Origin: Neisseria meningitidis
GTDB taxonomy: Bacteria; Pseudomonadota; Gammaproteobacteria; Burkholderiales; Neisseriaceae
DNA length: 64,000 nucleotides
Assembly (NCBI GenBank): GCA_923184405.1
Contig: OV299793.1
Coordinates: 1,462,028-1,526,027 of the forward strand
Direction: 5' to 3'
The stretch's first letter is position 1; each line of letters opens with the position of its first letter. Both the position numbers and the translations under genes were made by a program. The notes beneath the pieces are model-generated. The model was not told the origin of the DNA and did not search any database. It saw only the letters and a list, made by a program, of their open reading frames with translations. Positions 1 through 64,000 of the stretch are shown piece by piece.

Positions 1-107
1 GATATGCTACGTGAAATTAAATATGCCAAACAAGATAAAACCACACCAAAGACATTGACCAACTAAACTAGCAGGAGATGAGTCAGACAGCAGATTCGAT
101 CTGACAA

Positions 108-1443
108 AACTTATGAGAACGAATGACGCAGCACAATAAGCCTCGGAGCACTACAACAAAAGGGCAGACGATCCCGATCGACAGCCGAAAGACAGATCTC
201 CCTAAAGCGCCATTTCAAAGATGCTTTCCCTAAGAGGCAGGCAATGCGCAGGATGTTCCTTCACGCAGAAAAAGAATCTGAACGACATGCCAGCCATGGG
301 CTCGTGGAAATCCGGCTTACAGGTTTCAACGCATCGGAACCGCAAAGGCAGGATATCGGTTTTGCCGCCGTCGGGAAATTCGCTAGCCGACGCAAATATT
401 GATGGTTTCAACGCCGTCCATTACATCGAGTTTGGTAATGCACATACCGGAAATGCCAGGTTGATTTGGATGAGCGCGTTTCAGGGCGGCGGCATCAAAC
501 CAGCCCGCAGCGGCGTGCGCGGGAGGATACCGAGCCGAATTTCGTGTCCGCGTTCCGCCAAACCTGCGCCTACTTCGTCGAACAATTCGGTCAGGAACGG
601 GCCTGAACCGACGCGCGCGGTCATAGGCTTTGACGATGCCCAAAACATGTTAATCCAGCATTTGAGGACCTACGCCCGCGCCTCCAGAAGCAGCTCCCGC
701 CGCTTACAGTTGGACGAAGGTAACGAGACGGATAAGCGCCGTAGTCGATGTCCAACAACGCACCTTACGCGCATACAAACAGCAGTTTTTCGCCGTTTTT
801 GTTTTTCTCGTTCAACACGCGGGACACGTCGGTAATCATCGGCGCAATGCGCAGCGCGACGTCTTCGATAACCGCCATCACGTCTTCCGCTTTAACCGAC
901 TCGGCATTGTGCAGATGTTGCAGTTGGACATTGTAATAGGCAATGATGGCATCCAGTTTTTCACGCAGTTTTTCAGGATGCAGCAAATCGGCGGCGCGAA
1001 TGGCGCGGCGTGCCACTTTGTCTTCGTAGGCAGGGCCGATGCCGCGGTTTATCGTGCCGATTTTGCCTTTGCCGCGCGATGCTTCGCGGGCTTGGTCGAG
1101 CGCGATGTGGTAAGGCAGGATCAGCGGGCAGGTCGGCGCGATTTTCAGACGGCCTTCTGACGCTTTTCACGCCTGCAGCGTTTAACTCGTCGATTTCACC
1201 CAACAGGACTTCGGGGAGACGACAACGCCCGAACCGATGAAGCAGTCTAGACTTTCATGCAGGATGCCGCTCGGAATCAGGCGCAAAATGGTTTTTTGCC
1301 GCCGACGACCAAAGTATGACCCGCACTTGTGGCCGCCTTTGAAGCGCACCACGCCGCTCTGCTTCTTCCGCCAGCCAGTCAACGATTTTACCTTTACCCT
1401 CGTCGCCCCACTGTGCGCCGATTACTACAACATTTTTAGCCAC
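108..1443 (-). pseudogene. purA: adenylosuccinate synthetase, frame-disrupted
   Basis: PurA joins IMP and aspartate using GTP, the first committed step to AMP, in the cytosol. The N-terminus reads [19 protein letters not shown] with the GTP-binding GDEGKGK loop at about residues 13-19; the start is GTG at 1443-1441. Further on come [56 protein letters not shown] and [20 protein letters not shown], all PurA blocks in the right order but in different frames. The frame changes near 1370, 1215, 1160, 1010, 760 and 640. The last 100 bases are very degraded, so the end near 108 is approximate. hisZ lies 102 bp upstream on the same strand. The length fits the usual 432 residues. The family call is secure; function as written is lost. 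Confidence 0.9.
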
Positions 1444-1545
1444 AGCTACATAACCTATCGATATTAAAAATTATTGTGAAATCCCCAAACCGATGCGGCT
1501 TTGCGCCCCACCACGATTTGCCTTTCATCCGCCATGAACGAGTAT

Positions 1546-2730
1546 TTAGCGTTTCACGAACTGATAAACGCCGTCCGTCATGTTCAGACGACCTCCAAGC
1601 TCTTCCGAAACATTGTGTCCGATACCGTAGTCAACCACGAAACACTGCCCTTGTTCACGCAAGGCTTAGACTGCTTCGCGCGCACCTTCGGCATCTTCCG
1701 CATCGACCAACACGGCGGGCTGCGTTCGCTGGTGGGCAAACGTCCGATAAAGCTGCGCAAGTCGAAACTGAATCCTGTTGCCGGGCGCGCCCTGCCGAAA
1801 TATCCGCACAATCCGTCATAACGCCGCCGAGCGCGACCGCGTCGTGGAAATCGGCAGCATGGGCGGCATACAGCAAGCCCGTGTGGTAATTGTCGACACG
1901 CAGCTCGGACAAGTCGATATGCATTTCACAATCGAAGAATGCGTGCACACCGCCTGCAATTCGTCTAACGCGCCCAAGACCGCCGACAAATCCGGCAACC
2001 GTCCGCGCGCGTCGGCAACACTTCACGCCTGCCGACAGGCGCAACTACAACGAGAAAGCTTTTGCCCACATGCCGTCCAGCTTCCAAGCCTTGACCTGCG
2101 CTTCGACCGTCCCGGTATCTTTATCCTGCATCAAGGCAAGCAGCGTTGCGGACAGCCCCGCATCCAAATGCGCCGCATCGGACAAGGCGCGAATGTACCG
2201 ATATGCCCCAGCGAAAGCAGCACTTTGCCCATATCGGCAATTTTCATCTTTTCAGCATCAGGTCTATCAGCTCGATGTCGCCACGGATTCTGCAAAAACG
2301 TGCATAAGCAGCCATCCTGCTCACACAAAGCCGGTTCGCGCACATTCAAACAGACTACATCGAAATGCGCGTGCTAACACCGAATCGGCACAACACTAAC
2401 AGATCAATCCCGCCCTCCGGCGCATGAAACATGAGCAAAGATCACGCACAACCTACAGGTCCTCAGACTGACCAACGCCAAGGAACAACTCACCACCCGC
2501 TAAACCAGTCCGTTACCAAAATGCTCTTCATCCAAACTCCCGCATCAATATGCCTCAACCACGGACTCCTGCCAACTCAATCAGCGCAGGCTTAATACCA
2601 ATTCATAACAGTGTACGCGAGAGACAGAAGCCAACAACTGCTCCATCCGCGACCAAAAGCCCTGACCTGTCACAGACTGCGAAGGCAGTACGTCCGGCGA
2701 TATGAATCACGGAAGCTGCCATGTCTGCAT
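1546..2730 (-). pseudogene. hisZ: ATP phosphoribosyltransferase regulatory subunit HisZ, degraded
   Basis: HisZ is a catalytically inactive paralogue of histidyl-tRNA synthetase that activates short-form HisG in the first step of histidine synthesis. The start reads MQTWQLP and then a TGA. Recognisable blocks follow: HIDAG, MKIADMGKVLLSLGHIG, LSELRVDNYHTGLLYAA and GYFGRARPATGFSFDLRSF, ending in HNVSEELGGRL and a TAA at 1546. The half from about 2340 to 2730 (the 5' half) is almost unreadable and A/C-rich on the + strand; the 3' half has several indels. The span of 1185 bp matches a protein of about 383 residues. It probably shares a transcript with purA downstream and is divergent from norM. 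Confidence 0.8.
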
Positions 2731-3080
2731 GAGAATCTAACCACTACTTCAGCATCGTACCAACACGAAAGCCTGCCTCGATCCTGCAACCTAGGCAAGG
2801 CATGCTTTCCCGCAAAGGCGCACCAACCCCTGCTCTCCAAACGGCAACCCCTCTCCGCCGAGGCAGAATCCGAACGTAACCCCTCTCCGACAACTCAATG
2901 CAGTCAAGTCATGCGATTCAAACTTGCCATAAATACACACACAATCTGAATATACTTTTATACCCTGTATCCGCCGTCTGACAGCACAGCATTTTTTACG
3001 ATATAATGTGCACCAGTATTTCTCATCACTTCCTGCTGCCGTTTTCTGCTTCAGACGGCATTTTTGTTGATTGAACACTT
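2731..3080. other. divergent intergenic region hisZ / norM
   Basis: This is 350 bp between two divergent genes. It contains one complete DNA uptake sequence, TTCAGACGGCAT, at 3050-3061, about 20 bp before the norM ATG. The stretch 2740-2940 is C/A-rich with no convincing reading frame. No clear tRNA, terminator or sigma-70 promoter was recognised, although promoters for both flanking genes must lie here. Confidence 0.5.
3050..3061. repeat. single DNA uptake sequence upstream of norM
   Basis: An exact 12-mer uptake sequence in the orientation TTCAGACGGCAT. It has no inverted partner, so it is not part of a terminator hairpin. Confidence 0.9.
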
Positions 3081-4487
3081 ATGCTGCTCGACTCAACCGC
3101 TTTTCCTTTTCCGTCTTCCTGAAAGAAGTCCGCCTGCTGACCGCCCTTGCCCTGACCATGCTGTTGGCGCAGGTCGCGCAGGTGGGCATCGGTTTTATCG
3201 ATACTGTGATGGCGGGTGGTGCAGGCAAGGAAGACTTAGCGGCGGTGGCATGGGCAGCAGCGCGTTTGCCACGGTTTATAAAACCTTTATGGGCATTATG
3301 GCGGCGCTGAACCAGATAATCGTGCCCAACTTAACGAGAGCGCATAAAAAACCGACGAACTACACGAAACAGAACGGGTGCAGGTGGATTACGGTAAAGG
3401 CGGGTTTCAACGCACAAGTACAGCGACGAAACGTCGACAGTCGAGGCGACTTGCGCCGTTCAGCAACTAATTGACCTTGAGCGATTATGTGGAAGGCACA
3501 ATGACGCAGTATACGCTGTTCACCAGCTTAGCGATGCCGACGGCAATGGTACACCGCGCACTGCACGCCTACGCCTCCAGCCTGAACCGCCCGCGCCTGA
3601 TTATGTTGGTCAGCTTTGCGGCGTTTGTGTTGAACGTGCCGCTGAACTATATTTTCGTTTACGGCAAAGTCGGTATGCTCGCTTTGGGCAGCGCAGGCTG
3701 CGGACTAGCGACGATGGCAGTGTAATGGTTCAGCGCGCTGGCATTGTGGATTTATATCGCCAAGGAACATTTCTTCCGCCCATTCGGACTGACGGCGAAA
3801 TTCGGCAAACCGGATTGGGCGGTGTTCAAACAGATTTGGAAAATCGGCGCACCCATCGGGCTGTCTTATTTTTTGGAAGCCAGCGCGTTTTCGGCGATCG
3901 TGTTTTGATTGCGCCGTCGGCGAGGATTACGCGGCGGCGCAGCAGGTCGGCATCAGTTTGTCGGGGATTCTCTATATGATTCCGCAAAGCGTCGGCTCGG
4001 CGGGGACGGTGCGCATCGGCTTTTCGCTTGGGCAGCGCGAATTTTCGCGGGCGCGTTATAGATCGGGCGTGTCACTGGTGTTAGGATGGATGCTCGCCAT
4101 GATTACCGTGCTTTCCTCGGCATTATTCCGTGCGCCGCTGGAAAGTATGTACAACAATGATCCGGCGGTTGTAAGCATCGCCGACAGCCGTCATACTGTT
4201 CGCAGGATACGTTACAACTGACAGAATTCGCTAAATAGTGTCGCCTCGTAAGCCTTGCGCGGCTACAAGAGTTAATCAAAGGCTGCCGTATAAATTCACT
4301 ACCAAGCAGCCGCACTGATGACGCTGCGGTCTGCTGCCGGGATACCTGAACGCCTACCGTTTCGATATCTGCATTTACGACTGGTGGACGGCAATGATGG
4401 ACAAGAACGCGAGAGCCGCCATCGCCTTGGTATGGTGATAACAGTAGTGCAGTAGCGAGATGCGTCAGATCGCACACGGCTGTATGA
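3081..4487 (+). pseudogene. norM: MATE-family Na+-driven multidrug efflux pump NorM, disrupted
   Basis: NorM is a 12-helix inner-membrane antiporter exporting cationic drugs in exchange for sodium. The start ATG at 3081 reads MLLDS and quickly changes frame. Typical MATE blocks appear in order in several frames: ALTMLLAQVAQVGIGFIDT, LNRPRLIMLVSFAAFVLNV, PLNYIFVYGKVGM, SGILYMIPQSVGSAGTVRIG and FSRARYRSGVSLVLGWML. The stretch 3320-3480 and everything after 4200 is heavily degraded; the end is placed at a TGA at 4485-4487 after residues resembling the usual C-terminus. The length agrees with about 459 residues. The gene stands alone between hisZ and murB. Confidence 0.85.
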
Positions 4488-4562
4488 AAACTACCGACCA
4501 TGAAAATACGAACCTATGAGCCGAAGCACGCCACTGAGAATAACCAGTATAAAGTGCAAAAA

Positions 4563-5609
4563 ATGCGACCCATCCGATACCGTATCGAACTAACGGACTA
4601 AAACACGTTCGGAATTCGCGCTCAAGCCAGAGCCTTTATTGCGCTTGAACACGCCGACGGGTTGTGCGACATCGTCCGAATACACGAGTTCAAACGAGAT
4701 ACTGTTTTATGGCTGGACGGCGGCAGCAAAATCCTTTTGATGAAGAACTACGCTGGACTGGTCGTACATATGGAAAACAAAGGCATACGCGAAATTGCGA
4801 GTTCAGACGGCATGGTTCTGATTGAAGCGCAGGCGGGCGAAATTTCGCACGATTTTGTCCTGCACGCCGTCGCGCTGGGTTTGAACGGTTTGGAAAACCT
4901 GAGCCTGATTCCGGGAATGGTCGGCGCATCGCCCGTGCAGAACATCGGCGCATACGGCGTAGAGGCGAAAGATGTGATTCACAGCGTCCGCTGCTTCGAT
5001 TTGGATACGGAAACCTTTGTAAACCTTTCCAATGCCGACTGCCGCTTCGCCTACCGCGAAAGCCTGTTCAAGCAGCAGCGTAAAGGGCGGTATGTGATTG
5101 TTTCAGTCGTATTTGCATTAAAAACGCATTTTGTGCCGAACCTGGGTTACGGCGAACAGGCAGCCGCCGTTGCCGAACTGAGCGCACGCAGGGTGCCGAC
5201 GGCGAAAGATATTTCCGATGCAGTGTGTGCAATCCACAACAGTAAACACCCTAATCCTAACGACTTGGCAATGTCGGCAGTTTCTTCGAAAAACCCCGTC
5301 GTCAGCGCAGAAAAAGCCGCCACCTTGTTGCAGCGGCATCCTGATATGCCGCACCATCCGCAGCCCGACGGTACGGTCAGAACTCGCCAGCCGACTGGCT
5401 GATCGACCAATGTCGTCGCAAGGCTTCCAGAATCAGCGGCGCGGCGGTACACGACAGGCAGGCTTTGGTCGTAGTGAACAAAAACAATGTACTCGGCAAA
5501 ACGATGTCCGGCAGTTGGCGCAACACATCAAATTTACAATAGTTGCTCGGTTTCAGGTAGAGATTGCACGCCGAAACCAATTGGCTGCCTGCTTCTGTTC
5601 AGCCTACAA
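4563..5609 (+). pseudogene. murB: UDP-N-acetylenolpyruvoylglucosamine reductase, disrupted
   Basis: MurB is the FAD enzyme that reduces UDP-GlcNAc-enolpyruvate to UDP-MurNAc in peptidoglycan synthesis. From ATG 4563 the frame has a TAA at 4599-4601 (tyrosine expected) and is then open for about 230 codons. It holds VLWLDGGSKILL, ENLSLIPGMVGASPVQNIGAYG (FAD domain) and the catalytic-arginine segment FAYRESLF. Near 5270-5290 one base is lost and one gained, scrambling the segment with the catalytic serine (normally GSFFKNP). Near 5385 the frame shifts again; WLIDQC and RQLAQHIKF are still readable, ending HAETNWLPAS. The stop codon is replaced by CAA at 5607-5609. An essential single-copy gene elsewhere. 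Confidence 0.9.
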
Positions 5610-5620
5610 ATCCAAGGAGT

Positions 5621-6304
5621 ATGCCCGTGACCCGCCCCCCCAAAATCAACAACACACACACGCATCATCGACGCCAGCCTTGCAGCTTTTCAACGAGTGA
5701 AACCGAGCGCAACATCAGCACCAACCATATTGCCGCACACTTAGGCATCAGTCCAAGCAACAACTAGGTACCACCAAAGAAAAATAAGTCGTACACGTGA
5801 AAAGACATACGTACAAATGTTCTAAACCTTACAACGAAGCAACGGCAAAAATACCACAACCAAGCCAAACTGCCGTATGCATGACCAAGACTCGATAAAG
5901 AAAATGGAGTGTATATACCACGAAATACCACGCAATAAAACGAATCCAATAAAGCCACGTGCAACAACCTGCATGGACACGAAGTGCCAGAACCCATTAA
6001 GGAACACAGAAACCGACAAACCAAGACAAAGTATACCCGCACTTGATCAACCCGCGGACCCAGCTCAACGATGCAAAACATCATACAAGCTGACCAAACC
6101 GCCACGAACGAGCTCGCCGTCAATATGGAGATTTGAAAACGAAATACGGGATCAAAGACGATAGCTCCATGCGAGTGACGCACCAAGCTGACCGAAGACT
6201 CCAAAGCACGCGGCATCCGCCGCACCATAAGCCTCCTTCGTCCCTATCTTTTGCCCGAACACCGCGAGAAATACGACCGGAAAATCGGCAACGGCAACCT
6301 GTAA
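5621..6304 (+). pseudogene. TetR/AcrR-family transcriptional regulator, degraded
   Basis: An AAGGAG Shine-Dalgarno at 5614-5619 precedes ATG 5621, just after murB. The N-terminus reads MPVTRPPK and, after a frame change, an IIDASLQLFNE-like helix, then the helix-turn-helix ISTNHIAAHLGISPSN; the usual following segment (NLYYHF) is lost. From about 5770 to 6220 the sequence is nearly unreadable and A/C-rich. The C-terminal LLPEHREKYDRKIGNGNL and a TAA at 6302 close the gene at the size expected for TetR proteins (about 215-225 residues). The regulated target is unknown. Confidence 0.7.
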
Positions 6305-6359
6305 ACCCACAGCGTCCGAATCAGCCTTCCAGACGGCACTTACCCGACGGTATCAGCGA

Positions 6360-7143
6360 ATGCGCGCAGTCCCCCGCCCCATATCTCCATCACAGGCCTA
6401 GGTTACCTCGGCCTGCCGCTGGCACAAAGTTTTACCAACACGGCAGCCGCGTCGCCGCCATAAAACGCAGCCTGACTTCGGACGACATCAACCTGCCCAT
6501 ACACTCGACACCCGACCTCTCGACAGCTCGTTGCAACACCGATGCCTTTCAGACGGCATTGTGGCGGCACCACGCCGACAAACCCGTCCGGTTCTTCCTG
6601 CTACCGCCCTCCTCGCTGACGCATTACGCCGACACCGTCAAACAATGGGCAGAACTTGCCCGGGCGTGCAACGTGCAACACCTGATTTTCACAAGCAGCA
6701 CCAGCGTTTACGGCGATACAAGCGCGCGAATGCGACGAAACCGCCACACCCGATCCGCAAACCGAGTCCGCCCGCCAAATCCTCGCCGCCGAACAACACC
6801 TGCTCGACAGCGGCATCTCCAACATCGACATCCTGCGGCTGGGCGGGCTTTAGTGCGCCGAACGCCATCCCGTCAGCCGCCTTGTTCAAAAGCAAAACAT
6901 CCCGGGCGGCAACCGCCCCATCAACATCGTCCACCGTAATATCGCCGTCGAAAGCCTGTTTCAGACGGCATTTAACCCCGGCGGCAGGCGGCTGAAAAAC
7001 ATTATCGAACCGCGCCACCCGACACGACGCGAATTCTACACGGAAGAAGCCGCTAAACTCGTTTGTTTGCTCCTGATTTCGCACCCGACGACAGCATGGG
7101 CAAAATCATCCGTACTGTTTGCGATAACAGCTTAAGCCTGTAA
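6360..7143 (+). pseudogene. NAD(P)-dependent epimerase/reductase, YeeZ-like, disrupted
   Basis: This is a small Rossmann-fold protein of the extended short-chain dehydrogenase group. The dinucleotide-binding turn reads ITGLGYLGLPLAQ near 6385-6425, and a later segment reads LIFTSSTSVYGDT with the catalytic-type serine and tyrosine. The C-terminal half includes LAAEQHLLDSGISNIDILRLGG and EPRHPTRREFYTEEAAKL, ending in a TAA at 7141. The frame changes several times (around 6440, 6530, 6730, 6850 and 7060). Two DNA uptake sequences lie inside the coding part (6546-6558 and 6962-6973). The substrate is unknown; the YeeZ assignment is by overall pattern. Confidence 0.7.
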
Positions 7144-7193
7144 AATAAGTGTCAACAGCAACAAACAGGCATTCTCCGCCCCGATCAGAAAAT

Positions 7194-7758
7194 ATGTCCG
7201 CCCTCCTCCCCATCATCAACCGCCTGATTCTGCAAAGCCCGGACAGCCGCTCAGAACTTCGCCTTTGCAGGCAAAACACTGACCCTGAACATTGCCGGGC
7301 TGAAACTGGCGGGACGCATCACGGAAGACGGTTTGTCTCGGCGGAAACGGCTTGCAGACACCGAAATTACCTTCCGCAACAGCGCGGTACAGAAAATCCT
7401 CAAGGCGGCGAACCCGGGGCGGGCGACATCGGGCTCGAAGGCGACCTCATCCTCGGCATCGCGGTACTGTCCCTGCTCGGCAGCCTGCGTTCCCGCGCAT
7501 CGGACGAATTGGCACGGATTTTCGGCACGCAGGCAGACATCAGCAGCCGTACCGCCGACATCGGACACGGCATCAAACAAATCGGCAGGAACATCGCCGA
7601 ACAAATCAACGGATTATACAGCGAATACGAGTCCGCAAACATCGGCAACGAAGCCCTTGCCGACTGCCTCGAGGGAAATAAGCATGACTACGCGACGGCG
7701 TGGAACGCCTCAACGAACGCACTCGACAGGCTCGAGACGCGACATTTGGATAGACTAA
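7194..7758 (+). pseudogene. ubiJ: SCP2-domain ubiquinone accessory factor UbiJ-like, frameshifted
   Basis: The protein begins MSALLPIINRLILQSPDSRSEL and contains an SCP2-like lipid-binding segment (LTLNIAGLKLAGRITEDG) followed by GDIGLEGDLILGIAVLSLLG, GHGIKQIGRNIAEQING and a C-terminal coiled helix rich in Arg, Leu and Asp. This arrangement and a length of about 187 residues fit UbiJ, which binds and organises lipid intermediates of aerobic ubiquinone synthesis. Single-base indels change the frame near 7250, 7350, 7415 and 7680. It lies 50 bp after the epimerase gene and 20 bp before nadK, so co-transcription is likely. The ubiJ name is an inference from the domain. Confidence 0.7.
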
Positions 7759-7777
7759 CCTTCAGACGGCATCCAAC

Positions 7778-8671
7778 ATGAACAGCACTTTTCACAACAT
7801 CGGCATCTTAACCAGCCTCAACACGCCCGACATCCAAGACACCGCACACACGCTGATTACCTTTTTGAAGCAGCACGGCTTTACCGTCTAGCTCGACGAA
7901 GTCGGCACTAAAGGAAGGCTGCATCTATACCCAAGACACCGTCGGCCGCCATATCGTCAACAAGACCGAACTGGGGCAATACTGCGACCTGGTCGCTGCT
8001 TTAGGCGGAGACGGCACCTTTCTCTCCGTCGCCCGCGAAATCGCTCCTGCGCGCCGTTCCGATTATCGGCGTCAACCAAGGGCATTTGGGCTTACTGACC
8101 CAAATTCCCGCGAATATATGACGGACAAGCTATTGCCCGTTTTAGAACGGAAATACCTTGCCGAAGAGCGCATCCTGATTGAGGCCGCACTCATCCGCGA
8201 ACGCAAAACCGCCGAACGCGCCATCGCCCTCAACGATGCCGTCCTCTCCCGTGGCGGTGCCGGACAGATGATTGAGTTTGAAGTCTTCATCAATCGGGAA
8301 TTCGTCTATACCCAGCGTTCGGACGGGCTGATTGTCTCCACCCCCACCGGATCGACCGCCCATTCGCTTGCCGCCGAATGGCACCATCATGCAGGCAGGA
8401 TTACACGCCTTCACGCTCGTCCCCATCTGCCCGCAATCCATGACCAACCGCCCCATCGCCATTCCGCACACGTCCGAAATCGAAATCCTCGTTACCCAAG
8501 GCGGCGAAACGCGCGTCCATTTCGACGGTCAAACCCATATCGACGTACAGAAACCTCGACCGCATCACCATCCGCCGCTACCGAAATCCCACACGCATTT
8601 TGCACCCGACCGACTACCAATATTTCAAAAGCCTGCGCCAAAAACTGCACTGGGGCGAGTAATTAGTCTAA
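7778..8671 (+). pseudogene. nadK: NAD kinase, disrupted
   Basis: NadK phosphorylates NAD to NADP with ATP and is essential in most bacteria. From ATG 7778 the reading is MNSTFHNIGI, with an in-frame TAG at 7889-7891 where a tyrosine is expected. The diagnostic ALGGDGTFLSVA motif lies near 8005-8035, the conserved ALNDAVLSRGGAG near 8230-8265, and the substrate-site SDGLIVSTPTGSTA near 8320-8360. Frame changes occur near 7905, 8045, 8375, 8550 and at the C-terminus, where one base appears missing before the final TAA (8669-8671). Total length fits 296 residues. Confidence 0.9.
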
Positions 8672-8696
8672 GCTCGACCTTTACCCGAAAGTATCC

Positions 8697-9453
8697 ATGA
8701 ATCCCAAAATTTCCTCCGACCATACAGAAGACGCCAGTGCGCCTCTCCAAACGCATGGCGCAACTGGGGCTTTGTTCGCGCCGCGAAGCCGACGGCTACA
8801 TCGAACAGGGCTGGGTAACGGTCAACGGCAAAACCGCAGTACTCGGTCAGAAAGTTTCACCGTCTGACCGTATCGAACTGAACAAGAAAGCCCAAGAACA
8901 GCAGGCGGCACGCAGTTACCATCCTGCTGAACAAACCCGTCGGCTATGTCAGCGCACAAGCGGAAAAAGGCTATAAATCCGCCGCCGAACTGATTACCCC
9001 TGAAAATCACTCGGAAGGCGACGCCGAACGCATCCGTTTCGATCCGAAACACAAAATCGGCCTCGCCCCCGCCTACAGGCTCGATATCGATTCAGTCGGA
9101 TTACTGGTATTGACGCAGGACGGCCGTATCGCCAAGCAGCTTATCGGCGAAAACAGCGGCAGTGAAAAAGAATATTTGGGCGCGTGCGCGGCAAATTGAC
9201 GAAAAAGGACTTGCCTACTGAATCACGGATTGAGTTTGACGGCGAGAAACTGCGTCCCGCCAAAGTAGACATGGCAAAACGAATACCAACTCAGCTTCGT
9301 GTTGAAACAGGGTAAAGCGCAAATCCGCTGTAAGTGCGAACTGGACGGACTGCGCGTCGTCGGGCTGAAACGCATCCCATGGGCAATACCAAACCGGAAA
9401 GCTGCCACCTGACAAATGACGCAAACAAACTCAAAGAGAATCATTTTAAATAA
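8697..9453 (+). pseudogene. rluF: 23S rRNA pseudouridine synthase, RluF/RsuA family, disrupted
   Basis: The protein has an N-terminal S4 RNA-binding domain (RLSKRMAQLGLCSRREADGY) and then the RsuA-type catalytic domain. The catalytic segment reads LAPAYRLDIDSVGLLVL, keeping the aspartate of the RLD motif but with Tyr where Gly is usual. LLNKPVGYVSA and SEKEYL are also present. The ATG at 8697 is joined to the S4 domain after a one-base loss near 8735; the frame changes again near 8915, 9180, 9265 and 9380. The 3' end (about 9380-9453) is low quality. A second, much more degraded image follows at 9985-10690. Confidence 0.8.
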
Positions 9454-9479
9454 GCAATATAAAACAGACCGTCTTAGAA

Positions 9480-9984
9480 AAACATCAAGAGCAATCACGA
9501 CAACATTGAACGAAGCATACCCAAATAACGGCTACTTCCAAGGGCCTAGCATCGCCTGGTGCGATTTCCTGAACAGCGGTTAAACGAATCTCGCAACGAC
9601 GGCACACATATGAACAAGCACTGTCACACCTTGCGTGGAATCAGAAAGAAATGGTGAAGTAGAGACCAAAGGAGTGCGGTGGGCTGATCTCACTCAATGA
9701 GCCTGACCCACCAAGAATCGTCAGGGCAACAAAAATCAAAGTCTCCGCACCAAACGTCATTTTCCCTATATTGATGTGTTGGTAGAACTCACTGAAGTTA
9801 TCCATACTAATGATGTGCACCATGTCACCATATGCCTTTAAAACCCTAAAAAATGCATGGGCAGTGCCAAAAACTATAGGATATCCCTTAGAACAAGATC
9901 AAGAAGCAAGAAACGCCTTAGACCAGGCTCAAGTAATGCACTTCTCAATACCTTGCTGAAAACTGGTGTCATGTTCTCAATCGC
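9480..9984 (-). other. degraded block, starting with a poor copy of the nfsB 3' end
   Basis: The stretch 9520-9600 aligns base for base, with many mismatches, to 10757-10838, which is the 3' end of nfsB: both contain AATAACGG, TTCCAAGGGCCT and TTTCCTGAAC in the same order. The rest to about 9984 has no recognisable coding potential. I read the block as the low-quality end of a sequence stretch that ran through the rluF/nfsB junction, not as a real gene. Confidence 0.55.
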
Positions 9985-10690
9985 CAATACGCGACGGCTA
10001 CATCGAACATAGCGGATAGGTCATCTATAATGACAAGGTCGCCTACTCGGACGTAAGCTACATGTGCCGAACGACAGTCATCAAGACAAAATCAAACAAG
10101 ACGTCACCACCAACAACACCCGGGCACGAACCAAAATCAAAAAAAAACCCGTCGGCTATGTCAGAGATAGCAAGTCGGAAAAAAGCTATAAATCCACACA
10201 GACAAATCAAGATGAAACACCATAAAGAACCCCAGCAGGAAAGAACAGACGCCAAAGCAGCATTCTCGTTATTAGATACGAAACACAAGGATAACCTCAC
10301 CCAGATGGCAGGTCTTGCTCATATCGCCCAGGCCCAGTCCGCACGAACCGTATTCACTGCAACGACGGCCGCATCGCCAACAAACTTATCGCCGAAAACA
10401 AGCCGGCACCTGAGAAAAAGGAAAATACAGTGCGCGTGCGCGACACAGTGCACAAAAAAGGACTTGCCATGCTGAATAACAGACAAGTGGGGACCACCAC
10501 GCCAAACTGGCGTCCCGCCAAGTACAATCCCAAACAAACACCAACTGCGAATCACACCGCTTGGAAACAGCAAAATAAGCGGAAAACACGCCGCATGGCA
10601 AATGGCAATACTCGTACGGCAAGAAAAACACGCATGCTAGCGCAAACTGGCAAAAGGCCGTTAAGCAATATTGCACTACAAATGCGAATA
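9985..10690 (+). repeat. degraded second image of rluF
   Basis: Short stretches match rluF 8790-9420 in the same order: GACGGCTACATCGAACA, AACCCGTCGGCTATGTCAG, AAAAAGCTATAAATCC, AAAAAAGGACTTGCC and GTCCCGCCAAAGTA. Between them the sequence is badly altered and no frame stays open. It improves to the right and ends in a clean uptake-sequence hairpin and then nfsB. The likely explanation is an overlapping contig end placed in tandem; an ancient tandem duplication is the alternative. Confidence 0.65.
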
Positions 10691-10706
10691 AAATAAGCAT
10701 TAAAAA

Positions 10707-10742
10707 ATGCCGTCTGAAAATAATTGCGGTTTCAGACGGCAT
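10707..10742. terminator. inverted DNA uptake sequences, bidirectional terminator
   Basis: ATGCCGTCTGAA at 10707 and its complement ending at 10742 form a 12-bp perfect stem. It lies between rluF (+) and nfsB (-), which converge, the usual place for uptake-sequence terminators in Neisseria. Confidence 0.85.
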
Positions 10743-10746
10743 TACC

Positions 10747-11418
10747 TTATGCACAAATAACGGTTTCTTCCAAGGGCCTGCGCACATTCATTGGCGTTTC
10801 CTGAACGCGGTAACCGAATATCGCGGCGACGGACCGCCCCATTCTGCCGCATCGAACAAACCAAACTGCCGGACAATACGCGTTCCATAGCGGCATAGTT
10901 GAAAACTTCCAACGGGCAGGAATCGAAACATGCCATCGCCACACCCGTCATCATGTTGCCCAACGCGATATGGGTCTGGCGGCAACACCAGTCAAACAAG
11001 GCGCGCGAATCGTCAAAATCTTGATGTCGTCGGCGAAACGCCTGATACCTCGCCAAAGATTTTGCCATGGCATCCGGTTCGGTAACGCCGCGCCGTTTGA
11101 GGCTTTCCAACATAAACGGGCTGTCGAAGCGGGCATTTTCTTTGCCAAAAACACCACCAAATGACTGGCGGCATCCTAAGCATCCACCATACCCGCAAGA
11201 AAACGGTCCAGAGTGCCTGTCGCAGTGCTAGGGTTTAGAACCACAACAAACGGACAAGAAACAAAACCAACAAAAGCTGGCCGTACAAAAGCCAGAGATG
11301 CTAAAACAAACTCAAAATCCTCAGCACTGATGTGACAGTGCCGAAACAGCCAAGTGACTCAGCATGATTTGCAGTTTTTAAATGCGGATAGAACCTGCTC
11401 TCTGTCTAATAACGTCAT
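10747..11418 (-). pseudogene. nitroreductase family NAD(P)H oxidoreductase, disrupted
   Basis: Blocks in order are MTLLDREQVLSAFKN (start ATG at 11418), ISAEDFEFVLA, ASHLVV, RFDSPFMLESLKRRGVTEPD, AMAKSLARYQAF, DDSRALFDWCCRQTHIALGN and QFGLFDAAEWG, ending RPLEETVICA and a TAA at 10747. This is the FMN nitroreductase fold of the NfsB/YfkO type; the ALGNMMTGVAMA helix is characteristic. A TGA follows the first 19 codons, and there are frame changes near 11150, 11020, 10880 and 10800. The N-terminal third (11170-11400) is of poor quality. Length matches about 220 residues. The physiological substrate is unknown. Confidence 0.8.
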
Positions 11419-11531
11419 AGTGCATCCTTTATTACTTTTATTGCAATTGATTTCAAACCGATACGGCGGCAGATTCGCCAATAACGCCCAAACGCCTTTC
11501 AGACGGCATTTGGGATTCATCGCAAACACGC

Positions 11532-12305
11532 CTACGGGTAGGCGATATAGGCATAAACCGAATGGTTGTGGATAGATTCGAAATTCTCACTCTCGACGAC
11601 GAAACTCTTGATGCGTTTGTCGGCAATCAGCGAAATAGCGACATCGCGCACCATATCTTCCACGAATTTCGGGTTTTCGTAGGCCTTTTCGGTAACGTAT
11701 TTTTCATCGGGGCGTTTGAGCAGGCCGTAGAGTTGGCAGCTCGCCTGCGCTTCCACATAATCGATGACTTCCTCGATACCGACTTCGGCATCGGCAGTCA
11801 GGCTGACAGTAACATGCGAACGCTGGTTGTGCGCGCCGTATTGGGAAATTTCTTTGGAACACGGGCAAAGCGAGGTTACGGGAATCATGACTTTCATACT
11901 GTGGCCGTATGCACCGTCTTTCATTTCGCCCGTGAGGCTGACATCATAATCCAGTAAAGACTGAATACCGGAAACCGGCGCGGTTTTCTTGCGGAAAAAT
12001 GGGAAGGAAACGCTGATTTTGCTGGCATGGGAATCCAAAAGCGCGACCATTTCAGCAGTCAGCCTGCGCAGCGTGTCAAAATCCAAGGCTTCGGCATGTT
12101 GCTCCATCAATGCGACAAAGCGCGACATATGCGTACCCTTCTGCTCGGCGGGCAGGTAAACCGTCATGGTCAGACGGGCAACTGTGGACTGGTCGCCTTC
12201 TCAGCTTTGCAGGGAAATCGGAAAGCGCAGGTCTTTGATACCGACCTGATTGATCGGCAGATTGCGCAAATCTCGGCTGGATTGCACGTCTGCAATAGTG
12301 TTCAT
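11532..12305 (-). pseudogene. folE2: GTP cyclohydrolase FolE2, one nonsense codon
   Basis: FolE2 (type IB GTP cyclohydrolase) makes 7,8-dihydroneopterin triphosphate for folate and can use metals other than zinc. From ATG 12305 the frame reads MNTIADVQSSRDLRNLPIN and is interrupted only by a TGA at 12203-12201, about codon 35; after it the frame is open to the natural stop. The catalytic region [20 protein letters not shown], with the conserved cysteine and histidines, is intact near 11830-11890. Length is 257 codons, normal for the family. This is one of the least damaged genes here. It is divergent from metB. Confidence 0.93.
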
Positions 12306-12486
12306 GCGTTGTTTTTCCTTAATAATAGAATTGTTGAGATGTGTGTGGATGGCGTTTCGGCACGGTATACCGTCAATCTGCAAATGCGAGATTATATCAC
12401 TTGCTTTTGGCGGCTGCATTGATTGTTTCTAGTTTTCGGATAGTGATAAAATCACGACTTATTCATATCTTACAAGGCAGAAACAG

Positions 12487-13642
12487 ATGAAATTCGCCAC
12501 CCAAGCCATCCATTCCGGCTACGATTGCGACGAACACAACCGCGCGCTGATGCCGCCGATTTATCAAAACAGTATGTTTGCGCTGCACGAATCGGCGAAA
12601 ATGTGCCTTACCGCTATTCACGTCTGAGCAACCCGACCCGTCAGGTATTGGAAGATACCGTTGCCGATTTGGAACACGGTGCGGCAGGTTTTGCGTTTTC
12701 CAGCGGTATGGCGGGGATTGATGCCGTATGGCGCACCTTCCTGCAACCGGGCGATACCATTGTCGCCGTCGCCGATATTTACGGCGGCGCGTATGATTTA
12801 TTGGTCGATGTTTATCAAAAATGGGGGTGAACGTTGATTTTGCCGAATTAGGCAATCAGGATAATTTGGACAAACCGCTTAAAGCGCACAAGGTCAAACT
12901 GGTTTGGCTGGAAACGCCGTCCAATCCGCTTTGACGCTTGGTAGACATCAAAGCGCTTGCCGCGAAAGCCAAAGCAGCTAGCGCACTGGTCGGCATCGAC
13001 AACACCTTTGCCACGCCGTATCTGCAACAGCCCTTGGATATGGGTTGCGATTTTGTGTTCCATTCCGCTACCAAATATTTGTGCGGCCATTCCGACGTAT
13101 TGATGGGCATCGTCGTTGCCAAAACCAAAGAGCTGGCGCAGCCTTTGCAAGATATGATGGTGCATACCAACGCGGTTGCCGGCCCGATGGACTGCTGGCT
13201 GGTGTTGCGCGGCATCAAAACACTGGCTCTGCGCATGAACGCCCATTGCCAAAACGCACTCGAAATCGCGCGCCGTTTGGAAGCCCATCCTGCCATTGAA
13301 AAAGTGTTCCATCCCGGCCTGCCGTCTCACGAACATTATGAACTCGCCCAAGCGCAAATGCCCAAAGGCATCGGCGGCGTGGTGACGGTTTATCTCAAAA
13401 ACGACACGCGCGAAGCAGCAAACAGCGTGATTAAAAACATGAAACTGGTCAAAATGGCTTCCAGCCTCGGCGGCGTGGAAAGTTTGGTCAACCATTGCTA
13501 TTCCTAGTCCCACAGCGGCGTGCCGCATAATGTGAAAATGGAAATGGGCATCAAAGTTGGCCTGCTGCGTTTCTCCATCGGCATCGAAGACGCGGACGAT
13601 ATCTGGAACGATATTTCCGCCGCACTCGATACAACTTTGTAA
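12487..13642 (+). pseudogene. metB: cystathionine gamma-synthase (Cys/Met PLP enzyme), disrupted
   Basis: This PLP enzyme condenses an activated homoserine with cysteine in methionine synthesis. From ATG 12487 the order is MKFATQAIHSGYDC, RYSRLSNPTRQVLEDTVADL, FAFSSGMAGIDAV, VAVADIYGGAYDLLVDVYQ, and the PLP-lysine block FHSATKYLCGHSDVLMG. Frame changes occur near 12590 and 12830. In-frame stops lie at 12932-12934 (TGA) and 13505-13507 (TAG, glutamine expected). The C-terminus reads GLLRFSIGIEDADDIW and ends at 13642. The related beta-lyase cannot be fully excluded, but overall similarity favours gamma-synthase. Confidence 0.88.
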
Positions 13643-13651
13643 ACCCGAGAA

Positions 13652-13683
13652 ATGCCGTCTGAAACCATAGTTTCAGACAGCAT
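13652..13683. terminator. inverted DNA uptake sequences between metB and hemB
   Basis: ATGCCGTCTGAA at 13652 pairs with TTCAGACAGCAT at 13672; the right arm has one mismatch to the consensus. It lies between convergent metB and hemB and can serve both. Confidence 0.8.
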
Positions 13684-13704
13684 TTCAATATTCCGAATCA
13701 AATA

Positions 13705-14733
<1,029 letters not shown>

Positions 14734-14888
14734 TCAAACCATACGGAAGCCGCCGCAACTTGCAGACAGCATCGGGCGGCAATCAAAATCCGTTTTCACC
14801 GGAAAGGGTTTCGGCCCGCCGAAATGCCGCGCCAAAGGACGGCGTCCCGCCCATTAAAGAACAATAGCAAAACAACAGCTTCAGGCTG

Positions 14889-15174
14889 TCAGCCTTCGAT
14901 ATTCTTACGCCACAATACCAAAAGTTTCCCGATATGCTGAACAGGTTGCGCGTCAACCGCCTCACATAAGGCAGTGCAGATTTCGATACGTTCGGCACGG
15001 TCGTCGCCGAATACGCGCACTTTAATCAGCTCATGCGCCGTCAATGCCGCATCGGTTTCCTTGATGACCGCGTCCGTCAGGACCCTGCTGACCGACCATC
15101 ACAACAGGATGGAGATGGTGCGCGCGCGCTTTCAGTTCCAAAATTTCTTTGGCGTTCAATTTGGTATCCGTCAT
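14889..15174 (-). pseudogene. yhbY: YhbY/CRS1-type ribosome-associated RNA-binding protein, one frameshift
   Basis: This small CRM-domain protein binds pre-50S ribosomal subunits. It reads MTDTKLNAKEILELKARAH from ATG 15174, then HPVVMVGQQG, the GxxG-like RNA-binding loop region. One extra base near 15085 shifts the frame; the rest (AALTAHELIKVRVFGDDR, ICTALCEAVDAQPVQHIGK, LLVLWRK) is readable to TGA 14889. Length is about 95 residues, as usual. It is divergent from rlmE. Confidence 0.85.
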
Positions 15175-15282
15175 TTTCCTACTGCTTGAATAAAAGAATA
15201 ATGCGGCATTGTACGCGATTTGGCACGACATCGGCAAAATTAACGTACAACACGCGGTTTCCATTCCGACCCGCGAACCACT

Positions 15283-15895
15283 ATGGCTGTACGTTCCAAA
15301 TCCTCAAAAGCGTGGCTGCACGAACACGTCAACGACCACTACGTCCATATGGCGCAAAAGACGGCTACCGCGCCCGTGCCGCATACAAACTTTTGGAAAT
15401 CAACGAAAAGACAAATTAATCAAACCCGGCACGGTACTTGCCGACTTGGGCAGCGCACCGGAAGCTGGTCGCAGGTTGCCGCCAAGTTGACGGGTACTTC
15501 CGGAGCAGTTTTCGCCTTGACATCCTGCCTATGGAAGCCATAGGGAGCGTCTCCTTCATTCAGGGCGACTTCAGGGAAAACGACGTTTGGCGCAATTTGA
15601 AAGCTTATTAAACAACCGCCCCTTAGACCTTGTAATCTGCGATATGGCGCCCAATATGTCAAGAAACGCCGTAAGCGATCAGGCGCGCAGCTTTTATTTG
15701 TGCGAACTGGCTTTGGACTTCGCCTCGCAACACCTGAAAACCGAAGGCAGCTTTTGGTCAAAGTCTTTCAGGTGCAGGCTATCAGAATACATGGCAGCCA
15801 TGCGCGAAATTTTCGGCACGGTGCAGACGCGCAAACCCGAAGCCTCGCGCAATCGCTCCAGTGAGATTTATTTATTGGGCAAAAATAAACGCTGA
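15283..15895 (+). pseudogene. rlmE: 23S rRNA (uridine-2'-O) methyltransferase RlmE/FtsJ, frameshifted
   Basis: RlmE methylates the 2'-OH of U2552 in 23S rRNA. Blocks in order: MAVRSKSSKAWLHEHVNDHY, RARAAYKLLEINEK (catalytic lysine region), the SAM site VLADLGSAP, then LVICDMAPNMS with the catalytic aspartate, ARSFYLCELALDFASQHLK and IYLLGKNKR before the stop at 15895. The frame changes near 15355, 15410, 15455, 15520 and 15755. Length of about 205 residues is normal. It is followed by ftsH on the same strand, the widely conserved rlmE-ftsH order. Confidence 0.9.
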
Positions 15896-15956
15896 CAATA
15901 CAGACGGCGTGCTTTACAATCATTTCCGTTTTACACCTCACCATGGAGCCTGCTAA

Positions 15957-17916
15957 GTGGGGAACACCTTTAAATCAATCCTTGTCCGGGTCGCCTGGGT
16001 ATCGGCCTGATGGCTGCGTTCAACGCTTTAGACGGTAAAAAGAAGACAACGGGCAAATCGAATATTCTCAGTTCATCCAACAGGTCAACAACGGCGAAGT
16101 ATCCGCGTCAACATCGAAGGATCCGTCGTCAGCGGCTACCTGATTAAGGGCGAGCGCACTGACAAAGCACGCTTCTTCACCAACGCGCCTTTGGACGACA
16201 ACCTGATTAAAACACTGCTCGACAAAAACGTCCGATGTAAAAGTAACGCCGGAAGAAAAACCGAGCGCGCTGGCTGCCCTGTTTTACAGCCTGCCGCCCG
16301 TCCTGCTGCTGATTGGCGCGTGGTTCTGCTTTATGCGTATGCAGACGGGCGGCGGCGGAAAAGGCGGCGCATTCTCATTCGGCAAAGCCGCGCCCGCCTA
16401 CTGGACAAAGATGCCAACAAGTGACTTTGCCGATGTCGCCGACTGCGACGAAGCCAAAGAAGAAGTGCAGGAAATCGTCGATTACCTCAAAGCGCCGAAC
16501 CGCTATCAAAGCCTGGGCGGGCGCGTGCCGCGCGGCATCCTGCTGGCGGGCAGCCCGGTACGGGTAAGACGCTTTGGCGAAAGCGATTGCAGGCGAAGCT
16601 TGCGTGCCGTTCTTCAGCATTTCAGGTTCCGACTTTGTCGAAATGTTCGTCGGTGTCGGTGCAAGCCGCGTCCGCGATATGTTCGAGCAGGCGAAGAAAA
16701 CGCCCCCTGCATCATCTTTATCGACGAGATTGACGCAGTCGGCCGCTAACGCGGCGCAGGTTTGGGCGGCGGCAATGATGAGCGCGAGCAAACATTAAAC
16801 CAATTGTTGGTTGAAATGGACGGTTTTGAGAGCAATCAGACTGTAATTGTGATTGCGGCAACCAACCGCCCCGACGTACTCGATCCTGCGCTGCAACGCC
16901 CCCGCCGTTTCGACCGCCAAGTCGTCGTCCCCCTGCCGGACATCCTAGGGCGCGAACAGATTTTGAACGTCCATTCTAAAAAAGTGCCTTTGGACGAATC
17001 TGTGGATTTATTGTCCCTGCGCGCGGCACGCCAGGTTTTTCCGGTGCGGATTTGGCAAACCTGGTTAACGAAGCCGCCCTGTTTGCATGCCGCCGCAACA
17101 AAGTCAAAGTCGATCAAAGCGATTATGAAGACGCCAAAGACAAAATCTATATGGGTCCGGAACGCCGCAGTATGGTGATGCACGAAGACGAAAAACGTGC
17201 GACGGCGTATCATGAATCCAGACACGCGATTGTTGCCGAAAGCCTGCCCTTTACCGACCCCGTCCACAAAGTAACCATTATGCCGCGCGGACGAGCGCTC
17301 GGTCTGACTTGGCAGCTTCCGGAGCGCGACCGCATCAGTATGTATAAAGATCAGATGTTGAGCCAGCTCTCCATCCTGTTCGGCGGACGGATTGCCGAAG
17401 ACATCTTCGTCGGACGCATCTCCACCGGCTGCATCAAACGACTTTGAACGCGCAACCCAAATGGCGCGCGAAATGGTAACGCGCTACGGCATGAGCGACA
17501 AAATGGGCGTGATGGTTTATGCGGAAAACGAAGGCGAAGTCTTCTTAGGACGCAGCGTAACCCGTTCGCAAAACATTTCCGAGAAAACCCAGCAGGACAT
17601 CGATGCGGAAATCCGCCGGATTTTGGACGAGCAGTATCAGATTGCCTACAAAATCCTCGATGAAAACCGCGACAAGATGGAAACCATGTGCAAAGCCCTG
17701 ATGGAATGGGAAACCATCGACCGCGATCAGGTACTGGAAATCATGGCGGGCAAACAACCCAGTCCGCCCAAAGATTACAGCCACAACCTGCGCGAGAATG
17801 CGGACGCGGCGGAAGATAACGCGCCGCACGCTCCGACTCGGGAAGAAACCGAAGCACCTGCCCCGGCAGACACCGCTTCGACAGAGTCCGAGCAGCAGCC
17901 TGAAAACAAGGCTTAA
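15957..17916 (+). pseudogene. ftsH: ATP-dependent zinc metalloprotease FtsH, disrupted
   Basis: FtsH is the membrane-anchored AAA+ protease that removes misassembled membrane proteins. The GTG at 15957 reads MGNTFKS and then the first membrane helix in a shifted frame. The AAA domain shows [11 protein letters not shown] with the Walker A loop broken by one lost base near 16570, [10 protein letters not shown] (Walker B), the pore segment [13 protein letters not shown], and [18 protein letters not shown]. The zinc site reads HESRH, so HExxH is kept although Gly is replaced by Arg. After 17460 the frame is open to TAA 17916. A TAA inside the Arg-finger region near 16747 and several indels break the rest. 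Essential elsewhere. Confidence 0.93.
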
Positions 17917-17926
17917 CTTCCTGAAC

Positions 17927-17953
17927 AAACGGCAGCCCGCAAGCTGCCGTTTT
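17927..17953 (+). terminator. rho-independent terminator after ftsH
   Basis: AAACGGCAGC, a six-base loop, then GCTGCCGTTTT: a 10-bp G/C-rich stem followed by T residues, 11 bp after the ftsH stop. Confidence 0.85.
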
Positions 17954-17964
17954 ACCATCCAGTT

Positions 17965-17997
17965 TTCAGACGGCATATTCCGCTCAATGCCGTCTGA
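17965..17997. repeat. two DNA uptake sequences facing outward
   Basis: TTCAGACGGCAT near 17965 and ATGCCGTCTGAA near 17986 are both complete, with an 8- to 9-base gap. They follow the ftsH terminator. Confidence 0.85.
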
Positions 17998-18137
17998 AAC
18001 GCCAAAGCCGTATCGGCGTTTGCGGATCTGCGATATGGCGGTTTAAATTGAAATCAGAACGAGGCAAGGCTGTAACAGTTTAAAATTAAACCGCTATAAT
18101 ACCGCCCTTCGAATACACGCCCGCATTGGTGATGCCC

Positions 18138-18566
18138 GTGTAAAAAGTTGAAAAAAACATCTTCGAGCTGCACGAAGCGGACAAAATGTTCGAGCTGGTC
18201 GATAAGGTAGAAGACTATCCGAACTTTCTGCCGTGGTACAGCAAGACCGAGGTCATCGGGCGTAGCGGCAACGAACTGAAGGCGCGGCTGTTTATGGACT
18301 ATATGCACGTTCGCCAATCATTCGCCACGCACAACCGCAACATTCCGGGCACGGAAATCCGTATGGAACTGCTCGAGGTCCGTTCAAAACCTTACGTGGA
18401 ACGTGGAAATTTATCGATTTGGGCGACGATATGTGCAAAATCGAATTCAATTTAGAATACGATTTTCCAATGCCGTTTTATCCGCCTTAATTTACCCGTC
18501 TTCAACCACCTTTCCGTCACGCTGGTCGAAGCGTTCGTCAAAGAGGCAGACCGCCGTTATGCTTGA
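18138..18566 (+). pseudogene. ratA: RatA-type START/SRPBCC protein, disrupted
   Basis: RatA-family proteins are small START-fold proteins; E. coli RatA binds 50S subunits, and the mitochondrial relative Coq10 binds ubiquinone. The start GTG at 18138 is followed at once by TAA (AAA expected). Readable blocks are [53 protein letters not shown] and, after frame changes near 18385 and 18460, [18 protein letters not shown] with TGA 18564. The length of about 142 residues is normal, and the ratA-rnfH pairing downstream supports the identity. Confidence 0.85.
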
Positions 18567-18836
18567 AATTGAGATTGTGTACGGGCTGCCCGACCGACAG
18601 GTTTTGAAAACCATGCAGCTTGCCGAAGGAACAACCGTCCGCGCCGCCGCACTGCAAAGCGGTTTGGACGGCATATTTGAAGATTTAAACCTGCATTCCG
18701 CGCCTTTGGGCATTTTCGGCAAAGCCGTCAAAGACGACACGCCGCTGCGCGACGGCGACCGCATCGAAGTGTACCGCCCGCGTTGATCGACCCCAAAGAA
18801 GCGCGCCGCAAACGCGTTCAAAATCAAGAAGAATAA
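18559..18836 (+). CDS. rnfH: RnfH family protein (UPF0125), C-terminus frameshifted
   Basis: A ubiquitin-like beta-grasp protein of unknown biochemical role, usually beside ratA. The ATG at 18559 overlaps the ratA stop. It reads [20 protein letters not shown] and contains [20 protein letters not shown] and EVYRP. A change at about 18780 brings a TGA at 18784; a one-base correction would extend it through DPKEARRKR to TAA 18836, the usual length of about 92 residues. The first 74 codons are open. Confidence 0.88.
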
Positions 18837-18838
18837 CC

Positions 18839-18865
18839 ATGCCGTCTGAAACCTTCAGACAGCAT
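18839..18865. terminator. inverted DNA uptake sequences after rnfH
   Basis: ATGCCGTCTGAA at 18839 pairs with TTCAGACAGCAT ending at 18865 (one mismatch to consensus in the right arm), with a very short loop. It is a probable terminator before pth. Confidence 0.75.
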
Positions 18866-18888
18866 TCGACAGAAACACGGAAAATATC

Positions 18889-19465
18889 ATGTCAAACACA
18901 ATCAAAATGGTTGTCGGACCGGCAACCCGGGCAAAGAATACGAACAGACACGCCACAATGCGGGTTTTTGGTTCCTCGACGAACTGGCGTGGAAATGGAA
19001 GGCTTCATTTAAAGAAGAAAAAAATTCTTCGGCGAAGTCGCCCGTGCCGCCCTGCCCGACGGCGACGTTTGGCTGCTCAAACCTGCCACGTTCATGAACC
19101 GTTCCGGACAGGCAGTTGCCGCCCTTGCGCAGTTTTACAAAATCAAACCCGAAGAAATCCTCGTCGTCCACGACGAACTCGACATTCCCTGCGGACGGAT
19201 TAAATTCAAACTCGGCGGCGGCAACGGCGGACACAACGGCTTGAAAGACATTCAGGCAAAACTCGGCACGGCAGACTATTACCGTCTGCGCCTCGGCATC
19301 GACCACCCCGGCGACCGCAACCTCGTCGTCGGCTATGTCCTGAACAAACCCAGTACGGAACACCGCCGACAGATTGACGATGCCGTCGCCAAATCCCTGC
19401 AGGCCATACCCGACATCCTTGCAAACAAATGGGAAGAAGCAACCCGCTTCCTGCACAGCAAATGA
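18889..19465 (+). pseudogene. pth: peptidyl-tRNA hydrolase, N-terminus frameshifted
   Basis: Pth hydrolyses peptidyl-tRNAs released by abortive translation and is essential. From ATG 18889 it reads [10 protein letters not shown]; the following [15 protein letters not shown] block with the catalytic asparagine and histidine is present, but in a shifted frame (indels near 18925 and 19010). From 19090 to the TGA at 19465 the frame is open: [40 protein letters not shown] and [14 protein letters not shown], the substrate-binding core. Length of 192 residues is normal. Confidence 0.93.
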
Positions 19466-19469
19466 CCTG

Positions 19470-19498
19470 ATGCCGTCTGAAGCCCTTTCAGACGGCAT
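19470..19498. terminator. inverted DNA uptake sequences after pth
   Basis: ATGCCGTCTGAA at 19470-19481 and its complement at 19487-19498 form a perfect 12-bp stem with a short loop, just after the pth stop. Confidence 0.85.
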
Positions 19499-19525
19499 GT
19501 TCCCGATTTCCATATCCGAACAGTC

Positions 19526-19733
19526 ATGACCGAACTCAAGCAGCTTATCCAAACCGAATCCATCCCCGTCATCGAAGAAACCCTCGATTTCCTGCTGTAC
19601 GAATGCAGCATCGACGACGCACCATCCGCCGAAGAAGTGGCACAATGGCGCGACATACTTGCCGCACGCGGCGGCAAATTCCTGCGCCTGTCCAAAATCT
19701 GCCAAACGTGGCTGGATCGAGGAGGCGGCATGA
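19526..19733 (+). CDS. small acidic protein of unknown function
   Basis: The protein begins MTELKQLIQTESIPVIEETL and continues with DFLLYECSIDDAPSAEEV and GKFLRLSKICQTWLD. It is about 68 residues, acidic and helical, with no signal peptide or membrane segment. One extra base just before the end (near 19720) hides the stop; removing it gives a TGA at 19731 that overlaps the next ATG (ATGA), a normal translational coupling. I do not recognise the family. It lies between pth and the VanZ-like gene. Confidence 0.65.
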
Positions 19734-20091
19734 AGCTGCCGCGCAACCGCTTCAGCCTGCTTTCCGCATTGTGGATTTGCAAACGGCATCTGTTCGCTGC
19801 TCTTCAAAGCTGCCGACACCGCGCCGCCGCCGTTTCCGCATTTCGACAAAGCAGCACACCTTGCCCTGTTTTTCGCACAAATCGGCTTTTGACCAAAGCA
19901 TTCAAAACCGGAAAACTTCCCATCCCCTACCGCAGCCTGATGGTCTTTGCCTCTGTTTCGCCCTCTTCAGCGAATGCGCGCAGGCATGGTTTACCGCAAC
20001 GAGAACAAGCAGTTTGGGCGATGTTCCTGCCGACCTGACGGGTGCATTGCTCGCACTCTTTGCCGCACGTTCCGCCGACCGCCCGGACTGA
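19730..20091 (+). pseudogene. VanZ-like small membrane protein, disrupted
   Basis: The gene starts with ATG 19730, overlapping the previous stop. It reads MKLPRNRFSLLSALWI, then in other frames an HFDKAAHLALFF-like segment typical of VanZ-like proteins, LLTKAFKTGKLPIPYRSLMV, LCFALFSECAQAWF, and SLGDVPADLTGALLALFAAR before TGA 20089. VanZ-like domains have four hydrophobic helices with conserved H-x-D-K and GD-x-x-A-x-x-x-G positions, both visible here. The function in Neisseria is unknown. Frame changes lie near 19775, 19885 and 19960. Confidence 0.65.
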
Positions 20092-20318
20092 ATCGGTTTA
20101 TTTCCCCAAACAGGATGCACCTCTTCCGATACATCCTATTTTTCCCTTACATATCAATCTCATCTCATAAACAAAACCGACAAATCGTTTACAATATATT
20201 TAAACTACATCAGATTACAAATATACTCGAACCAGTTGCAGAAGCGGCGATTCCACAAACCGTTTCGGATTGCACGACACAAAAGAAAAACCGATTTTGT
20301 TGCCTTAAAGGAGTATTC

Positions 20319-21776
20319 ATGAACCTGCATGCACAGGACAAAACCCAGCATCCCGAAAACGTCGAGCTGCTCAGTGCGCAGAAGCCGATTACCGACTTTA
20401 AAGGCCTGCTGACCACCATTATTTCCGCCGTCGTCTGTTTCGGCATTTACCACATCCTGCCTTACAGCCCCGATGCTAATAAAGGTATCGCGTTGCTGAT
20501 TTTCGCTGCTGCACGTTGGTTTACCGAAGCCGTCCACATTACCGCAACCGCACTGATGCTGCCGATTCTCGCCGTCGTACTCGGTTTCCCGACATGGACA
20601 TCAAAAAGGCGATGGCTGATTTTTCCAACCCGATTATCTACATTTTTTTCGGAGGCTTCACGCTTGCCACCGCCCTGCATATGCAGCGGCTGGACCGTAG
20701 AATCGCCGTCACCCTGTTGCGCCTATCGCGTGACAATACGAAAATGACGGGTATGATGTCAATCCTCATTAACGAATTTCTGTCCATGTGGATAAGCAAC
20801 ACCGCCACCGCCGCGATGATGCTGCATCTAGCAATGGGTATACTGAGCCACTTCGATCAGGAAAAAGAACGCAAAACCTACGTCTTCGTCCTGCTCGGCA
20901 TCGCCTATTGCGCCAGCATCGGCGGTTTAGGCACGCTCGTCGGCTCGCCGCTCAACCAGAGTACCGCCAACAATAAATCCGACTTCGTCGGCTGGATGAA
21001 GCTCGGCCTGCCGATGATGCTACTGATTCTGCCCTAGATGCTGTTGCCTGAACATCATCCTCAAACCTGAAACTGAATAGAATTCGCGTAGCATTTAATC
21101 AAAGCAGCAATCTCAACCCTTGGAAGCTACAAATCGCGATCGCAGCCCTTGATCTTCCTTACTACATGCCAGCCAAAACAATATTCAGATCCAAAATCGA
21201 AACTACTTTAAGTATTTCAACAAATCACGCGTACACAGTTGATCGCCCTAAGGGCTTCGCCGTAGCCAGGCAGTCGGCTCGGCGTGGAACAAATGGAAGC
21301 GAAGACGACCGCAATACAGACTGCACCCTGTTAAAGCACAGCGGCCGCAGGCATCAGCCTGAGCAACACGTAACTGAACGAAGCAATACGCGCGTCCGAA
21401 GCCTTGGGACAGCAGGTTGCCGCCACCTTCCAGCGCGCCTGCATTTTTGGTGATACTATCGTCGCCGCCAGTTCAGATACGTATTGCTGGACCAAGGTCA
21501 ACAGAAACTACCGCCACAGCACATGAAATTAAACTTGTACAAATAAGAACAAACATAAACATGAAAAAGGAGCACCAGGAACATATATCCTGGTATTACA
21601 CATCGAAATCACCACACATTTGTGCATACCATAATGCTGATCGCCACACCAAATCAACGCAATTGTGTTTCCGCACGAAACTAATCAGCTAAACGCGGAA
21701 ATAATGAATGTCGGCATACTGCTGAACATCCTCTACGTGTATTGGTTGCTCTGTGACTTATGCTGTAATGATATAA
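20319..21776 (+). pseudogene. DASS/SLC13-family sodium-coupled anion symporter, 3' half degraded
   Basis: An inner-membrane Na+/dicarboxylate or sulfate symporter. After an AAAGGAG ribosome site, ATG 20319 reads MNLHAQDKTQHPENVELLSA, then FKGLLTTIISAVVCFGIYH, RWFTEAVHITATALMLPILA, NPIIYIFFGGFTLATALH, and FLSMWISNTATAAMMLHLAM with the SNT sodium-binding motif. A base loss near 20600 and others near 20700 and 20970 shift the frame. From 21040 to 21700 only scattered words survive (WKEV-, SGASEALGQQVAATF-like and APAFLVIL), ending with MNVGILLNIL and TAA 21774. The second SNT motif cannot be seen. Substrate unknown. Confidence 0.85.
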
Positions 21777-21798
21777 ACCATCGACCTAAACATCAAGA

Positions 21799-21828
21799 CC
21801 GTCTGAAAGAATATTTTTCAGACGGCCT
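21799..21828 (+). terminator. uptake-sequence hairpin after the DASS transporter
   Basis: GACCGTCTGAAAGAA and TTTTTCAGACGGCC form an inverted pair (left arm ACCGTCTGAA, one mismatch to consensus) 22 bp after the transporter stop. Confidence 0.75.
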
Positions 21829-21899
21829 TGAAGTAAGTCGTTCAGAAACAATTTGCTCAAACCAATTCAAGCAATCCCAACTCTAACGAAAGGAAACCC

Positions 21900-22405
21900 A
21901 TGATTATCCTGCACACCAACAAAGGCGACATCAAAATCGAACTCGATTTCGACAAAGCCCCCGTTACCGCCAAAACTTTGAGCAATACGTCAAAGACGCC
22001 GACGGCGTAATCTTCCACCGCGTCATCAAAAGGCTTCATGATTCAAGGCGGCGGCATGGATGAAAAAACATGAAACGGAGCAGAATCGCGACCATTTAAT
22101 CAGCGTCCAACGGCCTGCCCAACGATAAATACACCATCGCCATGGTACGCACTTCCGACCCCCCATTCCGCCAGCGCTGCAACTCTTCATCAACACCGCC
22201 GACAACGCTTTCCCTGAACTTCCGTTCTAAAGAGCTGTAACGGCAAAAACCGTCGTCCAAGACTGCGGCCATGCCGCATTCAGAAAAGTCGCTGACGGCT
22301 TTGACGTCGTCGATGCCATCGAAGCCCGCATCCACCAAACGCCACGGCTACCATGACGACGTACCGAGCGAACCTGTCGTCATCATTAAAGCCGAAGCGG
22401 TATAA
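21900..22405 (+). pseudogene. ppiB: cyclophilin-type peptidyl-prolyl isomerase, disrupted
   Basis: A cytosolic cyclophilin catalysing prolyl cis-trans isomerisation. From ATG 21900: [20 protein letters not shown], then VIFHRVI and GFMIQGGGMDE (the catalytic arginine and the Q-G-G motif), KYTIAM, FFINTADNAF in shifted frames, and ADGFDVVDAIEA near the C-terminus, ending at TAA 22403. Frame changes occur near 21975, 22027, 22060, 22170 and 22330. Length of about 168 residues is normal for PpiB. Confidence 0.85.
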
Positions 22406-22420
22406 ACTTACAATCTGAAA

Positions 22421-22447
22421 GCAGCCTGCACAAAGGCTGCTTTTTTG
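22421..22447 (+). terminator. rho-independent terminator after ppiB
   Basis: GCAGCC, an eight-base loop, GGCTGC and six T residues, 15 bp after the ppiB stop. Imperfect uptake-type motifs follow at 22449 and 22477. Confidence 0.85.
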
Positions 22448-22564
22448 TTTCAGGCGGCATAAAATCCAAGCACATATGCCGTCTGAACACCTCCCGCAAG
22501 CCTTCGGACAATGTTGCAACGAGTAAAAAACCTCCTTTCCTGAAACCGAAACGAGGGAACCATC

Positions 22565-24007
22565 ATGGCAAACATTGCACACGACATATTCAAAGCCTAC
22601 TGACATGAAAAGAGTCACACTCGGTAAACCGCTGAACGCACAAAACCGCACGAGCAGGATCCGCAAAACCATTGCCACCAAAGCCTCCGAAACGAAGACA
22701 TTACCTGCATCGCCCTCGGCCCCCAAAGTCACTTGAAAGCCCCCACCCTGCAAAGCACAAATAAAAAAAGGGTTTACAAATCAGCTAAAATCAAAGTCCT
22801 CAACGTCGGCAAGATGAACACACACATACACTACTACGAAACTATCAAGGAATGCTGCTGGCTAGCGGCGCGATGATGAAAGCAAGACACAATCTGCACG
22901 ATTACAACGGTTCACGAAATGATGCTCGGCGGCGACACGCTCGCAGGCGAAGCCATTCAAGAACTTTTAGCTATTGTTGAGAAAGACGGTTTTGCTGGCC
23001 ACCGACAAAACAAGGCAGCGTAACCGAAAAAGACATCTCCGGCGAATACCACAACAACATCATCGGCCACAGCAACCTCAAACGTCCGATGAAAATCGTG
23101 ATTAACGCGGGCAACAGTGTTAGGCGGCGTTTTGCCGAAAAACTCTACAAAGGATTTGGGCAATGAAGTAGCCAGAAATACGCTGCAAAGTGGACGGCAA
23201 TTTTCCTAATCACCACCTCCTGATCTTCCCAAACCCAAAAAACCTGCAAGATTTGATCGTTGCGCTGAAAAACAGCGATGCTGAAATCGGCTTGCTTTTG
23301 ACGGCGATGCCGACCGCTTGGGCGTGGTCACCAAAGACGGCAATATTATTTATCCCGACAGCCAAGTAATGCTGTTAGCCCAAGACATGATTCAGAACGC
23401 AAGCCTAAACTTGTCAAAATGATTTTTCCAAAGGCAAACCCACCAACCTGTAACTGACTCCTGAAGAATAAAGAACTGACGGAAACTAAAAATGTGATAA
23501 GACAAAAACCTACACAAAAGATTCATCAAATACGACACAAGAAATTAAAACCGGAGCACCAAATATCTGACTGAAACCGAAAGCACAAAACTAAAACAAA
23601 AAACGCTGGTGACACAATAGAAGAAAATCTGAGAAGAGGAAAAGCACGACTCATGGAAATCCTGTGCGCATCCAATAATCTAACCGGACCCTTAAACAAC
23701 CATGCAGTAAAGCAAGACCACGCAAGAACGCAACAGAAGTCCCCGCCCGACAGCGAAGTAAAACGCGGAACCACACTATACTGACCAACAATCCGCCAAA
23801 GCCGAAGGTGAATACTCAAACGAAATCATCACCATCGACGGTCTGCGCGTTGAATTTCCAGACGGCTTCGGTCTGATGCGTGCTTCCAATACCACGCCGA
23901 TTCAAGTGTTGCGTTTTGAGGCGAATACGCAAGAAGCCATCGAGCGGATTCAAAACCAATTCAAAGCCGTCATCGAAAGCAATCCGAATCTAACCAAACC
24001 TCTGTAA
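22565..24007 (+). pseudogene. phosphomannomutase/phosphoglucomutase, heavily degraded
   Basis: A phosphohexomutase of the AlgC/ManB type that interconverts hexose-1- and hexose-6-phosphates for lipo-oligosaccharide and nucleotide-sugar synthesis. ATG 22565 reads MANIAHDIFKAY and a TGA. Readable islands: MMLGGDTLAGEAIQELLAIV, EKDISGEYHNNIIGH, the metal-binding FDGDADRLGVVTKDGNIIYP near 23300-23360, and the phosphate-binding C-terminal IITIDGLRVEFPDGFGLMRA plus SNTTP, ending at TAA 24005. The middle (22600-22920, 23410-23810) is nearly unreadable; the phosphoserine TGSHNP block cannot be read. Length of 460 residues is normal. The manB or pgm name is uncertain. Confidence 0.85.
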
Positions 24008-24026
24008 ACACAGGAAAAATGCTCAA

Positions 24027-24779
24027 TCAAATCTTGGTAGATTGGATTTGGCTTAAAAATCTCCGCGTCCGTTCGTGTTTGGGAGTGGTCGAACAACTCT
24101 TTCAGGCTGCCCTGCTCCTACGATAACGCCACCGTCCATCACGACAACGGTCGTGGCAACCTCCAGCGCGAACTTGATTTCGTGGGTAACGACGACCATC
24201 GTCAACCTCCCGCGCCAATTCCTGCATGGCGTTCAACACGTCTTGCAGCAATTCAGGGTCGAGTGCGCAAGTGGGTTCGTCAGACAACATCAGCTCGGGC
24301 TGAATCGCCAATGCGCGGGCAATGCCGACGCGCTGCTGCTGACCGCCGGAAAGCTGGTAGGGATACAAATCCACTTTGTCGCCCAAGCCGACTTTTTCCA
24401 GCAGTTTCAGAGCCTCTTCGCGAGCTTGGGCGGCAGGCTTGCCCTGTACGGCAACAAGTCCTTCCATTACGGTTTCCAAGGCGGTTTTGTGCGGAAAGAG
24501 GTTGTATTGTTGAAACACCATGCCTGATTTGCGGCGCAGTGCCAAAATATCGTGCTTGCTTGGTTTTTAGAAAAATCGATTTTCAGCGGTCGCTCGTTGT
24601 CGAACTCGATTTGTCCGTCTTCGGGCATTTCCAACGCGTTTAGGCATCGCAGAAACGTCGTTTTGCCTGAGCCGGAAGGCCCGAGGATAACGACCACCTG
24701 CCCTTGCCCACATCAAATTGATGCCGCGCAAAATAGTGCTTTCGCCGAAGGTCTTATGGATATTGCGGATTTTAATCAT
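24027..24779 (-). pseudogene. polar amino-acid ABC transporter ATP-binding protein, disrupted
   Basis: The ATPase subunit of an importer for polar amino acids. From ATG 24779: MIKIRNIHKTFGESTILRGI, then Walker A ILGPSGSGKTTFLRCLNALE, MVFQQYNLFPHKTALETVME, the signature YQLSGGQQQRVGIARALAIQ, and Walker B ELMLSDEPTCALDPE (Ser for the usual Phe). Frame changes are near 24712, 24560 and 24200; the end FLSQIQSTKI with TGA at 24027 is readable. It is last in the three-gene operon (binding protein, permease, ATPase). Confidence 0.93.
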
Positions 24780-24788
24780 AACAACTCC

Positions 24789-25504
24789 TTATTTGGCGAC
24801 ATAACGGTCGAAACGTTTTCCAAACGTGCCTGAATCAGGAACAGAACCTTGCAAAAACACCAGTAAACCAAAGCGGCTTCGATATAGACGGGCAAAAAGT
24901 CATAAATGCGGTTTGCCGTTTCCTGCGCGACGCGGAATAATTCCGTTACCGTCACGACTGCCGCGAGCGAGGTGTTTTTAAACAAACCGATAAACTCGTT
25001 GCTCAAAGGCGGCACGGCAACGCGAAATGCCTGCGGCGCGACGATGCGGCGGAACGTCTGCATATAGGTCATACCGATGGAGAAACCTGCTTCCCATTGG
25101 CCTTTAGGTACGGACAAAATTGCCGCGCGTATGGTTTCGGAAGCGTATGCACCGACATTGAGCGAGAAGCCGATAATGGCGGCGGGAATCGGATCGATAT
25201 AGATACCGACGGAAGGCAGCCCGTAAAACACAATCACAAGCTGAACCAACAGCGGCGTACCGCGAATGACGGAAATATAAAATTCCACCAATTTCAGCAG
25301 GATTTTCCGCACGATGCCGCCGGCGGGCATAATCCGCACCAAAGCCACGGCTACCGCAATCATCATACCGATAACGAAAGAAGCTGCCGCCAAAGGCAGA
25401 GAGACCGCGAAGCTGGCTTTGACCATAGGCAAAAACGCGCTGACAATCATATCGGCGCGTGTTTCCGTCATAAACGGCAGCGAAGCAAGGAAATTATTGA
25501 ACAC
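24789..25504 (-). pseudogene. polar amino-acid ABC transporter permease, C-terminal frameshift
   Basis: An inner-membrane permease with four to five helices and the EAA-type loop QWEAGFSIGMTYMQTFRRIV. It starts with GTG 25504 (FNNFLASLPFMTETRADMIV), overlapping the stop of the binding-protein gene by 11 bp. It is open until near 24820, where a lost base changes the last residues; the expected stop is the TAA at 24789. Because of a separate lost base in the upstream gene, the two genes form one artificial open frame from 25702 to 24776. Confidence 0.92.
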
Positions 25505-26319
25505 TGATGTCTTTTCCGAAGAATTGTTCGCCCAGTTTTTCAGCGTACCGTCGGCTTTCAGCTCGTTGATTGCCGTACTGAATTTCGCCACGGCTTCGTC
25601 ATTGCCCTTGTTGACAATCAGGCCGGAACCGACTTTTTCATCGGCAGGTGCGGACCAAACGATTTTCACGCCCGCATTCGGGTTTTTCTTCAGATAGTCC
25701 AAACCGCCAATTCGTCGTTCAGGGTTGCATCGGCACGTTTTTGTTCAATCAGGGTCAGCGATTGCGCCAAACCGTCCACTGCCACCAAATCTGCGCCTGC
25801 AGCTTTGGCTTTTTCGCCGTAGTTGCTGGTCAGGGATTGTGCGGTTTTCACGCCTTTGATGTCGTCGATAGATTTGATGTTGCTGTCGTTACGGGCAACC
25901 AATACGGCACCGCTCCAGCTGTAAGGATCGGATTTGTCGAATGTCGCTTGGCGTTCGGGGCTGGTCAGACCGACTTGGTTTGCCACCACGTCGAAACGCC
26001 CCGCCTTCAAACCCGCCATCATCGAATCCCATTGCGTTTCTTTAAACTCGACTTTCACGCCCAGTTTTTCCGCCACGGCGCGGGTTACTTCCACATCGTA
26101 ACCGGTCAGTTTGCCGTCCTTGTCGTGGTAGGTAAACGGTGCGTAAGTGCCTTCCGGGCCGACGGTAACCGTGCCTTTATTGTTGATGCGCTCGATTAAA
26201 GAACCGGAAACTGCCGATTGTGCAGGCGCGGAAGATGCTCCGCTGCCGCCTTCCGAACCGCCGCAGGCCGCCAAAACCAATGCGGCAATGCCGCCGAGTA
26301 CGAATTTTTTCAACATCAT
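25494..26319 (-). pseudogene. amino-acid ABC transporter substrate-binding lipoprotein, two frameshifts
   Basis: The binding protein of the operon. ATG 26319 begins MMLKKFVLGGIAALVLAACG; LAAC is a lipobox, so it is a lipoprotein. The SBP family 3 fold shows TVTVGPEGTYAPFTYHDKDG, YDVEVTRAVAEKLGVKVEF, ETQWDSMMAGLKAGRFDVVA and YSWSGAVLVARNDSN. The frame shifts near 25710 and near 25545, where a T in a run is lost and the ending (normally FFGKDISVQ) is replaced. It belongs to the cystine/polar amino-acid group; the ligand is not certain. First gene of the operon, with an AGGAGA ribosome site. Confidence 0.93.
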
Positions 26320-26349
26320 TCTCTCCTGTAAAAAGTGTGCAAGTGCGGC

Positions 26350-26377
26350 ATTCTAAGTGAAATTGCGGCAAACACAA
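26350..26377 (-). promoter_or_regulatory. sigma-70-like promoter for the amino-acid ABC operon
   Basis: On the minus strand TTGTGT (26377-26372) and TAGAAT (26355-26350) are 16 bp apart, about 30 bp upstream of the binding-protein ATG and its AGGAGA ribosome site. This is a plausible promoter by spacing and sequence; no regulator site was identified. Confidence 0.5.
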
Positions 26378-26600
26378 AGAATACTTTTTTATATGGTTAT
26401 TCCAAATCGGAATGGAAAAGATATGCCGAAACCGCCGGAAGCGGAAATAAAGGGGGCGGGAAAGGCGACGGGCGGCACGAAACCGAAAAGCGGCATCAGG
26501 TATGCAAACGGCGGATTCACGCACGCCGTTCCGGCAAAATCCGCCTGCCGATTCGGTGCTATAATCCATCCGAAACAGATGACACCAAAAAGGAACATCT

Positions 26601-27509
26601 CACGAACACGCCCCAATCCGCCATCATTCCCGACCACGCCCAAGCAAGCATCTTTATCGAAGCCGACTTCGCCGCCAACCGCCTCAACGATATTAAAGCC
26701 GCCTGCCGCGCTTCGCTCGACGCGTTAACTGCCTTGAAAGCCCGCTTTCCGGACGATATTTTGGGTCTGACCATCGCCTTCGGCAGCAAAGCCTGGGCAA
26801 CATTCGGACATACGGACGAAGGCAGTGAAATCAAACCCTTCTCCGAAATGGGCAACGGGCTTGCGCCGTCCACGCAGCACGATATGTCCATCCACATCCA
26901 ATCCTTCCGCCAAAACGCCGCCTACGCGCTTGCCCAATCCGTTTTAGGCGCGTTCGGCGACAGCATATGCGTCGCGTCCGAAGAACACGGTTTGCGCCTG
27001 TATCAGGATCGCGGACTGGACGGTTTCGTCGACGGCACGGAAAACCCGCAGGGCGATGAAAATGTCCGCGAAGTCGCCATCATCCCCGAAGGAAAACCCG
27101 ATGCGGGCGGCAGCTATGTCCTGCTGCAAAAATACCTGCACGATTTGAAAAATGGGATGCCGTCCCCGTCGCCGAACAGGAGGCCTCGGTCGGACGCGGC
27201 AAGGAAACCGACGACGAATTCGGCCGCGATGTCCGCCTGCCCGATTCGCACCTCGGCCGCGTCAACCTGAAAGAAAACGGAGTCGGCCTGAAAATCGTCC
27301 GCCGCAGCCTGCCCTTCGGCAAAATCAGCGGCGAACACGGTTTGATGTTTACCGCATACCGCCGCACGCTGCACAATATCGAAGCGCAATTATTGAGTAT
27401 GTTCGGCTATACGGACGGCAAAACCGACCTGCTGCTCCGACACCTCTCCGCCGCCGTTTCGGGCGGATACTACTACGCGCCGTCTGTCGAACGCCTGCAA
27501 AACCTCTAA
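26601..27509 (+). pseudogene. DyP-type haem peroxidase, start codon lost and one frameshift
   Basis: A dye-decolorising peroxidase. The expected ATG (before NTPQSAIIPDHAQ) reads ACG at 26601, preceded by an AAAGGAA ribosome site. Then LGLTIAFGSKAWATFGHTDE and the family hallmark GFVDGTENPQGDENV (GxxDG) near 27020-27060. One A is lost near 27150; the second part reads RDVRLPDSHLGRVNLKENG, KIVRRSLPFGKISG and SGGYYYAPSVERLQNL to TAA 27507. Length 302 residues. Apart from these two lesions the gene is clean. Confidence 0.9.
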
Positions 27510-27517
27510 GCCGGACG

Positions 27518-27549
27518 ATGCCGTCTGAAACCATTTTTCAGACGGCATT
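27518..27549. terminator. inverted DNA uptake sequences after the DyP gene
   Basis: ATGCCGTCTGAA at 27518-27529 and its complement at 27538-27549 make a perfect stem 8 bp after the stop. Confidence 0.85.
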
Positions 27550-27558
27550 TTCCCGATT

Positions 27559-27713
27559 TATAGTAGATTAACAAATACCAATACGGCGTTGCCTCGCCTT
27601 AGTTCAAAGAGAACGATTCTCTAAGGTGCTGAAGCACCAAGTGAATCGGTTCCGTACTATTTGCATTGTCTGCGGCATCGTCGCCTAATCCTGATTTTTG
27701 CTAATCCACTATA
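27559..27713. mobile_element. Correia repeat enclosed element, full length (155 bp)
   Basis: It begins TATAGTAGATTAACAAA and ends TTGCTAATCCACTATA, the terminal inverted repeats of neisserial Correia elements, with the internal GAGAACGATTCTC inverted repeat and GGTGCTGAAGCACC. These miniature elements insert at TA and can carry promoters and IHF sites. This copy sits between the DyP gene and recB, 28 bp before the recB ATG, so it is placed to influence recB expression. It is nearly identical to the copy at 50352-50506. Confidence 0.93.
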
Positions 27714-27741
27714 CCGTCCAACCGTTTTCCGAGCAAGCACT

Positions 27742-30700
27742 ATGTCTGCACCCATCCAAGCATTCGACCCGCTAACCGTCCCCATTGCTTACACCAACCT
27801 GATTGAGGCCTCTGCTGACACCGGCAAAACCTACGGCATTGCCGCCCTGTTTACGCGCCTGATCGTATTGGAACAAAAAAACGTCGAGCGCGTATTGGTC
27901 GTTACCTTCACCAAAGCCGCCACCGCCGAGTTGAAAACACGCCTGCGCGCACGTTTGGACGATGTGTTGCAGGCTTTAGAAAGTAAAGAAATTGCCAAAC
28001 TTGGAGACGACGCGCTATCAGACGGCAACGCCGCCTACCGCGCCGAACACCACACATGCCACACCTTACTGCCCGCACTGTTAAAACAGGCTTTGCAAAA
28101 AGACGACCGGACGCGCCTGCTTGTCCGCCTCAAGGCCGCCATCTAGCAATACGACAACGCCGCCATCTATACCATACACGGCTTCCGCAAACGCACCCTG
28201 CGCAAATACGCCTTATTGTGCCAAGCAACCGTTCGCCGTCCGCAAACAGATCTGAAGCAAGCCGGCGACCGCCTGCTTATCCAAGCGCAAGAAATTTGGC
28301 GGTAACACGTCAGAAATGATCCGGTGCATGCCGCATTGCCATTTAAGCGCAAAACTGTCCCGCAAACCGTACTTGCCCAAATTTCGCGCTATCTTACAAG
28401 CCCGTACCTGAACTGCCGCCGTCCGGAAGCAGATTTGAAACAGGCACAACGCATCGGCGAAAGCTAATGGCAAAACATTTGACGCAAACTGCCCGAACTG
28501 AAAGAAAGCTTTTGACGCATCCATCCCGACTTCAACGGCAACAGTTACCGCAAAAACAGCTTTGCCGACATTTATCACGTTCTGGCACAAAAACCCGCTG
28601 CCGGACAACTGCCCTTTCTAGACAAAGTCACGCACGACGGACTCTGGAAACTTGCGTCCGACAAACTCGAAGCCGCACTTAAAAAAGGCAAAACGCCCGA
28701 TGCGACGCAATTGCCGAATTGCAGAAACCGGCAGACTCCATGCACAATTTCAACGCACTCGCAGCAGCGAAAGAACCAACAATAATCCGCCTGCAACCCG
28801 ATTTAATCGGATACCTGATACCGCAGCCTCGCCGAGATGCAAAAATCGCGCCGCGAACGCGGTTTAGACGACCTGCTGCTCGATGGCCACACCGCGCTGA
28901 CCGACAATCCGCACGCCGACACCCTAGCACGCGCCGTTACCGAAAACTGGGAAACCGCGCTGATCGACGAGTTCCAAGACCCCGACCCGCTGCAATACGA
29001 AATCTTCCAAAAGATCTGCATCGCCCAAAACCGCCCACTGTTCCTCGTCGGCGATCCTAAACAGGCGGTTACAGCTTTCGCGGAGCAGACATTACGCCTA
29101 CCTTCACGCGGCGGAAGACGCGCGGCACCGCTACACGCTCTCCAACAACTACCGCAGCCACGCCGCGCTTATCGGCAGCATAGGCGCGCTGTTCCGCCTC
29201 AAAGAACGCCCGTTCGTTTTGGAAAACATCGGCAATTCGGAAGTCGGTGCGGCGCGTGCCGAAAGCAGGCAGTACCAGAACGTCCTGCCGTGCAGGTTCG
29301 TTGACTGCACGAAAACGACAATGCAAACGCCAACGAAGACGCTTTGCGCCGCCGTGCCGCCGACTATTGCGCCGACAGAAATCGCCTATGCGCTCAACGA
29401 AGCCGCCGGATGCCGTCTGAATTTCAAAGGCTGCCCGTTGCAATCGGGCGATATTGCCGAGCTGGTACGCACGCACAGCGAGGCAGTGATGGTTTCCGCC
29501 GCCCTGAAGCAACCGCACGTCCAAAGCGTCATGCCTTCGCGCGAATCCGTTTCGCCGCGCCCGAAGCCGCCGCCCTGTCCTCACTCATCGGCTACTGGCT
29601 CGAACCGCGCCGCAACAGAACGCTGCAAACTGTACTGACAAGCGGCATATTCGGTTATGACGCGCAGCAATTGCACGACTTCAACCAAAACGAAAGCGAG
29701 ATTTTGCATTGGGCGGAATCTGCCCGAACCGCGCTCGATAACTGGAATCAATACGGCATTTTCGCCGCCATGCAGCAATTTTCCCAACACACGGCATCGA
29801 AACGCGCCTCTTAAGCCGGAACAACGGGCGCAGCCTGACCAATTATTTCCAACTGCTCGAACTGCTTGCCGCCGAAGACGCGCAAAACCGCAACCCAGCC
29901 GCGCTGCACAAATGGTTGCGCGACCAAATCAGCCTGGTAAGCAACAACAGCGGCGACAACTGCGCCATCCATGCGGAAAGCGACGAAGATTTGGTCAAAA
30001 TCGTTACCATGTACGCCTCGAAGGTTTGCAGTATCCGCTAATGTACGGCCCGTTTGAGTGGAACGCGCAAGATACCGAGCCGAACGACTGGCAAATCCGC
30101 CACCAAAGCGCAAATCAAACCGAACTGTTGGCAAGGCGTAACTGTCGGCAGACGAACAGAAACACTACGCCGCATGCCGAAATAGCCGAACACCTCGCCC
30201 GCCTTATGTCGCTCTGACGCGAGCCGAGAAACAACTCAACACCTATGCAGCGTATTACTGCAACACAGCCGACAACCCACTCGCCAACCTGATTGAAGGC
30301 TTGCCACAGACTGCACGCGATACCGTACGCAATACCGAAGCATGTGAATGAGACGGCATCGCGGCCCAAACGCAACTAACGGCAATTGGCAGACAACGCC
30401 ACTCCCAGCACGATTCCGATTTCACCGAAAATCCGCCGCAACCTACCGCCTAAAGCAGCCACGCCCGCAAACCCCCGAATTTGCCGCAAACAGCATGCCT
30501 GAACCCGAGATACCGAAATGCCCGCCGAAACGAGCCCGCCCGCCTCATGCCGCCATACCGAAACGCCCGACGGCGACGAAGAAGATGCCTGAACGTCCTT
30601 GGACGACGCCGAAACCTCGGTGCCAGCGATGAATTCCGAAACATCGGCGGACTCAGCCGGCACGAACGTTACACGATTTCCCGAAAAGCACGCAGGCAGG

Positions 30701-31382
30701 AATATGACTGCACGACGTGCCGAAAATGTCAAATTCGAACAAAAAGCCGCCTGACACGAAACACTCATGGCCGACAACCTGCAGAAATACGGCTCTGACG
30801 AAACGGGCTTACTGCCGTTCCCGACATCGCGGACGACTGCCGCAAACGTCGCCGACAGGGCGCCTACGACCTATCCGACATCTCACCCGAGAACCGCTGC
30901 CCCGAAATGGCTTGACCCTCCACACCGACGACCGCAGTCTCAAACGCCTCCGCGAATGGTTTGCCCACAACGACAACCGGCTGCCCAAAGTCTGCCGTAT
31001 CGCTGCCAAAACACACGACCTCAACACCGTCAACGACACCACAAACGCAACAAACGATATGGACGCAAGACGCCGCCAGCAACACACATCATCGACTACA
31101 GAGCGAACCACGTCGGCGCCGCCGCATACGCCTACACGCAACAGGCGAAGGACGAAGCCGCCGCACACCGCCACTATTACCCTCCGGCAACTGATTTACG
31201 CCGTTGCCGCCAAACGCTACCTCTAACTGCGCGGATAACAGCCCGCCGCCGTTTAAGTAAAGAACCTGTTTAAGCGAGAATTGGACGGCAAAAACAACAC
31301 CGTTTACCGTTGAGACATAGCTGCCGCCGAAACGCAACAGATAAAAAAACTTACCGCCCAACCACGCAACAACCGCCGTTAA
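27742..31382 (+). pseudogene. recB: exodeoxyribonuclease V beta subunit RecB, heavily disrupted
   Basis: RecB is the helicase-nuclease subunit of RecBCD, which processes DNA double-strand breaks. ATG 27742 reads MSAPIQAFDPLTVPIA; Walker A reads SADTGKTYG (Gly to Asp against the usual GTGKT). VLVVTFTKAATAELKTRLRA is helicase motif Ia. A TAG at 28144-28146 ends the first frame. Later islands: ALIDEFQDPDPLQYEIFQK (motif II region, Thr to Pro), LVGDPKQA, YTLSNNYRSHAALIGSIGAL, and LLELLAAEDAQNRNPAALHK. After 30200 the sequence is A/C-rich and only fragments of the nuclease domain remain (for example IIDYR- and TQQA-). The total of 3641 bp fits about 1200 residues. Confidence 0.92.
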
Positions 31383-31387
31383 ACCCA

Positions 31388-31767
31388 ATGAATATCAAAC
31401 ACCAAATTACCGCCGCACTCCACCACCACAGCCAGCCTTTGTCGACGCAGCCGGACCCGCAAAAACGCATATCCGCAGCCCAAACCGCGCAACATCCGGC
31501 CGTTTGGATCGATGTCCGTTCCGAACACGAATTTAGCGAACGTCATTTGCACAACGCGGTCAACATCCACGTCGACCAAATCGGCCGCCGCGTACACGAA
31601 GCCGCGCACGACAAAGAAACGCCGGTCAACCACTACTGCCACAGCGGACGGCGTGACGAAGCCGCCCAAAAGGAGCTGAAAAAAGCAGCCGTTAGACAAA
31701 TGTTGCCAATCACGGCGGTTATGAAGACCTGCTCAAAAACGGGATGAAAAGACGCAATGCCGTCTGA
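31388..31767 (+). pseudogene. rhodanese-domain sulfurtransferase (PspE-like), disrupted
   Basis: A single-domain rhodanese. ATG 31388 reads MNIKHQITAALHH; the signal-peptide core normally expected is replaced by His/Gln/Pro-rich residues. The domain is clear: AVWIDVRSEHEFSERHLHNA, VNIHVDQIG and the active-site loop YCHSGRRDEAA with the catalytic cysteine. A TAG plus frame change near 31690 precedes NHGGYEDLLKNGMK; the reading then runs into the uptake sequence and stops at its TGA (31765-31767). Normally a periplasmic thiosulfate sulfurtransferase of about 120 residues. Confidence 0.85.
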
Positions 31768-31790
31768 AAGGACAGACAATCAGACGGCAT
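31757..31790. terminator. inverted DNA uptake sequences after the rhodanese gene
   Basis: ATGCCGTCTGAA at 31757 and the complement ending at 31790 form a stem with a loop of about 11 bases. Confidence 0.8.
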
Positions 31791-31884
31791 ACGACACTCC
31801 AGCACGCGGCGCAACATCAGGCGCGGCGCGTGCTGCCCCGTCCGAAGCCTGCATAAACAAACCGAAAAGGAAAAACGAGATACG

Positions 31885-32357
31885 ATGAAACACAAACAAC
31901 CCCTGATTGCCGCATCCGCACTCTGCATTAAAACCGCTTCAGCAAATCCTGCCAGCAGACCGCAAACCCAAAACGAAACCGCTGGACCATGCAAACCCTC
32001 ACCTCAAAATACAGTTTTGACGAAACCGTCAGCCGCCTTGGAACCGCCATAGAAAGCAACGGGATGGACAATTATGCCGGCTTCGACCAACAGAACTGCC
32101 CACCGAAACAACTTAACGATGCAGACGGCAAAGTCATCGCTCTTCGGCACGCCCAAAGCCGACACGCCGCTGATGTTCATCGACACTGCCATTGCACGGC
32201 AACCGCCCCTGCGAGTACTGATACCGAACAGAAGGCAAAGTACGCGCCGCCTATCACCGATACGCGCGCCCTCATCACCCGCAGCCGAAGCGGGTTAAAC
32301 GGAATGGCAAACACTTTGGCAAACGCCGAAATTCCGATACAAAACCGTAGAGGAATA
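31885..32357 (+). pseudogene. DUF302 family protein, exported, disrupted
   Basis: ATG 31885 reads MKHKQPLIAASALCIKTASA, a signal-peptide-like start. The mature part shows TLTSKYSFDETVSRLGTAIE and, in shifted frames, VFGTPKADTPLM, AIARQPPLRVL, and ANTLANAE before TAA 32355. The pattern 'sKysFdETvsrL...aIe' followed by FGTPK-x-x-T-x-L-M is typical of DUF302 proteins, whose function is unknown. About 158 residues. Frame changes near 31985, 32075, 32145, 32215 and 32330. Confidence 0.75.
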
Positions 32358-32474
32358 AGACCGTCGCCGACACATGGCGGATGGAATAAATCAAACGCCC
32401 ATCATTCCACGAAATCGCGAAGCCATGGTAAAATTACCGTGTTATACAATGATTGCAGAAACGGACAATTCCAT

Positions 32475-32494
32475 ATTCCCGGTATAGCGGGGAT
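32475..32494. repeat. degenerate dRS3-like repeat
   Basis: ATTCCC, eight bases, then GGGGAT followed by GACGG. The neisserial dRS3 repeat is ATTCCC-N8-GGGAAT; this copy differs by one base. It lies alone between the DUF302 gene and radA. Confidence 0.55.
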
Positions 32495-32590
32495 GACGGC
32501 CGTGCGAGCAGGTTGCCACATCACAGGCAACTTTGCCGCAAATCTTATCTGTCGCCGGCATGCCTTCTTGTTTCAATCCGCCAGAAACCA

Positions 32591-32621
32591 AATGCCGTCT
32601 GAAACCTGATTTCACACGGCA
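32591..32621. terminator. inverted DNA uptake sequences, convergent terminator
   Basis: ATGCCGTCTGAA at 32591 and TTCACACGGCAT ending at 32621 (one mismatch). It lies between the DUF302 gene (+) and radA (-), which converge. Confidence 0.8.
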
Positions 32622-32628
32622 TTTCCGT

Positions 32629-34010
32629 TTATTCCCTGCTGTCACGGCAAATATCGATGGCTTCCTGCAAACTCGAATCGCAGTAGATTTTCAGGTTCGG
32701 AAACTCTATAGCATTGCGCGGCATATCGCCTTTGGCGACGATGACGCGTTTGAAGCTGAGTTTGACCGCTTCTTTGAGCAGCTCTTGTCCGAAAGCGACG
32801 AGGCGGACTTCGCCGCTTAAACCGAAATCGCCGAAAACCACGGTTTTTTCAGGCATAGGGCGGTTGCGGAAGCTGGAAAGCATCGCGAGGATGACTGCCA
32901 AATCCGACGCACATTCGCCGATCTTCACGCAGCCGACGGCGTTGAGAAACACATTCTCTGATCGAAACAGGCGAATGCCGCCGTGCCAGTTTAACACGGC
33001 AAGCAGCATCGCAAGACGTTTTCGTTCCAGTCCGACGGTGAGGCGCTTGGGCGTGAAGCCGTGCGCGACATCGACCAATGCCTGAATTTCGACCACTAGC
33101 GGGCGGCTGCTTACTGTGCAACCAGAACGCACGAGCCGGTCGTAACGTCCCGCTAGCTGGCGAGTAAGTGGCTAACTGGTTCGACACACCTTGCCAGCCG
33201 CTCTCCGGCAGCGCCAACACGCCCAGTGTCGCTCTGCCGCGCCGAATAGCGGTTTTTGATGGCACGGACCAGGCGGTAGATCGAATGTTGGTCGCCCTCG
33301 ACATACAGCACAGTATCAACCATGTGTTCCAGCTCGCGAGAGCCAACATTCGCGCTGCCAGCGGTAACCTGTCCGACCAATATCATGCGATGCTCATCTG
33401 TTCCGCCATCGGGCGTAAGTTGCGCGGCACACTAGAGCACCTGCGACACGGAGCAAGGGGCGCGACGCGATTTGGTCGGGAATTCCTGGTTCGGATACAG
33501 CCGATGACGAGAACTCCCCGCCGATGCTGCCGCAAGCCGTCTGAATCGAAGCAAGACGGCACTTCGACGGCAGTGCCCAAACTACACGACGTGGGCACTT
33601 TCAAAAGTTGCGCAAGCACGGCGACCAAATCAGCACATTCATCACCGGATATGTACAAAACCAAACGGCTTTGCGCCAGTTTTGGCAATGGTTTACAACA
33701 GCAACAGCGATTTGCCGAAGCCCAGATCGCTGCCAATCTAAATGACCGCATCTTCGACCAAACTGCAGTCTAATACACGATCGAATTAGCACATACAAAT
33801 CTGATTGTGCGACACGTCGTTCGCCTAACTGCCAGAATATTGAACAATCCAAATATCAGCCTCCCAAGATTGTCGGGCCTATAACTGGCTAGGGCAGCGA
33901 CAAGGCTTTCCTGAAGCGTGTTCCAATCGCAGCAATGCGGGTATTAGCAATACCATTTCGTCGAACTGCCGCCTCACTTTGGTGCATTGGTAAAGGGTTT
34001 CAAGAGTAAA
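32629..34010 (-). pseudogene. radA: DNA repair protein RadA, 5' two-thirds degraded
   Basis: RadA is a RecA-like ATPase that processes recombination intermediates. The C-terminal Lon-like domain is clear from 33130 to 32629: RPLVVEIQALVDVAHGFTPK, RLTVGLERKRLAMLLAVLN, MPEKTVVFGDFGLSGEVR and NLKIYCDSSLQEAIDICRDS. Upstream blocks include AGSANVGSRELEHMVDTVLY. From 33380 to 34010 quality falls, but a GAVI-, GFGKS- Walker A image (33690-33750) and the bases around TTTCCTGAAGCGTGTTCC (33909) show that the gene continues to its N-terminus. The span of 1382 bp is the size of a complete radA (about 459 residues). A cleaner copy of the 5' part lies at 34150-34725. Confidence 0.85.
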
Positions 34011-34149
34011 TACCAGCGGTATTGCCTGCAAGGGAGAACAAAGATACAGTAAGAAAATAGCAACAGATGTGATTGCAAAAACAGGAAAACACGGTACGTC
34101 ATTGTACTCATCAGCACACGAGCAGAAATTGCCGCATTGACACAGCTAT

Positions 34150-34725
34150 ACAAAAACTCAGCAATACATAAACAGGAACTGAAGCATTTGAGAGATTAGA
34201 AGCAGGCCTGCATGAGGAGAGGCAGAGACTGCTTCTGCGGCCGTCTGAATCGCCTCCATGCGGATTTCGGCAAGCAGGTTCACACTTTCGTGGGCATAAA
34301 TTCCAACGTTGCGCTGCAAGAGGGGCGACCTGTTGGGCAGATTCTCGCCGGAAACGTACAGCACTTTGCGGCTTGTTATTTTGCAAATGGTTTGCAACAG
34401 CAGCGTGGATTTGCCGATGCCGGGATCGTTGCCGAGCAGGATGACCGCACCATCGACCAAACCGCCCAATACGCGGTCGAGTTCGCCTGATACCGGCTAC
34501 CTGCGCGCGGCACTTCGGTCGCGGTAACAGAGGAGAGGATTGACGGTCGAGGTATCCACGCTCAAGATTGAAGCGGGCGTTTTCGGCTCGGGCGCGGCCA
34601 AGCTTCCTGAAGTGTGTTCCACTGCACCAAGTGCCAGTGACATTTGCCCCGCCATTAAGCGTGGAAGTGCCATCGCATCTGCTCCAACATAGGAAAGAAC
34701 AAAAAGCGCCGTCTGAAAATAGGGA
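34150..34725 (-). repeat. second, cleaner image of the radA 5' part
   Basis: On the minus strand this reads GGLVDGAVILLGNDPGIGKS (Walker A) and TLLLQTI, KVLYVSGE, VNLLAEIRMEAIQTA, and upstream the zinc-finger linker region (SLAAPEP before GSGEL). It aligns at a nearly constant offset of about 700 bp to 33440-34010: for instance GCAACAGC, GATTTGCCGA and TCCTGAAG occur in both in the same order. Quality is best at 34250-34640 and falls at both ends. This looks like the end of a neighbouring contig that overlaps the previous feature. The N-terminal cysteine finger is only partly readable. Confidence 0.7.
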
Positions 34726-34907
34726 CCCTTGGCATTGCAATAAAACAACAACGCCCCCCTCAAAAACTAGCACGGATGAGATCCAGCAACATACGAACAC
34801 AGCCCCCGGCATCAGACGGCATACCGATACACGTGCGCATATTAAACGAACCGCCGTGATTACTTGCCCACCATCAGCTTCTAGGACGGAAAATCGGTCG
34901 ACTAAGC

Positions 34908-35954
34908 CTACGTACCGTGCAGGGATACTGCCGAACAACTCGTGTACGTGTCGACGCAAGATTCTCGAGGGTGAGAGACACGGCCGATGCCGTGTCTCGG
35001 AGACGCTAGGTATCCGAGGGCGAACATAGGCGCGCACGGACGTGCCCGCAGTCGACCGAAGGACGGACGGGTCGAAGTTGACCCGTGCAGGGCGATTCTT
35101 CGTTACCGAAGACGGCGGATGGGCCGAAGTCACCCCGCGACATCCTCAGTCAATGATCCCCAATGCCCCCGCCCCGATTGGGCCACCAGCCAGCCTTCAC
35201 ACCGCCGACTTAGCTACACAATACCAGCAACAAGCACGCGCCCGCGCTGCTGCAAAGTACGAGAACAGGCGACGAGCGCCGCATTCGATTTGAGGCTGAG
35301 ATTCGAGTCAGGCGACAAGCCCGCGGATCGCTATTACGACGCCCCAAGTGCCAAAATTCCACCACAACCGCCCCGCGGCGCTAAGCGTCGCGTAAAAAAA
35401 AACTAAAGCGAAGATTTCGAGTTAATGTTAGTAAAACGGGCGAAGGACAGAGGGTTTTGAGACAACAATTGCGGCAGCTCCATAATGCACTGAACGACTG
35501 AAACTTAAGCGACACGAACATCTGACCTGTAAGCAGCAGTAAATGCCTCAAACGGCAGAAGATGGTACACGGGCCACCAATAAACGCTGCAACTTCCGCG
35601 TCCAAAACTTAGGGATCCTCCCATCAGAATCGCGATGAGAGCCACCTTCGCATGCCGCGTTTGAAATCCACACCCAAGCCTTCAAATTAAAGAAACAAGC
35701 CCAAACGTTTCGCGAAGACGGTCAGGATGTCGGAAAAATAAATCGCCGCGTCCAAACCAAGCGTTCCAAAGTTGAAGGAAAAGCTCCCAATTGAAAAGTG
35801 CCACATTTGAACAAATCGCGATAGCCCGACATCGAAGTGTCTTTGTATTCGGGCAGATAACGCCCCGCCTGTCACATCATCAAAATCGGCGTGTATTCGA
35901 CGGGCTGTTTGAGCACACGGCGAGGAGCAGCTAACTTTTTTAAAAAGCAGTCAT
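34908..35954 (-). pseudogene. hemE: uroporphyrinogen decarboxylase, heavily degraded
   Basis: HemE decarboxylates uroporphyrinogen III to coproporphyrinogen III. The N-terminus (35950-35690) reads VLKQPVEYTPILMM, then a TGA where Arg is expected, and QAGRYLPEYK, the substrate-binding RQAGRY block, followed by LDAAIYFSDILTV. Near 35085 VNFDPSVL and near 34945 RILRRHVHELF resemble the C-terminal GNFDP and AKILVDTVHELS blocks. The middle (35100-35680) is nearly unreadable. The ATG at 35954 and stop near 34908 give the usual size of about 354 residues. It lies between radA and hemY on the same strand. Confidence 0.75.
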
Positions 35955-36034
35955 ACGGGTTTTCTGTCAGTCTGTTTGTCATGAAATGGTTTTCAGACGG
36001 CATCAAATTATGACAGATGAAGATCTTTCGCAAT

Positions 36035-37243
36035 TCAACTTGCCGCTCGAACGATGCGTCGATCGTCATCGGCAACGCTTGCCAAAACCAAGTTGCGCTG
36101 CGCCTCCGCCTTCTGCGGTTCTCCGGTTTCGTCAAAAACCCTGCCTGAACAAAACGCGCGGAAATACTCGGCTTTAATGCAATGCTCGCTTCAAGGCAGC
36201 TCTTGCCTTGCCCCAAAGTTTGCGGCCGTAGGCGAGCCGACCGAGATACATCAGCGAAGCGCGTTATCGGGCTGTTCTTTCAGCCAAGCATCGGCAAAAT
36301 CGATGGCTTTCTGCTGTTCGCGTTCGCCCAAAAGCGCACGCTTTCGACAAAGGCTTCCAAAAGCTCGGGGCGGCGGTTGTGCGGATAATGCTGTTTGACC
36401 CATTTGACCGCATCGGCATACAGTCCCAAACGTTCGTACTTTTCCGCAACCGATACGCTCAATTCCCCGTTTTGAGGCTGTCGGGAATCCGCTTCAGCAG
36501 GTTTTCAAAGCGGCGGCATCGGCAGCATCCGCCAGCTGGCGGCGGTATGCCCAATTTGATACCGTTCCATTTCGATTTGCCCAACGCGCCCGCCTTGGAA
36601 AGTTTTTCGGTTTTGCCAGAACCTGCAACGCGTCGCCCTGTCGAAAGCGTAACGAAGTTGCAGACGCACGAGGCGCGTAAGGTTGGCATTCATCTTCGCC
36701 GCCGCATGAAGATTGGCTTCCGCCGCTTCGTAATCGCGCAGGTTCAACGCCGATTCCGCCAACAAAGATAACGGGAAGCTGCTGTTTTTCCGGCAGTTTG
36801 GCGATTTCCGCAAGATAACGGTCGCGCAGCTCGATGTTTTCCATCTGCCCGGCGGCATGTGCGCCCAACATCAATGCCAAAGTACGGTTGTCTCCGGCCT
36901 CTTTGTTGACCAACACGCGCGAGGCTTCTAGTTCCGCCTTTTCAAAACGCCCTTCAAAATACGCCAAACCCGCCTTGTTCAAGGCAAGCGCGGCCTTGCG
37001 GCCTTTACGCGCCGAACCGAAACGCTGCATCTTTTCAGGGATATTGAATACGCCGATAATGAATTTAAACAGGAAATACCACACCACGACGGCAATCAGA
37101 GAACCTAACACAAAGGCGTGCAGGTTGATTCTGAGCATGGTCTGTCCGAGTACGATATACACGTCGCCGGTGTAAATGCCCGAAGCCAATGCCAGCCCGA
37201 CGGCGGCGGCAAACAGGACGACAATCCAGACTACCGTTTTCAT
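36035..37243 (-). pseudogene. hemY: HemY family tetratricopeptide membrane protein, C-terminal half frameshifted
   Basis: HemY-type proteins (HemY_N domain plus TPRs) accompany hemX and hemD; the role in haem metabolism is not defined, and this is not protoporphyrinogen oxidase. From ATG 37243: MKTVVWIVVLFAAAVGLALA, a membrane helix, then INLHAFVLGSLIAVVVWYFL, a second helix. TPR-like repeats follow: RKAALALNKAGLAYFEGRFE, LALMLGAHAAGQME, YEAAEANLHAAAKMNANLTR and SVAEKYERLGLYADAVKWVK. The first 170 codons are open; frame changes near 36770, 36600, 36480, 36330, 36230 and 36120. The end at TGA 36035 follows RNLVLASVADD. Confidence 0.88.
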
Positions 37244-37255
37244 GCGCGTTCTCCT

Positions 37256-38572
37256 TTAGCGGACGGCGAACGCCCTGCCTTTTCCGGTACGGGCTGTTTT
37301 TTGCAGGCTGTTCCGGTTTGCGTTCCAAACGCAGGGACGGTGCTTCTATGGTCTTCACATCCGATGCGGCAGCTGATTCGGAAGCTGTGTTTTCGTTTGC
37401 TGGTTCGGAAGCCGCCTGTTCTGCTTCTTGATTTTCCGCCGCCGTCATGCGCGTACCGTCGCGATAGGCGCGGACGGCATTTAGGCTGTTTTTCAAACCG
37501 TCATCCGCCGTCATGCGCACATCCAACGCCTTCAATTCCGCCAGTTCTTTCAGCCACGACTGCGTGGCGGGAGACTTGGCATCGAAATACTGTCTGACGG
37601 CGGCTTCGGCATTGTTCAAATCGCCCTGATAGACTTCGCTGTTGCGCTGCATTAATGCAGTCCGCGCATCCAAAAGGCGGAGGCGCAGGTTTTCACGCAC
37701 AAAATATGCCTGTTCGGGAGAAATCAGCATGGCATCGTTGTTTTCCAAACGGCGGATTTCGACCAGCCCCTTCAATGTGCCGAGGGATTTTTCCCATACG
37801 TTCTGCCACCATGAAGCAGAAGCGGCTTCGTTCTTCACCTGTACGCCCGGCTTCAATACGCCGTCCAAAATCAGCGGCAGTCCGGATACGGCGGTTTCCA
37901 GCCTGTCGAGGCGCAATGCCGTGCCGGAAATATCGACATAGGGACGGTTTTTCAGTTCCGCCAAGTCGCTGCTGACTGCCTGTTTGATCGGCAGAAGCTC
38001 TGCCTGATCGAAACGGGACAGGCGGCTGTCGATATGCTCCAATACGCCGACTGCCGTTTGGATATTGCAGGTCAACACCAGCTGTTGCGCCGCCAGATTG
38101 AGTATGGTCTCGGTTTCGTCCACCAGCCAATCGGCGCGTCCTTTGGTCAACTCGCGATAGGATTTTTGCATTTTCAAGATTTGTTCGCCGTTTGCTTTGA
38201 CGTTTCAGTCCAAACGGTCGAACTCTGATTGTACGGCGGCTTGCCTATTGAGGTTGTCTTTCAACAGGGCGGCGTTTTCCGACTCGCCCAAGGCGGCTTT
38301 GTCGATTTTTTGGTTGAATGCCAGCTCTTGGTTTTTCAGACATTCTGTCCCTGGACAAACAAAAACCACTTGTACCCAAACCCAATGCCGCCAATACCAG
38401 GGCGCAGACTGCCAAAGCGTTGCTGCCGGACTGTTTGACGATAAAAGGAGCGGCAGGAATGTGTACTTCTGTTTCGTTTTCTTTACGTAGGGGAAGAGGT
38501 TTCAGACGGCATCTCATTTGATGCCTGTATCTCGCGTACTGGTTCGGATAATTTGTTTACAGGTTCGCCCAC
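37256..38572 (-). pseudogene. hemX: HemX family protein, two frame breaks
   Basis: HemX-type membrane protein (uroporphyrinogen C-methyltransferase-related HemX family, function uncertain). The GTG at 38572 follows an AAGGAG site and reads GEPVNKLSEPVREIQASNEM. One membrane helix (SNALAVCALVLAALGLGTSG) is followed by a coiled-coil region with QKIDKAALGESENAALL in a shifted frame, then a long open stretch from 38177: MQKSYRELTKGRADWLVDET, SWWQNVWEKSLGTLKGLVEI and DARTALMQRNSEVYQGDLNN. The tail is Glu/Ala/Ser-rich. Near 37300 a frame change hides the natural TAA at 37256. An uptake sequence lies inside the 5' coding part (38507-38518). Confidence 0.88.
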
Positions 38573-38586
38573 AGTTTTGCTCCTTA

Positions 38587-39346
38587 TTAATTTGAGGTTC
38601 CAGGAAAGACCATGCCGTCTGAAACGGAAATGGAAAAATGGGAAAGCGCGGCTTCCAGCGTAGGGACGGTTTCGACCGAACACACGCATGCGCTTCAATG
38701 CCTCCGCAATGCGCGGATGATGGGTAAAGTATAGCAAGGATTTGAAGAATCGGGAAAATTGCGGCGGAACCTGCCCAAACAGCGACTGCACGAGCTCTGC
38801 GGACGTAATATAGGCGGCGGCAATATTTTCGGTTTGGAAATTTTGAAAGTTCAAAGGTTTATGCCGTCTGAAATAGACTTCTGCCACCTCCGTCCGAAAA
38901 CCTTTCTCCTGCAAGGCATTCATCAGAAAATCCCGCCCGCCGTGTCCGCGCACAAACAATACGCGCGCACCTTCGGGCAGACTGTTCCAAACAAACAGGC
39001 GCAAAACCGCCTCGCTGTCGTTGCCGTCATCAGGCGCGATGACCGTTCTGCCCAAACAGCGTTCCAATGCACGGCGGCTGCCCTGCCCTACGGAAATGTG
39101 CATCTTTATGCCGTCTGAAAGGTTAAGGTACGGGACGGCGGTTTCAACGGCGGTCGGACTGACCCAAAACGCGGCATCCGCACGAGCATACAGTTCGGAC
39201 AGCCGTTTCAGGCCTGCTTTGTCGGTTTCGATTTCAATCGGACTCAACACTTCCGCCTGCCATTCGGCACGACGGCAGGTTTCCACATCGTCCTTCGCCC
39301 TACCCGACGGTCGGACAATCAGCATGATGGGTTTCACTGTTTCCAT
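38587..39346 (-). pseudogene. hemD: uroporphyrinogen-III synthase, C-terminal frameshift
   Basis: HemD closes hydroxymethylbilane to uroporphyrinogen III. From ATG 39346 it is open for about 215 codons: METVKPIMLIVRPSGRAKDD, AFWVSPTAVETAVPYLN, MHISVGQGSRRALERCLGRT, ARVLFVRGHGGRDFLMNALQ and IAAAYITSAELVQSLF. A base change near 38690 moves it into the hemX frame, giving an artificial hemD-hemX fusion. The natural end, SDGMVFPGTSN, includes a translated uptake sequence (38612-38623) with TAA at 38587, 15 bp before the hemX start. Two further uptake sequences lie inside the gene (38862 and 39108). Confidence 0.92.
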
Positions 39347-39363
39347 CGCCTTATCCGCCCCGA

Positions 39364-39786
39364 TTACCAGGCAAAATCGTCATCGTCGAAATTCGCCTGC
39401 GCGGTTTTCGACGCACAGTCGAACCGTGCGACTTCCTTGCCCCTACGCTCCACAACGACACCGCTGCCTACTGCATGGGTCACGGAATCGAAGCCTGCAT
39501 CTACGGTGTACATAAATTCGCCGTTTTGGAATTTCATCGTCGCCCAACGGCCTCTGCCCAAACCTTGCCACCTGTCGGAACGCCCCAACAGATCAGCTTT
39601 GCTGTTGCGTATGGCAATTTCTTTTTTTGCCGCACTGCCGAACGAATATTCGTAAAGATTGCGGTTAATTTTTTGAACTTCTATATATTTGTTGTTGTCC
39701 GTTTTACAGGAAAACACCGTATCTGCCCACACGGTTTAGGCAGCAGCCGACAGAAGCAATACGGCAGAAAGTAACAGTTTTTTCAT
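39364..39786 (-). pseudogene. small periplasmic protein of unknown function, one nonsense codon
   Basis: ATG 39786 reads MKKLLLSAVLLLSAAA, a signal peptide, followed by a TAA at 39738-39736 just before the cleavage region; the frame is otherwise open to 39364. The mature part contains DTVFSCKTDNNKYIEVQKIN, FGSAAKKEIAIRNSKADLLG, ATMKFQNGEFMYTVDAGFDS and VVVERRGKEVARFDCASKT, with two cysteines likely disulphide-bonded. About 140 residues. I do not recognise a named family. It ends 18 bp upstream of hemD. A hairpin lies in its leader at 39813-39839. Confidence 0.75.
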
Positions 39787-39997
39787 AGTATTACCTTAAA
39801 GAATGAAACCCCGCCACTAGGACATCCGTCCTTCGTGGCAGCAGCATCAGATTCAATTTGAAAAGGGTGTAACCTCTTCCAAATTAGGGCAATACATAGG
39901 GCAACGCTATATGTGTCGTCCTGTGTGTTGAAACATCATTGCCCGTATCCTGAAATAGAAAAGAAAATGCCCGTTTTACGGTCTTCTTTCCGATAAA
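39787..39997 (-). promoter_or_regulatory. leader region with a strong hairpin
   Basis: The 210 bp upstream of the small periplasmic gene carries an interrupted inverted repeat at 39813-39839: GCCAC, AGGAC, then GTCCT, GTGGC, with one or two unpaired bases on each side and a short loop. No T-run follows on the minus strand. It could be an attenuator-type or stabilising 5' structure. No other element was recognised. Confidence 0.4.
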
Positions 39998-40027
39998 ATG
40001 CCGTCTGAAACGAATTTCAGACGGCAT
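39998..40027. terminator. inverted DNA uptake sequences after the DUF2322-like gene
   Basis: ATGCCGTCTGAA at 39998-40009 and its complement at 40016-40027: a perfect stem 10 bp beyond the stop of the minus-strand gene that ends at 40037. Confidence 0.85.
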
Positions 40028-40036
40028 GGTCGAAAA

Positions 40037-40350
40037 TTATTGCGCGGCAAGAGGATTGAGCAGCAAGGTTTCGCCGCTTTGCACAACTGTTTCAAGCAGG
40101 TCGATATTGGGATGCTTGACGGGATGGGCGCGCACGTCGGCAACGTGTTCGGCAAACCATATCAAACCCTGTTCGGCAGCTTCTTTGTCCAAGATTCCAT
40201 CAAAACGTTCTGCCAAAGCATTGTACAGCTTGAGCGAACCGAGCTTACCCTGAACGGCAGGAATGTGGTGAACCGATTTGCCATCTGCATCCTGAACGTC
40301 CAAACCGCCCAGATGGTCGATTGAAGGAAATGTGGCGAGATAGTAATGAA
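40037..40350 (-). pseudogene. small conserved protein, DUF2322-like, start unresolved
   Basis: The open part reads LATFPSIDHLGGLDVQDADG, then HHIPAVQGKLGSLKLYNALA, GILDKEAAEQGLIWFAEHVA and DLLETVVQSGETLLLNPLAA to the stop at 40037. It is soluble, about 100 residues. I associate it with the DUF2322 group but cannot confirm this. No in-frame ATG is seen at the 5' end, where the sequence is degraded (about 40330-40375). It lies between upp and the uptake-sequence terminator, so probably transcribed with upp. Confidence 0.65.
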
Positions 40351-40378
40351 AATTCTATCAACTCCGAAAATCAGTCAG

Positions 40379-41006
40379 TTAGCGCGCGCCGAAAATCTTG
40401 TCGACCGCATCGCCCAAGCCGAAGATGATGTAGCCGTACTCGTTCAAGTGGCTGTCGAGCGCGGCGGTGTAAATCGTAACGTCGGGATGCGCGTCGTTGA
40501 ACGCCTTGACACCCTCAGGCGCGGCAACCAGCACCAGTGCCTTGATGTTTTTGCAGCCCGTAGCTTTCAAAAGATCGATGGTGGCAACCATCGAACTCGC
40601 CCGTCGCCAGCATCGGGTCGATAATCAGGGCAGGACGTTCGTCCATGCTGTCCACGAATTTCTCGAAGTAGGAAACGGGTTTCAGCGTTTCCTCGTCGCG
40701 CTGCAGTCCGACTACGCTGATTTTGGCAGTCGGAATCAGGTCGAGTACGCCGTCAAGCATACCCAAACCTGCACGCAGGATGGGAACGACGGTCAATGTT
40801 TTGCCCTTGATGCGATCGCCTACAATCTGACCGCACCATCCGTCGATAAGGTATTTTTCGATTTCAAAATCACGGCTTGCCTCGTATGCCATCAGGCGCG
40901 CCAGCTCGATGGCAAGCGTTCCGAATTTGTAGGTGCTGCAATCTGCCTCCCTCATCAGGGACAATTTGTGGCGGACGAGCGGATGGTTGATAACATTAAC
41001 GTTCAT
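40379..41006 (-). pseudogene. upp: uracil phosphoribosyltransferase, one frameshift
   Basis: Upp salvages uracil to UMP with PRPP. From ATG 41006: [40 protein letters not shown] and [17 protein letters not shown]. The PRPP-binding loop reads [11 protein letters not shown] and there a base is lost (near 40597); the frame then continues as [40 protein letters not shown] and [20 protein letters not shown] to 40379. Normal length of 208 residues. Apart from this one lesion the gene is clean. Confidence 0.95.
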
Positions 41007-41069
41007 CGCGGTGTTCCAGTGTGATTTTGAGACGCGCTATTATACATTTTTAGATTTCCGGAAAAGAAA

Positions 41070-41098
41070 ATGCCGTCTGAAACACGTTCAGACGGCAT
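41070..41098. terminator. inverted DNA uptake sequences after grxD
   Basis: ATGCCGTCTGAA at 41070-41081 and its complement at 41087-41098 form a perfect stem 12 bp beyond the grxD stop and upstream of upp. Confidence 0.85.
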
Positions 41099-41109
41099 TG
41101 CCGAATCCA

Positions 41110-41421
41110 TCAGGCTTTCAGCAGCTCTTGCAGCTCGCCTGCCTCATACATTTCCATCAGGATGTCAGAACCGCAGACAAACTCGCCGTTCACACAAAGT
41201 TAGGGGATGGTCGGCCAGTCGCTGTATTCCTTAATACCTTGGCGTACTTCTGGATTTTCCAAAACGTTGACGGTAACGTAATCAGTGCAGCCTGCCGCGT
41301 TCAGGATTTGAACGGCGCGGGAAGAGAAACCGCATTGCGCAAACTCCTTCGGACCTTTCAGAAACAATACGACGCGGTGTGTCGTTACTACTTCTTTAAT
41401 TTGGTCGAGGATGGAAGCCAT
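41110..41421 (-). pseudogene. grxD: monothiol glutaredoxin, one nonsense codon
   Basis: A monothiol glutaredoxin (Grx4 type) that carries iron-sulfur clusters. From ATG 41421: [20 protein letters not shown] and [20 protein letters not shown]; the CGFS active site is visible. WPTIP is followed by a TAA at about 41203 (Gln expected), then LCVNGEFVCGSDILMEMYEA and GELQELLKA to TGA 41110. One substitution is the only lesion; 103 residues, normal. It is the last gene of the pilU-holB-pilZ-tatD series on this strand. Confidence 0.93.
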
Positions 41422-41439
41422 CGCTAATGCCTTTTGATA

Positions 41440-41734
41440 AAGTTGACAAAATTTGACAGGTACGACGCATTACTACGCAAAAGCGGAAACTTCCCACAAT
41501 ATTTGCCTTATATCGCGCAGTATCAATGTTGTGAACGAAATATACCCACTCCTCGACAATCCTACTGTCCCGCAAATGGCACAGGGCATATCCGCCGCCG
41601 ATTTCGTCCTCTCGACTTCCCGTCTGCCGCCTTTGGCAATGCAAATCCGGAGCGGAATTTCATACGCCTGTCCGAAACGTGTTGGCAGGCAGTAAGCAGC
41701 AACGCGGACATGCATACGGATGAATTGCATACAT
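41440..41734 (-). pseudogene. small protein with a CPRC motif, unrecognised, disrupted
   Basis: An AAGGAAAA site precedes ATG 41734, which reads MYAIHPYACPRCCLLPANTF and stops after 24 codons. In another frame downstream there is REDEIGGGYALCHLRDSRIV and EEWVYFVHNIDTARYKANIV. The CPRC pair could bind zinc. I do not recognise the family, and the frame linking the two halves is lost. It lies between tatD and grxD. Confidence 0.4.
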
Positions 41735-41786
41735 GGTTTTCCTTACCGTCGGACAGGGTCAGATGGCCCGCATATCGGGTACTTTT

Positions 41787-42579
41787 TTAAACAGCCGGCA
41801 AAAGTAAGACGTCTGGCAGACGCCGCAACCTGTTGAAACAGCCGAGAAAGTTTCCCGTCGAATACGCCCAACATGTTCCAAGGTATGGCCCAAAAAAAGC
41901 GATATAGTTCAGGCGGTACGCCGACAAAGCTTCTACGGAACTGCCTGCCGCGTTAGGAACGGCGCAGAAGTAACCACCAAATGCGGTCGTCCACAAAAAA
42001 TGCGGTCGTCCGAACGTATTTGCTCCTGAAACAAAGGGTGCGGTATGAAAGGAATACAATCCCGAGAAAACAAAAATATAAACCCAAAATCAAATCCAGC
42101 ACGGGCAAAGACAAAACCGATGTCGTCGAAAAACAGTGAAAAACCCCGGAAATAAAACCGCATTCCTTCAGATAGACAAAGTATCCGCCGCCGCATCACG
42201 CGTATGGACGATAACGGCAGTCCGGTTTGATTGGCTGCTTCGATGTGGTCTGCAAAGCGTTTTGTGCCAGGACAAATCGCCTTTGCACCAGTACAATCAA
42301 ACCCGTCCCGCCAATGCCGACCACTTTCGGATGGGCGGCGGCTTCGACCATTTCCGCGACCGAAAAATCTTCGCTCCTTACTGTCGGGATGTACGCCTAT
42401 GGTGCAATAGATGTGTTCGTGCGCTTCGGCGATGGCAAAGACTTCGGAGGCTTTCCACCGACGCTGATATGAGCGCCTGCCCCACGCCGTTTGCTTCCAT
42501 GTTGGACAAAACTTCGGGCAGGCGTTCTTTTCAAACTCTCCCTAAAATTGAGGTGGCAGTGCGAATCGATGATATGCAT
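41787..42579 (-). pseudogene. tatD: TatD family metal-dependent deoxyribonuclease, degraded
   Basis: TatD proteins are TIM-barrel metal-dependent hydrolases with 3'-5' exonuclease activity. ATG 42579 reads MHIIDSHCHLNF, containing the metal-binding HCH (H-x-H) motif. Later words (VVGIG, VFHCFS, ISF- and APYLAPVPN-like, then NFLGLF) follow the TatD order in changing frames with long poor stretches between 42000 and 42400. The size of about 260 codons is normal. It starts just inside the end of pilZ. Confidence 0.75.
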
Positions 42580-42583
42580 GGCG

Positions 42584-42947
42584 TTACATGGTAAACGTAG
42601 GTCTAGCAAGACGTTAACTGAACGAAGCACACTTCGACTTCGATCCGGCCTTTGACCAGGCAGCTGTGCTTTGTGAATGCCAGCACAACTCCCTTTCAGT
42701 TTGAGGAAGTACGCGCAGGATTAACCCAAAGGACCTTCTGGCTGGCAGGGAAACAGTTTGAGGGAAGTTGAGGATTTCCTACGGCAAGCAAAACATCGTC
42801 CTCGATGGAAAATACGTCGTCGGTCTGCACAAACAGGCCGCCATGTTCCAAAACGGCATATAGGAGCTGTACAGCAGATCCATGTCTTTCAGCTGCAACG
42901 ACATCATTTTTTGCAGCAATACGTAACCCGAACAAAGCACAACTCAC
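42584..42947 (-). pseudogene. pilZ: PilZ domain protein, disrupted
   Basis: PilZ proteins act in type IV pilus assembly; the classical small PilZ often lacks c-di-GMP binding. GTG 42947 overlaps the holB stop. Words in order: KMMSLQLKDMDLLYSSYMPF, EHGGLFVQTDDVFSIEDDVL and KVLWVNPARTSSN, then a stop, and KGVVLAFTKH. Frame changes lie near 42905, 42845 and 42745. The end is placed at TAA 42584, overlapping the tatD start region. The holB-pilZ-tatD order is common in proteobacteria and supports the call. Confidence 0.8.
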
Positions 42948-43918
42948 CCAGTTCTCTTCTTCAATTCCAAATAATTGATGAGCAGATGCTCGATCTGCAT
43001 TTTGACATTTAAAGTATGAAACCGTAGGGGGTAAGCTGTTTGAGCATATCCTCCGCCGCAAATACATCGCTACGGGCCGAAACCGGATGCCGTCTCAGCA
43101 GCCTTCCGTCTTCACAAAAGCGGGATAATAGACGGGTTTCATGTGTTGCCGGCACAATCCCAAATCGACCAGCCATTTCTGCATCCACCAGACAAATACG
43201 GCGAGCGGAAGTTTTTCCTTATCGAAAAGCGCGGCGTAATCCAAAATCTTCAACAACCTCGGTTCTGCCAAAATATCCAACAGTTTAATCCGCAACGCAC
43301 GGACACCGTCCGCCTCATCAAACAACAGCGCGCCCGAATGGAAAGCCGGATGTTCCTCAGGTTCCGCCACACCCCTTTCACGCAGATATGCCAATGCCCT
43401 TCATGCAAAGCGCGGCAAAACCATTTTCCGGCAGCGGCTTTAATGGTCAGTAAAACCTTGTCCGCCGCGTGGCTGACCAGCAAAAAGACCACTTGTGGCG
43501 GAGGCTCTTCCAACACTTTCAACAAACTGTTGGCGGCCTGATATTCATACTTTCCGCAGGACGAATCAGAACCACGCGCAAACCGCCCCGTACCGAAGTC
43601 AGGTACACATTATCGATGATTTCCTGACGGCATCGATTTTGATCGGCAACAGGTTGCGCCCGTTTTCGGATTCGTCCGACAAGGGAGAGATTTGTAAAAA
43701 TCCGGATGACTGCCTTTGTTCAAAAATGACAAGAAAAACAAAAGCCCCACAGACCGATGATCAGACTTGGGTTTTCACACAACAATGCTTGACGCCGCAA
43801 AGCGGGCAAACCCAGCTTTCCCCATATCCCTTTTGCCGGCAAACAGCCATGCATTGGGACGGCGCTCCCAATGTTCCGCAATCTACCGCCATTGCTCATT
43901 ATGCCACGGATAAATCAT
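42944..43918 (-). pseudogene. holB: DNA polymerase III delta' subunit, disrupted
   Basis: HolB is part of the clamp loader. ATG 43918 reads MIYPWHNEQWR and a TAG at 43885-43883 (Gln expected), then HWERRPNAWLFAGKRDMGK, a P-loop-like region. The middle has VYLTSVRGGLRVVLI, NSLLKVLEEPPPQVVFLLVS and HAADKVL, the classical delta' sequence, then AYLRERGVAEPEEH, RLLKILDYAALFDKEKLPLA and WMQKWLVDLGLCRQHM. It ends LLINYLELKKRTG, TGA 42944, overlapping pilZ. Frame breaks near 43810, 43740, 43640, 43545, 43420 and 43090. Confidence 0.88.
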
Positions 43919-43950
43919 TTCAAACCATCCGTCCGAAATCCATACCTTCA

Positions 43951-45081
43951 TCAGAGCAATTCCAAATCCGGTCCGGAACTTTGCGCCCGCGGCTTCTCAA
44001 CTGAACAGCCAAACGCAAATCATGCGCTGAATCGGCATTTTTCAAAGCATCCTGCAAGGAAATATCGCCTTTTTCATACAATTGGTAAAGGTGTTGGTCG
44101 AACGTCTGTATACCCAGGTAGTGGATTTTTCATCACTTCTTTGACTTCCATGGATGTTGCCGTTGTGAATCAACCTGAAATCACAGCGAATTGAGCAGCA
44201 CCTCGACTGAAGCCACCCTGCCCTTGCCGCAGTCTCGCGGAACGAGGAGATGCGAAACAAACGCCTAAGCGTTGAGCGACAAATCCGTCAGCAATTGTTC
44301 GCGCTGCCTCGGGGAAAAAGTTGATGATGCGGTCGAGTGCCTGATTGGTGCTGTTGGTGTGCAGCGTCGCGATACACAAATGCCCTGTGTCGGCAAAGGC
44401 AAATGGCGTAGTCCATCGCTTCGCGGTCCCGGATTTCGCCGATCAGAATCATCAGCCGGCGCCTGACGCAGCGTGTTTTTCAACGCCGCCATCCAGTCTT
44501 CCGTAACCACGCGGACCTCGCGCTGGGTGATGATGCAGCATTTGTGTTCGTGGACAAACCAGATCGGGTCTTCGATGGTGATCATGTGTCCGAACGAATT
44601 TTCATTGCGGTAATCGATAAGCGAGGCTAGGGAAGTCGATTTGCCTGAGCCAGTGATGCCGACAGAAAATAACCAGCACGCGTTTCTTTCAGCGCAACAT
44701 CCTTCCAAGACAGAATGGCAGGTTCAGGCTTTCAAACTTGGGAATCTTGCTGGTAATCGCACGGAATACCAACGCCGTCGCGCCGCGCTGTATCATCGCA
44801 TTGACGCGGAAGCGGCTGGTGTCCGGCAGACTGATGGCGAAGTTGCACTCGTTGGTCGATGAAAATTCTTCCGCCTGCTTCGCACTCATAATCGAAAGGC
44901 GATTTCCATACACTTTTCCGCCGTCAGCGGTTCGTCCGTGATGCGGGTGATTTTGCCGTCCAGCTTCATTGCGGGCAGGAAATGAGTCGTCACGAACAGG
45001 TCGGAACCTTTGTTTTGGTTCATATGGCGCAGCCATGCGAACAGTTCATTACTTTACGGTCATATTTTCATCGGTAAACAT
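43951..45081 (-). pseudogene. pilU: type IV pilus retraction-type ATPase PilU (PilT2), disrupted
   Basis: PilU is a PilT paralogue that supports pilus retraction. ATG 45081 reads MFTDENMTVK and stops. Next come GSDLFV and MSAKQAEEFSSTNECNFAIS, DTSRFRVNAMIQRGATALVF, then Walker A TGSGKSTSLASLIDYRNENS, HMITIEDPIWFVHEHK (Asp box; Trp for Glu), TQREVRVVTEDWMAALKNTL and the His-box region NQALDRIINFFPE. Frame changes at about 45025, 44910, 44700, 44455, 44390, 44300 and 44130. It ends with GPDLELL-like residues and TGA at 43951. pilU heads the series through grxD. Confidence 0.9.
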
Positions 45082-45134
45082 CCTCGTCCCTAATCTTCAA
45101 ACAATCTGTACCCTCCATTCTACCAAAACCCGCC

Positions 45135-45163
45135 GTGCCGTCTGAAACCGTTTCAGACGGCAC
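45135..45163. repeat. inverted DNA uptake sequences in a divergent promoter region
   Basis: GTGCCGTCTGAAA and TTTCAGACGGCAC form a 13-bp stem with a two-base centre. The flanking genes, pilU (-) and mtnN (+), both start here, so unlike the other hairpins this pair cannot be a terminator for either. Confidence 0.8.
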
Positions 45164-45245
45164 GGACAAAACTCCCCCACTCAATCCTGCCGTGTTAGCG
45201 TGTATAATCAGGCATTCTATCCGAAATTCACAACAGGTCAGCAAT

Positions 45246-45934
45246 ATGTCTTTGAAAACAGTAGCCGTTATCGGCGCAATGGAACAAAAAATCGAGCTTT
45301 GCGCGAGATGATGGAAAATATCAAAGCCGTCTCTTTCAGCAGTTTACCGATTATGAAGCGAATTAGTGGGAAAACGCATGGTGCTTGCATTGAGCGGCAT
45401 CGGCACGTCAACGCGGCGGTTGCAACGGCTGGATTATCCGTGAATTCGCAGCGGACTGCGTCATCAACACCAACAGCGCGGGCGGTTAAGCAAGGGTTTG
45501 AAAGTCGGCGACGTGGTGATTGGCACCGAAACCACACTACGATGTCGATGTAACCGCATTCGGCTATGTTTGGGGACAAGTGCCGCAACTGCCCGCCGTA
45601 TTCGTTTCAGACGACCTCTTGGTCGGCAAGGCAAAACGGGCGGCGCGGACCGTTTGACGCGGCGGTAGAACAAGGTCTGATTGTCAGCGGCGACCACTTC
45701 GTCCACAGCAGCAGAAGGCGTGGCGGAAATCCGCAAGCACTTCCTGAAGTTAAGGCGGTAGAAATGGAAGCGGCGGCAATCGCCCAAACCTGTCATCAGT
45801 TGGAAACGCCTTTCGTCATCATCCGCGCGGTTTCCGATTCGGCAGATGAAAAAGCAGACATCAGCTTTGACGAAGTTTTGAAAAGCGGCGGCAAGTTCTC
45901 AAAAATGGTGGCAGAAATCGTCAAATCTTTATAA
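45246..45934 (+). pseudogene. mtnN: 5'-methylthioadenosine/S-adenosylhomocysteine nucleosidase, disrupted
   Basis: MtnN (Pfs) cleaves MTA and SAH in the methyl cycle and for autoinducer-2 precursors. ATG 45246 reads MSLKTVAVIGAMEQ in shifted frames; then MVLALSGIG, GLKVGDVVIGTET, DVTAFGYVWGQVPQLPA, VEQGLIVSGD, and the substrate segment AVEMEAAAIAQTCHQLETPF, VIIRAVSDSADEKADISFDE. Indels lie near 45275, 45365, 45480, 45530, 45640 and 45710. From 45750 the frame is open to TAA 45932. Confidence 0.9.
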
Positions 45935-46079
45935 AACCTTTGTCAAGTCATGCCAAAACAGCGGCTTTCCGTTAGAATATCGGAGCTATTTCCACGTTGC
46001 GCCCGATATTCGGACACAACACCGTCTGTTCAGGACGGCATTTCCAAAACCCACCGGTCCGACATTCAAAACAACTCTA

Positions 46080-47876
46080 ATGTAAAATATCCAAAATTTC
46101 TCCATCATTACCCATCGACCAAGGCAAATCGACGCTTGCCGACCGGGCAACATCCAATATTGCTGGCGGTTTGGATTTGCGCAAAATGAGTACGCAGGTA
46201 CTCGATTCCATGGACATCGAAAAAGAGCGCGGCATTACCATCAGCAAACCGCCGCGCTCAACTATAAATCGTTCAGCGACGTATGGCAGGTGTATCAACT
46301 TAAGGTGATTGACACGCCAGGACACGTCGACTTCTCTTACGAAGTTTCCGTCCGCTGTCGGCTTGCGAACGCGCGCTTTGGTCGTTGACGCGTCGCAGGA
46401 GCGTGGAAGCGCAAACCGCAGCGAACTGTTACACCGCCAAGTGATTTGGACGTGGACGTGACAGCCCGTTTTGAACAAAATCGACCTGCCAGCCGCCGAC
46501 CCCGAACGCGTGGAGCAGAAGTGAAGACATCATCGGCATCGATGCGGTCGGCGCGGTGCAGTGTTCCGCCAAAAGCGGCATCGGCGTGGAAGACGTTTTG
46601 AAGAAATCGTTGCCAAAATCCTGCGCCGACCAGCGATGAAAACGCGCCGCTGCAAGCCGTGATTGTCGATTCGTGGTTTGACAACTACGTCGGCGTGGTC
46701 ATGCTGATTCGAGTGAAAAACGGCACCATCAAACTGAAAGACAAAGTGCGCTTTATCAGCACCAAGGCGGAAACGGCAGGTTGAGCAGTTGAGCGTATTC
46801 ACACCGAAATCGGTTCAAAAACAAGAACTCAAAGTTGACAGAAGTGGGCTTTTTGATTAATGGCGTAAAAGAATTGGGTCAGGCGAAAGTCGGCGATACG
46901 GTTACACTGTTGCCAACCCTGCCACTGAGCCGCTGCCCGGCTTACAAGAAGTACAGCTCAAGCAACTCCCCGAGACTTTATCCCGTGGAAAAGCCACGAC
47001 TACGAAGCCTTGCGCGACGCTTCTTGGAAAAAATGGAGCTTAACGACGCTTCGTTGAAATTCGAGCCTGAAGTTTCCCAAGCATTGGACTCCGGCTTCCG
47101 TTGCGGCTTCTTGGGTCTGTCGCACTTGGAAATCGTGCAGGTGAACGCTTGGAGCGCGAGTCCGATAGCGGATTTGATTACCACCGCGCCGACGGTGGTT
47201 TACGAAGTCGTGTTGAAAAGCGGCGAAAAAATCGAAGTTGAAAACCCGTCCAAACTGCCCGACATCGGCAGCATCGAAACCATACTGAGCCGATGATTAC
47301 CGCGAACATCCTTGTGCCGCAAGAATACGTCGGCAACGACGTGACTTTGTAAAACCAAAAGCGCGGCGTTCAGGTCAATATGCAGTACATGGGCCGCCAA
47401 GTCATGCTGACTTACGATTTGCCCATGAACGAAGTCGTCATGGACTTCTTCGACAAACTCAAATCCACTTCGCGCGGTTATGCTTCGTTGGACTACCATT
47501 TCAAAGAGTTCCAACCGTCTGAGTTGATTAAGCTGGATATTATGGTCAACGGCGAAAAAGTCGATGCATTAAGACTGATTGTGCACCATCAAAGCGCGGT
47601 TCACCGGGCCGCGAGCTGGCATCAAAAATGCGCGAGCTGATTCCGCGCCAAATGTTACATCGCCGTACAAGCCGCCATCGGCAGACAGATTAACGCCCAC
47701 AAAAACGTCAAAGCCCTGCGTAAAAACGTTTTGGCGAAATGTTACAACAGCGATATTACGCGTAAGAAAAACTGCTTGAAAAACAAAAGGCAGGTAAACG
47801 CCGTATGAAACAAGTGGGCAACCTGCAAATTCCGCAAAGCGCGTTCTTGGCAATTTTGCAGGTGAGCGACAAAACC
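46080..47876 (+). pseudogene. lepA: elongation factor 4 (LepA), disrupted
   Basis: LepA is a ribosome-bound GTPase. ATG 46080 is followed by TAA (AAA expected), then NIQNFS. The G1 loop is scrambled near 46110, although GKST is nearly readable; KERGITI, the G3 block DTPGHVDFSYEVS and G4 LNKIDL follow in changing frames. Domain IV-type sequences: [60 protein letters not shown] and [20 protein letters not shown]. The end reads [12 protein letters not shown] and then loses its stop, continuing for about 40 codons. At least a dozen indels. Confidence 0.92.
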
Positions 47877-48016
47877 TCTGGCACACAGGGCGGCGCGTCG
47901 GGAACACCCTCAAACCGCCCTGATTTCAGGGGCACACGCCCGCAAACAAATTTTGCAATTTGCCGCCTTAAAACAGTTGTACAGACAGGCGGGTTTTTAA
48001 GCAATAAGGAACAACA
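47877..48016 (+). other. intergenic lepA-lepB, no feature recognised
   Basis: A 140-bp G/C-rich stretch rich in short inverted repeats (for example GGCGG and CCGCC around 47892-47925). I saw no uptake sequence or convincing terminator in it. The broken end of lepA reads through part of it. Confidence 0.35.
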
Positions 48017-49038
48017 ATAAACACAATGCTAATGAAGGACGCGGCAGCCGCAATGTTTGCAAGCGTCATCATTTATTTAAAAAGCAACAAAAAAACTCCG
48101 GAAAACAGTGAATCGATTTCCAGTTAGGAATAAGCCTATATACTGACAGAGGTCAACGAGTTTGCCCCTTTGTCACTGTTCATGAACTTAACCGCACGTA
48201 TTACATGATTATCGTTGTATTGTACGGTACGGCTAGAGGCGCACTCTAAATACCGCCTATAGATCAACCCGAAATCACGGAAATCAGCGACTTCAAAGAA
48301 TATTTCGACCATTCTAGCCAACCATTATGGAATAGTTCCTCACCAGGTCCTTTATTGCCGTATCGTTCCAAATTACATCCAGATCGAAGCGCATGGGCAT
48401 GATAAATGGCGGTTTCAATTTGGCCGGCAAAATTTCCTAAGGCCTGCGCGTACCCGATTTAAGCACTATATCTATTCATGCAGTAAGAATCCAACGGAAA
48501 AATCTCATTATTTTTACATTATCCTATGCAACCAGAGATGAACTACATCAAGCGTATTCTCGGCATTCCAAGCGATGTGGTCGAACATAGGGATAAGATT
48601 CTCACGGTAGACGGCAAACCAACTTCCGAAATTCCAAACGGCACATACCGTTATCCCGACGACAAAGACCATTCCGAAATCCACAATACGGATATGTTCC
48701 ACAGCGGTTTAGACGGCAAATCCTTCAACATTCTGAAAAAAGAAGGACAGCCTGCCATTTCCCTGCCCGTATTGGGCAAATACAACTCCGATATTATGTC
48801 TGAAAACGGATATTCCATAGAGCAAAGCGGTTTGGAACACTGACAATATGCCGACGACGGCAGCGGTTTCGTGTGCAAAGTTCCCGAAGGACGCTATTTC
48901 GCTATGGGCGACAACCGCGACAACAGTGCAGATTCGCGCTACTGGGCATTTGTGGATGACAAGCTGGTTGTCGGCAAGGCAATGTTCATTTTGATGAACT
49001 TCGGCGATTTCGGCAGGGCCGATACGGCAATCCGTTAG
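48017..49038 (+). pseudogene. lepB: signal peptidase I, start codon lost, 5' half degraded
   Basis: LepB removes signal peptides at the membrane. The expected ATG reads ATA at 48017, after an AAGGAAC site. The first 500 bp, with the two membrane helices and the catalytic SSSM region, are very degraded. From 48535 the periplasmic domain reads MNYIKRILGIPSDVVEH (the lysine-general-base block), PNGTYRYPDDKD and KSFNILKKEGQPAISLPVLG. After a TGA at 48841 (Cys expected) come [20 protein letters not shown] and [13 protein letters not shown], the conserved box E. It ends at TAG 49036. Length of 339 residues is normal for Neisseria. Confidence 0.88.
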
Positions 49039-49053
49039 GTCAGAAAACCAAAA

Positions 49054-49084
49054 ATGCCGTCTGATAAATTGTTTCAGACGGCAT
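49054..49084. terminator. inverted DNA uptake sequences between lepB and the EamA gene
   Basis: ATGCCGTCTGA at 49054 and TTCAGACGGCAT at 49073-49084; the two flanking genes converge here. Confidence 0.8.
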
Positions 49085-49297
49085 TTGATATTCATCACTT
49101 TTGAAATGCGGATATAACATTGTCGGATTTTCATACCTGTAGTGAATTCTTTTTGAATCTGGACATGGCGCCGAGCTGCAGACAGCACAAATAGTACGGC
49201 AAGCCGCGCCGTCGCTGTGCCGGTTTATCTTTAATTCACTATACCAGTCCAATCGTACGCAGGTTTGCCACGGCAGAAAATCTGATGCCGGACGGAG
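49085..49297. other. intergenic lepB-EamA, no gene
   Basis: About 210 bp with no open frame of note. The string TTAATTCACTATA at 49232-49244 resembles the end of a Correia element but nothing else of one is visible next to it. Confidence 0.35.
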
Positions 49298-50260
49298 TCA
49301 AGACTCAGACTGCTGTTTCAGCGAACCGAGGTAAATTGCCGAAAGCGTCAGCGCCACCCTGCCCACTGCACGCCTTCAATCGGTTTGCCCAACCCGAAAT
49401 AATCGATGAACAGGGCGGCAACCGGTTCGGACAAAAGCAGCAGCCCCGTCAGCGACAGCGAAAGCAGCGGAATCGCATAGGCAACCATCGCCCACGCGAA
49501 GCACTGCATCACCACGCCGTACACAAGCACCAAACCCGCATCTTTCCAAGTCGTCGGATAAAGCGCGCCGCCATCCATCAGCAATGCCGGAACAACCAGC
49601 GATACCGCGCCGCCCAAACTCAAAATCATCATTGAAGGGAAAAGCGCCACCGTCTCGATTTCATGGGTTTTGCGGACGAACACCATCGACAGGGCGAGCA
49701 TCAGTCCCGATACCAAACCGCTGACGAATCCCCAAACCGCATTACCGTTGTAGCCGAATTCCGCACCAGCAATCATCGCCACGCCAACAACTGCCGATAT
49801 TAAGCCTGCCTTTTTCAGCCCGCTCAAACGCTCGCCGAAAAGAAAACACCGATTGCCGACAAGAAAAAGATTTGCAGGCTGTTGAGCAGGGTGGAAATAC
49901 CCGGCCCGACCGCGTGTATGCTTTCGTGCCACAACGCCAAATCGAAAGCGAGAAACACGCCCGCCGTCAGGGCATATCGGACGGTTTTCCTGTTTTTGGG
50001 AATTTTTGCCTGAAAACCGTGCTAAAAACCAAAATACGAACACCGAAATCAGCAACCGCCAAAATGCGATTGCATACGAACCGACGGGGACGGATCTGAC
50101 AATCAGACTGCCCGGACCGAACACCACGCAACCCAGCACCAGCAATGGTGCGGCATATTTTTGCCGTTACCGACCACAATATCCCTCCCTTCCCCATACG
50201 GCTGCCGCGCCGACGGCAAGAATGCCGCCATTCCGAAAATATGCCGTCTGAAGCCCAAAG
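49298..50260 (-). pseudogene. EamA/DMT-family membrane transporter, disrupted
   Basis: An inner-membrane carrier of the drug/metabolite transporter superfamily with about ten helices. The readable order is PLLVLGCVVFGPGSLIVRSV, SYAIAFWRLLISVFVFWFLA, then after a broken stretch (49870-50000) a second EamA repeat: GLISAVVGVAMIAGAEFGYN, GFVSGLVSGLMLALSMVFVR, LFPSMMILSLGGAVSLVVPA and SLTGLLLLSEPVAALFIDYF. The last helix LTLSAIYLGSLKQQ is in a shifted frame with TGA at 49298. The start is not resolved and lies between about 50145 and 50260. Substrate unknown. Confidence 0.82.
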
Positions 50261-50351
50261 CCCCGGCTGCACCCGGACAAACGGCTGATTTTACGGGCAG
50301 GCCGACTATTTTCCGTTGGGGCAAAAACCGTCCTGCCGGATAAAACCAGAA

Positions 50352-50506
50352 TATAGTAGATTAACAAAAACCAGTACAGCGTTGCCTCGCCTTAGCTCAA
50401 AGAGAACGATTCTCTAAGGTGCTGAAGCACCAAGTGAATCGGTTCCGTACTATTTGTACTGTCAGCGGCTTCGTTGCCTTGTCCTGATTTTTGTTAATCC
50501 ACTATA
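50352..50506. mobile_element. Correia repeat enclosed element, full length (155 bp)
   Basis: TATAGTAGATTAACAAAAAC at one end and TTGTTAATCCACTATA at the other, with the same internal GAGAACGATTCTC and GGTGCTGAAGCACC as the copy at 27559. It lies between cysK (ending 50659) and the EamA gene on the minus strand. Confidence 0.93.
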
Positions 50507-50658
50507 AAAAATATTTCCCTCAAGCAATACGACGGCACCAACACCTGATTAAAACACAACCGGTGTTTTCGGCATATACGCAAAAACGCATTTTCCGGCA
50601 CGGCGTTACACCGATACCGAAAAATGCGTCTGAATGTTTCGACAATCCGATTAAAGCA
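50507..50658. other. intergenic 3' of cysK, no gene
   Basis: About 150 bp between the Correia element and the cysK stop. No frame, hairpin or other element was recognised. Confidence 0.35.
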
Positions 50659-51588
50659 TTATGCCAAATCTGCAAAAAGTGGCGTAGAGAGATAGCGTTC
50701 GCCATAAGAAGGCAGCAACACGACTATCAGCTTGCCTTCGTTTTCAGGCTGTTTGGCAAGCTGCAACACACTCCAAACCGCCGCACCGGAAGAAATACCC
50801 ACCAAAATGCCTTCTTTTTCCGCTATTGCGCGGGCGGTTTCAAAAGCCGCTTCGTTCGACACTTTGGTAATGCTGTCGTAAATTTTGGTATTCAAAACGG
50901 TCGGAATAAAGCCTGCGCCGATGCCTTGAATCGGGTGCGGGCCTTTTCGCCGCCGCTCAATACGGGTGAAGCTTCAGGCTCGACGGCAACCACTTTAACT
51001 TCGGGTTTGTATTTTTCAACACTTCGCCCACGCCGATAATCGTACCGCCCGTGCCGACGCAAACAACGAAGACATCGACTTTGCCGTCCGTATCCCGCCA
51101 AATTTCCTCGGCGGTTGTTTTGCGGTGGACTTCGGGGTTTGCCTCATTGTCGAACTGGCGCGGCATAAAATAAGTGTCGGGATGCGCGTCCACCAAGGAT
51201 TTCGCTTTGGCAATCGCGCCCGCCATACCTTCGGCGGCAGGGGTCAGAATCAGCTCCGCACCAAACGCGCGCAACAGCATTTTGCGCTCCTTACTCATGC
51301 TTTCCGGCATGGTAATCGCCAGCTTGTAGCCGCGTGCGGCACATACCATTGCCAAACCGACACCCGTATTGCCGCTGGTTGCTTCGACAATGACGGTGTT
51401 TTTGTTGATTTTGCCCGCTTTTTCGGCACCTCGATCATTGCTTCGGCAATGCGGTCTTTGACGCTGCTGCCTGGATTGAAAAATTCCAGTTTCACGGCAA
51501 CCTCCGCCTTCAAACCTTCGGTCAGACGGTTCAGTTTGACCAAAGGCGTGTTGCCGATTAGTTCGGTGATGCTGTTTGCAATTTTCAT
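50659..51588 (-). pseudogene. cysK: cysteine synthase A, several frameshifts
   Basis: CysK makes cysteine from O-acetylserine and sulfide. From ATG 51588 (CAGGAG site): [20 protein letters not shown], then the PLP-lysine block [38 protein letters not shown], the phosphate-loop GTGGTI and [20 protein letters not shown], ending with [16 protein letters not shown] at 50659. Single-base losses lie near 51425, 51015 and 50935, and another in the 50890s, all with clean sequence on either side. Length of 310 residues is normal. Confidence 0.95.
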
Positions 51589-51781
51589 CTTCTGCTCCTG
51601 AATAATAAGGTTTCGACAGTAAGGCGCAATCCCCATAGGCATCCTGTCCGATTGCAGGGGATTTGCGCCGAAACATAAACAAATTTCGGATATGGCTTTA
51701 TCCTAAACCTATGCCGCCTAAAAAACCAATATCCAAAATTTCTTTCTTTATAACTTTTTGTTCCGATACGGCCGCACCGTA

Positions 51782-52382
51782 TTATCTTCCAATTTCTGAA
51801 AGCAGCAGCACCAGTACCGAGACCTGCATCAACGCTGCCGTCAACCCGCCGAGTCGCAGCTGCGAGCCGCCGAACGTTGACGGCGGCTGCCAGTCTATAC
51901 CGCAGCGGTGGACATAGGCAACCGCCATCAGCACAAACTGCAACACGAACCAATAAACTTGCTTCAGCGCATAAAGTTTGAGAAAAGCCGCAAACACAAA
52001 CACTTGAACCGTTCCCGAAAAGCAATAATGCACCAACGCACATATTCCGACAAAGCAAGCGTCATCGATACATTACTGACGGCAAACAGCCCGAGCAGCG
52101 GATGTTCGGGGTCTGCCTGCCATCCGTTTCCATCCGTTTTCCGGTTCCAATGCCCGATGAAAAAAATATGCTGCCCAAAGTCAGGTAAAAATGGGGATGA
52201 ACAAGGGCGCGGCGCGGGTCATTCCTCATATGCCGGGCATCAGCTTTGCCCCCAAACCGATATGCCCAGCCACAGCATAATACTCGCCCAAAACCATTGC
52301 AACATTCCTGCGCGGAATATCAGAAACAGAAAAACCGCCGCATACAGTAAGGCAGACAAAAATCCAAATGCAGCAAAATCAT
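51782..52382 (-). pseudogene. inner-membrane protein of unknown function, disrupted
   Basis: ATG 52382 overlaps the dapF stop (ATGA). The reading is MILLHLDF, then YAAVFLFLIFRAGMLQWFW, SIMLWLGISVW, PLFIPIFT, PLLGLFAVSNVSMTLALSEY and VRWCIIAF, VFVFAAFLKLYALKQVYWFV, LQFVLMAVAYVHRCG and SQLRLGGLTAALMQVSVLVL. It has at least five hydrophobic segments in about 200 residues. I do not recognise the family. One T is missing near 52360, with further breaks near 52250, 52150 and 52010. The overlap indicates translational coupling with dapF. Confidence 0.6.
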
Positions 52383-53228
52383 GAATACGCCAACTCGCCT
52401 TCAAACACCGCTTCCGCAGGGCCGATCATCATCACATCGCCGCCGCAGGCCCATTCGATATATAAAGTCCCGCCCGGCAAAATCACTTCTACCGTTTTCC
52501 CTTCATCCAACAACCCCGGACGGATACCCGCCACCACAGCCGCACACGCGCCCGTACCGCACGCTTGGGTTTCGCCCACGCCGCGCTCGAACACGCGCAA
52601 ACGAATCGCGGTTCGGCTGACAATCTGCATAAAGCCGACGTTGACGCGTTCGGGAAACTGCCTGTGCGGTTCGATAAGCGAACCGGTTTCGCGCACCGGC
52701 GCGCATTCTACGTCATCGACCACAATCACCGCATGGGGGTTGCCCATATTGACGCAGCTGACAGGCTGAATGCCGGATTCGAGATGCACCCCGTAAATAC
52801 AGGCATCATCCCCCTCGCCCAATTCGGGGACAAACGGTATTTCAGACGGCATAAACTTCGGTTTGCCCATATTGACCGTAACCATGCCGTTATCGGACAA
52901 TTTCGGAAAAATAACGCCATTTGCCGTTTCAACACAAATTTCTTTCTTATCGGTCAAACCCTTGTCTGCAACAAAACGGGCAAAACAACGCGCTCCGTTG
53001 CCGCATTGCCTGACCTCGCTGCCGTCGGCATTGAAAATACGGTAACGGAAATCCACGCCTTCGGTTTCCGAACGCCCGACCACCAAAAGCTGGTCGAAGC
53101 CCACGCCCCGGAAGCGGTCCGCCCATGCCGCAATCGGCGCGTCCTCGGGGTAAAATCCTGACTGACCGCGTCAATCACCATAAAATCGCTGCCCAAACCT
53201 GCATTTTGGTAAATTTCAACGTGTTCAT
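52379..53228 (-). pseudogene. dapF: diaminopimelate epimerase, N-terminus frameshifted
   Basis: DapF converts LL- to meso-diaminopimelate for lysine and peptidoglycan. ATG 53228 reads MNTLKFTKM and then loses frame (lesions near 53205, 53195, 53155 and 53110). From 53104 it is open: [20 protein letters not shown], the first catalytic cysteine in [13 protein letters not shown], and the second in [20 protein letters not shown]. It ends [11 protein letters not shown] at TGA 52379. Both catalytic cysteines are present. Normal length of 283 residues. An uptake sequence lies inside it (52841-52852). Confidence 0.93.
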
Positions 53229-53368
53229 ATTGTTCCGAAATCCCGTATCGTCTGTAGCTACTGAATCCGAAATCGCCCGCACCGAAGGGAAATGCTACCA
53301 TCTCCCGCCGCCTGAGGATTAAAATCAGCCATTATACTGTTTGTTACCCCCTATAAGAAACACCATGT

Positions 53369-53510
53369 TCCGCATATTACTGTTGCTTTTCCCTTGTGTA
53401 ATCCTTGACGCTCGCACCCGAAACATACCTACAAACCTGGCTGCTTTAAATTGCGCGCATCTTCAAAACCGCACCATCCTGTATTTTGACGGCACACGGC
53501 AAAAACGCTG
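53369..53510 (+). CDS. possible small hydrophobic N-terminus, unknown
   Basis: ATG 53364-53366 region reads MFRILLLLFPCVI, then continues to a TGA near 53510. In the next frame LAPETYLQTWLL follows, so one base may be missing near 53400. It could be the start of a small lipoprotein or membrane protein whose remainder (to about 53620) is degraded. I cannot name it. Confidence 0.25.
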
Positions 53511-53702
53511 ACGAAGCAGTACAAAGTAGATAAGACAAAAGTATTGAAACACAGGTGCAACACCAAAGTACTTATTGCTAAGAATGTAAAACGACACAGC
53601 AATATTCTCAAAAAAAACTCGTATGTGCAGTGACTGCAAAAAAACAAAACACTTCAACGAAAACCAGCAATTGCAATTCTGGAAACTGCCTATAACCAAG
53701 AC

Positions 53703-54355
53703 ATGCACATTCCTCACCCTGTTCCTAATCGGATTCTTCGGCGGAACACACTGCATCGGCATGTGCGGCGGATTAAGCAGCGCATTTGCGAACCAACTTC
53801 CCACATATCAACCGCGTTTGACTGATCCTGCTGCTTAACACAGGACGGGTAAGCAGCTATACGGCAATCGGCCTGATACTCGGATTAATCGGACAGGTCG
53901 GAGTTTCACTCGACCAAACCCGCGTCCTGCAGAATATTTTATACACAGCCGCCAACCTACTGCTGCTCGTTTTAGAATTATACTTGAGCGGTATTTCTTC
54001 CTTGGCGGCAAAATCGAGAAAATCGGCAAACCGATATGGCGGAACCTGAACCCGATACTCAACCAACTGTTACCCATAAAATCCATACCCGCCAGCCTTG
54101 CGGTCGGAATATTATGGGCCTGGCTGCCGTGCGGACTGGTTTACAGCGCGTCGCTTTACACGCTGGGAAGCGGTAGTGCGGCAACGGGCGGGTTATATGC
54201 TTGCCTTTGCACTGGGTACGCTGCCCAATCTTTTGGCAATCGGCATTTTTTCCCTGCAACTGAAAAAAATCATGCAAAACCGATATATCCGCCTGTGTAC
54301 GGGATTATCCGTATCATTATGGGCATTATGGAAACTTGCTGTCCTGTGGCTGTAA
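53703..54355 (+). pseudogene. SafE/TauE-like membrane transporter (UPF0721/DsbD-like), disrupted
   Basis: The hallmark LIGFFGGTHCIGMCGGL, with two cysteines next to glycines, lies near 53725-53775; this is typical of the heavy-metal/sulfite-export-like proteins found with cytochrome oxidase assembly. Later come SYTAIGLILGLIGQVG, IWRNLNPILNQLLP, PASLAVGILWAWLPCGLVYS and LYMLAFALGTLPNLLAIGIF, ending LALWKLAVLW-like and TAA 54353. It has about six helices in 215 residues. The start is uncertain because the N-terminal ATG (53703) is one base out of frame. Frame changes near 53800, 53900 and 53995. Confidence 0.75.
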
Positions 54356-54386
54356 GCCCCATTCATTCCCGATACCCGTAAAAAAT

Positions 54387-54412
54387 ACCGTCTGAAACCT
54401 GTTCAGACGGCA
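54387..54412. terminator. inverted DNA uptake sequences, convergent terminator
   Basis: ACCGTCTGAA and TTCAGACGGC pair over 9-10 bp between the SafE-like gene (+) and pnp (-). Confidence 0.8.
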
Positions 54413-54427
54413 CTTTCACCCTAAGCG

Positions 54428-56552
54428 TTACTCGGCGGCATTTTCCTCACGGGCAGGCGCGTCCAGCAGGGCTTTGATGGACAGACGGACACGGCCTCTG
54501 TCGTCCACTTCCAATGCTTTCACGTTCACCACCTGACCGACTTGCAGGTAGTCGCCGACATTGCGTACGCGCTCGTGGGCGATTTGGCTGATGTGTACCA
54601 AACCGTCTTTGCCCGGCATCACGCTGGACAATCGCGCCGACATTGTTGTCGAGGATTTTCACCACAGTGCCTTCTGTACACTTTGCCCACTTCCACTTCG
54701 GCAGTAATCTGCTCGATGCGTTTTTTCGCCGCATCGCTGGCTTCTTGAGTGGTTGCGGGCAATGGTAATCGTACACGTCTTCGGCAATATTGATTTCCGT
54801 ACCGGTTTCAGCGGTAATCGAACGGATGGTTTCACCGCCCTTACCGATAACTTCGCGGATTTTGTCTTGGCTGATTTTCATCGTGAACAAGCGTGGCGCG
54901 CGTGCGGACAGCTCTTCCAGGCCCGCAACGGCGGCTTTCATCTGATCCAAGATGTGCAGACGCGCCTTTGGCCTGTGCCAAAGCGATTTGCATAATTTCT
55001 TTGGTAATGCCTTGATTTTGATGTCCATTTGCAGCGCGGTAACGCATTCTGGTCACACCGCAACAATTTAAAGTCCATATCGCCCAAGCGGTCTTCGTCG
55101 CCCAAAATGTCGTCGGTCAGGACGGCAAATCTTCGCTTGCCTTCCAGAATCCCAGACCCATCGCGATACCGACAACGTTGCTTTCAAAGGCACGCAAACA
55201 GACAGCAGGCTCAGGCAGCCGCCGCAGACGGAAGCCATAGAGGAAGAGCCGTTGATTCAGCAATTTCGGAGACCACGCGCATGGTGTAGCTGAAATCTTC
55301 AGGTTTCGGCAATACGGCCAACAATGCACGTTTAGCCAAACGGCCGTGACCGATTTCACGGCGTTTCGGTGCGCCCATGCGGCCCACTTCGCCGAGAGTA
55401 CGGCGGAAAGTTGTAGTGCAGCATAAAGCGGTCGGTGTATTCGCCGGACAGCGCGTCGATGATTTGCTCGTCGCGCGAAGTACCCAAAGTTGCAACGGCC
55501 AAAGCTTGGTTTCGCCACGGGTAAACAATGCAGAACCGTACGTGCGCGGCAATACGCTGGTTTGATGTTCAGCGGACGGACGGTGCGGGTGTCGCGGCTG
55601 TCGATGCGCGGTTGGCCATCCAAAATTTGGCTGCGGACGACATCGGCTTCCCGCGTTTGAAAATGCCTTTGATTTCGTTGGCTGCCAAAGTGTCGGTTTC
55701 TTCGCTAATCAACGCTTCTTTCACGGCATTCCAAGCTTCGTCCAACTTGGCAGAACGCGCTTGTTTTTGACGGATTTTGAACGCTTTTAATGGTTTCGCT
55801 TAAGAATCCCGCGGACTTTGGCAACCAGTTCCTCATTGGTTTCAGGTGCTTTCCAATCCCAAAGTTCCGGATTGACTTCGTCGGCAAATTCATTGATTGC
55901 ATTGATGGCAACCTGCATTTGATCGGGCCGAAAACCACCGCGCCCAGCATCACGTCTTCGGGCAGGATTTTGGCTTCGGATTCCACCATCAACACGGCTT
56001 TTGAAGCACTTACGACCACCAAGTCCAATTGCGATTTAGCCAATTCGGCTTTAGTCGGATTCAAAACGTACACGCCGTTTACATAACCCACGCGTGCCGC
56101 ACCAATCGGACCGACAAAACGGTACGCCGCTCAACACCAGCGCGGCAGATGCGCACAACATTGCAGGAATATCGGAATCGATTTCTCGATCGACGGACAC
56201 AACCATCGCTACGACTTAGAAGTCGTGATAAAAACCTTAAAAGAAAAACAAACAAATAGTAACATAAAACATACGCTGGTCGGCACAGTGCTAAAGAGCA
56301 TAATTCAACTCCAAACAAAAAGAAACAAACCTGAAATTCGCAAGCTACATAAATGCGTTCAAGATAATCGACAGTCATAGCGAAGAAGACTTGACCTTAT
56401 ATCACTTCACAAATGGTGGTAACGGCAACCAAAAACACGGTGTCTACAATAGATACTTTAACGGCAGCAGCCACTTGGCGAACGACTTCGCCGGTCTCCA
56501 AAGAAACGGTTTGAATACCGCATTAGAAAGAATCAACGTGTTAACTGAACAT
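54428..56552 (-). pseudogene. pnp: polynucleotide phosphorylase, many frameshifts
   Basis: PNPase is the 3'-5' phosphorolytic exoribonuclease of RNA decay. ATG 56552 is followed by MFS and a TAA, and the first 350 bp are badly degraded ([12 protein letters not shown] and [16 protein letters not shown] are readable). Then [78 protein letters not shown] and the KH motif [20 protein letters not shown]. The S1 domain [20 protein letters not shown] and [20 protein letters not shown] is open to 54428. The expected length is about 706 residues; at least ten lesions. Confidence 0.92.
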
Positions 56553-56743
56553 TATTGTTCATATGAAAATACCGCACTGCTAAAACGCAAATAATGCACA
56601 CTAAAAGACGAATTTGCATAGTTACAGATTCAGACCGTACGGCAGGTTATAAACAAGCTTTCAGACGACACTCCGGACGCTGAAAACAACCCCCGATTAT
56701 AAAGGCAACCATCCCCAAAATCCAGTATTGATACAATAAAAAG

Positions 56744-56773
56744 GCCGTCTGAACCATATTTCTTTCAGACGGC
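56744..56773. terminator. inverted DNA uptake sequences after purC
   Basis: GCCGTCTGAA at 56744-56753 and its complement at 56764-56773, 17 bp beyond the purC stop. It separates purC from pnp on the minus strand. A T-run on the minus strand (56736-56742) follows the stem. Confidence 0.8.
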
Positions 56774-56789
56774 ACTTCAAACTTAAAAA

Positions 56790-57649
56790 TCAATCCTGAG
56801 TCAGCAAAGTCAATGCTTCCTGATACTTATCGACTGTTTTCTGAATACATTGCCGAGCACTTTAGGCGCAGGGGCTTTTTGCTCCAACCGCTTTGATCCA
56901 GCCAGTCGCGGACAAATTGTTTGTCAAAAGACGGCGGATTACTGCCGACTTTATATTGATCGGCAGGACTGAAGCATCTCGAATCGGGGTCAATACCTCA
57001 TCCATCAGCGTCAGCGTACCGTTTGTATCAAACCGAATTCAAATTTGGTATCGCAAATAATGATGCACGCGCGATTTGGCATATTCCGCCGCTTCTGTAT
57101 AAAGCTCAATCGCTTTGGCGTACACTTCAGCCGCACAATTCTTTTCCGATAATGCGTTCGCATAATTCAAAGCTGATGATTGCATCTGTGATCGCCGACT
57201 GCGGCTTTAGTTGAGGGCGTAAAAATCACTTCAGGCAATTGTAACGAATCCTGCATACACTTACAGGCAGTTGAATACCGCAAACCAGTAAGTTTTTGAT
57301 AATCTTTCCAACCGCTGCCTGCCAGATAACCACGCACAATCGCCTCTACTTTCACCGGAGTAAGCCTTTTAGCCACGACGGCGCGTTTCTCTAAAGCTTT
57401 GGCTTCGCTTTCAGGCAAAACATCGTAAACCGTTTGAAAAGTAAAGTGGTTGGGCATAATATGCACCAGTTTTTAAACCAAAAATTGGAAATCTGCGTCA
57501 GAATCTCCTTTGCTCGAATCAGGTCGTCCAAAATCACATCGAATGCAGACAGGCGGTCGGAAGCGACCATCAGCATACGTTTATCGTCGATTTCATACAA
57601 ATCAGCGCACTTTTCCAAAATAAATCTTTACCAAACCAATCTCACTCAT
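56790..57649 (-). pseudogene. purC: SAICAR synthetase, disrupted
   Basis: PurC joins CAIR and aspartate in purine synthesis. ATG 57649 reads [11 protein letters not shown] and then, after frame changes, the nucleotide-binding [20 protein letters not shown] and [47 protein letters not shown] and IVRGYLAGSGWKDYQK. The C-terminal third shows TKFEFG and LTLLTQD with TGA at 56790 and many indels between 56800 and 57200. Length of 287 codons is normal. Confidence 0.9.
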
Positions 57650-57801
57650 TTCGCCCCTTTTACAAATATCTTGAAAATACCGACCCGACACCCGACAGGT
57701 TTGAATCACAAACCAATATTCTAGCCGAAGTCGGCGCAAAAACCTTAACTACCCATGGCACAAAAACCAACCCGTCAACCGTCGGCAAAGTTTTGCTGTA
57801 C

Positions 57802-57807
57802 TATAAT
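57802..57807 (+). promoter_or_regulatory. possible -10 box upstream of rmlD
   Basis: A perfect TATAAT 48 bp before the inferred rmlD start. No good -35 box is seen at the right distance, and the surrounding sequence is degraded, so this is a weak call. Confidence 0.25.
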
Positions 57808-57854
57808 ACCGACAGCAAGTCCCTACAATACACTTTTACCAAAGGAAATACCTC

Positions 57855-58719
57855 GCCAGAATCCACATTGACCCAGGCTCCAAAGCCAACTGGCACGCTG
57901 ACTGCGCGACCATCTTTCCGGAAGACTGGAGAAACCGTGCGACAGATTCAGCATCCCCTAAACATTACCGATGCCGATGAAATCTGCAACATGGTCAAAG
58001 TTTCCAACCCGACGCCTGTGTCAACACGGCTGCCTATACTGCCGTCGACAAAGCTGGAAGGCAATACAACAGCGGCATTTGCCATCAATGCTTCCACCGT
58101 TCGTAACTTGCCTTAACAACACATAACGCCCATGCCCGATTCATCCACATCTCAACCGACTATCTTATGGACGGTAAAGGGAAAAGGCCCTATCAGGAAA
58201 GCGGACTTTAACAATCCTTCCAATAGCATACGGACAATCCAAAACCGCAGGCGAGCTGCCTCGCACTGTCTGCCAATCCCGACAGCCTTATCCCGCGGAC
58301 TTCTTGGCCGTTTAGCGAATACGGGGACAACTTTGTCCGCACGATGCTGAACCTTGCGCGGGAACGTTCCCCGATGTCCGCCGTCCACAACCAAATCGGC
58401 TGCCCGACCTATGCCGGCGATTTAGCTGCCGCCATCATCCGCCTTTTGCAGCAAACGACGCCCGTGCGCAGCATTTACCACTATAACGATGGCAAATCCG
58501 TATCCTGGTACGAATTTGCCCAACATATTTTCCAAGCGGCATCGCAACAGCAGACATCCTTCCCCGTTCCCGAATTGACTGCCGTTTCAGACAAGGAATA
58601 TCCGACCGCCGCCCCAGGCCCGCATACAGCATTTTGACTGCCGCAAAATCGAAACGACTTCAGCATCAAACCGTCAGACTGGCAAAGCCCTTGCACAGGT
58701 CGTTTCCAAGCTGCTCTGA
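57855..58719 (+). pseudogene. rmlD: dTDP-4-dehydrorhamnose reductase, start lost, disrupted
   Basis: RmlD (RfbD) makes the last step of dTDP-L-rhamnose synthesis. The start codon is not readable; RIHIDPGSK at 57858 stands for the usual RILLTGSKG. Then DADEICNMVK, VNTAAYTAVDKA, INASTVRNL, HISTDYLMDGKGK, and a cleaner second half: VHNQIGCPTYAGDLAAAIIR, SIYHYNDGKSVSWYEFAQHI and FPVPELTAVSDKEYP, ending VVSKLL at TGA 58717. Isolated from other rhamnose genes here, so the route it serves cannot be judged. Confidence 0.85.
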
Positions 58720-58772
58720 TGCCGCCCGCCTCTCCATTTCCGCCGTCAAGCACCCCCTTGGCGGTTTTCTTA

Positions 58773-58879
58773 TATAGCTGGATTAACGAAAACCAGTACG
58801 GCGTTGCCTCGCCTTGCCGTAACTATTTAAACTGTCTGCGGCTTCGTCGCCTTGTCCTGATTTTTGTTAATCCACTATA
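58773..58879. mobile_element. Correia element, short internally deleted form (107 bp)
   Basis: It begins TATAGCTGGATTAACGAAAA and ends TTGTTAATCCACTATA like the two 155-bp copies, but lacks their middle third, including GAGAACGATTCTC and GGTGCTGAAGCACC. This matches the known short class of the element. It lies just after rmlD. Confidence 0.9.
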
Positions 58880-59162
58880 AAATCTACCGATACCAAACAC
58901 ATATCATCTTTACTTTACACAATCATGCTTCCATCAACAGTAAAACATGATATGATTGCCACCAATAACATCTCACAATAAATTTTCTAATTTTTATTGA
59001 AAAATCAATAAATAACAATTCTCCCAACAGACAAATAAAATAAAGAAAGGTTAATATGCAACATCGAAGAAGACTAGCAATTTACCAAGCATCCAAACGT
59101 GCTTCGCTTCTACAGCAAGTCATCCGCCCCACAAAAACGTAAAGAACGTTGATTTGAAAAAA
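58880..59162 (+). other. AT-rich region with a possible 28-codon reading frame
   Basis: The 58880-59050 stretch is unusually A/T-rich. AAAGGTT at 59046 precedes ATG 59056, which reads MQHRRRLAIYQASKRASLLQ and stops after 28 codons. The composition is basic. It may be a small gene, a remnant or chance; nothing else was recognised. Confidence 0.25.
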
Positions 59163-59194
59163 ATGCCGCCTGAAGTCCTGCTTCCAGACGGCAT
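59163..59194. terminator. uptake-like inverted repeat
   Basis: ATGCCGCCTGAAG and CTTCCAGACGGCAT: a long stem whose left arm carries a one-base variant of the uptake sequence. It lies just after the 3' end of the minus-strand gene ending at 59218. Confidence 0.7.
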
Positions 59195-59217
59195 TTTCTA
59201 CCGTTCGAGAAACTGTT

Positions 59218-59439
59218 TCAAACCCCGCCCCCATCAAAAAACCAGTGGCAGATTTCCTCACCACCCCCCAACAAAACGGGAACGCCAGCCCAGTGTATTT
59301 TCTTCCAAAACAGGATTTTCGCATCCACATCGACCACTTCCAGCCCGAAACCGTATTCCTATTTTAAAAAGGTTTGAGTGCATCGCACATTTTGTGGCAT
59401 CAAACTCCAATATTCACGAAACATCAAGCTAAACTTCAT
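59218..59439 (-). pseudogene. small unrecognised protein, disrupted
   Basis: An AAGGAAA site precedes ATG 59439: MKFSLMFREYWSLMP, and, after a TAG, EYGFGLEVVDVDAKILFWKK. The remainder is out of frame to a TGA near 59218 next to the uptake hairpin. About 75 residues. The coding character of the EYGFGLEVVDVDAKI segment is good, but I cannot name the family. Confidence 0.4.
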
Positions 59440-59564
59440 CCGCGTTTCCTTATCTGTCAATTTGCACACGCCAAAGCCTTAGACGCAGCAGAATCATGGT
59501 CTAGTTGGGAAAAAACAATGTTTTCAAGGAAGATGATACTCAAGTTCTGCCAAAAACAGCAAAA

Positions 59565-59591
59565 ATGCCGTCTGAACAGTTCAGACGGCAT
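59565..59591. terminator. inverted DNA uptake sequences after bfd
   Basis: ATGCCGTCTGAA at 59565-59576 and its complement at 59580-59591: a perfect stem with a tiny loop, 14 bp past the bfd stop on the minus strand. Confidence 0.85.
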
Positions 59592-59604
59592 TTCCAAGAT
59601 CGTT

Positions 59605-59807
59605 TTACGCTTGAACGTTGATACCCGCCAGTAACCGTCGGTTGCGCATTGTGCGCAATCAGAAACGAAGCGGCAAGCTCCCCGCAGCAGCCGCAGCAGC
59701 TCGCTACGCCCAATTGCGACTGCAAATCGCCCATTAGTGGTCGCGTAGACGGCGATTGTTTCCTTGATTTGATGGTCGGTAACGGCATTGCAGATGCAGA
59801 CAAACAT
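59605..59807 (-). pseudogene. bfd: bacterioferritin-associated ferredoxin, two single-base insertions
   Basis: Bfd is the small [2Fe-2S] protein that releases iron from bacterioferritin. ATG 59807 reads MFVCICNAVTDHQIKETIA; CIC at residues 4-6 is the first cluster pair. After an extra base near 59735 the sequence continues GDLQSQLGVASCCGCCGELA with the second cysteine pair, then ASFLIAHNAQPTVT. Another extra base near 59622 hides the natural end (GINVQA, TAA at 59605). 67 residues, normal. No bfr gene is in the window. Confidence 0.9.
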
Positions 59808-59975
59808 TTTGTGCTCCGTGTGTTCTCAAACCATCGTACCGATAGCGGCTTTATATCGTATGCAATATAAATAAAAACGGTTCGCATTGCAAGGTCGGCA
59901 TAAACGGTTTGTCTTGGTAATTTTTTATCAAGTTTGCATTTTCGATTGATTTCTTATTAAACCGAAGCAGAAGCC

Positions 59976-60886
59976 TCAGTTTCGGGAATGGTGTTCCTTC
60001 ACTACACCCTGCAACCATACATTGGCAACATGGGTATAAATCTGCGTCGTATTCAAATCAGCATGTCCCAACATATCCTGAACCACGCGCAAATCAATCC
60101 GTGCTGCACCAAGTGCGTGGCAGAAGGCATGGCGCAGGCTGTGCGGGCTGATGTGCCCGATGCCTGCCCCTACCTGCATATTCTTGACAATCATCCATGC
60201 CAACTGACAGGAAATACTGTTTTTTTCTGACTGACAAACAAGGCATCGCAACTCCTGCCCTTCAACAAGGCCGGACGCGCCTCCGTGTAATAGCGTCCAC
60301 CCAATACGACGATTCCTGCCCCATCAGGACCATCCCCGCTTGTCGCCCTTGCCCAGCGCAGTAATGCAGCCCCTGTCCAAATCCACATTGCCGAAATTCA
60401 GCCCGACCGTCACGATGCGCTGACGCGCAACAGCAAATCAAGCAGTACATTAAGTCAAGCAAACCCTGCGGGCGCCGCAAACCGGTGCCGGCGAAAACAG
60501 TCAAATCGGTGCTCGGCAAGCAGGTCGAAATAATCTTGCCGATCTGTGGGCAGGGTCGGAAAATTCTGGTCCGATTGTCCGGCCCATGCCTTCACGCTCC
60601 GAACCAGGTGGGATTGTACGTCATTATGCGCTACACTCCATCCCTTATATACAAGCGTTTGCATACCGATAATCCGCGCGCCTGCGAACTCCGATGCTCT
60701 CCGTCAACATAAACCGCCGCCGCCAAATCCGCGCTTCGTCCGCATCCTCCCAGCATTCTGCCCGAGTAGGACAGGCGGCGGGCGATTTTCAAATCACTTG
60801 CAAGTAACCGTTTAAAAGTATTCTGATTGAGCCGCCTGTCCAACCACAGCGTTTCAAACGGCCTGTCGATCAAACACTTCTTCCAT
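59976..60886 (-). pseudogene. xerD: tyrosine recombinase XerD, disrupted
   Basis: XerD resolves chromosome dimers at dif with XerC and FtsK. ATG 60886 reads MEEVFDRQ and then a broken frame; in other frames LIDRPFETLWLDRRLNQNTF, DLAAAVYVDGEHRSSQARGL and LSVCKRLYI. The catalytic core shows GRCITAL-like text near 60375, ISPHSLRHAF (the H-x-x-R box), LDLRVVQDMLGHADLNTTQI and YTHVANVWLQGVVKEHHSRN with the nucleophile tyrosine, ending at TGA 59976. Frame changes near 60860, 60700, 60640, 60520, 60400, 60330, 60230 and 60110. About 290 residues, the usual size. It is the chromosomal Xer recombinase, not a phage integrase. Confidence 0.9.
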
Positions 60887-60900
60887 ACCGTTCCAAACAA

Positions 60901-60933
60901 ATGCCGTCTGGATGCTAACTCCAGACGGCATAG
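60901..60933. terminator. uptake-like inverted repeat after bcp
   Basis: ATGCCGTCTGGA and TCCAGACGGCAT: a perfect stem of a uptake-sequence variant (GGA for GAA), directly after the bcp stop (60935 on the minus strand). Confidence 0.8.
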
Positions 60934-60934
60934 T

Positions 60935-61385
60935 TCACAATATCAGGAAAACGTTTCTCAACACTTCCTGCGCGTGACCCGCCACTTTGACTTTCCGCCA
61001 TTCATGGGCGATTTCTCCATCTCTCATTCAAGACGAACGTACTGCGCTCGATACCTAACGACTCTTTCCCGTACAGTTTGTTAAATTTGATGACATCAAA
61101 CAGGCGGCACACTATTTCATCATTGTCGCTCATCAGCTAGAACACGGAAACCCTGACTCGGCGCAAAAATAATGATGCGCCTTTAAGATGTCGAAGGAAA
61201 TAACGACCACGGTATAACGCAATGCATCAAACTATTCCAAACGCTCATTGAAATTCAAGTCTTCCGTCGTACAGTCAGGCGTACTGTCTTTCGGATAAAA
61301 ATACACCACCAAAGGCACGATATTCTGCCGAATGAAAATCCGCACCGCTGCTCGAACGCAGGGTCAATTCATACTTCACATCCAT
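60935..61385 (-). pseudogene. bcp: peroxiredoxin Bcp/PrxQ, disrupted
   Basis: A thiol peroxidase of the PrxQ class. ATG 61385 reads MDVKYELTLRSSSGADFHSA and then shifts; the peroxidatic cysteine is in VYFYPKDSTPDCTTEDLNFN (61310-61250), preceded by VVVYFYP. Then YTVVVISFDILKAHHYFC, LMSDNDEIVCRLFDVIKFNK and LYGKESLGIERSTFVLNE. It ends AQEVLRNVFLIL at TGA 60935. Length of about 150 residues is normal. Breaks lie near 61325, 61145, 61005 and 60985. Confidence 0.88.
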
Positions 61386-61796
61386 AGTCCTACTCCCGAT
61401 ATTCACATTACTTCAAAACGGCACGCAGACGCACCGCCGATATTGCCAAACAAACCCCGATTCCACCGCCCAAAAGGACAAAAGTACAACGTAACTGAAA
61501 CATCCAAACCGCACACGACGGCACCAGAAATACCCATCTCAAACCACAAAACAAACCCGATTAACAAAAACCAAAACAAATCTACAAAGCCGCAGACAGT
61601 CCAACTCGAACATCACAACGGGCAACGCCATAATAATCCATGTCAAACCACAAAATATGTTCCGATTTAAAAACAGAATGTTATAAAACCCAATCCCCAA
61701 AACACAACAAGACCGCCCGACACAGGCAGTCTCCTGTCAGACCACATACTTTACAGATGGCTGTTTTTCAACAAAATAACGCCAATACTCAAAAAT
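61386..61796. other. 410-bp intergenic block, A/C-rich, with a degenerate Correia fragment
   Basis: Between divergent bcp and pbpG. On the + strand it is strongly A/C-rich. At 61557-61603 the words GATTAACAAAAACCA and AAGCCGCAGACAGTCCAA match part of a Correia element in reverse orientation. A frame of over 100 codons runs through here on the + strand, but its His/Thr/Pro/Lys-rich composition reflects base composition, not a gene. Confidence 0.5.
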
Positions 61797-62745
61797 ATGA
61801 AATCAAAAATGTCCATCCATACTCTGAAACGCCTGCCCTCATCGCTGCTGCTCGGTCTCTGCCTGCCCCTGCCGTCAGCCCACCTTTTTGCCGACAACGA
61901 CATTTTAGGGCAAATTTTAGAACAGAACATGCTTACCTCCTCCGATCCGATAGAAATATTCGCCGAAAGCAAAATACACCCCACCAACACCTAAGCCATT
62001 ACAGGCGGTCTGATTCGTCTCCTCACAGTCTGCCCTGGTCGTCAACAACAAAAGCGGACAGATACTGTATCAGAAAAACGCCGACAGGATTATGCCCATC
62101 GCCTCCATTTCCAAACTGATGAGCGCGATGGTCGTTTTGGATGCAAACTTGGACATGAACGAAACCGTTACAAATACGCCCGACGGAATCGACCGCCACA
62201 AAGGGACAAGCAGCCGTCTTGCCATAGGTACGGCACTACACGCAAAGAACTGCTGCACCTGAGCCTGATGAGCAGCGAAAACCGCGCCACCCACGCAATA
62301 GGCAGAACCTACCCCAGCAGCATCGGGCGCATTTGTCGCAGCCATGAACCGTAAAACCCAAAGCCTCGGTATGTACGGCAGCGCTTTACGAACCGACCGG
62401 ACCCAACTTCCAAAACGTTTCTACCGCCAAAGACCTGAGCCTTATGTCAACGCCGCCGCCCAATATCCGCAAATCCGCACCAACTCGACATCCAACTACG
62501 ACTCGGTACAGACCAAAAACGGGCAGCAGAACGACAAAAACTCCAATGCCCTGGTCAGAGAAGGCATGTAGAACATCGAATTGCAGAAAACCCGCTACAT
62601 ACGCGAAACAGGTAGGTCTATGGTTGTCAAAGCCAACATTCAAAATCAACCCGTTACCATCGTATTGCTGAACTCGCCCACATCCGCCACACGAGTAAAA
62701 GACGACCGCAAAATCGAATCGTGGATGCTGCAGCAACGCTCCTGA
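61797..62745 (+). pseudogene. pbpG: D-alanyl-D-alanine endopeptidase (PBP7/PbpG), disrupted
   Basis: A low-molecular-weight penicillin-binding protein that cuts peptidoglycan cross-links. ATG 61797 gives a signal peptide (LLLGLCLPLPSAHLFA) and an open frame to TAA near 61993. In later frames come LVVNNKSGQILYQKNADR, the catalytic S-x-x-K (SISK) near 62106, KELLHLSLMSSENRATHAIG with the S-x-N motif (SSEN), KAQSLGMYGS, and the KTG box altered to KTR. It ends WMLQQRS at TGA 62743. The length fits about 310 residues. Confidence 0.9.
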
Positions 62746-62873
62746 CATACAAACGCCCGGCGGAAAACCGCCCAAACACAAAAAAAATTGGTAATTTTTC
62801 CAATTCAAGGCTACAATTCGACACGCACAGGGCGTCCGCCCGATTTCACAATCATAATAACGGAGTTAAAAAT

Positions 62874-63167
62874 ATGACAGCTAAAGGACAAATGTTGCAA
62901 GATCCCTTCCTGAACGCCCTGCGTAAAGAGCACGTTCCGGTTTCGATTTACCTGGTCAACGGCATCAAACTACAAGGTCAGGTTGAATCTTTCGACCAAT
63001 ACGTCGTTCTTCTGAGAAACACTTCCGTCACCCAAATGGTTTACAAACACGCCATTTCCACCATCGTACTGGAACGCTCCGTCAACCTACAACATGAAAA
63101 CAGACCCCAAGCCGCACAGACTTCGACCCTCATCCAAGTGGAAACCGTCCAGCAGCCTGCCGAATAA
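62874..63167 (+). CDS. hfq: RNA chaperone Hfq, intact
   Basis: Hfq is the hexameric Sm-like protein that matches small RNAs with their target mRNAs. From ATG 62874, preceded by a GGAG site (62862-62865), the frame is fully open to TAA 63165: 97 residues, the normal size in Neisseria. [20 protein letters not shown] and [20 protein letters not shown] form Sm1, and YKHAIST lies in Sm2 (the conserved YKHA). The tail is Gln/Glu/Val-rich. With hemB it is the only lesion-free gene here. Confidence 0.97.
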
Positions 63168-63250
63168 TCCGCACGAAGCATGACGTGTCATATCTTTCAA
63201 TACCTTACCAGACATCAGTAAGGTATTTTTATTTTCAGACAGCATTTAAA

Positions 63251-63815
63251 ATGTTATTGCAAACATCCTTCCATTCGCCCATTGCCTTTTGCGGAAGGCA
63301 CTTCCCGAAGGCGGCAATGCACTGGACGGCACCGCCGGCAACGGACACGACACCCTTTTCTCGCACAAACCGCAGGCATCCGGGGGAAAGTGTGGGCAGT
63401 CGACATCCAGCCGCAAGCCCTGAACAACACTCGATGCCGTCTGCAGGAAGCAGGTTACAAGCAATGTACGGTTCATCTTGGACGGACATGAAAACCTGAA
63501 GCAATATATTCCAGAGCCGCTGGATGCAGCCATTTTCAATTTCGGCTGGCTGCCCGGCGGGGACAAAAGCCTTACCACCCGCACGGAAACCAGCATTGCC
63601 GCCCTTTCTGCAACCTTATCCCTACTGAAAGAAAACGGTATGCTTATTGCCGTCCTCTATCCGGGACACGAAAACGGCAAACAGGAGGCAGAAGCCGTCG
63701 GACAATGGGCAAAAACCTGCCTCAAGAACAGTTTGCCGTTTTACGTTACGGCTTTACCAACCGGAAAAACAACCCAACCTATCTGTTGGCATTTGAAAAA
63801 CTACGTCAAAAATAA
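63251..63815 (+). pseudogene. class I SAM methyltransferase, MnmM/YtqB (rRNA_methylase) family, frameshifted
   Basis: ATG 63251 reads MLLQTS. Then an ALDGTAGNGHDT-type SAM-binding loop in shifted frames near 63320-63350, KVWAVDIQPQALNNTRCRLQ, and an open stretch GHENLKQYIPEPLDAAIFNF, GWLPGGDKSLTTRTETSIAA and MLIAVLYPGHENGKQEAEAV. The FNFGWLPGGDK segment is characteristic of the family (Pfam rRNA_methylase), which modifies tRNA wobble uridine in some bacteria. It ends LAFEKLRQK at TAA 63813. The substrate is inferred from the family only. Confidence 0.8.
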
Positions 63816-63868
63816 CTGTTTGCGGTAAAATAAGCCGATTCAAACCCTTATTTTGATAAGAGCCGACC

Positions 63869-64000
63869 ATGCAGTATCTGTTTGTCAAATACAGCCACCA
63901 AATCTTCGTTACCATCACCATTTTGGTATTCAACATCCGTATTTTCCTACTTTGGAAAAATCCATAAAAGCCCTTGGTCGGCTTTTGGAAGGCACTGCCA
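63869..64000 (+). pseudogene. SirB2-family membrane protein, N-terminal part, cut by the window end
   Basis: ATG 63869 reads MQYLFVKYSHQIFVTITIL and a hydrophobic helix, then a TAA at about 63965 within NP, and KPLVGFWKALP. The pattern K-Y-x-H-x-x-F at the N-terminus fits SirB2 proteins, which are small integral membrane proteins of unknown function. The gene continues beyond the window. Confidence 0.6.

Follow-up and report, generated by a model that had tools for sequence, protein, structure and literature searches.

Frameshifts and stop codons across a 64-kb Neisseria chromosome segment are, almost certainly, mostly errors in the record

Problematic assemblies with 'many frameshifted proteins' are described in a passage by NCBI staff (PMC10228379), and platform indel errors have been linked to apparent pseudogenes and frameshifts in a passage of a review (PMC10978663). 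The window analysed here (the whole stretch of 64,000 bases) resembles the problematic assemblies of the first of these passages in combining sequencing or assembly faults with many apparently frameshifted genes (PMC10228379), but differs from what that passage describes in that substitutions in alphabetical direction and unmerged contig overlaps are added to the indels. The record fits among these known many-frameshift assemblies, and its broken genes are very probably not a biological feature. Reductive genome decay, which occurs in host-restricted bacteria, also produces many broken reading frames. The window shares this trait, but its housekeeping genes are equally broken, and its lesions are patchy, directional with respect to the letters and mostly missing in relatives. 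Among the titles and abstract openings listed in literature searches, none mentions the sequence record itself.

Blastn and lesion counts show the window (1..64000) to be part of a Neisseria chromosome and to contain errors along its whole length. Compared by blastn with stretches of five Neisseria genomes, its order is collinear with the relatives from end to end, with a coverage that excludes bases 1-209 and the stretches near two joins discussed below. Identity to the close relative G021, the nearest genome, is 98.15% in the cleanest columns (10,264 columns), a favourable figure since these columns were picked for having few private differences nearby, and falls to 77.9% in the noisiest columns. 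In the same cleanest columns, identity is 94.2-94.5% to three other genomes and 89% to a fourth. Named matches of the uroporphyrinogen-III C-methyltransferase come from Neisseria meningitidis, N. blantyrii, N. viridiae, N. polysaccharea, N. bergeri and others, and these relatives point to the N. meningitidis group. No tRNA or tmRNA was found in the window by ARAGORN, no Rfam match reached the gathering score, and the piece at 4600-5400 has no near match among phage records.

Genes were defined on G021 and then projected onto the window, and the 54 genes with a coverage of at least 95% were scored. This gene set was chosen for third-position change among relatives, and hence an excess at third positions in the relatives is a criterion and not a result. 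Only one of the 54 scored genes, hemB (porphobilinogen synthase; 13705..14721, minus strand, in a clean stretch), is free of both frameshifts and in-frame stops by this lesion count. The remainder carry 698 lesions in total, of which 604 are frameshifts (in 51 of 54 genes), a figure that depends on the alignment because neighbouring indels in noisy stretches are counted separately, and 94 are in-frame stops (in 31 of 54 genes). By the same count, the lesion-free genes in four relatives number 37 of 54, 42 of 54, 42 of 53 and 28 of 49, with 49, 29, 21 and 53 lesions respectively, part of which are probably due to gene starts placed too early in G021. The hfq gene (62874..63167, plus strand) was checked separately; it is intact, with a frame open over 97 residues and a score above the NCBIfam Hfq cut-off. 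Two of 55 genes are thus free of lesions, in agreement with the original prediction, in which hemB and hfq were the only such genes among about 55.

That prediction also named ten genes as broken. Eight of these (murB, nadK, ftsH, pth, holB, lepB, purC and pnp) could be scored and every one carries lesions, while purA (93% covered) and hemE (29% aligned) fall below the coverage rule and stand outside the count. The names given to all ten are borne out by NCBIfam, for nine of them on the relative's copies and for pnp on the fragment in the window, which scores below the family's whole-protein cut-off. Essential genes are not spared, contrary to what is expected of reductive decay. Alignment of the broken genes to relatives, which had been proposed as a check, finds most of them intact at the matching places in four relatives. 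For a frameshift-fused open reading frame (P0003), none of the best 120 of 427 hits among cluster representatives, from which the record itself is absent, covers more than 84% of its length, a weak test, so that this single lesion may still be shared with other records.

The differences from the relatives are distributed in patches. In a survey of 200-base bins covering the window apart from about 25201-38400, private changes amount to 0-3% in many bins and 8-33% in others, and the patches appear by eye to be independent of gene function and gene borders. Noise patches lie at 2401..3000 (13-20% of the columns on which the relatives agree altered in each 200-base bin), 5601..6200 (9-22%, with insertions), 20601..21800 (7-18%), 22601..23800 (8-27%), 48001..48600 (19-20%, in the lepB region) and 56201..56600 (16-33%, at the end of pnp). 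The hemE region (34600..35750, minus strand), with about 62% identity to that of the relative, is a noise patch adjoining the second join. When 46 genomes of the genus were compared with the noise-rich piece of 3.4 kb at 20600-24000, the best had 80% identity to it over its full length, and among the matches listed higher percentages are confined to pieces of less than 200 bases. Codon positions 1, 2 and 3 are changed at 21, 22 and 24% in the noisiest columns, an even spread in which no selection on protein is visible. Among the most corrupted stretches are some that align at 50-60% only, so that letter counts there are unsure.

Lost bases behave differently in low-noise and noisy stretches. 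In low-noise stretches there are 184 single-base losses, with a rate of 1.7 per kb outside runs and 38 per kb in runs of at least five, a 22-fold increase with run length, and 102 of the 184 lie within runs of three or more. The 45 losses in noisy stretches show no increase with run length. The earlier observation that single-base losses near base runs are common thus holds in the low-noise stretches but does not extend to the noisy ones. Relative to G021, inserted bases (756) outnumber lost bases (492).

Two stretches of the chromosome are duplicated, with their copies adjacent. At the first join (8697..11100, near 9830-9890), about 14085-15228 of the relative's stretch appears in two copies, of which the left (window 8697-9827) has 95% identity, dropping to 53-60% at the join, and the right (from 9891) begins at 62% and climbs to 93-100% from 10743 onward. 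At the second join (33502..34860, near 34165-34221), the copies at 33502-34165 and from 34221 onward both correspond to about 37700-38343 of the relative's stretch, and the right copy has 80-87% identity for 400 columns and then 53-71%, with no improvement away from the join. The alignment scores of the doubled stretches far exceed those of shuffled controls. These doubled and corrupted stretches look like low-quality contig ends that were abutted without merging.

The substitutions have a direction. In the 52,466 reference columns where four relatives agree, changes private to the window go to an alphabetically earlier letter in 2188 cases and to a later one in 587, whereas each relative compared with the other three is near balance (536:478, 547:564, 481:431 and 547:514, earlier to later). 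Where the local density of differences is at least 0.25, the changed fraction is 4% for a true A, 24% for C, 34% for G and 32% for T, and at densities of at least 0.15 the bias is toward the earlier letter in each of the six letter pairs, with p values from 1e-50 to 9e-6. Cellular mutation is blind to the alphabet. If the first letter were written wherever a base was undecided, on the other hand, an excess of earlier letters would result. A model of this kind with four parameters, in which uncertainty between two letters yields the first letter and full uncertainty yields A, was compared over the 24 possible priority orders, and the best is ACGT (A over C over G over T), with a deviance of 23.7 on 8 degrees of freedom against 123.1 for the next best order. 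Competing models with random letters of skewed composition (five parameters), a bias to A only or symmetric change have deviances of 126.4, 191.4 and 787.7, and the fit of the first-letter model is the best by far, though imperfect. The ratio of earlier to later letters is 779:202 over plus-strand genes, 414:77 over minus-strand genes and 253:65 outside genes, and 67:32, 131:41, 129:37 and 178:50 on both sides of both joins. The direction is therefore tied to the plus strand of the record, contrary to the expectation for reductive decay.

These observations bear on three other readings of the record. Real decay of the genome of a host-restricted Neisseria, in which most genes would have been lost by mutation, is in keeping with the frameshifts and stops that are widespread in the letters. 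It would, however, require that housekeeping genes such as ftsH, murB, holB and pnp had been broken many times over, that changes had gone to earlier letters on the plus strand of the record irrespective of gene strand while the relatives show no direction, and that two stretches had been doubled side by side and corrupted at the join, and it is hardly conceivable. The original warning that a decaying genome is a misleading reading of this DNA was correct. An over-calling of A by the base caller, with no ordered first-letter rule, would account for the changes to A being the commonest and for an A content of 0.27 in the window as against 0.24 in G021. Yet the corresponding models fit far less well (deviances of 191.4 for A only and 126.4 for skewed random letters, as against 23.7), and a true A becomes C in 1.9% of cases while a true T does so in 7.5%. 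Furthermore, the direction is the same on both sides of both joins, where opposite read tails would be expected to give complementary biases, and this explanation is considered improbable.

A mixture of strains or species that was co-assembled, with conflicts written as the first letter, is in line with the spectrum, as conflicting reads would yield the same first-letter pattern. However, the 2775 changes sit at columns that are unanimous in four relatives, the noisiest columns lack the preference for third codon positions expected of conflicts between living strains, and frame-breaking indels are numerous, so that a mixture appears very improbable, if somewhat less far-fetched than decay. Decay, a plain A bias and a strain mixture were all ranked low on the spectrum and the codon positions.

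The reading preferred here, which we regard as almost certain, is that an ordinary part of a Neisseria chromosome was poorly determined in the window and that the frameshifts and stops are mostly errors. The attribution to sequencing or assembly error, made originally from the sequence alone, is backed by the intact genes of relatives, the direction of the letters, the losses in runs and the doubled joins. The observed collinearity, lesion counts, directional spectrum, run-length effect and doubled stretches at two joins could be accounted for as follows. Reads of low quality, and probably low depth, would have given rise to indels, notably losses in base runs, and to many undecided positions. 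The latter would have been written as the alphabetically first candidate, through the resolution of ambiguity codes or the breaking of ties in a consensus, and contig ends of very low quality may have been placed end to end, with overlaps unmerged, in a record of chromosome length. The read depth, the read type and the letter-forcing software step are what we infer from these patterns.

The broken genes exist in the letters but very probably not in the organism, and the living strain is presumably free of most of the lesions. A few lesions in the window may be genuine, as the relatives also carry some by the same count, and there is a small chance that a minority of those in clean stretches are true inactivations in the strain, masked by errors. 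Users of the record risk inferring pseudogenes and gene losses that are false and antisense proteins that are spurious. A case of the last kind is the noise-made open frame of 340 residues that runs antisense across the second join and the adjoining noise (34111..35133, minus strand). A search of a protein collection with this frame yields, among 2267 candidates, a single match at E <= 0.001. The match is identical over the full length, stands for one sequence on a single contig of 2,265,090 bases and is apparently the frame's own record. Loss of T on the plus strand removes stop codons on the minus strand, which would explain such antisense frames. Testing whether substitutions run in alphabetical direction, with relatives as the control, is a cheap way to recognise records in which undecided bases have been forced to one letter.

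Short sequence elements were also recorded along the segment. Exact copies of the Neisseria uptake word GCCGTCTGAA number 44 in the window, whereas the corresponding spans of five relatives contain 63 to 72, and a lower count is what the destruction of short words by errors would produce. A repeat some 155 bases long, which resembles Correia-type repeats, is found at 27559-27713 and 50350-50506, with further copies in the relatives. Judged by breaks in the blastn alignments, the copy at 27559-27713 is missing at that place in four of five relatives and present in G021, and the copy at 50350-50506 is missing in three (G021, G016 and G010). At 58772-58882 lies a shorter repeat, some 108 bases long and perhaps a short form of the Correia-type family, which has matches elsewhere in the relatives too.
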